NCBI RefSeq assembly: GCF_029784155.1
Contig: NC_073691.1
Span: forward strand, 132,804,714 to 132,868,713
Length of the DNA stretch: 64,000 nucleotides
Reading direction: 5' to 3'
Source of the DNA: Uranotaenia lowii
Taxonomy: Eukaryota > Arthropoda > Insecta > Diptera > Culicidae
Below, one piece after another: positions 1 through 64,000 of the stretch. Position numbers and translations under genes: made by a program. The notes under the pieces were generated by a model. That model saw only the letters and a program-made list of their open reading frames with translations, had not been told where the DNA came from and did no database searches. How positions within the stretch are numbered: the stretch's first letter is position 1; each line of letters starts with the position of its first letter.

Positions 1-3000
1 GTAAGAAATGTCAAAAACAACTCTATTGCTTCATTCGTATTTTTACAAGCAAAACTCATAATGATTCTATTCTTATTTCGCTCACTGTAGATGTTTACGA
101 AATAATAAGTAAATAAGCAGTTTGGTCTTGAGAAAAAAAAATTCTGTATTTGATGTTCTTTGCTTCTTTTCTCAATAGCACCAATACAATAATTTTCAAG
201 ATGTTGAGATACATCAAAACCCTGCTGATTTCCTCGGTAAGTGTTCTCAAAAGTTTCAGGTGTTACGAAAAAGTAACCCCATCCTAAATATTCAAAAATG
301 TACTCAAAGTTCCCACGGTACTTTAAATAAATGTGATGAGATTGATTATATAAGCCCTTTTCCACCGTACTCAGTTGACTAAACCTCACTACTCACATGA
401 CAGAAAAAGGACGACTATAGTCAACGTTTTTCCGGTTTGTGACTGGCAAAGCTCTCCACACTTCGAATGGAGAAGCAAGGAAAACAAGACAAACAAGAAA
501 AAAAACCTTTTCAGTTCGGCTGCTGGCAGGGAGCAACAATAGCAATAACAAACTGAAAGCGGGCTTGCTGGCAGGACCAACAATAACAATAAATGCGTAT
601 CGCGTTCGTCATCGGTTGTTTGAAAGCGATTGGTGAATGCTTGATTTCGAATTTTTTTTAGCTTCACACGATTGCGGGATGAGTGACCGGCAAAGTAGAG
701 GAACCCATTTTAGGAACAGCCAAATGAGTGTGACGGACCAAAAGGCTTCACAGTCACAGCTTCACGACTCATGATGTTGACAGATCTCAACCCTGGCTGT
801 GTCTACTGGTGTGCAATTGAACTCTTGATGAAGTCTCGTTTGAGGGTAATTCCCAAGAAAGTCTTGACATTCAAGAGATTCTTTAAGTGGAGCAGCGAGC
901 GTCAAGAACGCCACCAGAAAGAGGACCGTCAGCCAGAGAGACACTCAGAAAATCACCAGGCAGCTCGATGTTACAGGCCAGCCAAGAAGTACCATTAGAG
1001 GCCAAGTTCGGAAAGATTCGCGGACCGGGGGGTTACTCTTGATGCCGTTACGAGCCACGCTGCGGTTAGCATGCGTTAGCTCATATCCAATACCAGAAAA
1101 AGTTCCTAGATGCGCAACCGGGCACCGCAAAGGTCGGAAGGTCCACCTGGAACATTGGTTGGAGCTACTAGCTGAAAGAGTTACTCTCGTGTTCTTGTTG
1201 TGCATGCTTGAGCACAGCTACCCAGTGAGTGCGTCCTCTTAGAAATCGACAGAGCATGCAAAAAATTGAGAGTTGAGTCACCGAACTTAGAATAAAACGA
1301 TTAATTTTGGCGACACTCCGAGAACGCAAATATTCTCATTCGGTTTGTCCTGCCGAGATACCTAGAGGCAACGAATACGAATGCGTACATGCGAAATCAG
1401 TTTGAATCGTACACTCGTATGGTGTGCTCGCACTTTATCCCCGTCTCAATCGTAGCAGTCGACTTCTCAGGCAGGCAAGCACGCGTCTCGAAGGGAAACA
1501 TACGATTCGGACTGTGTTCGTGTGTTTCTCTGGAGGGCGTGTCTTAGATTATTTCGTGGCACTCACCCGAGGCACGCGTATGGTGTGTTCCTCTCTGCCG
1601 ATTAGATGATGCAAAATCGTTAGAGAGATTGATACGATCTGTCGATTTGAGTTACCTCTCTATCGATTCATGTTTACTGGGTAGAAGCAATTCTTGAATC
1701 TCACGAGGAGGTGGTTTGAGCTATGGTTAGTCGCCAGCGACTTCAATTCACCCTATGCTGCTGAATATTGGGAGTTCTCGAAATCATCGAGAAAAAGTGT
1801 TGGTGACTAAAAAAGGTTCCTTTTCTGGGGTTACCAGAATACAAACTGCCAGAAATTCTCACCACTCGCATGCTAAGGTTATCACCTGAAGCAACGCAAG
1901 GTTCGATTCGTTGTCGATTCCACGTTTCAACAGTATCAACGCCTACCATGTATGGCCCACGCACGAACTTATGTTACTTGGTCCAATCGCCTCGCTCAAG
2001 TGCGAGGAACTCGAAAAAACCAAAAACCAAATTCAAAACAATTTGCCTAGCTCAACATCAGAAAAAATGGCGAAACTGAAAAAACTATTTGTTTGTTTAA
2101 ACATAACGTAAGTTTGTTTTGTTACCTCTTACCTCGCATGTGTAGATTAGTCAATAAACATGTGAGTTTGAAAGTTAACACAAAAAAATGACGAGATCGG
2201 TATCACTGATCACACTGATATGACACTTAGAACAAAAATTAAACCATTTTCTGTCTAATTTTTTGTTGTCAGATTTTGAAGGTTCGCAATACCGACGGCA
2301 GGTGGCGAACCTGTAAAATTTTACAAAAATGCCCTGTAGGAAAAATGGTCCTGTTTAACCCAATTTTATCGTAGAAATTGCGTGTTTTATTTTTAAATTT
2401 GGGTGGCATGTCTTAACTGGGATAGCATTTCTTCAAATCGATCGATACGCACTCTGGAATCGACATTGCGTACTGTTGGAAAAAATATCCAGAAAACGAA
2501 ATCGAGTGTCCAGTCAGTATGGTTAATGTCGGTATGCTAAAACCATCTGATTCCTGAAGTCAAATCTATTAAATTTGGTTTAGGTCAGCTCTCCTGATGC
2601 TCGTAAAAATTATATTTGAAATGTGAAAGGAATTCATTGATTATAGCAAATTAAAATGTGGGTAATAATAATTGAATTTCTAATCGTTAAAAAGAAGCAA
2701 GAAATGCTTTTAATGTTTTGATTAAAAATATTTTTACCCTTTAGACACCTTGAATAGTTTTTACAGAAAAATAAATGTGAAAAAAAAGCAAAAGATTAAA
2801 ATTGCCCTAAGACTCAATCATGCGGTTCAATCAAAATTCCGTAAATTTTGCAACCACATCCCCGCTTTCCCAATTAGCAAAACATGAAAGCGTCGCTCTA
2901 AAAAGCACAATCACAAAATATGAACCAATTCCAGCAACCAACATCAGAAACCGCACAGGACTCTTTCTCTTGCTCTTGGCTTGGTGCACTTGCTCAACCA

Positions 3001-3515
3001 CAGCTTTTTCTACCTCCTGCCTCTACAACCAACTCAATTCTTGGTTGCGTTCGAAAACCACAAATGCAATATAACTGAGTTGCATAATGCTGGGGAGAAT
3101 AATGCACCAGCCAGACTATCGCGCGGTTCACCTTCCTGATGCCGGAAAGTGGGCAGGTGAATGCATAGGTAGGTACCTGGTATGGAGGATACATACCTAC
3201 CTGATTCTGGCCCATCTGCAGGAGCAAGGACGACCAAAGGAAACGGATAGAAATTGCATTTTCCAGTCATCTCACCGGCCCGAAGTGAACTGCGGGCATC
3301 ACAATAAGTTTAATTATTTATTTATGAGCAATTTCGGACCACTTTGTGTCTGTCGGTTTACTCAATCTTGTGAAGTACTGCAACAGTTCAAATACACTTG
3401 GACTGGACTAACTTTTTTTTGCTTTATAAAAATTTAATTAATTCTTAGTGCAAAAGAAAGAAACATCGTTTCATAAAAATAGAAATTCAGATAGAACTAG
3501 GTAAAGATTAAGATA
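1..3515. other. Non-coding stretch, no gene recognised
   Basis: AT-rich DNA with a somewhat less AT-rich patch at about 430-1,600. Short open frames occur on both strands (for example 771-998 + and 762-944 -), but they overlap, lack recognisable motifs and have no clear splice or start context. The patch at 780-1,210 could be very old transposon coding sequence, but I cannot assign it to a family. Confidence 0.5.
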
Positions 3516-3777
3516 TGAGGCCCTCAGAGCCAAAGGGGTATAAGTGACAAAATGATCGATTTTGAGTTAATGATGCCAAGCGATTCTTCATATTTCAAAC
3601 TATATTTGGTGATATTTTAAAATTTTGTTCGAATTTTATTTACATACTTTTACGTTCGAAAGCAAAATACAAATTTTCGAAAAATATATGGAAAATGGCC
3701 AAACACAACAACATAAAAGCGTGTTTTCTCGAAATAAACTTGTATGCACTTATACCCCTTTGGCTCCACGGTCCTCA
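3516..3777. mobile_element. Palindromic MITE with TA target duplication
   Basis: The ends are inverted copies of each other. The left end begins TGAGGCCC and contains GAGCCAAAGGGGTATAAGTG at about 3,527-3,546; the right end read in reverse begins TGAGGACC and contains the same GAGCCAAAGGGGTATAAGTG. TA dinucleotides flank both ends (3,514-3,515 and 3,778-3,779). The 262-bp length and absence of any open frame fit a non-autonomous TA-targeting (Tc1/mariner-like) MITE. Superfamily is inferred from the TA duplication only. Confidence 0.75.
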
Positions 3778-3779
3778 TA

Positions 3780-4233
3780 GAAAACTTTCATGTTTCTCAG
3801 GAGGAACATGAAAACCAGTTTTTCATCAATAATTTCAGTCCCCTTCGGCCGATTTCAGCGAGACGTTTGCTTTATTTTTCAATAAAACCTCATTAACGAC
3901 GGTTCATAAATCATTTTGCACATTTTGCAAAACTGTTAACACACTATCAGCTGTCAAACTGAATTTTCACACACCATGCAAGTTCGAAATTTACACATTA
4001 TCCGAAATAGCGAATGAGCAAATAATGTGTGAAAATGACTCATCCTTAAGGTTGAAAAAAAAAAACAAGAAGAGACAGAACATGTTGAAGGAATTTTTCA
4101 GCTTCAATTCAGAATTGTGTTGTTTGAACGAATTACAATAAGTAACTGGCATTATCAGAGAAGAAACGTCAACATGTGTTAATTTTTATATAATCTAGCA
4201 ATGTTCCGAAAATCACCCAATTCTCATGAGACA
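3780..4233. other. Gap without gene
   Basis: AT-rich sequence. It contains a weak inverted pair, TTTTCACACA near 3,964 and TGTGTGAAAA near 4,028. Nothing coding is recognised. Confidence 0.5.
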
Positions 4234-4320
4234 CACTGAAACGTTTTCAACAGCGAAAGCAAAACCGCTTGGATAAAAAAGACGACAGTTGTTCCAATTA
4301 TTTCAGCTTGGTATACCAAT

Positions 4321-4568
4321 AATCGAAATGCAGTTGATTTTTTGCGCATTCAACTACTTATATAATAGATTCAACTTCTAACTGTCCTTACGCAATCAAC
4401 TATCAATAAAATACATTCAACTGTATGATTTATTTTATGCATTCAACTATAAATACATCAGATTCAACTACAAACTGCTGATTGACCTTATGCAATCAAC
4501 TATGAATATAATAGATTCAATTGTAATGGTGTACTTGATTCAACTGTAGAAATGATAGATTCAACTAC
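4321..4568. repeat. Left subterminal repeats of element D
   Basis: Degenerate tandem copies of a ~25-bp unit containing GATTCAACTRTA and TGATT. The array continues beyond the LINE insertion at 5,584-5,740 and recurs inverted at about 6,360-6,690. This inverted flank-repeat layout defines element D. Confidence 0.75.
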
Positions 4569-5583
4569 ATTATTTTTATTTACATAGTATTCCGTCTCAC
4601 GACATAACTTGACGAACATAATTCCTAAAATTCACTCGGTTCATAGCAACCGTTCTCCAATTTCTCGGGCACCCCACGTTCGCCAGATCACGCTCCACTT
4701 GGTCTAACCACCTCGCTCGTTGCGCCCCCGCTCGTCTTGTTCCTACCGGATTCGTAGCGAACATCTGTTTTGCAGGACAGTCGTCCGGCATTCTCGCAAC
4801 ATGTCCCGCCCAGCGTATCCGGCCAGCCTTCACCACCTTCTGGATACTAGGTTCGCCGTAGAGGCGCGCGGCTCGTTGTTCATCCTTCGCCTCCACACTC
4901 CGTTCTCCTGTACGCCGCCAAAGATGGTTCTTAACACTCGCCGCTCGAATACTCCGAGTGTACGCAGGTCCTCCTCGAGCAATATCCATGTCTCGTGCCC
5001 GTAGAGAACAACCGGTCTAATGAGCGTCATATACAGGTTACACTTCGTGCGAGGGCTAAGTCTTCTCGACCGCAGTTGCTTGTGGAGTCCATAGTAGGCA
5101 CGACTTCCGCTGATAATTCGCTTCCGGATCTCACGGCAGGTGTCATTGTCTGCGGTCACCAGTGAGCCGAGATAGACAAAGTCTTCGACTATCTCCAGCT
5201 CGTCGCCGTCAATCGCGACCTTGTTATTACTGGACAAGCGGGTTCGGTCGGTCTCGGATCCGCAGGCCAGCATGTACTTCGTCTTGGACGTATTAATCAT
5301 CAACCCAATCCTTCCTGCTTCGCGTTTCAGTTTGCGGTAGATCTCCTCCACCGCCGCAGATGATCTGCCGACTATATCAATGTCATCGGCAAAGCAGATA
5401 AGTTGACTGGATCTGTTGAAAATCGTGCCCCGCATTTCGCCCACCGCTCGTCGAATAACACCTTCTAGCGCCACGTTGAACATCATGCAGGATAGACCTT
5501 GTCGAAGCCCCCTGCGCGATTCGAATGAACTCGACAATTCACCCGAAATCCGCACACAGCACTGCGTTCCATCCATCGTCGCC
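4569..5583 (-). pseudogene. 5'-truncated non-LTR retrotransposon (LINE), reverse transcriptase C-terminal half
   Basis: On the minus strand the reading runs from about 5,583 to 4,597 and encodes the later part of a LINE reverse transcriptase: the GLRQGLSCMMFN segment, the catalytic-type FADDIDIVGRS box, the YLGSLVTADND region, then the VVLYGHETW thumb-proximal segment and a C-terminal stretch with RIRWAGHVARMP. A frameshift near 4,860-4,870 moves the frame. The endonuclease and the first part of RT are missing, as expected for 5' truncation. The 3' end is an A/T-rich tail just after CGTGAGACGGAATACTA (reverse orientation). An 11-bp GATTCAACTAC occurs at 4,558-4,568 and 5,584-5,594 as a likely target duplication, though this motif is also part of the host repeat. 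The RTE/Jockey-type grouping is by motif only. A second fragment of the family is at about 55.88-56.29 kb. Confidence 0.85.
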
Positions 5584-5899
5584 GATTCAACTACGATTGT
5601 ATGATTGATTTTAGGCATTCAACTATAAATATAATAGATTCAACTGTAGTGGTATAATTGATTCAACTGTAAGTATGATGGATTCAACTACAAATGTATG
5701 ATTGATTCTAGGTATTGAACCATAAATATAGTAAATAAAACTATATTTTTTGTTACTTGAATAGTTTAGTGTTCATCAGCAAAAGCAATAAAAAAAGTAA
5801 GTGTGGGACCCAATACGTGTTCCCTGTAGCGATCGTATCGCTGTTTTTAGGGCTCAGCCGATAGTTCCTGACATCAGTTGCAAAACGCAAGCGCGGTAA

Positions 5900-6143
5900 A
5901 CATTTTCCTCTAGACCGACAGTTCCTGGAATTGGGAAAAGTACACCTACTCTGGCTGCCCGGGAAATAGACGTGGGTTTCGACGTTCTTTTACACGATCC
6001 TGGCAGGATCCCACGGGAAACTAGCATTATGGTAAGTCAGCGTATGATAGATTTATGTCATGATATTAAGTAATTTTTCTCCCCACAAGGTCAATCTTCG
6101 CCGGGTGCAGAAGCACGGACGTCTTCCGGTACCGATTAATTAA
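5900..6143 (+). pseudogene. Candidate spliced mini-gene of element D
   Basis: An exon ends at 6,031 with ATG directly followed by the splice donor GTAAGT. The intron runs 6,032-6,089 (58 nt) and ends in a pyrimidine-rich stretch and CACAAG. The next exon reads 17 codons (VNLRRVQKHGRLPVPIN) to TAA at 6,141-6,143. Upstream of the ATG the same frame is open back to 5,900 but has no other ATG, so either the start codon is the last codon of exon 1 or an earlier exon exists. AATAAA follows near 6,285. No homology is recognised. The gene model is inferred from splice signals and frame continuity only. Confidence 0.4.
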
Positions 6144-6354
6144 GACGCACAATTTCCTGGGCAACCATGCATCAAGATGCAAAAAAAAGCAACCGCGGAG
6201 GAACAAGGACGTGGATATCGGGATTTCCAGTCCGGTTTTCTAGCATCATGGCGGCTAAAACGAACTTGATGCAAAATGCTGAAATAATAAATTAAAAGAA
6301 AAAAACGTAGCCACAAAATTATTCCGAAGAAGTGCTTCAGATATGATAACTTCC

Positions 6355-6700
6355 AATAAAAACCGAAATTTATAATTTATAATTAAATCAATCATATTAT
6401 TATAATTGAATCTATTATATTTATAATTAAATCAATTATATTATTATAGTTGAATCTATCATGTTTATAATTAAATGAATCATTTAATTATAGTTGATTC
6501 TACTATAATTATTGTTGAATGTATAACATCAATCGTGCATTATAGTTGAATCTATTATATTTATAGTTGAGTGCACAAAATTAATCATGCAACTATAGTT
6601 AAATGTATGAAATACTTTGTTGAATGTACGCATTCAATCAGATTGTCTGTTATATGTATTGTTGAAATTTTAATAATTATAGTTGGTCAGGAAGCAATCA
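6355..6700. repeat. Right subterminal repeats of element D (inverted relative to the left)
   Basis: Repeated TATAATTGAATCTATTATAT-type units, the reverse complement of the array at 4,321-4,568. AT content is very high. Confidence 0.7.
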
Positions 6701-6758
6701 GATACGTGATTGAGAATAAGTGGATTATTGTTGAAAATACTATACTTTTTTCTCCGTG

Positions 6759-7199
6759 CGAAATTGTCGGTTGGTTTCTCTCACAACGGGGCAAAAATTG
6801 TATTTTACAGCACTGCTCCGAGAATCAAAGAAATGAGATTTGAAAGAGAGGCGTTGCCTCTCCGGTTGGAATTCTCAACTAAGTGAGGAGCTACCTGATT
6901 TTCAGTTTCTTGTTTAACTCAATCACTTTTCTTGCTCACTCACTCACTCACTCACTCGATCATTAATCGATGATCGAATGCTGTCTGGCTGATTTTTCTA
7001 GCTGTTGTTTCGGTAGTATGTATGTATGTGTCTGCCGGTACAAATACAAAATTTTATGTTCCAAATACCCCTCATATCAATTCTAAATTCTTTTCTCAGC
7101 AAAAGCTTTTCATAGTTTAAAATTATATTTATTTTCTGCAACAGCTTTCTCACACTGTGCTTTTCTTGTCACTCTGTTTCTGTTTACGAGAACCAGAAT
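6759..7199. other. Gap with simple repeats
   Basis: Contains a (CACT)n microsatellite at about 6,934-6,957 followed by an ATCGAT-rich palindromic patch, and a short (TATG)n run near 7,018. No gene is seen. Confidence 0.5.
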
Positions 7200-8365
7200 A
7201 AACCGATAGTATTCTTGGATACAGCTATTCCAACCAGAAGGCCAATTCAAAACAAACAATTAGCAGCAGTAGACTTAAAAATCCAAAAAAGCCAGTTTTG
7301 ACGGTTTCCACCGGAAGGCCGAATCAAAACGAACAATCAGCAGCTTTAAATATCTGTACATCCTTAGCCAATTCCTTTTTTTCCACCCGAATCGAAGCGG
7401 AAAATCAGCGGCAGAAGACTTAAAAATCTGCGTTTCCAAAGCCAATTCCGTCTTTTTCCACCGGAAGATCAAATCAAAACAAACAATCAGCAAAAGCAGC
7501 CATAAAAATATACAATTTCTAAGCCAATTCCGTCTTTTCCATCGGAAGGCTAAATCATAACAAACAATCAGCAGCAGTAGCCTCAAAATCTGCGCTACTT
7601 TAGCTAATTCCGTTTTTTTCCACCGAAATGCCAAACCAAAACATACAATCGGCGGCAGCAGCTTTAAAAATCTGCGCTTTCAAAGCCAAATTAAGCCTTA
7701 TCTGCACTTCCTAAGCCAATTCAGTCTTTTCCACTGGAATGCCAAATCAAAGCAAACAATCAGCAAAAGCAGCTTTAAAAATCTACAATTTCTAAGCCAA
7801 TTCCGTCTTTTCCACCGAAAGGCCAAATCATAACAAACAATCAGCAGCAGTAGCCTTAAAATCGGCGCTTCTTTAGCTAATTCCATTTTTTTCCACCGGA
7901 AGGCCAAAATAAAACAAACAATCAGCAACAGCAGCCTTAAAAATCTGCGCTTCCAAAGCCATTCCGTCTTTTTCCACCAGAAGGCCAAATCAACACGAAC
8001 AAACAGCAACAGCAGCCTTAAAAATTTGCACTTCCTAAGCCAATTCCATCTTTTTCCACTGGAATGCCAAACAAAGCAAACAATCAGCAGAAGCAGCCCT
8101 AAAAATCTGCACTTCACAAGTCGATTCCGTCCTTTTCCACTGGAACGCCAAATCAAAGCAAACAATCAGCAGAGGCTGCCTTAAAAATCTATGCTCTCTG
8201 TGCCAATCCGTCTTTCTACCGGAGGCCGAATCAAAAACATTTTTTTCCGTAGCAGCAGTCTTGAAAATCTGTTCTTCCTGTGCCAAACCGTCTTTCAACT
8301 GGAGGGCGAAACAGAAACAAATTTTTCGTAGCAGCAGCTTTGACAATCTGCGTTCTCAGTCTTTT
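7200..8365. repeat. ~82-bp tandem repeat, about 13 units
   Basis: A unit carrying AAACAATCAGCAGCAG, then a TTAAAAATCTGCGCTTCC-like stretch, then CCAATTCCGTCTTTTTCCAC, recurs at about 7,252, 7,337, 7,400, 7,478, 7,562, 7,640, 7,753, 7,831, 7,915, 7,999, 8,078 and 8,160. Spacing is mostly 78-85 bp. The minus strand is largely open and translates to leucine-rich repeats (LLLLIVCFDLAFRWKK-like). Because the period is not a multiple of three, the repeated peptide shifts frame between units, which argues for a satellite rather than a selected protein. Confidence 0.85.
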
Positions 8366-8989
8366 TTTCTAGCAACCACGCCATTGTTGTGATGTTACGA
8401 TTATTATGAATTTCAATTCAGGGATTCACTCCGACACGTCTATCACTCACAAGAATAGATCAATGACTGACTTTTCTGTATGTTTGACTAGTGTTGCCAA
8501 CATAACAGACGTTGTCGTAGACATTTATTTTATTTATCATCAGTGTTGCCGAATGCAACCATTATGATATTTAATTTTTATTAAATTTGATTTATTTTCT
8601 GCATATCCTTCATTTCATCTCTACATCAGTGTGGAAAGCATGACGTGAAGATGGAACTTCGGTGCATCTCGTTAACGGCTAAACTTATTTTCAAGTTATG
8701 ATCCTTTTTGCAAAGCTCTTGTCAAGGTCACAAAGTTTGGCAGTGTTTATAAACCGTTGAGAGAAAACAAAACGAATGTTCCTTTTTCGTGATGTGACGA
8801 TGCAAAATCATGTACCTACCAGCACACCTATAACAACTCTCCCGGGTCAAAATATTTTGATCTCTGTAATTGGACCATCATCACCATTCCGAGTTATGCT
8901 AAAAATACCATCGGCGAATAGAATAAGAAGAACAAAATATGTGTTCATGTACTTACTACTAAACGGCATTTATAGAATTTGAATTTGAC
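8366..8989. other. Gap without gene
   Basis: Unremarkable AT-rich sequence between the tandem repeat and the LINE. The open frame at 8,776-8,982 (+) shows no motif. Confidence 0.5.
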
Positions 8990-9471
8990 TAGTTTTGCGC
9001 CATGGAGGTAAATTTAAATTTAATTTCACGAAAATATTGTTTGACTGGTAAACGGTGAATAATGTCCAACACGAGACCCCATAGTGGTCATACCACCTAA
9101 ATTCACAACTCCTATCTCTACCTCCCCGTGGTACCGGCTGGGATGCGAGTAACCTAAGCGGAGATCGGTTATCCAACCCCGGTGGATGCTTTGGTCGCAT
9201 GCAGACTGAGAAAGTGGACGCACGTGTCTGTTCCCCAGGTCAGGGGCGGCGTGCAACAACAACCGAGCGTCTGTTCTCCAGGTCAGGGGCGGCTCAAACA
9301 GCGTCTGTCTTGCAGCAAGCGGCTGAATTTATGAAATGCGGCTCCCGCCAGCTAAGTCCAAGATGGCAGCCCCATCGCACTTTAGGCTAACAACCTACTG
9401 CTTCCGATTCAGAAATTGTTACGGAATCCGAAAGAAATGACCGACCTGGAACTTTGGCGACGACTTTTAGC

Positions 9472-10329
9472 ATGAAAACACGGACACGAATTGGAACTTG
9501 GAACGATTGAACACTTGCTCAACAAGGCAAGCTGGCTCAACTTGCTAGAGAAGCTAGCCGCCTCAAGCTTGAAATTCTAGGACTGAGCGAAGTTCGTTGG
9601 CCTAATACTGGAGAACACAAGACACAATCCGGGCAAGTACTGCTTTACTCTGGCATACGAGGAGAACATGCTACTCGGGAACGAGGAGTTGGTTTCCTGT
9701 TAAGCCCACAGGCCTACGCTGCCCTCATAAGATGGGAACCGATAAACGAAAGAATAATCGTAGCCAGATTTAGAACACGGGTTAGAAACCTTACAATGGT
9801 CCAGTGTTATGCGCCAACTGACGTTGCCGACTTGCAGGAGAAAGAGCAGTTTTACAGTCAACTGAACAGCGTGGTTGAGAGAATTCCAAAGGGTGACATT
9901 CAAATCCATTTGGGCGACTTCAACGCAAAGATTGGCTCCGACAATCAGGACCTTGAGCGCATCATGAGGCGCCATGGCCTAGGACAGATGAGCGAAAACG
10001 GAGAGCTGTTTGTAGAATTTTGTGGCAACAACAACATGGTGATTGGTGGATCGCTCTTCCCCCATCGACCAGCACATAAGGTCACTTGGGTGTCCAGAGA
10101 TGGCCGAACAGAAAATCAAATTGACCATATCTGCATCAGCCGAAAATGGAGAAGGAGCCTTCTTGATGTCCGCAACAAACGAAGCGCACACATTGCATCT
10201 GACCATCACCTCGTCCTTGACGAAATACGACTGAAAGTTGCGCGTGTCCAACGGCGCGAGGAGAAAGTCGGGTGTCGGTACGACGTCCGTCGGTTGGAGA
10301 ATCCAGAGGCGAAAAGGGCATACGTTTAA
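9472..10329 (+). pseudogene. LINE apurinic/apyrimidinic-type endonuclease domain
   Basis: The probable start is ATG 9,472 (MKTRTRIGTWN). The frame meets a TGA at 9,508-9,510, one C-to-T change from the arginine codon usual at this site, then stays open to 10,327. Family hallmarks follow in order: LEILGLSEVRW (glutamate of the metal site), YAPT, the catalytic GDFNAKIG, a TWVSRDGRTENQIDHICIS block with the N..D residues, and the terminal SDHHLV with the catalytic D-H pair. This enzyme nicks target DNA for target-primed reverse transcription. The domain itself looks intact apart from the early stop. Confidence 0.85.
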
Positions 10330-10752
10330 CAGCTGGAATCCCGAGCCTCGGAATTGCCGACAGACGGAACAGTCGAAAAAACAGTGGTGCGGAATCAAGA
10401 ATGCCTTCATCACGACGAGCCATGGTACTCTCGGTAAAGTTCGTGGAAGAAGAAGTGAATGGCGGATGAAACTTGGAGAATGGTCGATGATCGGAGAAAG
10501 GCAAAAGTCGGAATTGAGCAGGCATGTACCGGGTCAGCCAAAGCAGCCGCCCGCTTACGATATGCGGAGCAGGAAAAGGCAGTTAAACGAGCTTGTAGAC
10601 GAGACAAGAGAGCCTGGACAAACTCCCTAGCCGAAGAGGGAGAAAGAGCCGCAGCCAATGGAGATATCCGATAACTTTATGACATTTCTCGCCGCCTCAG
10701 TGGTGCAAGGACTAATGCAAGAATGCCGCTGAAAGACTGAGCAGGTCAGTTA

Positions 10753-11805
10753 TTGACCGATCGAACAGATCAGCTCAAACGATGGACTGAGCACTTCGAA
10801 CAACTCTTCCGAGTCACGAATAGCGATGGCCAACAGAATCCGCAGCTCGAAGCGCCAACAGTAAGTCGCATAAATGGCGTCAACTCGGAAGCGCCCTCGC
10901 TGGCTGAAATAGAAGCGGCAATCAAAAACATGAAATCCAACAAAGCACCTGGGATCGATTGCATCCCCGCTGAAATGCTGAAAGCCGACCCTGCCCTGTC
11001 AGCACGAATGTTGCATCGTCTTTTCGCTGACATCTGGGATACTGCAACATTCCCGGCCGATTGGATGCAGGGTATCCTTGTAAAGGTCCCGAAGAAAGGA
11101 GACCTGACAGAGTGCGGTAACTGGCGAGGCATAACGTTGATCTGTACAACCCTCAAAGTACTCTGGATTCCGATCCGGACGATCATGTGTGGACCACATC
11201 ACAAAGCTACGAATCATACTGGAACAAATCAACGAATTCCAGGACTCTCTTCTGCTGGTGTTTGTTGATTTCGAAAAAGCATTCGACCGACTTAACCATG
11301 AAAACATCTGTGCGGCTCTAAGGCGACGAGGGGTCCCAGAGAAACTAGTCCATCTCATCGAAGCACAATACAAGGCATTTTCGTGCAAGGTCTTGCACGG
11401 TGGTGTCTTGTCCGATCCAATCCCGGTAACTGCTAGAGTAAGACAAGGATGTATCTTATCACCGCTACTTTTTCCAATCGTAATGGATGAGATTCTGACT
11501 GGATCGATTGACTGTGCACCGAACTGAGGATTGCCGTGGAATCCTTCAACAATAGAGCAACTGAACGACCTTGACCTGGCTGACGATATTGTTTTACTCG
11601 CCCAAACACAACCAGATATGCAGAGCAAACTCGACGACCTCACCGAAAGTTCCAAGGCAGCATGTCTCAAAGTCAATGTCGGAAAGACCAAGTCGATGAA
11701 GATTAACACAGGAAATCCCTCCAGTTTCATGGTAGCTGGGCAACAAGTTGAGAAAGTGGAGTGCTTATAGTATCTGGGTAGCCAGATAACGCCTGATGGT
11801 GGTAC
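10753..11805 (+). pseudogene. LINE reverse transcriptase, frameshifted
   Basis: The first frame (10,753-11,160) carries the N-terminal fingers: SNKAPGIDCIPAEMLK and GNWRGITL. A frameshift near 11,165-11,190 moves it to the next frame with FVDFEKAFDRLNH and VRQGCILSPLLF. After a TGA at 11,525-11,527 the polymerase box reads DLADDIVLLAQ, so the usual first aromatic residue is leucine. A TAG at 11,768-11,770 precedes the YLGSQITPDGG segment. Between the endonuclease and this domain (10,330-10,750) the linker has lost its frame. The copy is dead. Confidence 0.85.
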
Positions 11806-11934
11806 CAGGAAGACATCGAAACCCGGATCAGAAAGGCCCGTTTTGCATTTGCGAGTCTCCGAAATATCTGGCGGTCACGCTAGATATCTCTACGAACAAA
11901 AATTCGAATCTTCAACTCAAACGTCAAATCCGTA

Positions 11935-12369
11935 TTGCTGTACGGGTGCGAAACTTGGTGCACATATGCGGTGACGACGCGAAAACTGCAAGTATTTGTA
12001 AACCGCTGCCTGCGGAATATCATCCGCGCTTGGTGGCCTGGCAACTGGATCTCGAATGAGGAACTACATCGCCGGTGTCATCAAAGGGCGCTAGAAATCG
12101 AGATTCGGGAACGTAAATGGAGATGGATTGGGCACACGCTGCGAAAAGATGAAAACGAGATTTGCAGAGAGGCGCTAGATTGGAATCCAGAAGGACATCG
12201 AAGAACAGGCAGACCCAGAAACTCGTGGCGGCGAAGCCTAGCCGCTGAAATCCGAACTGTCGATGAGAGTCTTGACTGGGACCAGGTGAAGACGCTGGCT
12301 CCGGATCGTCAACAGTGGAGGTCTTTTACCACGGCCTTATGCACCGGAGGATCGGCGCGGGACCATTAA
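11935..12369 (+). pseudogene. LINE C-terminal domain
   Basis: An open frame in a third phase continues from the YGCETWCTYAVTTRKLQVF region through RKWRWIGHTLRKDENE and GHRRTGRPRNSWRRS to GGSARDH and a TAA at 12,367-12,369. The W-I-G-H motif and the RTGRPRNSWRR block are characteristic of the C-terminus of this LINE type. The element's short-repeat tail begins within a few bases of the stop. Confidence 0.8.
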
Positions 12370-13289
12370 GTAAGTAAAATATTGTATTTTTAAAGGAACG
12401 TTACAATTTGTTGGTAACTGTTTAAAATGGTGAATGAATCATTCAATTTGAAAACTATACATTTTCAAACGCGTTAAATTCAAGAGGCACCAAGGACTAA
12501 AAAAATCGTATTCAAATCGGAGCAGCCAAGAAACAAAACCGCGCGTAGTTCACAAAAGTTCTGACCACAGTAGGTTCGCGACTCAGCAAACACGTGATTG
12601 TAGGGGATTTTTTTCAAGGGGAATCCGATCGCCAGAAAATCGTGAGCGAGCCGTGGCAGAAAACCTCGCGAACCTCGCGATTCTGGTTCGTGAACCAAAT
12701 TGGAAAACGCATTGCACACTTGATGGTCGTGTTTTCCGTTTCGTTATTTTGTCTCCACATGGTTGTTGATTGCGCCAAATGCAACGCGTGGACAGATGAA
12801 ATGAATCGATTTTTCAAAGTTTTCATAACAATTTCTTGAAAATAATTTACAATGTTGTAAATTTAAACGATGTATATAATTTGTGAATTGAAGTTTGTCC
12901 TTTCTGATGTTAAACAACGTCAAATTTGGCAAATTTGTACATAGAGTTTCGAAAGGATGCAATCTGGCCCAGTAACAGATAGAAAAAATATTGATTTAAT
13001 TATCCGAAGGATAAAAAGTTCCTCCGCATCCTAAAAAGATGTATGGGGTGGCAAAAGAATAAAAAAAAATACGAGTCCAATCTAGAAATGTGCTACTTCG
13101 GCATCTTAATTGTATTCCCTTTGTTATTTTCAAGTTTCTTCCGAAGTTAAAATTGAGGAAGTTATATAAGTTTGGAATTTCAAATTTCATGTCATGGCAG
13201 AAAAAAGGAGGCATTAACCGTGCGATGAAGTTTTGAAAGCGAGGGAAAACCATTAAGATAATTAAGAATTTCAATGTTAATTCATTTCG

Positions 13290-13665
13290 CTTGACGTGTT
13301 TTCGAGCCGGACAAACCGGGCAATTTTAAATAAAAACCTAGCAAAATCCGGGCAAATAATTTTAAAAATGTCCATAAATCCGAGCATTATCTGGGCAAAA
13401 AAACTTTTTTGTTCATCAGAACTTATCGACAGGTTTTGAATCGTACTTTAAGTTCCAAAACACCTTTCATGATTATTTTTTCTCAATAAATTCCGTTTTG
13501 GAGGAGTTTGTTATTTTGATTTTCCAAATAAAGTGAATATAACCGGGCAAAATCCAGGCATTTTTCAATGAAATCCAGGCAACCGGGCCGGCCCGGACTG
13601 TTTCAAAATTTTGTATTGAATGTCCAGGCAAACCTGAATAAAACCGGGAAATCGGACAACATTAG
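13290..13665. repeat. CCGGGCAAA-rich repeat cluster inside F
   Basis: GC-rich islets (ACCGGGCAA, AATCCGGGCAAA, AATCCAGGCA) recur several times in otherwise AT-rich DNA and surround the 14-bp perfect palindrome CCGGGCCGGCCCGG at 13,583-13,596. It is probably a small nested repeat; boundaries and family are unknown. Confidence 0.5.
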
Positions 13666-13849
13666 ATAAGAAAGAATCGCTATTTCTCTAATATAATTTT
13701 TAGTTTATGAGCAGATAATAATGACGAATTAAAAATAGCAGGAAAAAAATTCAACAAGCTCAATCAAAGGAAATCCAAAAACTCATATACTAGTATTTCA
13801 TTAGTTACTTGCTAGCATTCTCGGTCGGTTATGCACTTAGTAGAAGGTA

Positions 13850-14130
13850 GTGGAGTACACAGAAATTTTTTGCACAGTTTTTTACACGATTTTCCGGAAT
13901 CAGTACAGTTTTACGCAGTTTTCGCAGTCAACACGGTATCTTGTAGTAATTTTTTTAAGTCCTTTCAATGAAAAACACTTAAAATTTTTCAAAGGTAGGA
14001 GGATCTAAGCTCTAAAGCTGTGAAGGTTAGAGACATGAGGCCTGAGACCTTAGAAATGAGACATGAGACTCGAGACCTCAGTTTTTTACACGGTTTCCCG
14101 CAATTAGCATAGATTTTACACGGTTCATTG
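13850..14130. repeat. Short direct repeats inside F
   Basis: GTTTTTTACACG followed by TTTCCGG/TTCCCGC occurs twice (about 13,878 and 14,083). Between the copies, GAGACATGAG-type units are tandemly repeated at about 14,029-14,080. Confidence 0.45.
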
Positions 14131-15697
14131 TGGCGTAATTCAAATAAACTCATCGACAACATATAACATTTTGAAATGAGGTTAATATGAGAAAAAATAA
14201 ATATTAAGCTATTAAATAATTTAAGATTTTTTTTACCTGCGCAGCTTCTTTGTCCTGAAACGTCATCCTTTTGGACCCAAGAAAATTATATCGCGGATCA
14301 AGATAAATGCAGACCTTGAATTGCATGTTCTCTGTCAATTTTGTCATACGTTGACGAAGCGCTGAAGCCAATCTAGAAGCCAATATGTTAGATGCGATTG
14401 ATATTTCAAATTCCTAATTTCAGCTGAAAATCCGAATGATGAACAAAATTTGAAAACAAATAATTCAATATTCACGATTCAAAATTCATTTTTTTAAATT
14501 CCTTTTCTGGATTCAAAATTATACAATTGATTTAAAAAATTAGGATTGAAAATTCTTTCTCATAAATTCTTAATTTCATATTCGTGATACTTAATTTGAA
14601 ACTGTACAATTTAAATTCGAATTCTGAGTTTTGAAATAAGTTCTACGAATATTTGAATCTAATTTGTGGATTAAGAATTCCCAATTCAAATAGTAAAGTG
14701 TGACTTTTTCATTTAGAATTGAGTCATCATAAAATCACAATTCCAAAATCAGGATTCCCTATTCCAAAATGAATTTCAACTGAATATTTTTGAATTTGGA
14801 ATAAGCAATTTTCAATCATTAATTTGTCCATTCCAAACTCTATGCAAAGAGTGAGAAAATATAAATTTTAATAGCAAAATTCGTATAAGCGGATTCAGAA
14901 ATGTTAAAATAAAATCTGAAAAACAAACTCCGTACTTACTAACAGTTCGAAACATAGAGTGATGAACCCATAAAAAGAATTTTGATAGTTTTGAATCATA
15001 AATAATGAATAATTAATTTGGAGTTATTCATTTTAAAGTTGCGTTGTGAATTTTGATGATCGAAAAATAATCTTCAGATTATAAGTAGATAAAAATGACG
15101 AAAAAATGGTAGATAAAAAAATTGCAGAAATCAATTCAAGAAGCTCAATCGAAGGAAATTCAGACAATAAAAGGTGATTTCAAATCCAGTAGTAAGATAA
15201 AGATCAGATTCAGAGTGAATGTTAGAGATTATAATAATTTAAAAATAACAATGCAAATTTGTAATTTATTTTCCGACGTATCATTAATTCTATCGGTTTT
15301 ATCATTGATCATTTTTCATACTCATTTTTTTATTTAAAAAGATTTGAATTGAGAATAACATGAATTTATTGTAATATTTAAAAACTACCGTCCCATTATT
15401 GTGGTCAAAGTCCGTTTTCGCTTTGACAAAATAAAGTACGCACTCTTATAATTCGGGTTTTTTATCTTCTTGGAAAATTGTTTCGTCTTCTTATAAGTTA
15501 AAAAGAATTCAATTCTTTGCAAAAGCCGTTGGAACTAAAGGTTTCATTTTTTTTTCATCCTTTTAGGGGCATGTGAATAAGGTGGTGAAAAAGCAAGTTT
15601 CCGTAGATATTTGTAACCCTCAAGCCAAAACCCCTCAAGAAAGTTTTTTTTAAAGAAAAATTACTTGAACTTGAAACACTTGAAAACTTGAAAAACT

Positions 15698-15727
15698 CTT
15701 CTTTATTATTATTATTATTATTATTAT
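15698..15727. repeat. (TTA)n microsatellite
   Basis: About nine TTA units in a row, flanked by T-rich sequence. Confidence 0.9.
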
Positions 15728-16603
15728 TGAATTAATTTATCATTTTTTTATGATATTCACTTTAATCCAAAATAATCATTGATACGTTTGCATGTGTTTT
15801 CTTATTGAAGCTTTACATATGGAATCGTGGTTGTCTTTTCCAAATTTAAAAAAACAGTTATGGAATTTTACACTCAACCTCTACTACAGAAATGTAGTGA
15901 TTTGGATGAAATTGTAAGGCTCTAAGATTTGATTTGATTATTTATTCCTTGAACGGTTGTTAAAGATCATTATTAGGGCCTTCTTGTGTCCATTCTAATC
16001 CATAATTTTGTCAAAAAGCTTTGTTTAATTGACCACCCAGGAGTTGACATGGCAGAATGAATTTGATTTAATATTTAGAGTTTCGTTAATCTTAAAACAC
16101 TGTAAGTTATTAAAAAAAAAATTTTTTTTTAATAAACTTAAAAATAAAACAGAAATATTCCATGCAATAATTGAAAGAACAGTGGAAAATGAAGAACTTC
16201 CTGCTGCTGCTTGAAGCACAATTTATTACCCGTACGCGTACCTAAAGAGACGCACAGCCTGCCTACGGAAGAAAATCGAATAACCACGCGTTCCCTTCCA
16301 AAAAAAAGTTCATGAACCTTTTCGCTAAATGGTTCGTGAGCCAAAATCGCGGGGAAAAATTTTCATGTATGTTACGATTTCCACGAGCGAGACAGGATTC
16401 AAAATCCAAAAGAATCGTCTGCTGGTTGGACTGCCTCGCTCGTGTTTCCTATGGTTCGCGAACCTAAGGGATTTTTTTTCACAGCCTGCTCGCGCTTTGG
16501 CGAACCTTTACGGGTAAAAATCGTAGACGAGCGGGAATCGCCACTCGTGTACACGATTTTATTAGTCCTTGAGAGGCACTGAAAGTATTACCTGTAGAAG
16601 TTA

Positions 16604-17478
16604 AAGGGTGTCGAAAATGGAATTGCCTCACTATTAAATTTCTCTAATTTTTTACCCATTGGGTAGAAATTAATGAAAATTTGGGTGGATTTAGTTCATA
16701 GTGCAATGTTTACAACGATTGACCAGAAGTGAAAGAAAAAGTATTCCGTACATCACCAAAAATTAAAACCACGTAGTTGGGGCCTTCAGCCGAAACCCGA
16801 ATGCCTCCGTTCGGGATGTGGCTAAGAAGCTGCACCTTAGCCGAAGTTTTGTCCAGAAGGCCGAAACTAAGGATGGGCTTCGAACGTTCAAGGTAGAGAG
16901 GGCCCCTAATCGCGAAGAAAAGCAGAAAAATCCGCCAAAACCCGTGCCAGGAAGTTGTTGATAAATCATATGTGAAGGCCGACTTCAAACAGATCCCCGG
17001 CAACCTGTATTTCACGGCCAAAGATAAGTTCAGCAAGCCATCTGCACGTGCGAGAAGCGGAATGCACCTTTCGTGACCCAGGACACGATGAACGGACAGG
17101 TTAAAATGAAAGAGTGCCTCCAGAAGCGGCTGCTTCCTCTCCTGAGGGCCAAAAATGTCCATAAAAAGCACTCCGGAGCTCCGCCCCATCGAGAAGTGCT
17201 GGGCGATTATGAAGCAACACCTTCTTAAACAACCTAAGGTAGAAAGTATGGGTTTACATACTAAAATACGGTTGATTCACAGGTTGTGCTGAATCTCAGG
17301 CCGGGGTTAAGGCCAAGGTGCGGGCATTTGCTTATGGACTGCAAACAAAATACGAGTAAAATGTTAAAATGAAGTTTAATAGTTATTTTTAAATCTTTGA
17401 AAATTTGATGGCAATTGGATGAAAGCTCGAATTTTGCGAAACAATTTTGTGTGTGACAATTTCATCGTGGACACCCTT
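16604..17478 (+). mobile_element. DD37E-type Tc1/mariner relic, internally deleted (875 bp)
   Basis: Flanked by TA. The inverted ends are AAGGGTGTCGAAAATGGAAT on the left and, in reverse, AAGGGTGTCCACGATGAAAT on the right; the same termini bound the element at 41,576-50,839. The plus strand holds broken transposase: KKLHLSRSFVQKAETKDGL (DNA-binding region), a segment with VKADFKQIPGNLYFTAKDKF, and near 17,180 PELRPIEKCWAIMKQHLLK with the third catalytic acid. The DDE core's middle part is deleted and stops occur throughout. It starts 25 bp after the target duplication of F. Confidence 0.85.
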
Positions 17479-17480
17479 TA

Positions 17481-19935
17481 TTTGAATATGCATGAGAAAT
17501 TGGAGAAAGGAGGAATTATGTTCACCTAGATATGTCCAGTTATGTCAGAAAACTATGTAAAAAAAAATAAAATAAATTGATCAAGTGATTTAAAGAATCA
17601 GATTATTATCGTTACAGATAGCAGATTCGATTCAGCTTCATACGTTTGCACATGCAACTGTATGATGTTATTTTCAAACCGCATAAACCACCCTTCATAA
17701 TAGCACTCAACGCTAATTCAAACTAAACACTATAGTCTCTCACATAAATCACCACCCAGCAAAATTGTGCCACCATTAAATTGTGTCAAACAATTTCACC
17801 TACGACTTCCTCCCAGAGCAGTAGAAGGGAAATCTGGAGCCAATTTCAGTTCATCCTTCCGCCAACCTTCATCCTGTTGCAATCGAGGAAGATTCCAGGG
17901 CACATGGTATTCTCCTAGCCTGTTTGTTGGCTTCAGAGACACACGAGAGAGTCAGGATGCAATTATTACTAATAAGTTAAATGTGCGGTTGACCTATTTT
18001 TTCCCTTTTTTCACTCCCTCGATACAGAATGTAGGGTGCAAGCTGCCTCGCATTATTTCTGTATTTCTATCCTCATCTGGCCACCTGGTTCCAGAGTGTT
18101 GCACTCTCGGGATGCTGTCGGTTCATGTGAGCCTGGAAAGTTTTTCAATTTTCTCTCTACAAAAGTGAAACAAAACTATACAGCATTCACTTAATGTTTA
18201 AGACCAAGTGCAACGTTTTCCGGGTTACCTGGAGCTACCAGAAGGTTCATTAAACTTTTTGAGTAGAAAAGTTAAATCATTACTTTAGAATATTGAGTGA
18301 CTTTCTTCACGACAGGTTTTTTAGTTCCATTATAGGAAAAAAAAAGTTTTATATGCGCTTACCTTCGACGAGTCAAGTAACTATTTTGCTAAGATTTTTT
18401 TTTATTGACATTCGACTTTCGTACTTTGTTTTACAATTTCCGAACTTTAAACTAAATCAACTTAAATTTTTCGGATATGACTATCGTTCCTTCAACTCAA
18501 ATTAAACTTTCTGACTTTTTTAATCCAAAACCATCCTTGATTTTGCAATTGAAGTTATTCAATAAGTTCTCTATAAAGCATACAAAAAAGGCATTTCAAA
18601 AATATTGAATTCACAAAACGCTTTCTGAAGGAGCTTCCAAAAACAAATCGCAATTAAAAATTCATTGCACTCTGCACATATCCGGTATCAACATCGTAAA
18701 CGGAAAAACAAACAACCATGCTGGTGCAAACATTTTCTGCGGGATCCCAAAGTTTGAGTAGTAAAACAAGAAGAAAAATCATCGGTAAACTGATGCTAGA
18801 CGTGTTTTACTTATCTTCAGTCGAACCGAGCGCGGCGGAAGTTATTCTTTCTCCTCCACTCTTCCAGCAGATTGAAATATTGTGAATCGCACGTCTGTCT
18901 GGTGTCGTTGCCAGTCATGGTGCTTAATTATGGTTCTAAGCTTTATGAACGATGTGATTTTGTATTTAAAGTGTCATTACTGATTGAAATATAATTTCTT
19001 CTGGATGGGTCTCGTTTTAAGTTGTTGTTTGATGAAGTTCACTTCATAATTTGTCAAAATGAAATCTAAAAGCTGTCAGAACTAACTCGTAAAATTCAGC
19101 ACATAATTTAAAAAGGAACTAAGTCTCACAGCTACCTGATCTATGCTTGCATTGATATACGGATTATTCTATGAGGAGAATTTATAAACCTTATTAATTT
19201 TACAAGACTTTGAGCAAATTCAGTCCAGACATCCACTTGAGCAATATGCTACAGCGAGCATTCCTTGATCCCCGGTGGCCAATCCGGAAGATGTAAGTGA
19301 AGAAAAACGCCGTTATGTTTTTCAATTTTCAAATATTTCATTGCTCCCATTTGGATAAAAATGTTTAACGTTGATTCTAATAGCTTTTTTTTGCTGTTGT
19401 TTCAAGGCCATGGTGGCGGCTTCTGTTTTATTCATCGTTTTCCAGATTTTTTAAATCAAAAGTTTTTCATATTAAGTAGTAACTTTTGAATAAACGTAAG
19501 CTACATTCGAAAAATGAAGCCTTTAGTAAAAAACAGCAAACTTTCATTCATCGATGGTTAGAGATGTACCGCAGACACCAGATACCCAGACTGATCAGTG
19601 GCGGTTGAACCCATACAACTACGAATCGTCCAGAATCAAACGCCATCTATCGGGACATCGTAAAACCATTGTGCTTCAAGAAAAAAAAACCCGATTTAAT
19701 ACACTTGACAGTGGATTCTAGCCTTTCTTACAGATTGTTAATTATCTTTGGATGCATATGCAAGTCACAATATACATAATTCCTAATAAAAACCGGAAAT
19801 CATATTAAAGAATACTTATTTGGTTTAACTGTTTTATGATAGATTTATTAGATTTTCTCATAGTTTGAATACAAATTTGATTAAATTTGAGAGGTTTTCA
19901 TAAAAATCAAGACAATTCAGGATATTTTATGCACC
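17481..19935. other. Non-coding stretch, no gene recognised
   Basis: The open frame at 17,767-18,168 has balanced composition but no motif. Short GC-richer patches occur at about 17,800-17,960 and 18,800-18,930. A donor-like GTAAGT at 19,295 follows a 70-nt open patch, but I cannot build a gene around it. A hAT-like TAGAGATGTACCG lies at about 19,560. Confidence 0.45.
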
Positions 19936-19974
19936 AATTTCAAAAAATCAAGACAACTGGAGAGTTTAAAAAAA

Positions 19975-20130
19975 TTAGGACGGTCTTTTGAAAATCAGGA
20001 CAAATCCTGATTAACCAGGACACCTGGCACCTCTGAGCACAAGAGAAACAACAACAACAACTGAACAATTGTAATGCACGTCAGAGGTGCCAGGTGTCTT
20101 AATTTTTCAGGATTTGTTCTGATTTTCGAG
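19975..20130. mobile_element. Two hAT-like termini in inverted, outward-facing arrangement
   Basis: GACACCTGGCACCTCTG ends at 20,035 and its reverse complement CAGAGGTGCCAGGTGTC begins at 20,082, separated by 46 bp. Similarity extends outward (AAATCAGGACAAATCCTG against the inverted CAGGATTTGTTCTGATTTTC). CAGAGGTGCCA is a typical hAT terminus. The flanking octamers (AGCACAAG and ATGCACGT) do not match each other, so these look like ends of two elements, or an inverted junction, rather than one MITE. The partner ends are not seen in the window. Confidence 0.6.
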
Positions 20131-20210
20131 AGGTTGTCCTAATTTTCGAAAACTTTCGAATTGTCCTGTTTTTTGAAAATATGTCTTCAAAATGTCCTGA
20201 GTTATCCTGA

Positions 20211-20475
20211 TTAGTCAATTTTGTCCATTATGTCCATTTTGTCAATTTTGTCAGATTTGTTAACTTTGTCAATATTGTCAATTTTGTAAAATTTGTCAGT
20301 TTTGCTAATTTTGTCAATTTTGTCAATTTTGCCAATTGTGTCAATTTTTTCAATTTTGTCAATTTTATCAATGTTGCCAATTTTGTCAATTTTTAATTTT
20401 GTCATTTTGGACAGTTTTTTTCTGTTTCATCAATTTTGACAATATGTTTTGCCAATTTTGTCAATTTTCTTAATA
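20211..20475. repeat. (GTCAATTTT)n minisatellite, block 1
   Basis: Degenerate tandem copies of a 9-bp unit, TTTTGTCAA in other phase. Its open frames are low-complexity translations only. Confidence 0.9.
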
Positions 20476-21640
20476 TCAAATTATACTCGAAAATATTTAA
20501 ATCATGTATTTTTGATATTAGTTTTCAACAACTTGCCAGGATACATGCTTCTACTAAATGAATTGATCCCAGTATGACATTATTTTTTTCCAATAAGATT
20601 CTATTTTCTCTATACCTAACATGAGATCAGCAGCGGTATCGATTATTTCAAAAGGACGTACGGCCAAATGTAAACAAATCGACTTGTCAGCTGGGTTAAA
20701 ATGTACCGTTCAAAGACCTACATTACAGCTCAATTTCTTTTGTCACTCCGAAGTTTCCAAAAAACCCGAAGGGGGGGGGGGGGGGGGAGGGAGGTATAGA
20801 TAAAGTTTGAAATATTTTATTTAAATTTAGAAAAAAAAAATTGAAAGATTAAAAGATTAAAAATCAAATTTTGGAAGATGGGAGTTATTTCACCTTTTGT
20901 ACTTTTGATTTTATTGATTTATTTGATGAAAAATTACATCAATTATAGATTTTGTGCAATGATGTAATATGCAATTTTGTTGCACACAAACTTTCGTGCA
21001 ATTTATTCCAATTTATTTGTTTTTCCCATTTTTTTTTATTCCACCCCCTCGCGATGTTCCAACAGGATTTGATTAGATGTTCTGAAATTTCAAACGCGTT
21101 TTTTTCGTTCCGAGCTAACTGCTAGTTTCGCCCTTATGAAATGCTACGCTAGGTTTGTTTACATTTTGCGCGTTCGCCCTTTTCCAAATTTACTACAAAA
21201 TTATCTGACAGATTCCCGCTTGCGTTCTAAAATTTTAGCACAAAACGATCCCGGTTTGGGCACAGGCTAAAAGTTTGAGTCAATGCTACTAAATGGAGAA
21301 ATTGTGTGCGTATGATTCGGACGATTCACACCAACTCAATTTCTCTCATGCTGAATAATGACCACGAACGTACGACATAAGCCCGAGCGGTATGAGAGAA
21401 ATTGAGATGGTGTGCTCCGCTCGCGTCCCTTAGTTGGTTTCTCCTTCTTAGAGAAACTTTTGCTTGCGTTGGGCGAAGTATCTAAGCCCGCCATCGCTGG
21501 AGAAGCATGCGATGTCGGATGTTACACCCATCGACATACATAAAGTCGTATAATGGCGAATGACGAATTTAGAATGGACCTCTGGTATCTAATACCGGAA
21601 ACCGGTACGGTTAATGCTGAGCTTGTTCCATTTGAAGATG
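20420..21640. repeat. Module copy 1 of the 3.1-kb unit
   Basis: Contains a 17-base G run (20,771-20,787) where the other copies have only GTGGGAG or GGGGGA, and the long inverted repeat at 21,327-21,414. It ends with the linker around TACACCCATCGACATA. Confidence 0.8.
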
Positions 21641-21950
21641 TGCCAATTTTGTCCTAACTTTGACTAGTTTGTTATCTCCTGATTTCTATAATTATTGCGT
21701 TACTTGAATTTTTTGTAAAATTATTCATTGTTGTAATATGTGGCATCTTCGATATTTTTGTAATTTATGCCATTTTTGGAATTGATTGAAAAAATTGGAT
21801 AATTTGACTTATTTGAATAATTAACAAAAATGACAAATTTGACTGGTCATTTTTGTAAATTTTGTCAATTAAGTTAAATTATTCAAGTTTTTTTCAATCT
21901 TGTCAATTCATTCAAACATGTCAATTTTGTCAATGGATTAATTTAAGTGC
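21640..21950. repeat. Sparse GTCAATTTT units after copy 1
   Basis: Scattered TTTTGTAAATTTTGTCAATT-type units in diverged form, in both orientations. Confidence 0.6.
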
Positions 21951-22479
21951 CTTCTGCATTTTTTACCGATATGGGGAAATAACTATGCCAACTGTCGCGC
22001 ATCTTCAAATAAATTTGTTGCTGCTAAGAGATGGCGGTACAGTAGCGAGCCTGATTTTTGGGCTGGTCGTAATTATACAGAGTAAGCAAAATATAAGAAA
22101 AATTTAAACGAAAAGTTGAGTCAGTATAATCATAAAGGTCTGGTTAATATAATTGTATGTACTCGGTACTTCCTTAATTTCAAATCAATGAATTTATAAC
22201 ACAAACCCAAAGATTTGTCTTGTTTTTAAACTCTCTATCACCTTCTAATAAAACGGAATTTCTAGTATTGCGAGTAGTACAAAACAGAGTACGTATTTGC
22301 AAGCCAAATCAAGACGACCGTTCAGTTGGGTGAAACTTCTAGAAGGAACCGGAAACGAAAATAGAAAGGGCAAATCTCAGAAATATCAGAAACTTACGGA
22401 AAAAATGCAGTGTTTTTGATAATCAACGAACAAAAAGTGAGCAATATTCTCGGAACAAAAAGTTTTTGATTGTTTTAAT

Positions 22480-22660
22480 AGGTTTTGAAATTAACATATA
22501 CTTAAATCTCAAACATGTTTTTCTCGATCCGAGCCAGCTGCTGGTTTCGCGCTTATGAAATTTTATGCGAGTCTTTTTTCTGGTCGTGAGGTTTGACAGC
22601 TCTTAGCGCTATTAGTGACATCTCTCTGTAAAATAGTTTCTTACAACCTACCATTGGCAC
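22480..22660. repeat. Diverged partial module
   Basis: CGATCCGAGCCAGCTGCTGG then TTTCGCGCTTATGAAAT corresponds to the CCGAGCTGACTGCTAGTTTCGCCC segment of the three full modules, with many substitutions. Confidence 0.65.
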
Positions 22661-22669
22661 AGTTTTTGT

Positions 22670-23470
22670 CTATTTCACCAATTTTGACAATATGTTTTGT
22701 ATAATTTTGACAATATGTTTTGTCAATTTTGTCATTTTTTCGGTTTTGTCAATTTTTTTCAATTTTGTCAATTTTGTCCACTATGTTAATTTTGTCGATT
22801 TGGTCAATTTTGTAAATGTTTTTCAATTTTTTCAATTTTGTCAATTTTGTTATTTTAGTTAATTTTGTCAATTTTGTTAATTTTGTTCACTAGGTCAACT
22901 TTTTCAATTTGGCAATGTTGTCGATTTTTTCAATTGTGTAAATTTGGCCAATTTTGTCAATTGGCACAGTTTTTTCTGTTTAAACAATTTTGACAATATT
23001 TTTTTTTTTTAATTTTACAAGAGACGTATTTTGACAACATGTTTTGTCAATTTTTTCAACTCTGTCAATTTTTTTCAATTTTGTCCACTAAGTCAATTTT
23101 GTCCAATAAGGCAATTTTGTCGATTTGGTGAATTTGGTAATTTATTCAATTTTGTCAATTACTCCAATTTTGTCAATTTTGCAATTTTTGTTAATTTTGT
23201 TAATTTTGGTAACTTTGTCAAATTTGTAAATTTTTTCAATTATTTCAATTTTGTCATTTTTACAATTATGTCAACTTAGTTGACTGTTTCATCAATTTTG
23301 ACAATATGTTTTGTCAATTTTTTTCAATTGTTTCAATTTTTTCAGTTTTGTCCACTAAGTCAATTTTGTTCACTAAGTCAATTTTGTCGATTTGGTCAAT
23401 TTTGTAATTGGTCAGTTTGGACACTTTTTCCTGTTTCATCAATTTTGACAATATGTTTAGTCAATTTTGG
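22670..23470. repeat. (GTCAATTTT)n minisatellite, block 2
   Basis: About 800 bp of the 9-bp unit with higher-order TTTTGTCCACTAAGTCAATT segments recurring inside it. Its open frames encode NFVNFVNF-type low-complexity peptide. Confidence 0.9.
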
Positions 23471-24411
23471 CAATTTTCTTAATAACAACTTATACTCGAC
23501 AATATTTTAAATATGAATTTTTGATATTTGTCTTCAACAACTTGTCAGGATACATGCTACTACTAGATGAATTAATCCCAGTATGACATTATTTTTTTCC
23601 AATAAGATTCTATTTTCCCTACCCAACATGAGATCAGCAGCGGTATCGATTATTTCAAAAGGACGTACGGCCAAATGTAAACAAATGGAGTTGTCAGCTG
23701 GGTGAAAAAGTACTGTTCGAAGACCTACATTACATCTCAATTTCTTTTTTTGTCACTCCAAAATTAACAAAAAAAAAACCCGAAGTGGGAGATAAATAAA
23801 ATTTGAAATATTTTATGTTAATTTTGAAAAAAATAATCAAAAATCCGAAAAATTACAAGATTATCACTTTATCACTTATCAAATTTTGGAAGATGGGAGT
23901 TATTTCAACTTTTGTATTCTTGATTTTATTGATTTATTTGATGAAAAAATAATTCTTGATTTATAGATTTTGTGCAATGATGTAATATGCAATTTTGTTG
24001 CACACAACATTTCGTGCAATTTATTCCAATTAATTTGTTTTTCCCATAATTTTTTATTATCAGCCCCCATCCCCCTCCCCCTAACGTTGTTTCAACAGGA
24101 TTTGATTAAATGTTCCGAAATTTTCAAACGCGTTTGTTTCGTTCCGAGCTGACTGCTAGTTTCGCCCTTATGAAATGCTACGCAAGGTTTGTTCACATTT
24201 TGCGCGCTCTCCCATTACCAAATTTACTACAAAATCTTCTGACAGATTCTCGCTTGCGTCTTAACTCGTCTAAAATTTTAGCACAAACCGATCGCGGTTT
24301 GGGCACAGGCTAAAAGTTTGAGTCAATGCTACTAAATGGAGAAATTGTGTGCGTATGATTCGGACGATTCACACCAACTCAATTCTCTCATGCTCTCACG
24401 AACGACATAAG
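23470..24411. repeat. Module copy 2, left part
   Basis: Closely matches copies 1 and 3 up to CACGAACGACATAAG, where the hAT-like element H is inserted. The module resumes at 26,863. Confidence 0.8.
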
Positions 24412-24574
24412 CAGCGATGCCACACATACCGATTTTCCGGTATTCATACCGATTTTTGAGCAAAATTTTGACCAAGAATCGGTATATACCGATTACCGAT
24501 TTTTGGCAAAACATACCGATTTCATACCGATTTTAAAGATTTTAACTTCCACTTCCACATTTCCACTCAATTCA

Positions 24575-24670
24575 AGCTATCCTCGTAAAGGTCCCGTAGA
24601 AAGAAGACAAAGTGCGGTAGCTGGCGTGGCGTAAGTTGATCTGTACAACTTTTAAAGTATCCTGGAAAGA
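24575..24670 (+). pseudogene. RTE-like LINE reverse transcriptase fragment
   Basis: About 95 bp inside H match the AILVKVP..(W)RG..LICTTFKVSW segment of the RT at 11,070-11,165 in the same order, with a stop in place of the first lysine and small indels. Confidence 0.7.
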
Positions 24671-25814
24671 TCTCCTTGGCTTACTCTCATAATTCGTATA
24701 GTTGTTCGCGCTGTTTTGTTCCTATGTTCTGTCAAATGATGCACTATTTTAGTGCTCAATCTCAAAGCTAATGGACTCAGCTCAAGGACGATATTTGACC
24801 TTCTGCGTCTGCCAGCAGAAGGTAGAAGTTTCTAAAGATCATTGACAATGCTCTTGTCTCCTGAGATGCTAACTGGTCAAGGGAAAATATACACCGTTGG
24901 AATATAATTCTTGTTCAATTTGTCGCCAGATGTGGTAAGTCAAGATTTGAAGTACAATCAGATACACGATTTGTCATATCATCGGTATAGTCTTCAATCC
25001 TTCTCCATCTTGTTAGCCAAATAATTGATATCACATGTACCTAACTGCAGAGATCGCCAGGCCACGCCAGGCAAAATGGGTATTTTCAGTTTTGGAAAAA
25101 CTATGTGTTTTTCAAACATTTTTTTTAGGAACACCTTCTTTTAGAACACGTTTCTCATTTATTTTCGCATAAAATTCTTGGGTTTTCATATGAATAATAT
25201 GTGATTTTTCAAAAAATTAAATTAATTTTCCATTGCCTGAAAAAAATTGAAACAACAACTCTCTCAACTTTCTGCAATCATTTCTTTTTTTCATCGCTAG
25301 AATTCATATCTAATACTAAAGGCTTTGAAAGCTGAAATGGCCAGTTTGACAAAAAAACCATCAACCAACCGAAGAACATCAACTTGGGCCCATATTTACC
25401 TCGAACATCAAAAAGCCATTGTATTTGTAAGTGGTTACTAAATTAAAATTTCCTTTAGGTTGACCTGGTTCTATTTCCTTCTCGAATTTATCAAATTAAC
25501 ATCCCACTTTAGCTAAACATCAATTAAAGAATCAAGTTTTTTTTTCATGAATATGCCTAAACCACGTGTAACCTGAATGTGATCGCCATGCCCTTATTTT
25601 TCTTATCAAACAGTAACTTTTAAATTAGATTTCCATTCAATTATAGTACTGGAAAGGAATACTAATTTTGGATTCTCTGCTGAATTTTTATTTGTCATTT
25701 TTACTTTTCGTCAGCAAAAGCAGATAGTTTAAAAAAAAAATGTTTAAGTCGTAACAAACATAAAGTTCTGTTAAAATTTCAAAACCGCATTTTTATGTAA
25801 ACTTGCGTTACCTA

Positions 25815-26591
25815 CACAGCAAATTTTTTTTTGCTGGTTTTTGTCCCGCTAACTTTCCAGCAAAATTTTCAGCAATTTAAATTGCTGGAAAGAACAGCAA
25901 ACGTTGATGCTGGTTTCCAGCAATTTAAATTGCTGGAAAATAAGCAATCCAGATTGCTGGAAACCAGCTATTTCTTTCAAAACAACCGGCTGTATTTAGT
26001 ATCAAATTTATATTTCATTAAAAATTAAATATTGAATACTGACTGTGCATATAATGGGCAATAAGAAACAATTACTTTCTTCCATTTTTCAATAATGTTT
26101 GTATTTATTTCCAAAAACTTTTTCTAAAAATTTTACAACACCGGCTCTAGAGTGGCAGCTTTGTGCCAAAGTGTTGATCATTCGCCACCTGAAAAAAGAA
26201 TTCTGATTAGTATCTTTTATGAAATATCTACATGTTAAATAAAAACTCACTCTTGATTTGATGTCTGGTTGCTAGAATATAGAGGAAAATAAAAATAATT
26301 ATATTAATCTAACCAAAATTCGTAAAATAGACCTTGCATCAGCATACGAAAACAAACAGACTTCAATTTGACAACTCGATTGCTGATTTCCCAGCAAACT
26401 AGATCAATTGCTGGAAAGTCCAGCAATTTGGAAACCGATTGCTGATTTTTCAGCAAAAATGACAAGAACACAACCGAATGCTGAAAAATCCAGCAATTCG
26501 AAAATCGATTGCTGGTTTCCAGCAAAATTTTGGATTGCTGAACGTTTCCAGCAATTTTTTTTGCTGGAAATCGAGGCAAAAATTTACAGTG
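25815..26591 (-). mobile_element. TIR mini-gene cassette A (777 bp), nested in hAT-like H
   Basis: Flanked by TA (25,813-25,814 and 26,592-26,593). The left end begins CACAGCAAATTTTTTTTTGC and the right end in reverse begins CACTGTAAATTTTTGCC. Both flanks are packed with a palindromic motif, CCAGCAATTTAAATTGCTGG at 25,918-25,937 and single TTGCTGG/CCAGCAA copies at 25,850-25,970 and 26,380-26,570. The ~400-bp centre lacks the motif and holds intron-like signals on the minus strand. No transposase is present. Confidence 0.75.
26147..26352 (-). pseudogene. Exon-intron remnant in cassette A
   Basis: Minus strand: a 21-nt stretch (26,271-26,251) lies between an acceptor ATATTCTAG and a donor GTGAGT. 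The intron 26,250-26,189 (62 nt) ends TTTTTTCAG. The next exon opens GTGGCGAATGATCAACACTT and reaches TAG or TGA within 42 nt depending on frame, followed by AATAAA near 26,110. An ATG lies upstream at about 26,345, separated by a possible intron with a poor donor. The encoded peptide would be very short, so this is either a remnant or an untranslated spliced RNA. Confidence 0.35.
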
Positions 26592-26862
26592 TATAGAACC
26601 AAGATAAAAAAAAAACGAATAATATATGCTTGAACACACTTAGTCAGCTAGTTTAATACTCAAATTAACATTCTTAAGAGTTCTCAGGCTTGCTTTTTAT
26701 TGCAAGCTTCCATTTATATTAAAAATACGTTAGGAAGTTGAAAATGTAAGGATTTTTGAATATCCACCTCAAATACCGATTTCCATACCGATTTTTAGGA
26801 TTTCCATACCGATAAAAGATTTTTTTGGGTTCCAAAATACCGATAAAAGTGTGGCATCACTG

Positions 26863-27190
26863 GACATAAGCTCGAACGGTATGAGAGAAATTGAGATGGT
26901 GTGCTCCGCTCGCGTCCCTTATGTGGTTTCTCCTTCTAAAGGAAACCTTTGCTTGCGAATATAGCGTTAGGCTATCGAAGCGAAGCCCGCCATCGCTGCA
27001 GAAAAATGCGATGTCAGATGTTACACCCATCGATTGGAGTGTAATTGAAGAATTAGAGGCGAATCTACCAAGCAAGCCTCTCTAATAAAATAAATTAAAT
27101 TAAATTAGTAATTGAAGAAACTTTGAAGGCAAAATAATTGGAACTTCGATTTTCTATAATGGAAAACAGTTCGGTTAATACTGACACTGG
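26863..27190. repeat. Module copy 2, right part
   Basis: Resumes at the second GACATAAG and continues through TGTTACACCCATCGATT. Unlike copies 1 and 3 it then carries a short open stretch ending LEANLPSKPL and TAATAAAATAAA. Confidence 0.7.
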
Positions 27191-27239
27191 TCCCATTGTT
27201 AAATTTTGTCTCGAATTAATTTGTTGACATATTTACGTT

Positions 27240-29060
27240 TATGAGAATTTTGTCATATTTGTAACTTTTCAGTTGACAAAATTGACGAAATGGAATAAAT
27301 TGACACAATTAACAGAAATGATAAAAATTAGAAAATGAAAAATTTGAAAGAAATTTACAAAATTGACCAAATCGACAAAATTGACCTAGTGGACAATGTT
27401 TAAAAAAAAAAATAGAAAAAATTGACTAAACATATTGTCTATATTGATGAAACAGAAAAAAACTGTGCAAAATTAACAAAATTGAAAAACTTGACAAGAT
27501 TGATAAGCTTGACAAATTTGACAATAAAGACAAATTGCAATCTTGTTAAGTTTTTCAATTTTGTTAATTTTTGACAAATTTGACAATAAAGACAAATTGC
27601 AATCTTGTTAAGTTTTTCAATTTTGTTAATTTTGCACTGTTTTATCTGTTTCATCAATTCATATTGTTTTGTCAATTTTTTCAATTTTGTCAATTTTTTT
27701 TCAATTTTGTCCACTAAGTCAATTTTGTCGTTTGGTCAATTTTGTATAATTTTTTAATTTTTTTCAATTTTGTAAATTTTTTAATTTTTGACATTTTTGT
27801 TAATTTTGTTAATTTATCAAATTTGTCACAATTTTTTCAATTTTTTTCAATTATGTCAATTTTGCCAATTTTGTCAATTGGCACAATTTTTTTTGTTTCA
27901 ACAATTTTGACAATATGTTTTGACAATTTTGACAATATGTTTTGTAAATTTTGCCATTATTTTTCAATTTTGTCCACTAAGTCATATTTTTCAATTTTGT
28001 CGATTTTGTCAATTTTGTAAATTTTTTTAAATTTTTTCAATTTTGTAATTCTTGTCATTTTTGTACATTTTGTAAATATAGTCCATTTTGTTAATTTGTC
28101 AAATTTGTCACAATTTTGTCAATTATTTCAATTTTGTCAATTTCGCCAATTTTGTCAATTGGCACAGTGTCAGTTTTGACAATATGTTTAGTCATTTTTT
28201 TTTTCAATTTTGTCCACTAAGTCAATCTTTTCAATTTTGTCGATTTGGTCAATTTTGTAAATTTTTGTTTTTTCAATTTTTACAGTTTTGTCAATTTTTT
28301 AATTTTTGTAATTTTTGTCAATTTTGTCAATTTTGCCAATTTTGTTAATTTGTCAAATTTGTCACAATTTTGTCAATTATTTCAATTCTGTCAATTTTGT
28401 CAATCAGCACAGATTGTTTCTGTTTCAACAATTTTGAAAATATGTTTTGTCAATGTTGACAATATGTTTTGTCAATTTTGACACTATGTTTTGTCAATTT
28501 TTTTCAATTTTGTCAATTTTTTTCAATTTTGTCCACTAAGTAAATCTTGTAAATTTTGTAATTTTTTTTTCAATTTTGTCAATTGTTTCAATTTTGTCAA
28601 ATTTGTAATTTTTGTTAATTTTGTCAATTTTTTTTAATTTTGTCAAAATTGTCATTTTTTTTTCATTTTTTTTCAATTTTGTTAATTTTGTCAATTTTTT
28701 TTAATTATGTCAATTTTATCAACTTTGTCAATTTTGCCAATTGGCACAGTGTTTTCTGTTTCATCAATTTTGACTTTTGACAATATATTTTGTCAATTTT
28801 GACAATATGTTCTGTCAATTCTGTCATTTTTTTTCAATTTTGTCCACTAAGTCAATTTTGTCCACTGTAAAATTCCCAATTTTGTAAAATTCTCGATTGG
28901 GTCAATTTTGTAATTTTTTTCAATTTTGCCAAATGTGTCAATTTTGTCATTTTTGACAATTTTACTAATTTGTCAATTTTGTTAATTATGTCAATTTTTT
29001 AATTTTGTTGATTTGGACAGTTTTTCCTGTTTCATCATACTGACAATATTTTTTGAAAGA
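27240..29060. repeat. (GTCAATTTT)n minisatellite, block 3, with an inverted start
   Basis: About 1.8 kb. The first ~250 bp (27,270-27,535) carry the unit in reverse orientation (AAAATTGAC); from about 27,540 it switches to forward. A 62-bp segment, GACAAATTTGACAATAAAGA onward, is tandemly duplicated at about 27,506 and 27,568. Confidence 0.85.
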
Positions 29061-30240
29061 TTTGTCAATTTTCTTAATAACAACTTATACTCGACAATAT
29101 TTAAAATATGTATTTTTGATGTTTGTCTCGTCAGGATACATGCTACTACTAGATGAATTTATCCCAGTATGACATAATTTTTTTTCCAATAAGATTCTAT
29201 TTTCCCTACCCAACATGAGATCAGCAGCGGTATCAGTTGTCAGTTGTCAGCTGAGTGAAAATTTCCATTCGAAGAACTACATTACATCTCAATTTCTTCT
29301 TTTGTCACCCCGAAATTTACAAAAAAAACCCGATGGGGGAGATAAATAAAGTATGAAATGTTTTATGTAAATTTCAAAAAAATCAAAAATCCGAAAAATT
29401 ACAAGATTAAAACCAAATTTTGGAAGATGGGAATTATTTCAACTTTTGTATTCTTGATTTTATTGATTTATTTGATGAAAAGTTACTTGATTTATAGATT
29501 TTGTGCAATGATGTAATATGCAGTTTTGTTGCACATAAACTTCCGTGCAATTTATTAATTTTTTTTTTTGTTTTTCGCATTATTTTGTTTATTATTTATT
29601 TATTTATTATATTTTATCGCGATGTTCCAACAGGATTTGATTAGATGTTCTGATATTTCAAACGCGAAACTAGCAGTCAGCTCGGAATGAGAACCGAGCT
29701 GACTGCTAGTTTCGCCCTTATGAAATGCAACGCTAGGTTTGTTCACATTTTGCGCGTTCGTCCTTATACAAATTTACTACAGAATTGTCTGACAGATTCC
29801 CGCTTGCGTCTTATAACCCTTCTAAAATTTTAGCACAAAACGATCGCGGTTTGGGCACAGGCTAAAAGTTTGAGTCAATGCTACTAAATGGAGAAATTGT
29901 GTGCGTATGATTCGGACGATTCACACCAACTCAATTTCTCTCATGCTCTCACGAACGACATAAGCTCGAACGGTATGAGAGAAATTGAGATGGTGTGCTC
30001 CGCTCGCGTCCCTTATGTGGTTTCTCCTTCTAAAGGAAACCTTTGCTTGCGAATATAGCGTTGGGCTATCGAAGCGAAGCCCGCCATCGCTGCAAAAAAA
30101 TGCGATGTCAGATGTTACACCCATCGGTTTGATATAATAAGTTCGGGGTGGTACCCCTTTACGAAAATCCATATTTTTATAATGTGGTTTGGAGTTGCGA
30201 CTTCAAAAATTTTTGAAACCGGTTCGGTTTATACTGAACT
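29060..30240. repeat. Module copy 3 of the 3.1-kb unit
   Basis: Uninterrupted module. Contains an extra perfect 22-bp inverted duplication at 29,664-29,715 and the long hairpin at 29,922-29,996. Confidence 0.8.
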
Positions 30241-30375
30241 GGTACATAATATAAGTTTTAATAATCTTTCATGTAAGAATTTTTCTTATTCGTTTTGTCG
30301 GCATGATGACATCATGAGTGTGAGTGAGGCTGTAATTTTAACCACCGCACACAGTGAGCGCGCCCACCGTGTCTA

Positions 30376-30400
30376 TGACGTCATCTATAATTTGACGTCA
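30376..30400. promoter_or_regulatory. Two CRE-like TGACGTCA palindromes
   Basis: TGACGTCA at 30,376-30,383 and again at 30,393-30,400, 17 bp apart start to start, with a TGACATCA variant near 30,307. These are perfect matches to the CREB/ATF consensus. No gene is recognised next to them, so function is unknown. Confidence 0.4.
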
Positions 30401-30419
30401 TTTATACGATAATCTTGAT

Positions 30420-33400
30420 TTTAGTGATTGCTGGTTGTGGCTAGCCAGCCAAATTGACACGTTTTTTGGAGTGATGATTTGATGATAATTACTATGAAAA
30501 TTTATTTTTCAAACTATTTTGTTTTTTTTTCTTTCTTTTATACATTGAAGAGGGAAAAAAATCAAATTTTTTAAGACAAAAATCATTTTTATTGTACTTC
30601 CCAGTTTCGCAAAAACGTAGTGACAAAGTTTATAAAAAAATCACACCAATACATACAAATACACTGACATCGTCTGAACTCGTCGAGCTGATTCGATAGG
30701 TACCTATAAAGGTATATCTAAGACCCATAATTAAGGATCTCCCAAATCGACCGATAACTATACCTTTCTGTAAGAAAGGCAAAAAGATAATTGACAAGCC
30801 AAATGAAAACTGTCTTGATTGAATCACATATTAGGAGTTTGATTTGAAATTCTATTTATCTTAAAAAATTTCTCTTTCGTTTTTGACTTCAATGTTAAAT
30901 TGCTTAGGGGGAAAGTTCATATAACGCCCCATGTGGCTAATACGCGCCACTCATGTTTTGAAGAATCTGTAACATTTTCAGTCTGCAAAATATTACCAAT
31001 TTGTTTTAAATGCTGAGATAGGCCAAGGCAAGTATTTTTCCTTAAAATACCTCTGTGTCGTGAAATTTCCAAAATTTAGGTTTTTCTTCATTTTGATGTA
31101 AATTTTAAAACGCTTTCAATAAGGTGTCACCAAGCAGAGAAAAAACGAATAAGACAATATTTTCTGACCCATCGATAGAGGATAATCTAAACTATGATTT
31201 TACGCTAAAAAATCATAAATATATGCTGTTTAAAAACTTATTAATTTTGGTAAAAAAAACAATTGTAATGGCCTTTTTGGCATAATTCTGGATTAAGGGA
31301 AAATTAACCTTAAAAGCGACAATTTTTTAAGACTATTTTTCCTAACTTAAGCCGTACACGAGAGCAAGTGTGCGTGATTAATGTCAACTATAAAATCATT
31401 TATTCAAAAACAAATTGTTGAAAAACAAGACAAATATGCACTGAATTTGGAACATTTCAAAATGTCTTTCAAATTCATTTTTCTTTGCTTCCAAAAATTT
31501 TTCACTTTAGACATTTAACCAAATTTTTTGATTCAAAGTTTTGTTTAAACCATAGTCTGATGCAAACGAAGGTCAATTTTATTTTTTGATTTTTTCAAAT
31601 ATCGTATGTCTGTGTGAGTGAGTTCATTTAATGTTTTGATTTTGATGTGACGAATTTACGTTCTAAGTAGGCGAGACTTTTTACGCAACGCACGCGTTTT
31701 TTCATCCGTCCGCTAAATTTCTGAATTTTATCAATAAAAAAAAGTAAAACCGGTGAAAAAATGTTATTTCCGAATAACCGGGATCCAGTGATACCTAATG
31801 TGGCCACCAGTTTTCAGACAAAATCAGAAGTTTCGTGTTCTAAAAAAGGGAGAAAATTTTAGGAAAAATAGAAAAAAATGGTTGTTGGAAGAAACACGTG
31901 CAGGGTGCAGAAGTTCGAGGCTTTTGTTAATTTAAATCTCGTCGTAAACTTCCAACTCGTAAACCAGTAAAGATTCTGTCTATTTATGTGTAATTTGTGT
32001 TGAAAGGTGCTGTTAAAGTGAGGGGGTTGGAAAATTATCATTGTGAAATGGGGGAATTGAGGATGATGAGAATATAACTACTTGCCAGCCATTGTTAAAT
32101 TAATAAATTTTGATTGGCATAGGTGCGCGATGTTTTAAAAAAAACTAGCACTATAGGCAATCTAAGGTGGTATAGGATGAGAGGGGAAGGAAAATGGTTT
32201 TGGTGAGTAGGAAGTGAAACGTAACAGGTTCGTTTCTACTGGAGACGGAACAAGTGGAAATAGAAAAAGGAAGAAAATATTGTCTAGAAAAGTTTACAAG
32301 TGCGGTAACTGAGAGGGAGTGAAAAAGAAAAGAGTTCCTTTGCTATCTCCTGTGCTGATTGCTGAAGTCGGGTTGGCTGATAACCCTGGTTGTTGGTTTC
32401 GCTCGGATTGCTTCGATTGAATTTCCTGAGATTTCGTGAGCTAAGTATATTCTTTCTGTTTCTAATAGGCGATGGAAGCGCTGACGAATTTGGTTGATGG
32501 TTTTGCATTAGTGCAAGTGGGATGCAGCTATAATTTCACCTAACTTTTGATAATTCTAAAGGGGTTTTTCTTAAGGAGAGAAACTTTTCGCTTCCATCGC
32601 CCATTCAATTCATTTCAATTCATGTTTGAAGTATAACCCTTACCATGGAGGGGCCAGGGCAGTGGCTTTTTTCTCATTCTGTACCAAGGAAAATTTTAAC
32701 AAGATCAAACTATGAATAATCAACGTCAACATCTTAACCTTGCACTCATATAAATGAAGTGCTCATATAAAAATTTATCCTCTGAATATACTTTTAGTAT
32801 AGAAATTTTCTCAACAGAATTCCTTTAAATATTATATTGGTAGTTTGAACCGCATTTGACGTTGTATAATGTGCTATTTGTTTTTATCATTAAATTATTG
32901 TGAAAGAAGTTTTTCTGGGAGAAGGGGGTTTGGGAACACTAATCATGATTTTTTTGTTCTCTAATGTTTCTTTTCAAGAGCGAGCAAAGGCGCTATATCC
33001 TAGGTCAATGACCAGAAATGACAGTGCACCGAAATCCTAAACTCCAAATTTTTACTATTATATGCTATTCACGATAATATTTAAAAAGTAGTTTAAAAAT
33101 AAAAATAGTTCAACGAAAAAAATAAGGAAATTGAAAGAAAATATTACTTTTACAATGGGGTTTTCGATTTCTGTGCAGAAAAAACATCATTTCCATCCAT
33201 GAAGGACGAATCCACACGGACCATCATCAAGGAGCACATAAAATTTAGCATATGTGCTTCCAACGTTAAAATCAGTTATAGCCATGGAAACGTATGGTAC
33301 TGTTGTCCACGTTTCTTCCTCCCTGTGTTCCAGTTGTCTCTGCGTTCAATACTACACAGTGGGCCCGGCCATGTTAAGATGAGTAGTAAATGTACTTTTA

Positions 33401-34646
33401 CTACTCACCGGGATGCTGACAAGATCTGGCTGTGTATGTATCATAAGCATAAGCATAAGCATAAGCATGATGTGACGAATTTACGTTCGTTTTTTTGTAC
33501 CCATTGATAAAATCAATTACTCGTGCGATATTCAAAAGATTGTTCGATATTTAACAAAAAAATATAATGAAAAAATAACTAAACTACAGAACAGGAAAAG
33601 CTAAGCTATTCTCATAAAACAGATTCGGATGTTTGAGACTGTTTGTCAAGAATCATTACAATGTCAACCAACACACTTTGTTAAAAATTGTACTAAATTT
33701 TTGGGAAAATGTGTACAAAATGCATCATCTCGAAGTCCAAAATATTTTATCGAAAGCTGCCTCATCCAGTGGGCTGTTTACGGGCTCATTAAATATTCTA
33801 ATTCAGTTAGAAAAGCAGACATTTCTCGAATGTGACTAAATTTCTTATAGAAAGAAAAATTTTAGGATTAATTGGAGAAAAGATTGAATAAAAATCTGAC
33901 ACTGGTTTTTTGTTGTAAATGGTGACGTAATGATAAATTTTGTTGTTTTGATTTTAATTCGTCCCTTCTGTTAATAAAACATTGCTTAACAAATTTTGTA
34001 AATATCACCTCAACTTTTGTTTTATTCAGTTAAACTTATGCGGCGATTCGGCTAGGTGAAGGGTTTGGAGAAACTCTAACTGAAACAGATTGTTCAACAA
34101 AACTTTGTAAGAATCTTGTCCATTCAACTGTTTTCATTAACATAATTTAAAGTCACATACAATGTACTGTCGTTTTGCAATATACAATCAGTGTAATGTT
34201 TTTACGATGTCATTTGTCGTTTTCTCAACTATTCCCAGATCGTTTTATAATTGTTTACAAATAATTTTGTCGTTACAATATTTTTCTACTCGCGAAACTT
34301 GAACTTACTCTTGACAAAGGTTCCATGGTTAGCGAAATCTTGCAGTTGAAAGTGATCTTCACAAATGAAGCAATTGTTAGGCAGCTCTTCATTTCCGCAA
34401 TTCTTCTTGTGAATTGAGAATGTGTGGTTTTCAACCACATCGGAGATGTCAAAAATGGATATTTTTTAACCACAACGCAATAAGGAAGTGAAGCGGAAAA
34501 ACTCAAGTTTTCATTCAATTTTCATTTCTGCCGCAGTCGATGTATTTTATAAGCTTTATGGTTGGATTTTAACCACGTTTGGCTAATGCGCTGATGGTTC
34601 TTAAGTGGTTTTTGAAATATATCGTGTTTTTTTTTTCAATCAAAAG
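30420..34646. other. Non-coding stretch, no gene recognised
   Basis: AT-rich. Contains CTATACCTTTCTGTAAGAAAGG near 30,758-30,780 in repeat-like context, an 11-bp-arm hairpin TGAGTAGTAAA/TTTACTACTCA at 33,380-33,407, and a (CATAAG)n microsatellite at about 33,441-33,468. GATGTGACGAATTTACGTTC occurs twice (about 31,643 and 33,469), directly after the microsatellite in the second case. The open frame at 32,284-32,508 (-) shows no domain. Confidence 0.5.
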
Positions 34647-34648
34647 TA

Positions 34649-35585
34649 CACGGAAAATAATAAAAAGGTAAAATTTACCGAGACAGCAAAGGTGAACGCT
34701 CGCAAAAGCCAAAAAGGTAACCTCTACCTATTCGAGGTGAAACTCACCTCACAGCGAGGTAAAATATACCTGAAACGAAGAATGAAAAAAGGTACAATTC
34801 ACCGAGAAAAAAGGTGAATCCAAAAAAAGGTAAATTTTACCTCGTAGCCTCACCTGAATTGAGCTGAATCAAAAAGTATAATCCACCTTGAAAGAAAGGT
34901 AAATCCAAATAAGGTAAAACTTACCTCGTAGCGAGGTGAAGTTGACCTGGATTGAGCTAAACAAAACGGTACAAATCATCTCGAAAACAAGTAACTATAT
35001 GACGAATCCGTTTATTGAGGTTAAGCTGTTTTGCCGTTTAGGAACAAGTTTTGCTTCGTGCACAATATGTGAAAATCGGAACAAAATGGTAAGTGTTTTC
35101 TAAGATTTTATTTAGTTGTGCTGGTTCTCTTCATAATACTTTGCTTTTGTTTCAGATAGGCCCACAGAGCTTCGTGTTGTATTCCCGTCCGCCTTCAGAT
35201 ATTATTCCGGAAAAGCCGGACCTGACAAGCTTGGCGAACAAAGGACTTGACTCAACAATTTTTAAAGAACACGATGATATATTTCAAAAATAAATATTAG
35301 GTAACAGTCTCTATTTGTTTCAAATAAATACCAATTTTTTCATGAACTGTGTTTTTTTTAAATTATTTTTTATTGAAGAAACCAATCAAACAAACTAGCA
35401 TTTACCTTTTAAATCAGTGAATCGGAAAACGGTATTATTTACTATTTTGCTAGGTGAATGAGAAAATGGTAAAATCTACCTTTTTGCTAGGTGAATGAAA
35501 AAAAGGTAAAATTTACCTCAAAAGAGGGGTGGAAAAAATTCACCTCGCAAAAAGGTAAATTTTACCTTTTTTTTATTTTCCGTGT
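34649..35585 (+). mobile_element. TIR mini-gene cassette B (937 bp)
   Basis: TA on both sides (34,647-34,648 and 35,586-35,587). The inverted ends are nearly perfect: CACGGAAAATAATAAAAAGG on the left, and in reverse CACGGAAAATAAAAAAAAGG on the right, both running into GGTAAAATTTACC. Both flanks repeat GGTAAATTTTACC and AGGTGAA/TTCACCT units (34,665-34,960 and 35,450-35,575). The central ~430 bp are free of the motif and carry a clean two-exon gene model with AATAAA. No transposase is present, so mobility would need help in trans. Confidence 0.85.
34999..35293 (+). CDS. Spliced mini-gene in cassette B, product unknown
   Basis: Exon 1 ends at 35,088 in AACAAAATG with the donor GTAAGT directly after. 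The intron is 35,089-35,155 (67 nt) with a pyrimidine tract and TTTCAG. Exon 2 reads 45 codons from IGPQSFVLYSRPPSDII to a C-terminal HDDIFQK and TAA at 35,291-35,293. AATAAA follows at about 35,320. If the start is the ATG at 35,086-35,088, in good insect context, the protein has 46 residues and its first codon closes exon 1. The frame is also open upstream to ATG 34,999, giving 75 residues with CTICEN in the first exon. I recognise no family. The signals are too complete to look accidental, but expression is unproven. Confidence 0.55.
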
Positions 35586-35587
35586 AG

Positions 35588-38500
35588 GTAATCAAAAACG
35601 ACCGTGTTCATCGCTGAATGTAAAAAAACGAATAGCACAATGCAAATGTGTGCGTGATATATCGAGATTTTTCCATTTGTGTATGTGGCCGTTAGTTTCA
35701 CGATAACCCATAGATAGCGCTGCGGAACAGGCGCCAAAATCTGCGTTAAGTGGTCAGTCTGGGTTCTGGTGTCTGCGGATGTACCGAATATTGTCCTTTT
35801 CGACTATTTGGCCAAACGAATATTTAGTTGGGTTTTTAATAAAAATACAAAAGCGATTATTTAAATTTCCTAATATTTCTTCCAACTTAATGCCCCCATG
35901 TTTTTGAGTCGAATTTTTTTTTTCAAACAGATTATATGTACAACCAGATGAAGTATTGTATTGTATTGCAAGATCTATTTCAAGTAGGGATTGGATTAAA
36001 AAAATTACCAATAAAATAACTGAAAAGGCATCAGATGACTTGTCGCTTCTAGGGAGTTTATCTCCAAAGAGAATGAGTTCTTGTGAAATCTGGGACAAAC
36101 AGGTCGAAACAGGTGTCAAGCAATTTCAAATTGTTTATATGATATCGAATTAGATGAAAGCTGAATTTGAGCAAGATATCTTCAAAATAGTTGTTTAAAA
36201 GAACGATGATCTTTAACCTTAACTACACCATACTTTTAACCACACGGTCGGGCAATTCAAGACAATTTTTGTGAAAATTTGTAAAAAGGGCACAACAAAA
36301 TCTTAACATACATAACAAAGTAATAACTTGAAATTTAAAGTTTTCATTGAATCACAGCAGCAGTGTAAAAATCTTATCTGAAGATTCAACAAAAATTTAC
36401 GTTCATTTTGAAATTGCTTAGAAACCGTAATATAGAATTTTGAATTTTCATAGAGAAATTAGATCATTTTATTTGATTTAGCAAAAAAAAACTTAACAAA
36501 GTCGGAAAAAATCCGAAAATTTTTGAACAATAAATGAGCATTTCGACCAGATTGGACTCCTCCTGAATTCTTAATTTGATTTATGGGCCAGTCTGGATAT
36601 TTCAAGAAAATCTGGAACAAACGATAATCAAAGTATATAGCGATACTTGTCAGCATTCAGTGTATGATCTACAGTGAAAGAAACACGGATAAACCTTAAA
36701 TGTTTAATTCAAACCATATGTTTTTGGCACTAATGTAGCATTTTCAAAATTACTTTTGAAAATTATCCGAAATCCTTTGAAAAATTTGACAATAATGTTA
36801 TTGCATGAACTCGAAAAATAAATATTCGGCCTATTTGGCCTGTTCAGCGTAGCCGAGTATCGCCCGACCGAATTTGCGGTACATCTCTAGTTGAAATCTT
36901 TAATTTGCTCAAGAATCTGGTAGAAAAAACATTACATATCATATTACATAAGGGTTATTTTATGCCCAAATCAGATAAGCTAAATCAACCAAACTGCTAA
37001 AAAAATCATTTAAAATCAAAATCAAAATCAAAATTTAAAAAAAATATAAGTAAGAGTATAAATTTAATATTTTAGTTGGAAGTATTGATAATGTTAAACA
37101 ATACACCAAAAATATATGAATTTTCCTGCAGATTTTATATGTTCAGATTACAGATTTTTATCAAAATCACTTCCATAATTAAAGTCTTGAGGATAATTTT
37201 AAGCCCTTAACTTAAAGTAACTTCTTGAAGTAAGCCCTTTAAAAAGCTCTTTAAAGCCCAGGGTGTCAGAAATTCGAAAATGGTCTCAAATCGACTCAGT
37301 GAAATGCTTCATAGTATTAATATTGTTGAAATTATACGCATTCGTTCCTAAAACCTACTGGTTTTATCATCAAACATTGCAATTTTACCCTTCACGACCT
37401 AAAATGTGACAACTGTGATCGATGTTTAATCTTTGGCTCGAACTCACGGACATCGGCTCAGGAAGCAACTGGTTTAAAAACGAAACTGAATATCAGAAAA
37501 TTTTTAAAAGCTTAAGTCAAATCGTTTAAAAAAATTAATCAAATAATGTTATTTATCCGTATTTAAAAAAAAGATTCATTTTCAAAAGCGTTCTACTTCA
37601 GAAATAATAATATCTTGGAAAAATCTGAAACCTTCATCAAAAAGAAGCTAATATTAATAATATCCAAACCGATATATGTATTTCATTAAGGTTTCTTGGA
37701 ATATAATCTTTCGAAAATTGATTTTTTTAAATTTATTCATTTTAACATTTCTTAAATTGATTTACCAAAGCAAGAAGTGACAGACAAAATCTGCCAAAAA
37801 AATAGGTTCATGGGGTCAAAATCTTCCAAAATCAGTTATCAAAACGTATGTATGCTACGAAAATGCTGTTTCCTTGTGTAAATATGTCTTACATACCAGT
37901 AGTAGTAGTACCGAAAACGGGAGGGAATTTAAACACTTTTTCATTCATTTTTGGAATATTTTTGAAAAGGTTTCTTTTTCGTAATACCTATTTTGATACT
38001 CTTACTGAGAAAATGAGTATAAAACATGATCATTGGTTGCAGAAATTTAAACGAAATTAGGGGACAATTAAATCTGTCTCACAGAACCAGATTCCATGAT
38101 TCGGGGTAACTTAGATAACTATGGTTTTAACATATCCCAACATCTTTAAAACTATTGTTTTGGTGCCATTCAGCAAAGAAGGGATAAAACATAAATTACA
38201 GCATTTTTTTTGTTAAAACCGAACTACTTCTATCAAAAACAGTTATAATCGAAAGTTTATTTATATAGTATTCGAAAGGTGCTGCATAAATTTATGGGCA
38301 CAAACTATTATCCTTGCTAATTATTTTCTGGCAACAAAAATATAATTTAACTTCAGACAATTCTCTTAGCCTTGCCGCTATTCTCATTTTCGTTCTTTTT
38401 CTTCAAAGTTTACCATTTGATAGGTTTCCTAGCTATTTGTTCCACATAGGCCTGCTCTTTAAAAATGTCCCTATTTTTTTATTTAAAAAATGTATCACAA

Positions 38501-39300
38501 AATGACAATAAAAACTATCTAACTACATACAAAGGAGAAGAGTTGGAGCAACCTGTTCGCTTCTGAATGCATTGATGTTTGTGATGAAGTGTTTGTTTGG
38601 AAGCATTCGAAAAAATAAAGTTTTTAAGATAATGAAAAAACATTTTTACTGAGAGCAAAAAAAATTTAAAAACAAACTTAATTTTGCCTATTTAAAACTC
38701 AATATATAGGATTTCGAAAGTAGTTTTTGGGTATTTAAACATTAAACTTAATTATGTGGATTATGTGGATTTTTTTTTGTTGACCAAAATTACCCCGGTG
38801 ATCAAAGCAACCTAAGTTTACAGTACGATGAACTTTAAAAAAAAGGTTATTTGGACAATGAGGTAACATATTTAATCAAGAAAAGAAATATTTGATCAGA
38901 ATTTAAGTAAGAATAAATTAAAAAAAACTACCTTCACTTAACCCACTAGGCGAGGTACATGATTTTTTTTTTAGTTTATCACTTTTTATACGATGAACTA
39001 TTTCGTGGGGCATCTTCGGGAGCTGATCCCTTAATACAACGTATTCATAATGGTCAGCATGACATTGAATTTTTATCAAAATCGATCCACTCCGGTGTAC
39101 TTACGTTTATTCAAATGCTCAATATCAAAATTTCAGTATTCCGGTGATGTTAAACAGAACTATGAGTTCATCTGTTCAACTGCAAAACAGTGGGAATTCA
39201 GTGTTTATAACACACGAAATTGAATTAAGTTATTTCCATGATTTTCAACAAAAAAAACCTTATATAGTAAAGTGAAAATCGATTATTATGTGACATTTCC
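35588..39300. other. Non-coding stretch, no gene recognised
   Basis: Mostly AT-rich. An isolated hAT-like terminus, TAGAGATGTACCG in reverse, ends near 36,890 after the GC-richer GCCGAGTATCGCCCGACCGA. No paired end or duplication was found. Open frames at 35,956 (+), 38,314 (+) and 38,959 (+) have no motifs. Confidence 0.5.
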
Positions 39301-41573
39301 AACTAATTAAGACTGTTTTTCGAAACGTTAAGCAAACGATCTAAAAATGGTTCAAATTTCCTGGAACATTCCCAGGGGTACAGATTATTGCTTGCTTCCA
39401 CAAAGCAGAAGAAAACACCTGACCCATACCGGGAGAAAGAAAAAAAACGGTACGCAAGAAAGAGTGCGGACCGGAGTGCCTCTAGCGAGGGGTATTTGGT
39501 GACAGGAAAGATAAACTGTGTGTGGAAATCGGATAACTTACCATTGTGTAAGCAGCAGCGCCATGCGAAGTTTGCTGTACGCGTCGTTTGTGTATTTACT
39601 GAACACAGCATCGTTTCCGGTGTTTCAGGATCCACCTACCCGGGACCGAGACCCGGAACAGTACGAACGTATGTATGGTTAATCCTAAGAATTCATCAGA
39701 AATTTCTCGCCTCTTGACTCACGCTGCTGGTCGTCTTCATCACGTTCTGTCGTTTTCTTTTCGAATTGAGCTTTCCAGGATATCCGCTGTGCACGATTAC
39801 GGATTACAGCTAACAAACATGATTGTTATTGCAGCAAGCTGTACGACCCAGAAACCTTTCCATGCGGAAGTGCCAACTACACACACGCTCACGGGCACCA
39901 TGGTATAGCTTACATTTTTTCACCCTGTCAACACTCATAAATGTGCTTCTAGCATCAGCCTCAATTCCAACTCACGGTTATGGGAATCAGTTTTCAAAAA
40001 TTCGCTTTCCAAACAACACTAAACAGCAAATCTCTTTCCGGAGAAATCGATCCTACAAACGAATCCGGGAAAGCGAGCATGAAAAAACTCTCGAATCGAT
40101 TGTTTTCCACCGGATCACTGCATTCCACTCGATTCGATTTTTCGCCAATTTTCAGCGTCAAAACCAAGATTAAGTGCTTTTCCTCACTTTAAAAATTTTG
40201 CCGCTAACCCACCGTCAGCCTACCGGAAACGAACCAGGAAACATTCCAGGCTGAAGGTACGATGAATCCCCTCTTCTCCTCTTTTGCCATCCCCCCAAAT
40301 ACATATCCTCTTACACGTCGAGTCACCTAGTCAGTCAGCCAGCCAGCTGCTGCAGGGATAAAAAAGAATCAACGCTGGCCCCGGAAAAAATCAAATCCAC
40401 CAACTTTCGGCTCCCAGCACACGCGATTTTCACAAGAAAAGGACAAACGCGCACACTACTGGGTGACCTACTAGCAACTGGCAGAAAACCAGCTGAGCTC
40501 TCACCCACCCAGCGAATTCCACCCCATAACGATAGGTATAGAAGCCTTCCCCAACAAATTCTGCAAAGAGCAAAAAACCACTAACACCCCCTTGCTCCCA
40601 CACCAAAAACTCACCAAATCACCACACCACCAGTAGAGAGCACCGCCTCGACGTACACACACACATTCACCAAACGCAACACTCTCACAGTACAGCAAAA
40701 GCAGTCCTTGCGAGTGTTTGGATCACCGCCGGAACAAAACGCACGACTGTATCGGCCACCCTCAGAGCCACAACTGAACCAAAAAGCATCCCTGCTGCCG
40801 GGGAAAAGCTGTTTGGTTGAGCTATTTTTCTTCCTGCTTTCCTGCACGAACGACGAGGATCCTGGCTGATGAAATCCGAAGTCCACGAGTCGACGAACTG
40901 ACCGACCAGACTAGACCATGCAGCAGCTAGCTTGCTCACCATCGGACAGAAATCATCCCCCAAGCGCGCTCGTCTCTCGACCTGGCTGGCTGGCGACTTG
41001 ACGTCGTTTTGTTTTCGCAGTCGGAAAATGCGAATGAACTTGGGTTCGAGTGTTTTCCCCCGATGGGCATTCGTTTAAGGAAGAAAATCGTCCGACACGA
41101 AGGAGTGAAAAGTTTCATCGCCTCACCGCCTCGTGGAGGCAGCTTTTCATTGAAGGGAGCGGGACAGGCTCTGATGCTGATGAGCACGACGAGCAGGACG
41201 AGCTTTTACGCTAGATGGGGGAATTAATTTTGGTGAATTTTGATCGTTTACCTACCGATAGACGACATACACAGGCAACGTGCTCGATGCTTCGGGTAAT
41301 GCGACTTTGTTGTAAAAGCTCTCGCGCGCGTGCTGCAATGTGAAACGTGGGAAAATGTGCAGGGGTGTAATAAGGATAAAAATTCGTATAGGGGAAAATC
41401 GGGTAAGAAGGACACACTAAGGTAAAACGGACACTGAAAATGGTAGAATTTTTCCGAAAATATTGCTATGATAGAACATATTTTTCTGAGTTAGTAATTT
41501 GAGAACGTTTTTAAACGAAAATGGAACCTACTGGTCCAGAAGCAAAGCAGTGTGATTTCGGATTTCCGTACAT
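39300..41573. other. GC-richer stretch, possible regulatory or untranslated exon DNA
   Basis: From about 39,400 to 41,250 the base composition rises well above the surroundings, and CpG-containing GC-rich words (CCCGGGACCGAGACCCGG, CGAGTCGACGAACTGACC) appear. Several overlapping open frames occur on both strands, none with a recognisable domain. This could be promoter or 5' untranslated DNA of an unseen gene, but neither strand nor start can be fixed from the sequence. Confidence 0.35.
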
Positions 41574-41575
41574 TA

Positions 41576-42024
41576 AAGGGAGTCCACGATGAAATTGCCA
41601 CACACAAAATTGATTCGAAAAATTTGAGTTTTCATCCGATTGCCATCAAATTTTCAGGGATTTAAAAATAATTACATTAAAAATTATCAATAATATTAAA
41701 TTTCATTTTACCATTTTACTCGTATTTTAGTTACAGTCCAAACGCAAATACCCTTACCTTGGCCTTAACCCCGGCCATAAGATTCTGCACAACCTGTGAA
41801 TCAACCGTTTTTTGCATGTAAACTCATACCTACTTTCTTCAGATCCTCGACTGTTTTCACTACCTTAGGTCGTTTAAGAAGGTGCTGCTTTATAATCGCC
41901 CAGTACTTCTCGATGGGGTCGAGCTCCGGAGTGTTGGGAGGTTTGAACATTTTCGGTACGAAATTGACCTTATTGTCTGTGATATATCTTAACCTAAAGG
42001 TCAAAGATAGTAGCGGTGGTCGGA
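41576..42024 (-). mobile_element. DD37E-type Tc1/mariner element, 3' part (left of the gypsy insertion)
   Basis: The left terminus AAGGGAGTCCACGATGAAAT is preceded by TA (41,574-41,575). Its inverted partner is at 50,839 (AAGGGTGTCCACGATGAAAT in reverse, followed by TA 50,840-50,841). Between about 41,760 and 42,010 the minus strand encodes the end of the transposase: VNFVPKMFKPPNTPEL, then DPIEKYWAIIKQHLLKRPKV with the third catalytic acid. The frame is lost after VEDLKKVG. The remainder of the gene lies 7.9 kb away on the far side of the inserted gypsy element. Confidence 0.85.
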
Positions 42025-42202
42025 TGTAAAAAAAATATATTAACAGCGGAGTGTTCGGTTTAACGTCCAAGATACTAAAGAACGAGAATTTATTTCCTAA
42101 CTTGAAATATTCATATTCAAGTTCCCTTTTTCTTTTTGCTTTCGCTCTCTTAATCGATTGCAAGCTTAGTTCATCTAACTCAATTTTAGGTTAATCACAA
42201 CA
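42025..42202 (-). repeat. Candidate 3' LTR of G1 (178 bp)
   Basis: Minus strand starts TGTTGTGATTAACC directly after the purine tract and ends ...TTTTTTTACA at the point where transposon sequence resumes. An AAATAAA lies inside. TG..CA ends fit an LTR, but without a second copy this stays a prediction. Confidence 0.5.
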
Positions 42203-42345
42203 GTTCCTTTTCCCTTTAATTTATTGTTACAATCGAATTCAAAAAAACTTGTAAATATTCAAAACAAACTTGCTAACTTTAAGCTAAGAGAAATTAAAAA
42301 TCTTAAAATAATACAATGTTTACAATTCGAAATGAAATAACAATT

Positions 42346-42980
42346 TCAATCAGTAGTATACAAAATCACACTTTCTTCTTTTCTTCGTTTTTCGTTCCGA
42401 TCGACGAATCGAACGCTGCGTAGAAACAGCTTCTTGAAGAGCTTGCGACTCGTGTTCCTTATCCATTGGAAACAAAAATGAATTGGCTGGGAAACCGAAA
42501 AATCCTCAGAATCTGTGTCAGAGTAAACATCCGCTTCCTCATCTCTCCTCCTTTTAGGTGGTTGCCGTAAACTCGTGGTTTGTTGATTGTTGCTACGTTG
42601 AACAAAAACATTTTCATGTTGGAAAACTATCTTTCGTCTACTGCGCGAAACTGGTGAAATTTTCAGTTGGCGTCTATGCGCCTGAAGAATGCGACCGCCG
42701 AGCGAGATCTGTGAAATAGTGTTCGAAATATGTGTCAGAAATTTTGCAGGTAACGATATTCGAACGTCAGTTGGGTTAGGATTTTTGCAGTAAATCAGAT
42801 CACCATTTTTTAATTTGTTAAAAGGATCAGGTAATATCTTGTTTTCCGCTGTTATTGATTTATCATCATCGTTAAACTTTTTAGTAAAATTTGGTTTAAA
42901 ATTATGTTTAGGGTTAGTCAAATCCAATTAAGTTTTTGGTTTAAATGAAAAGAGGCGTTCTGAAGGAAATTGACCATCTG
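42346..42980 (-). pseudogene. G1 integrase C-terminal part and tail
   Basis: Minus strand continues the G1 integrase after the G2 insertion: DGQFPSERLFSFKPKT, a TAA at 42,928-42,930, then LDLTNPKHNFKPNF, the GDLIYCKNPNP segment and GGRILQAHRRQLKISP, which correspond to the SH3-like C-terminal part of Ty3/gypsy integrases. The serine/arginine-rich and acidic tail ends at 42,346. Reading frame and sequence join precisely to the part at 45,285 and rightward. Confidence 0.8.
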
Positions 42981-43051
42981 AATTACCGTATCTAAATGGA
43001 AGAAAATTTATTATTAAAACCGACCATAGACCTCTTGTATATCTATTTACC

Positions 43052-44368
43052 ATGAAAGACCCTTCATCCAAACTCACACGCATGAGATGGGATCTGGAGG
43101 AATATGATTTTCAAATAGAATACATTAAAGGTAGTTCGAATGTGTTATCGGACGCGTTATCAAGAATTCAAGTAACGTCAGAAACACTCAAAAACATGTA
43201 CCTAGTAACCAGATCTATGGCCAAAAGAAACGTATCCAAACCAACTGACAATCAGACACAGAAGCCTGATCAACTTCACGTGTACGATGCAGTCAGCGGT
43301 CTGGATACATTTGATTTATCAAAATTAAGATTTTTATATAACGAAAATACAAATAAGATAGATTTACATATATTCAATAATAACTACAAAAAGAGCTTAG
43401 CATTAGTGCAAGATCTTGAATTAAATAATGAAACATTATTAAAACCCATGCTACAGAAAGCATTTGAGATAATTGATAAAGGGATCCCTAACACAAAAAT
43501 GAAGGTAAATGATTCAAATATGAGTAAAGAAACAAGAAAACTTATACAATTGAATCCAAAAATGGCCAAGCAATTCGCGATTGCAAATAATGATTTAATT
43601 TTTAAATACATTGACGTCAGTTTATTTAAAGAAATAGGTAACTCAATTCTTAGGAATGTTACCGTACTAATTTTTGAAAAACCTCAAGTTTTAAAAAACG
43701 ATATTGATATTGGAAACATTCTTCACCAATATCACAATACACCCGTCGGTGGACATATAGGAATTAACCGACTTTATAAAAAACTAAGACCAATATATTT
43801 CTGGCTCAATATGAAACAAATTATTACCAATTATGTCAATAATTGTACCCAATGCAAACTAAATAAACATTTCACTAAGGTACAAACCCCAGCAGTAGTC
43901 ACAACTACACCCATAAAACCATTCGAAGTCGTATCCATTGATACTGTTGGACCATTCCCGTTATCGGAGAATGGGAACCGTTATGCAGTATCGATGCAAT
44001 GCGATTTTACCAAGTATGTTATTTTAGCTCCAATACCAGATAAAACAGCAACAACTATGGCAAAAGCCGTGATTGAAAAATTCATCTTAATATTTGGACA
44101 AATGAATCAAATTAAAACAGATCAAGGAACAGAGTTTAAAGCTGTCTTTGATGAAGTGTGTAAAACATTACAAATTACACATACATGTTCAGCTGCCTAT
44201 CACCCTCAAACAATAGGCGCATTAGAGAGAAATCACAGGTGTTTAAATGAGTACCTGCGAATTTTCTGTAATGAAAAAATAAATGATTGGGATTGTTGGT
44301 TACCGTATTATAGTTTTTGCTATAATACAACTCCAAATCTCGATCACAACTACACCCCGAAAATCTAA
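43052..44368 (+). pseudogene. G2 pol: end of RNase H and integrase core
   Basis: 438 codons. The RNase H end reads IEYIKGSSNVLSDALSRI. After a spacer comes the integrase zinc-binding region (HQYHNTPVGGHIG ... NCTQCK, residues ~230-272), then the catalytic core with SIDTVGPFP (first D), KTDQGTEFK (second D) and HPQTIGALERNH (E), the DDE layout of retroviral-type integrases. The frame stops at 44,366-44,368, shortly after YNTTPNLDHNYTP. The continuing C-terminal domain is in the next frame, so an indel of one or two bases near 44,340-44,370 breaks the gene. The core itself looks well preserved, which suggests a fairly recent loss. Confidence 0.85.
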
Positions 44369-44369
44369 C

Positions 44370-44708
44370 ATTTTTGAAATCATACCGCCAAAAATCAATC
44401 CAGTGTATAATCACGAATCCTACAACTATGAAATGAAATACAGACTTCAAGTTGCGCATACACACGCTATTCAAAAAGTTAAACATAAAAGAACTCAAGA
44501 ACTAAATAAAAATATTCAAATTGGTTCAGACGATATAAAAGTTGGAGATATTGTTTATTTAGTATTAGAAAATAGATCAAAATTAGACCAGGTAAACGAA
44601 GGTCCGTACAAAGTAATAGCCAAAACCCCATCTAACGCAACTATCATAAATGAGAGAAATAAACGGCTAGAAGTACACAGAAGCAGATTAATAAAATTTA
44701 AAAGATAA
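44370..44708 (+). pseudogene. G2 integrase C-terminal domain, frameshifted
   Basis: The useful reading begins near 44,370 (FEIIPPKINPVYN). It contains HAIQKVKHKRTQELNKNI, VGDIVYLVLENRS, then the GPYKVIAK module, and ends EVHRSRLIKFKR at TAA 44,706-44,708. This is the DNA-binding C-terminus of a gypsy integrase, in the frame next to the core. Confidence 0.8.
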
Positions 44709-44863
44709 ATTTCTTTAAGAGGGTAGGAATCTATAACAATTAACATAAAACAAAAAAAACACATTTAAATCATAAACATATACAAAGGAAAAGTTGTGAG
44801 AGGTCCTTGGAGTCGTATTTCAAATTGATCCTTGTTTTCCAAACAATTTCCGTAGGGGGATGG

Positions 44864-45278
44864 TGTAGCATGTGAAATGCGCGATTCCCACGTAGCAATC
44901 AATTTTAACCCAAGCCTTCGAAATGCTTATGCAACACATGTAAATGAGTGCATAGAGCAGTTCGAAGACCCACGGTACTTCGCAATAAATTACGACATGG
45001 CACAAAAACGTAAGCTCATATTAAGTCTTTAGAACGATGAACCCAAAGTGTCGTTGTCTAGCGCACTTGGTGCTAATGACCTTCATCGTCAAACATATTT
45101 ACCCCTCTCTCGTTATCCTCGCTCTCTTTATAGCGATCACGCGATCAAGTAAATAACAAACTCATAATCGACTCCAGGTACCTCCAGTATGTATATTGTA
45201 AAGACTAAAATAATTGAATAAACAGATTGATTCCAACCTTAAACTGTGAATGTGGTCACTCCTGTGAAAGTCCGAACA
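44864..45278 (+). repeat. Candidate 3' LTR of G2 (~415 bp)
   Basis: Begins TGTAGCATGTG after the purine tract GTAGGGGGATGG and ends ...GTCCGAACA, with AATAAA at about 45,219. TG..CA ends and tract position fit an LTR; no second copy is present. Confidence 0.55.
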
Positions 45279-45284
45279 TTTCTT

Positions 45285-46586
45285 AATGGTAATGTTTCAG
45301 AGATGTGTTTCTGTAGTTAAATAGAAAAAAGCAGATTTGTTCGTCGGTGTCCAGCTTGTTCATATCCGGGTCCAAGAGAAATTTTCTCCAAACGTCCTTT
45401 ACCAGTCTGACCATACGTTCAGCTTGACCGTTGCTTTCTGGATGGTAGGCAGGACTCCTCATAACTCGGATTCCTTGTTTCTCCAAAATTGCCTTGAAAA
45501 ACTCCGAATTAAACGGTGGACCTCCATTGGTTACAATAACATCTGGTAACCCGAACCTAGCGAAAATACTTAGAAACACTTCCAACACCTTTCTGCAGTC
45601 TGTACCAAACCTCATGTACTCAAGTTCAAGCCATTTACTATGACTATTACTACTACCAAAAACGTTTTCTTTTGAAAATGGAAGAAGTCAGCATGCAAAC
45701 GACTGAACGGTTTGTTCGTTTGTTGCTATGACGAATAATTTCTGATTTCCTAATGGCAGTAGTTTGATGACAGATTTGACATGCTCTCACAAAATCTTCG
45801 ATGTCGTCGTTTATTCCATTCCAAAAGACAGTTCTTCTTTGCCATCTGTTTAATTTTACTGATTCCAGAATGATTCTTGTGTAGTATCTTTAAAACTTTA
45901 TTTCTCAGAGACAAAGGTATCATTACTCGTCCTTGGAAAAGAATACATCCATCAAATTCCACTAAATCATGATGATTTGAGTAAATATTCTTAAATTTTT
46001 TGTCTAAACGCTCAGGCCAACCATTTTTTAAAAATTGCATTACTTTCAACAAAAAATCATCTATAGAAGTCTCCTTCGCTATCAGTTTACAATCTATGGG
46101 AAATTCATCAGAAAAGTTTAAACTTTTAATATATTCTCTTGCCAATTCTTTTGGAACCTCCTGCTGAATTGGGAACCTAGAACAAAAATCCACGTTCCCC
46201 ATACGCGATGATGGTCGGAATATTATATCATAGTCGTATATGGACAATTCCAGAATATATCTTTGTAAACGAGTGACAGTTATTGCATGTTTTCCTTCTT
46301 TTCCATAAATACCAATTAAAGGCTTATGATCGGTGAAAATTTTGAACTTCTGTCCGTAAAGAAACTTGTGAAACTTCTTCACCGTGCTTATAACTGCAAA
46401 CGCTTCTAGGTGCAAGATGGGGTAATTTTTTTGTGCATTACTAAGCGAAAATGAAGTGAAACTTATTGGCCTTTCAACACCATCAATTTCGTGTGCTAAC
46501 ACACCTCCTAAGCTATAGTTACAAGCATCGGTAACTATTACTATAGGCTTAAGTGGATTAAAAAATTCTAACAGGTTTGATGACAT
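45285..46586 (-). pseudogene. G1 RNase H and integrase, broken
   Basis: From 46,586 leftward the minus strand gives RNase H (PIVIVTDACNYSLGGVLAHE; AFAVISTVKKFHKFLYG; FKIFTDHKPLIGIYG) with its acidic residues, then the integrase zinc-binding part (HKNHSGISKIKQMA) and, after frameshifts near 45,815 and 45,620-45,690, a core containing HADFFHFQK (first D), FGLPDVIVTNGGPPF and HPESNGQAERMV. The second catalytic position reads TNGG where TDNG is expected, so the catalytic aspartate is lost. It ends at the G2 junction after SLKHYH. Confidence 0.85.
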
Positions 46587-47719
46587 TAAAAATTATTTGC
46601 AATTGTTAAAACTTTGTCACAATTATCATTCCAGACATATTTGACATTCTTTTTAAGTAAATTATAAAGACAATGGATGCGAGAAGGTAGATTTGGGATA
46701 AATTTAGCATAATAGGTAACGAGACCCAAAAAAGCTTTTTGTACAGATTCATTTTGTGGAGGTTTAGCTTCCCTAATGGTCTGAATTTTCTCCGGACATG
46801 GAAGCTAAACCCTGATCTGTCAAGATGTGTCCCAAATATTGTAATTTATTCACAAAAAACTTGCATTTCTTCCAGCTCACCTTTATGTTAGCCTTAGCAA
46901 GCCTGTCCAAGACTAAATAAAGCTTTCGCATGCAGCCTTCAAAATCAATTCCCGCTATCAAAATATCATCTAAATAACAAAAAATTTTGTCCAATCCTTG
47001 CAATATTTTGTCCATAACCTTCTGAAAAATTGATGCTGATGAAGAGACACCTTGTGGCAATCTGATGTAAGCATAAAGTCCATTGATCGTGTTGATAACC
47101 ATAAATTTTCTGGATCTATCAGACAAACGAAGTTGCGTATAAGCCCCAGTTAAATCCAGAGGGCAAAAACTTTTGATCCAGCCAGAGAGGCGAATAAATC
47201 CTGTGCTAAAGGTAAAGGGTACGTGTTAGGAACTATCACTTTGTTGATAGACACCTTACAGTCGATTACTAGGCGTATGTCTTGATCTTTCTTTACCACA
47301 ATTACAACAGGCGAAGCCCACTCACTGGCTTCCACAGGCGTAATCACGCCTTCTCTCTCCAAATCATTTAAATACTCCATCACTCTTGGTCTTAAACGCA
47401 AAAGTACCTCATAAGCCTTTTTAAAAATCGGTCTGTCTTCCTTCAGAATCAAATCCCCCTCAAAACCTTTGATTGGAATTGAAAAATCTTTATTAAATAC
47501 TTTTGTCAACTTACTTTTTATCTCATCAACTGCCTTATCTTCTTTCAACATGTGAACGCTTTCTTGAGGAAAAATGTGTTTCGCAAAAATGCTCCGCCAG
47601 TCCGGGTACAAAACGTCCAACCAAGTGCGCCCCATCAACGGAGTAAACTCATTATCGCATCGCAGTACAATCAAGTTTAATTTTTTTAAATTTTCCACAT
47701 CTACCTCGAACATTCCCAA
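46587..47719 (-). pseudogene. G1 reverse transcriptase, broken
   Basis: The first frame (47,719-47,150) carries GRTWLDVLYPDWRSIF, then EREGVITPVEASEWASPVVI and RLVIDCKVSINKVI. A frameshift near 47,160 leads into LTGAYTQLRLSDRSRKF, LPQGVSSSASIFQK and the polymerase box IFCYLDDILIAG in the frame that stops at 46,773. A further shift leads to VQKAFLGLVTYYAKFIPNLP. The YLDD box and its neighbours are intact; the shifts alone disable it. Confidence 0.85.
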
Positions 47720-48870
47720 AATTTGAAATCTTTTGCCATCAATCTCTTATTACATGAACTCAATTTCTGATTTTTTAAGTTTCTGAGAAACAACTCCTCA
47801 GAAATTACGCTTTCCGCTGAACCACAATCTACCTCCATTGTCAAACGCTTGTTTTTAATCAGAGTTTTCACATAACATGGACCATTCGATCTGATTTTAG
47901 ATCCAGACCTAGAAGCGATCATTAAACAAGATAGTTCCTCATCACTATCCGTTTCCAAATCAGTTTTTAATCGCTTGAAAATTGAAGAAGAAGTAGAAGG
48001 AACAATAGTTTTAGGAGTATCCAAAAATTTGACACTATTTTGATTTCTATTAGAATTCCTGTTATTTTGTTTCAATTGATAGCAAAATTTTCTAGTGTGT
48101 CCTCTTTTTTTGCAAAATGAACAAACAAAAACTTTCTTTTCATTACTGAAGCGATTTCTGCTTGAAAAAAGATCTCCACTTCTACTACGTGATGAAAATG
48201 AACGATTATTAAAATTGTTACGATCCCTACTGCGATCTCGGCTTCTAAAATTTTTTGATAACTTATTTTGGTAAACTCGGTTGTTGTTATTATTATTGTA
48301 AGGGCGAGAACCTAGGCGCGAAATAATGTTAACATTTTTCTCCTTCTTTCTGCTCAGAAAACGGGTACGATTCATAGCATGCTCATGATTAAGAATCAAT
48401 TGCTCAGCTCTTTCAGCTGTTAAATCTTTTTCATTAAAAAGTTGTTTTTATAATTCTTCAACGTTTACACCAATTGCCAAAACGTCCCAAATTCCCCTTT
48501 GCTTCAATTCCCCCAAATTACATTTCTTCGCCAAAACTTTGACGGCTAAAATGAAGTCTTCCGCTTTCTCATAGTCACCTTGACGCCTCGTCCAAAATTC
48601 CTCGCTTTGCAAAATTTCCGTATCCGATTTATCGAAACGTTTATTCAATGCTTCCGTGATCTCTTTATATGTGAGATCTCGGAAGTTACGTCCGGGAAAC
48701 AGTTTTTTTAATTCGGAATATACTTCCTGTCCACACACAGCCAAAAAAGAAACTTTGTACCTGGCTTCAGTGTATTCGTTGTGTTCAAATATAAATTCTA
48801 ATTGTTCAAGGCATTGCGAAAAAGGAACTGAACCAGGAATGTATGGTTCCATAGTTGCAGTTAAAGCCAT
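47701..48870 (-). pseudogene. G1 gag and protease, broken
   Basis: Starts at ATG 48,870 (MALTATMEPYIPGSVPF). The capsid-like part ends at a TAA (48,448-48,450) in the middle of an otherwise continuous frame that resumes QLFNEKDLTAERAEQL. The nucleocapsid-like part is rich in Arg/Ser/Asn and has one zinc knuckle, CSFCKKRGHTRKFC (CX2CX4HX4C). The aspartic protease follows with MEVDCGSAESVISEELF; its active-site triplet reads DCG instead of the usual D-S/T-G. A frameshift near 47,710-47,740 separates it from RT. Confidence 0.85.
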
Positions 48871-48879
48871 AATGGTTTA

Positions 48880-49944
48880 ATAAAAATGCGATTTGCTAAT
48901 AAGTGCAGTACAATATTCAAAAAGATGAGAAAAATAATAAAAAAAATATCGTTAAAATAACCCAAAAAGGGCAAATAAATGCTTCAAAATGATCAGTTTG
49001 CTAAAATCAATTAAAAATACAATGGAAAAATAACATACCTGAACCACCCTAATCGTCCCAACTTCTACAAGATCTGCTTCGGTCGCAAAAAAACAATCAC
49101 CAAAATTTGTGAATTTATCACTACCAGGCTTCTGGCAGCAGCAACAGTCTTCAATCCGGGTTAAAAGATTCCTGAATAGTCCTCCGGTTGGGTCTTTCCA
49201 ACAACAGCAACAGGGCAACAGCATCAACAGTGCAACAGCAAGCAAAATTTTCCAGGCAGCACCAACGCAAACAGCAACAGCAAGATTTCGGTTTACAACC
49301 CTCTGGGTGAAAAAAGAACAGCAATCAAACAGCAGGCAACAATCCCACTGGGCACAATCGTGAGAAAACTCCTTTAGTTGAGCACTTTAAGCACGAAATT
49401 GTCGATCAAAATAATTCACACTTTGTGAATTCTGCAATTTTGACAAACTCAAATTGCCACAGCTGATTTTGATTGTCTCTGTCGTAGTGAGACAGTTGTC
49501 GTGAGTAGAGCAAACAAAAAGGGATAACCAAAATGGTGCACTCACAAAAATTTCACCTCGTGGCAAACAAAATGGTGGTACACATGTAATAATGTTACGC
49601 AAAATTTTCGAAAGAAAATCGTCAAAATTTCACTTAGTGAAATCAATAGTTTTAAAATGCTTTCTCTCAATAATTGTTCTGTATATAAAAAAAAATCGTG
49701 TGGAGGAATAGTCAAAAAAATCACAGAACAATGGTTTTTACGAAAAATTGGTTACAGTACCTTGCTGAACAATGGCTCCTTTGTTCAGATGAAAAAAAAC
49801 GTGGTTTTTCGGGAAACCAGCAAAAACGAACTCCTCCGTTGACCAAACAAGAATTCCAAAAGGAATATTAAAAACAATTCTTCTTGTTAATCTACCACAC
49901 GCGAAAAACTTTCGAAATACAACTTTCTTATCTATATATAAAAA
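48880..49944. other. G1 leader / putative 5' LTR region
   Basis: Between gag and the resuming transposon lies about 1 kb with a CAACAG-rich patch at 49,135-49,340 and AT-rich sequence beyond. It should contain the 5' LTR and primer-binding site of G1, but I find no copy of the 178-bp candidate 3' LTR, so either the 5' end is diverged or replaced, or the LTR call is wrong. Confidence 0.45.
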
Positions 49945-50839
49945 AAAAACTTTATCCTCGTCGCCAAACTGATATATCTTGACTGTTGTGGGTTATGACG
50001 TTGTGGGTCTTCAGGAGGGGAAGCAGCCGCTTCTGGAGGCATCCTTTCATGTACGCCTGTCCGTTCATCGTGTCCTGGGTCACGAAAGATGCACTCCGTT
50101 TCCCGCACGTGCAGATGGCTTGCCAAACCAGTAATTTATTCGCAAATTTGGACATCTTCTGAGCGCGGACATTCTCCGGAACGCTGAACTTATCCTTGGC
50201 CGTGAAAAACAGGTTACGGGAATCTGTTTGAAGTCGGATTTCACATATGTTCCGTCGACAATGATAAAGCATTCAACTTTCGTCAGCATGTTAAGGTACA
50301 ACTTCCTGGCACGGGTTTTGGCGAACTTGTTCTGCTTCTCGTCGCGATTAGGGGCCTTTTGTACCTTGATTGTTCAAAGCCCAGCCTTAGTTTTGGCCTG
50401 CTGGACTTCGGCTACGGTGCAGCTTCTTAGCCACATCCCGACCGGAGGCATTCCGGGTTCGTTTGAAGGCCTCAACTACGCGGTTGTGATTTTTGGTGTT
50501 GGACGGAATACCTTTTTCTTCACTTCTGGGCCTCCGATCGGTGGTCAATTGTTCCACGAACCGCACAATCGCGACACCGTGGAATTCGCGAATCCCAAGG
50601 TTTTAGCGATGGAACGATGCGAGAGATCCTTGTTCTCGAGATGAATGAGCAAGATTTTATCACGCACGAGTTGTTCTTTCGACTCCATTTCGCCGAGTTT
50701 TGATCACAGGAGTTAAAAATTTGCAGGATATAAACAATGCACTATGAACTCAATCCACCAAAATGTTCATTAAATTCTACCCAACCGTTAAAAAGTTAAA
50801 GCAATTTCATAGTGTGGCAATTTCATCGTGGACACCCTT
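49945..50839 (-). mobile_element. DD37E-type Tc1/mariner element, 5' part (right of the gypsy insertion)
   Basis: From the right TIR (50,839) the minus strand shows untranslated DNA, decayed DNA-binding region, then the transposase core: KLYLNMLTKVECFIIVDGTY with the first catalytic D, VKSDFKQIP, FTAKDKFSVPENVRAQKMSK, LLVWQAICTCGKRSASFVTQ and CLQKRLLPLLKTHN. It stops at an A-rich junction with G1 near 49,945. The second catalytic D (PDLASCHY block) should lie at the junction and is not visible. Several frameshifts are present. Confidence 0.85.
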
Positions 50840-50841
50840 TA

Positions 50842-51300
50842 TAAGCGCTTTCTTCACCGGGTATCCTGTTTTTACAGTTTTCATGGCCTGTTTGGGACGG
50901 TGAGTGCTTTTCGATTGACAATTGCTCTTGCCATGGTTTTTGGAATGCATATAGAGGATCAAACCGATGAAAAAATTGAAATCTCGGAGAAACTTATGTG
51001 TTTGTTTAACCTGACCTTTCAGAGTCCGTCTTACCAGCCTAAGCAACTTTTTTTTCAAAACGATTGTTGCTCAAGCCCTCTGACCGAAATTAGCTGATTT
51101 TTCTCTAGATGGTTAAAGAAAAGCCTAATAGACAGCCCACCTTTGAAAACGGTCGTAGTTTTCGAAATTGTCGCAAGTTATGAACTACTTCTGATTAGAC
51201 ACAATCACATCAAATAATGGACAAAGTTTTTATTTATTTTGTTTACTATTATGAGACCTTGCTTGATGCAAATAAACGAAGGGTCTCTAAAGTGTTGATA
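50842..51300. other. Gap without recognised gene
   Basis: A minus-strand open stretch (51,058-50,842) contains CQSKSTHRPKQAMKTVKTGY and could be a decayed transposon coding fragment. A donor-like GTGAGT at 50,900 and acceptor-like CTTTCAG at 51,022 occur on the plus strand. No family assigned. Confidence 0.4.
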
Positions 51301-52480
51301 CACTTAGGCAAACAGCCTAGGCCGAGCAGCCAGGGTGGCACTTAAGCGAGCTATTAAAACAAGCAAAGAGAACTGTTACAGAGTGTTATGCCAGAGCGTA
51401 GATGATAACCCATGGGGCCAAGCCTACAGAGTTGCACTGGCGAGATTCGCTGGCCCAAGGTGGCTGACCGAAAAGTATCCGGAAAAACTGAGAGAGATTG
51501 TTGCACATCTTTCCGCAGCTTGGCCCGACGCAGTTGCCACTTACCCCGTACGACGCGGGTGCCCACGACATCTAGCCAGTAACGAACGAGGAACTTGTGG
51601 CTATCGCTAAGAAACTTGCGATGATACGGCCCGGACGGAATCCCAAATACAGTGCTGAAGGTGGCTGTACAGACCATTCCGGATACTTTCAGAGTGGTAA
51701 TACAAAAGTTTCGCGACGAGAAAACTTTTCCAAATTCTTGGAAAACGGCGAAATTGGTGCTACTAACAAAACCTGGGAAGCCACCAGGGCATCCATTACC
51801 ATACAGACCCATTTGTCTGCTGGTCATCCTTGGTAAGCTACTGAAGAGGATAATATTTAACGGACTTAATATTCGGAAAGGGAGATCTACGGTGAACGCC
51901 TTCCGAATGGTGACAGAGTACGCGAAGCGCGCATATAAAAAGAAGCGGACAGGTGCTCGTCACTGCGTCATTGTATCAATCGACGTTGAGAATGCCTTCA
52001 ACAATGCCAGCTGGGAAGCAACTGCCAAAGGATACCCTCTGCATGATAATAGGAAGCTTCTAGGATAATCGAGTCCTGACGTACGAAATCGAAACTGGGT
52101 TACGATCTACTGCCCTAACAGCGGGTGTTCCACAGGGTTCCATTATCGGACCTATGCTTTGGAATGCCATGTAGAATGAGGTGTTAACACTGAAAGGCGT
52201 GCAGAAAGTCGGATTTGCTAACGGAGGAGCGGCCTAGAGCTCCGCGATAGAGCTAGAGCGCAACAGATCCAAATAACGGAGCACACATCGGCTGATAACC
52301 ATGCGAGTGTCCTGTCCACGAAGCAAGAGCTGTTAGAGGAGTGCGTAAAATTCAACGAGCAGCGTCAATGCTCAAGTGGCAGAAGCAATGGGACACATCG
52401 AACAACGCAAGATGGAAGCACAGGCTAATCCCGTGACTTTTAGACTGGGTAAATCGGAAGTATGGAGTGGTCAACTTCTA

Positions 52481-53470
52481 CACTGCAAAAAATCCACATA
52501 TTTGGAATATGTGTTAGCCTTATAGATTTTTGCAATTTGATTCCCATTTGGAAAATACGTGCCCACACATATAGAATTCAAGATTATAACTTTTATATGC
52601 GTCACATAAAAGTTATAAAGTCCCACACATATTATGAGCGTACACTGTACTAAAATATCTGCCTACTTTAGGGCGTTTAAATACTTGCCTACTCAAAGGC
52701 GATTTTTAATGTTTGAATTCGTTTTTCGGAAGAACATTTGAATTTATTTTGGCTATCGAGACATTCCTGTATAAATTTTTATTTTTTATTCCGGCATGAT
52801 AATTTAATAACAATGAACTTTGCTCTTCCTCGTCCTTGAATAACTCGTACTTTTGTCTCGCGTTTCTATTTCACTGGAATTCGGATCCTTATCAATCTCC
52901 AGGAGTCTTTGTCGGGATTTTTCTGAAACATAATATGTGTTACAAACCTAAATTCGATCAAATGAACTATAAACTCACCTTCTGAATTGTATGAGTAAAC
53001 GATTGCCGGTTTTGGAAGGGCCAACCACCCTGCCCTGAGTGTAACCGGTACCCGAAGGCAAGTCACCAGCTGGAACCCGGATGCGAATGGTATCAAACTT
53101 GGACCATTTCCGGGCGACCAATTTCTGGAACGAACGAATTTCACCATCTCGGTCGGTAGCCAGTTTTTTTGCGGGATAGAAAAGAATAAATCAATGAAGA
53201 TCCACTTCTATAATGTTTATAAACAATTAATTACTTTACTAGTTGACGCCAACTTGTTCTTCAGGTCGGCCATTTTTATGACATGAAAATTTTCAAAGAC
53301 TAAAATCATATAAATTATGTGTCAATATCATATAAACTTCATATTTTGACCATAAATTTTATGTGTGACATATGATAATCATATGAATCATATGAAATCT
53401 AAGCGTAGAACAATTTTTAAGACGTATGTGTGGGGGAAACATACATCCTAAGTGTGGATTTTTTGCAGTG
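52481..53470 (-). mobile_element. TIR mini-gene cassette C (990 bp), inserted in the R1-like LINE
   Basis: TA at 52,479-52,480 and 53,471-53,472. The inverted ends are CACTGCAAAAAATCCACATA and, in reverse, CACTGCAAAAAATCCACACT, 18 identical bases. Flanks are rich in CATATAA/TTATATG and ACACATAT words in both orientations (52,500-52,640 and 53,280-53,420). The centre holds a three-exon gene model on the minus strand with AATAAA. LINE coding sequence resumes on both sides, which proves insertion. Confidence 0.85.
52892..53273 (-). CDS. Spliced mini-gene in cassette C, product unknown
   Basis: Minus strand. Exon 1 (53,273-53,235) starts AAAAATGGCC and reads MADLKNKLASTSK, followed by GTAATT. 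Intron 1 is about 66 nt; its acceptor is degraded (CCCGCAAAAAAA where CCCGCAG is expected). Exon 2 (about 53,169-52,979) contains LATDRDGEIRSFQKLVARK, VPAGDLPSGTGYTQGRV and GPSKTGNRLLIQF. Intron 2 (52,978-52,923, 56 nt) has donor GTGAGT and acceptor TTTCAG. Exon 3 adds KIPTKTPGD and TGA at 52,894-52,892. AATAAA lies at about 52,785. The product would be ~86 residues and basic, with no signal peptide or recognised domain. The frame is kept across intron 2 exactly. Confidence 0.55.
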
Positions 53471-54221
53471 TATGTATATGACGCAGTTCGAGTCATGGGT
53501 GCTTTAAGCAATACCTTCATCGGTTTAAGCTTATCAGCTCGCCTTATTACCCGGAATGCGTAGAAATGCTATCTTTGTCTGCGCCAGGTTCATTTCAAGG
53601 TGTGAACAACTTCAAAATTTGAACGCTGAAAATATTGTGAGATGAATGTGTCGCGACGAACAGTCGTGGCATGCGATAGTCGACGAAATCTCGCAAATCA
53701 TGCACGATCTAATAAGAATCAGGACAGATGATGAACGGAGAGAGTGAGATAGTAAACCAAATTTGACAAGCTAATGGAAGGTCTTGGGCCTCGTATGATA
53801 CTTCAATTCAAAAGCAACGCGACCTTAGGGCGCGGTTCAACCCTTATCTGGAATTATACGTGTGGTGGGACTTAAAAGGTCTCACGTACTCAGCTACGAT
53901 CTTTCCTGCAGCAAAAGGCAGCAGAGATACCATTCGGGGTGGTCGTGACGGGATTCTAGCTTGGTAGTTTCTCAATCGGCCATGCCTTGGTGGTTAGAGG
54001 ATAAAGGAGAAAGAAGATAAAGGAGTAAAAGCAAAATTGAGAAAAAGGAAAATAAAAAAAACTTAGGCACACATATTCTCAGCATTAGATTTATGCCATA
54101 CATTGTAATTTTCGAAATATTGAAAGTGACCGTTTACCCGCTGTTCAAAATATGTATTTTTGATAGTTAATATTTTTGTAAATCTATCATAAACGGCAAA
54201 ACCAAAGATTAAAATTCTCAT

Positions 54222-55067
54222 CTCGCTAATTTTGAAATACTCAGAGCCCGACTCCATTTTACTCAGACATCGCCGTTTGTATGGCGCGTCCGTCGCTTGA
54301 TCTAAAACGACTCAGTTTTTCCGAGTGACGACTACTCAGACGACTCGAAAATTGACACTCAGCTAATTTGAGTCCTTGAAGGCGACAACTGAGTAAATTT
54401 GGATCAGTTTTTGCGAGGCAGTCGACTTTGTTTGTTTTCGACAACAAATAATTGAGAAATTTATATGGTAAATGTCAATTTTTATCGGTAATCTAATTAT
54501 AATAACGTCATTTTGATCATTTTACAGGGAATCGCGATGATTTTTTGTCGAATCCGAGGTGCGTAATAAAACATTTGTCGAATGCGTAGCAAATTTACCG
54601 GTGGAAAAGTCCAGGAACGAAGTTAAACATCATCTCATCAAAAAACAGGCATGCAGTGGTTGCGTTGGTCAAAAAGAAACATTTCCAATCCGGTAACGCA
54701 GAATAAAGTCCCGTAGGAGGCGTCAAAAACCCGGCGGGGGACAAACAGAAAAATAAAAAAGTTCAACATCAAGGATATTTTTTTTAATAAAGATTTATGT
54801 GCACTTTTTCGACTTTTTATTCATTGAATAAACAAATCCATCATTTTGTCAACATTTATACAGGTTTTTACTTTTCTAGCATTAAAATTCCGGTCAAAAA
54901 CCGTTCCGAAATCATTTACGCATTCTGAGTAACCCCGACTCAGAAGTCGCGAAAAGGGCAGTTAGTCAGTTCTGAGTAAAGGCCGTTTAGTCAGAACTGA
55001 GTAAGTGCGGTTTTGGCGACAACTGAGTAACCGTCACTCTGAACTGAGTAGCTGAAAGTTAGCGAGA
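54222..55067 (+). mobile_element. TIR cassette-like element E (846 bp)
   Basis: The inverted ends read TCTCGCTAATTTTGAAATAC on the left and, in reverse, TCTCGCTAACTTTCAGCTAC on the right, both leading into TACTCAG. Flanks repeat ACTCAG/CTGAGT about a dozen times in opposite orientation (54,237-54,400 and 54,925-55,050). The middle has splice signals and AATAAA (about 54,785). The TIR differs from the CAC-type of A-C, and I cannot define a target duplication, so it may belong to another group with the same layout. Confidence 0.6.
54440..54572 (+). pseudogene. Candidate spliced mini-gene remnant in element E
   Basis: An exon ends in TATATG at 54,467, followed by GTAAAT. The intron 54,468-54,527 (60 nt) ends ATTTTACAG. 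The next exon reads GIAMIFCRIRGA then TAA within 39 nt. As in B and D the ATG abuts the donor. The frame is short, so the gene is probably decayed or non-coding. Confidence 0.35.
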
Positions 55068-55877
55068 TTGAAACCCGCAGATAACACCATTAACTACGAA
55101 TGGGTTTTCTAAAAACCACAAAACACCCGTCCGTGTATGAGAAAAACATGGGTTTATATAAACCATCGCTTAAAGGGTCCAAAGTAGGACCACTAACCCT
55201 ATATAGGAATGAAACTCTTAAAAAAGTGGAAACTACACGGGCATTTTTATATGAACAAGATGACTTTTTTTTTATATCCTTGTGGTATTGAACCATTTTT
55301 GTTTTTCAAAAATCAATTTAGCGGTATACTGAATGGTATGGACCAAGGTGTGTATATATACAGGATGTGTTACCGAATATCGAATTCCCGATTCAGCCAT
55401 TTTGGCTATTTAGGCTACACAACTATGCGGAACTCACGAAGTTTGTTTACCAACAAACCACAGAAAAGCTGAGCAAAAAATAAACAAACTCATTGAAAGC
55501 CCCGCTCACTCCTCTCCAACTTACTGTGAAAGTCGGAGAACCTCGTGTATCTAAGAACCGGTTTCACCGGTTTTGGTAAAACCGGTTAGACCAGCCTGCT
55601 ATTCATGCAAGGAATTAGGCCGGAACAAATTTGAAATCCTTCTTTTCTCACTTGCAGTTGAAACATCACAAGGGGGTGTGTATGATAATAACAAAATATT
55701 CGAATTTTCGATAAACTGAAACAAATTAGACAACATCTTGTATGCAACAAACTTGCATGCAATCTACATTTCACAAAATAAAACAACGACCGGGATTCGA
55801 CCTCATGCCCGCTGGCTTAGAAGATTTTGAGGCTATCCTCTACGCCACGGGCCATGCCGCAGGTTTATATACACGTT
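55068..55877. other. Gap without gene
   Basis: Contains a short patch of poly-T/A-rich DNA and a GGTTTCACCGGTTTTGGTAA/ACCGGTT repeat near 55,558-55,588. The open frames at 55,100-55,472 show no motif. Confidence 0.45.
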
Positions 55878-56290
55878 CACCTGGAGGACCTGCGTACACT
55901 CGGTGTATTCGAGCGACAAATGTTAAGAACCATCTTTGGCGGCGTGCAGGAGAACGGAGTGTGGAGGCTAAGGATTAACCACGAGCTCGCGCGACTCTAC
56001 GGCGAACCCAGTATCCAAAAGGTGGTGAAAGCTGGTCGGATACGCTAGGCAGGGCATGTTGCGAGAATGCCGGAAGACTGTACTGCAAAACAGTTGTTCG
56101 CTACAAAGCCGGTAGGAACAATGCAAGCAGGGGCGCAACGTGCAATGTGATAAGACCAAGTGGAGCGTGAGATGGCGAATGTGGGATGTCCGAGAAATTG
56201 GAAACGGTTGCCATGGACCGAGTGAGTTTTAGGTATTATGTTCGTAAAGTTATTTCGTGAGACGGAATACTACGAAAATAAAATAAATAA
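55878..56290 (+). pseudogene. 3'-end LINE fragment, same family as 4,569-5,583
   Basis: Plus strand encodes, with frameshifts and stops, LEDLRTLGVFERQMLRTIFG, GVQENGVWRLRINHE, LYGEPSIQKVVKAGRIR, AGHVARMPEDC and the end of the C-terminal region. It finishes with CGTGAGACGGAATACTACG and an AAAATAAAATAAATAAATG tail, the same 3' end as the minus-strand copy near 4.57 kb. The 5' end is truncated around the LEDLRT segment. Confidence 0.8.
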
Positions 56291-57050
56291 ATGTTCATAA
56301 CCTAAAATACGTTTCTCCTATCTGCAAAGTTTTCTCATGCCAAATGAAGAGTTATGAAAAATATTCTGTCAATTTTAATCAATGCGATAGAGACGAACGT
56401 AAACCCTGTATAAGAAATTTAGCTAAAAACGTTAGCCAGCCGTGTTTTCGAGATTGTTCGATCATATACAGCTCTCTTTTTTTATCTCTTCACCTGAAAT
56501 TGTTCGAATAATAACATGAATTATGAAATAACAGTTTTGGTCAACTCATAAACTTTGCATGTTATTTCATCAATTTGGATACGATTCCCCAGAATTTTCA
56601 AAATCCAAAAACATACTGTTTTTTAAACAGTCAGAACTCAGGAAAATAATTAACTAAAAATTAAAAAAATAATTACCGAATGAAACGTTAGAAATGTAGA
56701 AAACCATACTATATCTTTTTCATTTTATTTTTTGTAATAAAGAAGTTATGGATCAAAAACTCTGTGTTTGTTTGTGCACAAGCAAATAAAGCATGAATCA
56801 TCTTAAATCTGGACGCACTGTTTATTATAGCATACCGCTCCTAATATTTGGATCTGGAATGTTTTCACAGTATTTTGATTTGGAATGCTTCCTCTTTCAG
56901 TGTTAAAAAATTTCATAACGATTCGTTTTGTTTCAAAAAAAGTTACACGTGGTGGAAGCCGCGAGACGAAAATTCATTTCGGACACCCATGTCAAAAACG
57001 TGGTCGGGTTAAAAAATCGCAAAATCGTTAAAAATTGTCAAATCAATCGT
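56291..57050. other. Gap without gene
   Basis: AT-rich. ATTTCGGACACCCATGTCAA near 56,977-56,996 loosely recalls the DD37E element ends and may mark the start of the following transposase relic. Confidence 0.4.
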
Positions 57051-57059
57051 GTGCAGCGT

Positions 57060-57950
57060 TTTCAAACGTTTCCGTGAGATGTATACTATTGAGCGGCAGG
57101 TTCATATCAAGCGTCATAGTGGAACTAAGGATCGAAAAATGCATTTGAAGGTGTTGAAAACGTTCAAGGCAAACCCAGGGTAGTCGGACTATGTCATGAC
57201 ATCGCCAAGAAATTCAATGCCGACCGGTTCACCGTGAAAAGGATTCGTCTGCGCGAAGGAATAAGATCTTATCGGACCACTTAGCAACCAATCCGGACAT
57301 TAAAGCAGAATGTAGTAGCCAAAGGACGTGCCCAGAAATTATAAACAAGGTTCTAATGAAGTACGACGAATGCATCCTCATGGATAACGAAACGTACGTG
57401 AAGATGAATTTTGGGCAGCTTCCTGGCCAAAATTTTTATAAAAGCACTGGTCGGAGTGATAAGCCCGGCCAGTTAAAATTCGTTTTTGCCGATAAGTTTG
57501 CAAGAAAGTGTTTGATCTGGCAAGGTATTTGCAGCTGCGGACGAAAATCTCCGGTTTTTGTTACAAACAAGACCATGCACTTCAAGATGTACAACGAGGA
57601 GTGCCTAAGAAAACGTATTCTTCCGTACAATAGATCTCACAAAAGACCAGTAAAGTTTTGGCCTGATTTGGCTAGCTGCCACTACAGCAAAGAGGTACTA
57701 CACTGGTATCGGGATAACTGGGTGGATTTTGTCGAAAAAGAGATCAACCCACCCAACTGCCCTCAATTCCGCCCTGTTGAAAAATATTGGGCAATTGACA
57801 AGCAGAAGATGAAGAAGAATGGTAGGACGACTCGGGGTGCAACAGAGATGAAGAGATGGTGGAACAAAATAGTGTGTTAACTATGGAACATAGTTCGGGA
57901 AATAAAAATTTTGAAACGTTAGCAGCAATTATTTTGATGGTTAAACAGTA
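57060..57950 (+). mobile_element. DD37E-type Tc1/mariner transposase relic
   Basis: The DNA-binding region is readable in shifting frames at 57,080-57,350 (HDIAKKFNADRFTVKRIRLR, then RTLKQNVVAKGRAQ). From 57,356 the catalytic part is open for 174 codons. Terminal inverted repeats are not clear. This is the best-preserved transposase core of its kind in the window. Confidence 0.8.
57356..57880 (+). pseudogene. Tc1/mariner DD37E transposase catalytic domain
   Basis: Catalytic acids are visible: ILMDNETYVKMNF (first D), VKFWPDLASCHY (second D) and RPVEKYWAID (E). Thirty-seven residues separate the second D from the E, the DD37E spacing first described for mosquito ITmD37E elements. Other family blocks include DKPGQLKFVFADKFARKCLI and WQGICSCGRKSPVFVTN. 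The open frame starts at an internal methionine because a frameshift precedes it. The last part, KRWWNKIV, ends at TAA 57,878-57,880. All three acids are kept, yet the N-terminus is broken, so it is inactive as it stands. Confidence 0.85.
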
Positions 57951-58260
57951 TCAATGAAAACAAAAATCGAAAAAATGTGCGCAGTTACTATCAATAAGAA
58001 AATGAAATCTCATGATAAAATTGATTAAAAAAAACTGCAGATTTAATCTTGTAGAAACTGTTTCCACATTTCGTAATCTCTTAGCTGAAAACTTAATTTA
58101 ATTTTTTTTTAATTTTACCTCATGCCAGAACAATTGTTATATTAAGTGGTTGCTTTCAAGTGGAAACTGATTTTTGAAAGGAATTTAACATTTATTAAAC
58201 CAATGGAATAAAAACTGATCAATGGTTATCATACAATATATCTGAAACATAGATGTCACC
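57951..58260. other. Gap without gene
   Basis: AT-rich spacer between the transposase relic and the promoter region of the CDK-inhibitor gene. Nothing recognised. Confidence 0.5.
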
Positions 58261-58299
58261 ACTTTTATTCATCGCTTAAACTTTGAGAGAAACATTTCC

Positions 58300-59278
58300 T
58301 CTCTCATGTTCCACAACCCTACTGAGCGAACTGTCGAAACGGTTAACATTATAATCTCTCGTTCTACGTCCAGTTGGCTCATTCGTTGCTAAGTCCTCAC
58401 GCGGTTCGGTTCGTTACGGCAACATTCGTTCGTTTGTTCCTTTTTGTGCGGTGCTTCTCGTTTCTCCCACACCATTATTTTTCAGTCTGTCGAAAGAGCG
58501 CGCCGAGTTTTCTTCATCCCACCGTCCCTCATAACAAATAAGAACAGTTAGAAGAAAAGACATTTCGCGCGCTCGGCTCATCTGTGTATTTCCCCCGTTG
58601 CTGCTGCTGCCCCGGTTCCACTTGTTTTATTTTATTATCATACTTCGACAATCCAGTGTGCCGGCCGCGTGTATGCGCGTTGATCTACGTAGTGTTCATT
58701 TGTGAGTATTGTGTGTGACATATAGCTGAGTACACCTACGCTAGGAATACGAAGAACCGTTGTCAACTTTCTGCCTAAATTGCTCGGAATCACTCGTTTA
58801 CTTACTACAGTGAGTTATCCGACTGGAAAGCGAGTGTAAAGTGTTTAAGCTCTGAGCTTTATGTTGTGTAACAACTGTGAGTCGGATTAAATATTGTGCA
58901 TTAAAATTCCTCGTAACTGGAAGTTATTGGAACGAGCAATACTGTTTATTTTGAGAAAGTTTACTCAATAATGGCTTTTTGGAGCAACACAACTTCGATG
59001 TGCTTTGAAATGGGGAGCTGATGTTAATCGAACGAAGAAAGCATCCTGAATTAAAGTGATACCCGTACACAGAATCTATGTAGACTGCTGGGTACCAAAA
59101 TTTCGACCAAAACAACAGAAGTCTAAAAGGAAAATATATTTATAAACTAGGAATCGTGAACACAAACGATAAGTATAGTTCTGTAACAAGGCTGTGAAAT
59201 AGTGCTCGAGATAAATTTAGTATGTGCTTAAACTAGTTTCTCGAATCGTTAAAGAGTCGAATAAATCAAAAACACAAA
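58300..59278 (+). promoter_or_regulatory. Promoter and 5' leader of the CDK-inhibitor gene
   Basis: Composition shifts to GC-richer sequence from about 58,310 (GTTCGTTACGGCAAC, GCGCGCCGAG). A TCAGTC initiator-like hexamer at 58,482-58,487 is a possible start site; no TATA box or downstream element is convincing. If transcription starts there, the leader is about 795 nt with several upstream ATGs, suggesting translational control or an unseen leader intron. The leader runs into the CAAAATG start at 59,279. Confidence 0.45.
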
Positions 59279-59659
59279 ATGACGGCTAGCAAGATTCAAT
59301 CTCGTCCCAACAACTTTCTGTCGTCATCGGCAGCAACTCCTCGTAATAGTGCCTTTACGACCAACAATGATCCGAACCAGCTCCGGAGGAGCAACGTAAG
59401 CGGAACCAAGCGGTGCCTTTTTGGCGTCCCAGATTCCGGTGAAACTAAAAGACTGTACGAAGAGAGCGTTAGACAAGACCAGGAACGATTCATAAAGCGT
59501 TTCGGGTTTGATACTTTCACCGGTAAACCAGTAGGAAATTCATCGATCTCATCCCAGTCGTCTTCAATGCGCAGAAGCCCATCCCGGGATTACTCATCAT
59601 CATCCGCGAGTTCGTCTAGTAGAGATGGAAGCTACGGAACCAGCAGAAACCACCGATAG
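59279..59659 (+). CDS. dap: CIP/KIP cyclin-dependent kinase inhibitor (dacapo/p27-like)
   Basis: A 126-residue protein starting in the strong insect context ACACAAAATG. Residues 1-40 are Ser/Asn-rich. Residues ~43-86 match the CDI domain: the cyclin-binding RCLFG (45-49; family RxLFG), an amphipathic linker (ETKRLYEESVRQDQERFIKR) and FGFDTFTGKP, corresponding to the WNFDF..xKP kinase-binding strand. Residues 88-122 are a Ser-rich tail with RRSPSRD, possible kinase sites. Family members bind cyclin E/A-Cdk2 in the nucleus and stop the G1/S transition. The segment after the CDI strand (family YEW and FYY motifs) is not recognisable. At 126 residues it is shorter than fly dacapo (about 245) or human p27 (198). 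The TAG stop is followed at once by a consensus splice donor, so this may be one isoform, or the stop may be bypassed. Confidence 0.7.
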   Translation: MTASKIQSRPNNFLSSSAATPRNSAFTTNNDPNQLRRSNVSGTKRCLFGVPDSGETKRLYEESVRQDQERFIKRFGFDTFTGKPVGNSSISSQSSSMRRSPSRDYSSSSASSSSRDGSYGTSRNHR

Positions 59660-59665
59660 GTAAGT
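59660..59665 (+). promoter_or_regulatory. 5' splice site directly after the stop codon
   Basis: The exon ends CGATAG and the intron begins GTAAGT, a perfect AG|GTAAGT match. The last three exon bases are the in-frame TAG. Any intron here would lie in the 3' untranslated region, 0 nt from the stop and so below the usual distance for nonsense-mediated decay. Confidence 0.75.
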
Positions 59666-62600
59666 TTCCCGCCAAAAACACATTCCCAACAGGTCAGGTT
59701 GTGTCGCCTACACGGTAAACAACTGGCGAATGGCCAAAAACAAATCGCGCCGAAATCGTGCGCATTCGCAAAAAATCGGCGCGTTCAACACCGAAACAAC
59801 CACCGCACACATACACATCGAAGTAGGTAAAAGACACTACACAGAAGACAAATGAGCGTATACGCTCTCCTCCTACTCCGCACCTTTGTTCTCGGAGTTT
59901 CACCTTCCTTCCTATTTTGAGTTAACTTGACCCGCTTCTCAGTCCGAGCAAGATCCGCCTCAGTGTGCTATGAAGATTGTGCGATCGTACGGCCAAAGCT
60001 GGTGGAGGAAAAGGTATGAGACAGAGAGAATGAAAAAGGACTGCAAACAGGTCGTCAAAGAGATGCAGCTCAACCGAGTAAATTTGTGCGCGCCAAACGA
60101 TCGTATCGGAGGAAATTCGGCAAAACAACGATGCGTATTGAACGATCGCAGCCTGTCTGTCTGGCCGGTGAGCCGGGTCCGAAATGGCGCGAAATTCAAC
60201 TTCGAGTCGATTGCATCTATAGGCTATTTTTTTTTTTTTCGTTTCAGGTATACAGAATCGATTTGCGTCTCATTTTTATTGATTCTAGCGGCGGGAGGAG
60301 GACATTCGGCTCGACCGTCTGTCGGGGCGCTAATTTGTTTGCCCGCTATTAGCTTGGAGTGTCGGCGTGTTGCTTGACATTTTGGAAGCCATTTGTTTCC
60401 TGTTCGATTGCAAACCTGTTGTCGAGAGTTTGGCGCCAGTTGATGAGTGACATTTTGCCACAGTCAATCATCGTCGCGTCTGGTGATAAGAACATTTGAA
60501 TACATCGCTTTTCATGGTTATGGGATGTTGAGTTATTTTCTTAAAATGTCTTCTAAAATTTGCTCTAAATTTCCCTGCACATTTCTCACGCTGATCATTA
60601 AATCTGAAAAAACATCGATAACAATTTGACACTACATCCGGACAATATTTTCAGGTATTTTTGTGGGGAATCCAGGAAACAATTGAATCTTCAAAGCGCC
60701 TTCAAATGGTTTGCTTCTAATTAGTGTGTTCTTGAATCAACGATTATTTGCAAGAAAAAGCATAATTGAACAACGTAGAGATGACTTCAATCACTAACAC
60801 ACTAACCTGCTCTTAATGAAGGTGTCTAGCTTTCTTAAAAAAATATTAATGACTATCACTTCACCGATTTTCGTCCGCCTGATCTCCTATAGTGCAGCAC
60901 AAGCCCGGGACCTTTTTAATCATATAACTGGGATGACTCCGGATAAAGACGTCATCCTACACAGACTCGAATTACTCGCCTAAGATGTACTTTATGGTTA
61001 ACCAAAAATCTTATCCCCTCATTTTTTTTTCTCGTTAGAACCGGCTCTCCTTGGGTACTTGTGGCGGCTCCACTTGCGGCGTATCCACGAGATCAACAAC
61101 GCATAGGGTGTATTGTAGTTTCTATCGTTAGATTGGACGCACTCTACTCCGATGTTTGTCGACGATGGAGTCATCAAACGTCATTTGCGAGTTGCTGCAA
61201 ATTCCAATCTTTAGCAGGATAATCTTTATCCTAACTCTGACCCACCTTATCGGTTGTCGTGCGAGAGCCCAATAACGTATTTTTAACGTGCCTTCGTAGG
61301 TGTCATTGCAAGTCGGGTAGCGTGGCGATATCATCTGTCTGAAACGTTAAAGGTTGAAACTCCATGAAAATTTCGTGACTGGTCAAAAACTGAATCATGT
61401 ATAAGATCGATCACACCTCCTCTCTCAGAACTTCCAAGGATTGACGGCTCACACTCTACAATAGCTTTTTTCTGCTTCATTGGATCGCCGAGGTGTTCCA
61501 CACAATTCACGTGAAAGCATCTGTCTGTAGCCCTTGCCGATCTTTCGACGCCTAATTGACGTGGCTTTCGTAGACGACCAGCTTCGTCTATCTTCACACC
61601 CAGATACACTTAATAAGAACTATTTCGGTGTTCTAGTTATCTATCCATGCACCGGCTTTCGGAGCGTATCCAACTCTCCACTGCCTCAATCGCTGCACTG
61701 GCACGTATCTGCACTTTGTAGAGGAGCCCAGATTACAAACTCAAGGGTCTTTAGACAAATGTTCGTAACTCAGTCTCAGTTCCGAATAGACAATGTTTCA
61801 TGAAGTTCATGATAACTCGAACTTTTGTAAGTATGTATGCTGGTTATCCACCATGGGTGCTCGGATTCACCGCAGTTTCTGCAAGTATGTATGTGTGTTC
61901 ACAATTCCGTTTTCACGCACTCATGGGTTTCTTCAAGAAGCTATAGTAAACAAAAAGACGACATCTGAACCCTTTCAAGATAATACACTGTGGTGCAGTG
62001 TTGCTTCAAAATGGCCATTAACAAAACTTCTCGTGACTGTTGTTTTGGATAAACAGACAAAGTTGATCAATATTCTATTACTTCAGGTTTTGGTTACATT
62101 TACTTTTTTTGATATTGATTAGAAATAATAAAGCAATGATTTGCTTATCTAATGTGTTAACATTAGCCTTAAAATCCAATCGGAACATTTCGTCTTTTTC
62201 TTTGAGTCTATTTAGGGTTTCTAAGATTGGGTTGTTTTGTCAGTCCGAGTAATTCCATGATGTAAACATTATTGACAAATGCATCTTCTTTAGACACATT
62301 CTACGATTAAATAGATGAAGACATGTTAGCAAAATGTTACTTGCATTCAATATATGCTCGTCTATACATTCTGTTTAACACGAAAACCCTAATGAATATA
62401 AAATAAAGCCTTAGAAAATTCTATTAAAAATTTGTTTCAAAAACTACTGGTTGAAAATAAATATCGGATTTAAACTTCGGATTGCTTTGAAATGTGCTAA
62501 TAGCAATATGGAAAAATTATTGCGGCTGTCCAAAACAAATAGTGTCGCCGACAGACGTTGATGAACAAATGGTAGTTTTTGTTTAGTCAGTGCTGGCTGG

Positions 62601-64000
62601 AGCCTGAGCTTGATTGATGATCCAACAACGGCGGTGTTTTCAACAACTCACCAAGGTCACACTGTTATGGCGGGCGCGTGAAGTTCGAGAAGAAACACAC
62701 CAACCATCTACCAAATCATGCCAGAAACGAACGACGGACGCTTCATTGGAAGTTCAAATATCAATTGAGGCATAAACTCGTCATCCAAATCGGGCAAATG
62801 TGCCGAATCAATATGGAAGCGATAAAAAAGCGCTAATGGCAACGCGCGCTTTACACTCAGCTTGTTGGTGCTGCTGTTCTTGGGGATGGGAGGGAAAAAA
62901 TGCAACCCCAACGAAAGCAACAACATCAACAGCGAAACTTCACAGCTCAACCAAACGAGTACACAAACAATAAACAAATCAAACCCTTAAAAAACGACTC
63001 AAGCTGACCAATATGGATATCGGTGTGATAGGACAGAAATTGATTGAGGAAATAATAAAAAGAGGGAATGACATGAGGATTCCCCCGGAGGGCAGAAGAA
63101 CGCGGGGAGGGATTGTTTGCATTGAAGTGCATTTTTATGGCTTCACTCTACAGTTTGATGATGTTTTATATTTTTGTTTATCTGTTTTCCTCTGCCCGAG
63201 TATGGAGTCTTCGCGACTGACTCAAACAAACACCCCAAAATGGTTTTGTAAGGCAGTTTTGATGAAGGCAGCCAGCAGGCAGGGAGGAACCCGTTTTTAA
63301 GATCCCAAGATCCCATATGAATGTCTTTTGAGTGGAAGTGCATGTCATAAAGCAGCAGCAACACCACGGAATTCAAACGGCCAAATAAAACGACGACGCT
63401 GAGCCGTCGCTCGGTTGGAAGCTTCAAGCAAGAGTCGTCTGGCGGGAGGGCGGACGGGCAATTAAAGTGCCATTTTTCAATCGCGGATTGTTACCCAGTC
63501 ACCGTCATCAGTCCCGTACTTGGCCGATCCCCTATAGAAGAAGTGTGTTGTCCTTAATGGTGATGTTATTGAACGTAAATGACCGGCAGCCCGAAGTCCG
63601 GTATGGTCATCGAACAACGGACGGGCGCGCTGCATTTTAAAAGTCCTAAATGCATTGGGCTCTCTCGACATTGGAACGCTGGTCGCATGCGCGCGATATT
63701 CGCACTTTTATGACAGTGGCCAAGCTGCATAAATTAACGGGAATCGATTTGAATTTGTGGGATAACTAACATGCGAACCACCTAGAGTTGGTGCCACTTG
63801 GGAGCTGTCGAGGGTGCAGTCGGCCAGGACTTTCTTTCGGAGAGCTTCGATGCATTTTATTATACTGTGCCTCAACATTGCTTAGAGTGCTTAATCTTTC
63901 ATTTCAATCTTTAAAATGTAAAACAAAATTAAATCCTGAAATTTGATTACTGAGAGCACACCCTAAATTTTCTTTGTTTCGATTATCTATATATAGTCGT
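59666..64000. other. Probable intron and downstream sequence of the CDK-inhibitor gene
   Basis: No exon is certain. A 44-codon frame at 60,849-60,983 (+) with AAQARDLFNHITG ends at TAA and has acceptor-like TCTCCTATAG at 60,883-60,892 inside it; it could be an exon or chance. The frames at 59,970-60,377 (+) and 61,331-61,609 (-) show no domain. Composition from 62,700 to 63,850 is GC-richer, as in regulatory DNA. Confidence 0.4.

Follow-up and report, generated by a model that had tools for sequence, protein, structure and literature searches.

Short TIR-bounded elements with exon–intron–poly(A) layouts in the mosquito Uranotaenia lowii

A stretch of 64,000 nucleotides from the genome of Uranotaenia lowii (hereafter the window) contains five small cassettes, A to E, each with a centre that resembles a spliced mini-gene. 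Miniature inverted-repeat transposable elements (MITEs) are usually described as lacking coding capacity (PMC3517528), and the question raised by this locus is what kind of element the cassettes are, and whether the small genes are working cargo, as a sequence-only reading of the window had proposed.

The window was scanned for pairs of TA-flanked CAC...GTG termini lying 250–4000 bp apart and matching at 10 or more of 14 positions. Only A, B and C were returned, with TA on both sides and end matches of 12/14, 13/14 and 14/14, respectively. Thirty order-3 Markov shuffles gave a mean of 0.07 such pairs at 12/14 or better (0.97 at 10/14 or better), and the three can be taken as real elements, although B had been drawn one base too far on the right, at 35585 rather than 35584. 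The proposed plan of a motif inverted in both flanks around a motif-free centre describes A and B well: TCCAGCAA occurs 11 times in A and AAAAAGGT nine times in B, in both orientations in each arm and never in the centre. It describes C poorly, the top three 8-mers occurring four times each and two of the three having one occurrence in the centre. D and E, said to share the plan with weaker ends, do carry arm arrays. In D, AGTTGAAT occurs 14 times, all copies in the left arm pointing one way and those in the right arm the other; in E, CTGAGTAA occurs six times, with mixed orientations in the left arm and a uniform one in the right. Yet the termini of E are CTCGC...GCGAG, not CAC...GTG, and D is flanked by CA on the left and CG on the right and is thus without a matching target duplication. 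By eye, D is also interrupted at about 4581–5577 by a piece of a repeat, an inverted copy of which lies at 55883–56283. An Rfam scan of the window returned no structured RNA at the gathering cut-off.

Table 1. Elements in the window and the splice layout of their centres (positions are those of the window).
Feature	Positions	Strand	Description
Element A	25815-26591	-	TA-flanked; ends CACAGCAAATTT.../CACTGTAAATTT...; arm motif TTTCCAGCAA/TTGCTGGAAA; centre on minus strand
A intron 1	26272-26332	-	61 nt; donor lacks 4 nt of older copies (65 nt, GTAAGA)
A intron 2	26189-26250	-	62 nt, GTGAGT...TTTTTTCAG; then AATAAA at 26109, minus strand
Element B	34649-35584	+	TA-flanked; ends CACGGAAAATAA...AAAGGTAAAATTTACC; arm motif AAAGGTAAA/TTTACCTTT
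B intron	35089-35155	+	67 nt, ATG/GTAAGT...TTGTTTCAG
B terminal exon	35156-35293	+	stop 35291-35293 overlaps AATAAA at 35289; another AATAAA at 35323
Element C	52481-53470	-	TA-flanked; 18-bp perfect ends CACTGCAAAAAATCCACA; weak CACACATAT-type arm motif; three-exon layout
C intron 1 (approximate)	53169-53234	-	acceptor AA in the window's subfamily, AG in most other aligned copies
C intron 2	52923-52978	-	56 nt, GTGAGT...GTTTCAG
Element D (tentative)	4234-6758	+	ATTCAACTATA arrays at ~4330-4570 and ~5585-5690 vs ~6370-6740 in opposite orientation
D putative intron	6032-6089	+	58 nt, ATG/GTAAGT...CACAAG
Element E	54222-55067	+	AT-flanked here; ends CTCGCTAATTTTG.../CTCGCTAACTTTC...; arm motif CTGAGTAA/TTACTCAG
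E intron	54468-54527	+	60 nt, ATG/GTAAAT...TTTTACAG

A, B, C and E have relatives elsewhere in the 1.08-Gb genome, and as claimed they form TIR-bounded families without a visible transposase. A first look gave 1432 candidates for A, 1465 for B, 57 for C and 225 for E, of which 40 were scored for each. The queries for A, B and E were their centres, so that a shared centre follows by construction in these families, while that for C was the right-hand 291 bp, including exon 1.

The flanks of these copies show that insertion duplicates 2 bp, and that TA is preferred but not fixed. In B the same 2 bp stand at both ends in 12/12 copies, TA in seven and TG, CC, AT or CT in five. In C they match in 22/25 copies (the window copy included) and in all ten further loci at which both ends were found, with AA, TG, CA and CG among the cases. 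Six of six A copies with both flanks, counted outside a group with a shared flank (see below), have a duplication (five TA, one TG), as do five of the six such copies of E, where AA and TA occur besides AT. The TA duplications originally reported are too narrow a description. Through the duplications, the TIRs also pass as markers of insertion boundaries. Support from empty sites amounts to one joined pair of flanks and one nested copy, a C-type insertion at a TA in a B arm (L075, compared with L082, L094 and L096), of which the right junction alone can be seen.

Conservation of the centre, which the sequence-only reading had made a check on its proposal, is partial in C: 29 of 40 matches retain at least part of it and nine are without most of exons 2 and 3 (of the other two, one shows the right end only and one was not read). 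Thirteen C loci were read together with about 8 kb of sequence to one side; 11 proved to be elements of ~0.65–2.3 kb, and for the other two (L057 and L069) no left end was found. Much of the centre is absent in nine of the 13. It is likewise absent in four E copies (L122–L125). Two C loci, L031 and L054, are apparently the halves of one interrupted copy. In A, six centres are identical, that of the window copy included, but six fetched copies carry the 3' flank of the window copy and so probably represent one insertion within a larger repeat; recent bursts of A were accordingly set aside. One further copy, L098, has a centre identical to the window's and other flanks; recent independent movement is clear for this copy alone.

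A variable 2-bp duplication, CAC...GTG ends and arm motif arrays together point to non-autonomous elements of the CACTA/EnSpm-like (CMCT) class, which is the most likely assignment for A to C. CMCT elements have 5'-CA..TG-3' termini and target duplications of 2–5 bp (PMC12730594); A, B and C have both, whereas E lacks the termini. Subterminal arrays in direct and inverted orientation, which in CACTA elements are bound by TNPA (PMC2613891), are clear in A and B. Further likenesses are that such motifs differ between families and that deletion derivatives are moved in trans (PMC12730594, PMC2613891), and one CMCT branch, ESTA, is named for its TA duplications. The differences from CACTA are that no transposase was seen in A, B, C or E, that the array of C is weak and that E ends in CTCGC; in addition, a soybean CACTA element duplicates 3 bp rather than the 2 bp found here. 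No autonomous partner was seen among the 13 C loci with ~8 kb fetched on one side, and the open reading frames of L057, considered as an autonomous C copy, gave by eye no such sign.

Other short elements fit less well. The TG, CC, AT and CT duplications in 5/12 B copies exclude a strict-TA Tc1/mariner origin (a TA MITE). The ISL2EU family, defined by insertion at AT (PMC4482050), and ATon are ruled out by target sites, since A, B and C are not AT-bound and E is found also at AA and TA. Mosquito mTA MITEs (TEfam) and ATon are likewise short and TIR-bounded and reach high copy numbers in Aedes aegypti, ATon-I and ATon-II being 112 and 144 bp long and inserting at AT (PMC3422177); the families described here measure ~0.65–1 kb, have arrays of motifs and centres with splice signals, and vary in the sequence of their 2-bp duplications.

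The explanation we prefer, and in which our confidence is about even, is that A, B, C and E are cut-and-paste DNA transposons, non-autonomous and with internal deletions, in which remnants of multi-exon genes are left, A to C most likely being CMCT-like. A transposase supplied in trans by an autonomous partner would recognise the CAC...GTG ends, and a DNA-binding protein encoded by the partner may read the family-specific arm arrays, by analogy with TNPA in maize Spm; insertion then produces the 2-bp duplication. The centre would be what deletion has left of a multi-exon gene, namely its late exons with introns, a stop and a poly-A signal, and the gene most likely belonged to the parental element itself. 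The centre would now be drifting: splice signals persist in most copies read, while most C copies have a broken or short frame. In C and E, copies with much of the centre deleted have also spread.

The main rival to internal deletion is the capture of host exons, a reading we find credible but doubtful. Each founder would have taken up an unrelated host gene fragment of late exons and introns, carried it and let it decay, as in Pack-TIR and Pack-MULE elements, which are non-autonomous TIR elements with exon–intron sequence inside (PMC8277862). Consistent with this, the elements in the window are unlike each other at the nucleotide level, and A, B, C and E nonetheless share a plan in which the introns all run one way and AATAAA comes after them. 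There are published precedents in animal Pack-TIRs and the fly Ssk-FB4 family (PMC8277862), and in Turmoil-1 of C. elegans (PMC2572040). Against capture, no host parent was recognised around the loci read (30 + 13 for C, 12 for B, 18 for A and 12 for E, a minority of all candidates, of which 40 were scored per search). The fly element FB4, which carries Ssk-FB4, is likewise non-autonomous, and has inverted, repeat-rich arms like those of the elements here. It differs in its 9–10 bp duplications and ~700-bp TIRs (PMC8277862). Also against capture, the Pack-TIR survey reports none in its insect reference genomes (PMC8277862).

The splice signals noted in the window are found again in other copies of all four families (A, B, C and E), which makes the exon–intron layout a property of the families. 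Outside the shared-flank group, 10/12 A copies have all four splice dinucleotides; in E the donor GT is present in 11/12 copies and the acceptor AG in 12/12. The GT and AG of C show 0.38 changes per site, compared to 1.04 at random sites (P 0.04), with 0.50 at the donors (P 0.05). It is nevertheless conceivable, if unlikely, that the signals arose by chance in AT-rich non-coding transposon sequence and are shared within families by descent (in A, B and E also through the choice of query). Elsewhere in the window, each strand has about 0.9 donor–acceptor pairs per kb that score at least 5, and other dinucleotides in C (6/29 GT and 9/26 AG) are equally kept in 6/6 subfamily representatives. Chance does not readily account for the agreement of A, B, C and E in strand, in the order of the signals and in having AATAAA close by, nor for the full GTAAGA and GTGAGT donors of older A copies. 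The ATG/GT start seen in B, D and E was not used as evidence of common ancestry, because ATG precedes 6/87 comparable donors elsewhere and, in 6/6 E copies tested, the longest frame passes the ATG in another phase.

The reading frames bear on chance from both sides. Those of the window copies are weak, being reached by 3/200 shuffles in B and 12/200 in C, while A (127/200), D (111/200) and E (129/200) are at chance. Three B copies have terminal frames without an ATG that stay open for 98, 98 and 87 codons, lengths attained in 20, 23 and 52 of 1000 shuffles (2 to 5 percent), which argues against chance and is what a longer gene would show at its 3' end; the frame of a fourth (344/1000) is within reach of shuffling, as are those of three A, four C and six E copies.

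That the centres are working genes of the families, whose small peptides or spliced RNAs would target the arm motifs of the same family (a miniature TNPA or repressor, for example), appears very improbable. In its favour, splice signals are retained in several diverged families, and both motif and centre are specific to each family. In addition, the exons of A and B nominally contain slightly fewer variants per site than the introns (A: exons 0.35–0.38, introns 0.40–0.46, arms 0.26 and 0.38; B: exons 0.08–0.09, intron 0.12, arms 0.09 and 0.11). In C, by contrast, exons evolve about as fast as introns: parsimony over 27 copies gives 0.97–1.34 changes per site in exons and 1.06–1.32 in introns, with 0.67–0.72 in the arms and 0.33 in the terminal repeats. 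This gradient favours internal deletion in C, but it is not general, since in A and B the conservation of the arms does not clearly surpass that of the exons. Frames break between C subfamilies, and 18 of 23 C copies read encode 28 residues or fewer. Of 13 B sequences, the window copy alone has the ATG, and exon 2 of B, with 11 distinct nonsynonymous changes and one synonymous, bears no sign of purifying selection, in a comparison of little power among copies too alike for a strong test. Part of a donor is gone in the window's A subgroup, which has still moved (L098), and there are the C and E copies without much of the centre. These observations do not support the proposal that the group moves small working genes.

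No cargo translation (9 + 5 sequences) reached the cut-off in a Pfam profile search, which counts against the origin of the centres in a parental gene, and those of B and C had no homologues in a database of 5.8 billion proteins that may lack mosquito proteins. A 24-residue match of the B cargo to a Cbl RING linker (E 0.5) was, given its weakness and the private ATG, treated as chance. The C cargo as an 84-residue protein was also rejected; in the window's subfamily it would depend on an acceptor other than AG, and in most copies it is not open. Pattern scans of viral contigs gave 3 and 15 matches, left unread and taken as chance. The proteins of the centres are not visibly preserved, and the little genes seem to have decayed and no longer to work, so that leftovers or passengers are a likelier reading than genes being delivered. 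A miniature self-regulating CACTA system, in which each non-autonomous family's own small spliced gene recognises, as RNA or peptide, its own arm motif, is on this evidence least probable of all.

A literature search, from whose coverage most subscription journals fall outside, found no system of such form. One genome holds four families of ~0.65–1 kb with an exon–intron–poly(A) layout across copies. Their variable 2-bp duplications and motif arrays point to a CACTA-like transposition system in a mosquito, and such elements could seed new introns, exons and transcript ends at their landing sites and complicate gene annotation.

Exactly three elements in the window, A, B and C, are delimited by a pair of TA-CAC and GTG-TA ends, which over 14 nt match at 12, 13 and 14 positions, respectively; the shuffled window yields 0.07 pairs with a match of at least 12 of 14. 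The sequence-only reading had given the three a shared plan, in which motif-bearing arms lie between such ends and a splice-signal-bearing centre. The ends are as described, but while A and B carry strong arrays, with both orientations in each arm, the array of C is weak, and two of its three top 8-mers have one of four copies in the centre. Elements D and E, to which the plan had been extended with weaker ends, do have motif arrays (D in one orientation per arm, E mixed in orientation); D has no matching target duplication, and the ends of E are unlike those of A, B and C.

Elements and other features of the window
Feature	Position	Details
Element A	25815-26591	minus strand
Element B	34649-35584	plus strand
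Element C	52481-53470	minus strand
Element D	4234-6758	plus strand, tentative
Element E	54222-55067	plus strand
Larger repeat, diverged copies	20210-21533, 22663-24412, 27273-30126	~75-82% alike in longest matches
Tandem repeat	7225-8347	period ~81 bp; 12 copies in one listed family
ORF with cyclin-dependent kinase inhibitor domain	59237-59656	Pfam PF02234, E 1.7e-7; probably belongs to a host gene
Retrotransposon integrase, RNase H and (weak) gag pieces	42974-44365, 45753-48876	Pfam
Weak DDE_3 transposase matches	57200-57877, 41804-42190	under curated cut-off

The genome that includes the window, at C1:132804714-132868713, measures 1.078 Gb and has long contigs of 216, 437 and 370 Mb. It contains many related copies; insertion is bounded by terminal inverted repeats and makes a 2-bp duplication. 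For C, the right-hand 291 bp as query gave 40 matches at 80-100%, window copy counted, and the centre gave 46 (40 of 57 candidates scored). Identical 2 bp flank 22 of the 25 C copies with two ends, window copy included (TA 19, AA 1, TG 1, CA 1), and differ between sides in L038, L051 and L056. Thirteen additional C loci were fetched, twelve without a centre match and one (L069) with a weak one; all ten with two ends located have matching duplications (TA 8, CG 1, CA 1). B has 1465 candidates genome-wide (40 of them scored, at 95-100%). Twelve B copies were fetched, of which eleven, together with the window copy, are readable at each end, and duplications match in 12/12 (TA 7, TG 2, CC 1, AT 1, CT 1); the twelfth, L075, read against L082, is interrupted by a C-type element at a TA in its left arm, for which the right junction alone was found. 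For A (1432 candidates; 40 of them scored, at 87-100%), 18 copies were fetched: six share the 3' flank of the window copy, six others with two flanks all have matching duplications (TA 5, TG 1), and in the remaining six one end or both could not be recognised. E has 225 candidates; among eleven fetched copies and that of the window, six have ends and flanks on each side and five match (AT, AA, TA, AA, TA), L123 being the mismatch. The TA duplication of the sequence-only reading is thus a 2-bp duplication, mostly TA in A-C, but of varying sequence, which rules out a strict-TA Tc1/mariner origin.

CMCT elements are described as having CA..TG ends and duplications of 2-5 bp (PMC12730594), and CACTA elements as typically having reiterated direct and inverted subterminal motifs, different in each family and bound by proteins like TNPA (PMC2613891). 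By structure we file A, B and C as putative CACTA/EnSpm-like elements. E has CMCT-like 2-bp duplications but fails the terminal CA..TG test. Short AT-targeting and TA-type MITEs are reported from Aedes aegypti (PMC3422177), and ISL2EU elements are said to duplicate AT (PMC4482050); the literature searched contained no splice-bearing CACTA-like short elements from mosquitoes.

Several copies are nested or split. At L022 (634-1966) a C element lies inside a small inverted-repeat element that is flanked by AT and has CACAATACCTTCCTTGG ends, which an insert at L058 resembles by eye. An E copy (L126) has a ~3.6 kb insert in exon 2, the longest listed stop-free stretch being 132 codons. The C fragments L031 and L054 lie on one strand with 4.7 kb between them; combined, they give parts of a single copy that an insertion has apparently split. 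Element A sits between copies of the larger repeat, in which a 9-bp unit resembling AATTTTGTC forms long arrays. Its flanks (25769-26631) recur on each side in L099, L100 and L102, over the sequence compared, and the 3' flank recurs in L097, L101 and L112, where the 5' comparison spans four bases only; A was therefore probably co-amplified with some larger repeat.

For A, B and E, sharing of the centre is built in, because the centre served as query; the 291-bp query of C contains exon 1. Among the 39 of its 40 matches that were read, the centre is kept at least partly in 29 (27 via the centre search, plus L058 and L059 from further fetched loci), but exons 2 and 3 are for the most part absent from nine (L060-L068), so that the predicted conservation of the centre is partial; L057 shows the right end alone. 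Much of exon 2 is also missing from E copies L122-L125. Copies without much of the centre have spread too. Across 23 aligned C copies the minus strand shows three exons, the first with ATGGCCGACC or similar, separated by introns of ~64 and 56 nt and followed by AATAAA. Outside the shared-flank group, twelve A copies have a 21-nt middle exon between two introns, and in ten of them all four splice dinucleotides are present; B and E have a single intron each. Since it recurs across copies of A, B, C and E, the exon-intron layout is not peculiar to the window. On a 27-copy tree of C there are 1.04 changes per random site, compared with 0.38 per site in the splice dinucleotides (P 0.04) and 0.50 in the donors (P 0.05); these P values come from overlapping tests and are uncorrected.

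That the elements carry small working genes is not borne out: protein-level evidence is mostly negative. In B the ATG is present in the window copy alone of 13 sequences. Frames of C reach at most 28 residues in 18 of 23 copies (56 to 115 in L027, L029, L030, L052 and L056), and its exons change like its introns (0.97-1.34 and 1.06-1.32 changes per site, against 0.67-0.72 in the arms and 0.33 in the terminal repeats). Ends and arms of C are thus more strongly conserved than the centre; the conserved parts are those on which a transposase would depend. In A and B this pattern is absent, with small differences among arms, exons and introns and exons slightly below introns. Observed reading frames were reached by 3 (B) and 12 (C) of 200 shuffles, and by over half for A, D and E. 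Frames without the ATG requirement were compared with 1000 shuffles in four B, three A (without L107 and L109, where sites were not located), four C and six E copies. Those of B, at 98, 98 and 87 codons, were reached by 20, 23 and 52 shuffles, and the 61 codons of L080 by 344; A (600-811) and E (112-702) are at chance, and in C a frame crosses all junctions in L059 alone (90). Exon 2 of B has 11 distinct nonsynonymous changes and 1 synonymous (expected 3 to 1), which says little because the copies are young. Cargo translations matched no Pfam family up to its cut-off, and with B and C PDB searches gave nothing significant and protein-database searches no homologue.

It is possible that the centres are captured host exons. 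Turmoil-1 of C. elegans is described as having captured coding fragments aboard (PMC2572040); for animal Pack-TIRs, PMC8277862 reports a single family from a fly population, Ssk-FB4, and none from insect reference genomes. Among the 40 candidates scored per search, with a minority of candidates read and the lists full of element copies, we recognised no host parent. We favor an origin from within: the centres would be late exons of a parental gene that survived an internal deletion. The best fit is B, as its frame extends into the arm with no start codon and no stop, spans the intron and ends at AATAAA. A CMCT transposase would then mobilise the elements in trans, and a partner protein may bind the arm arrays.
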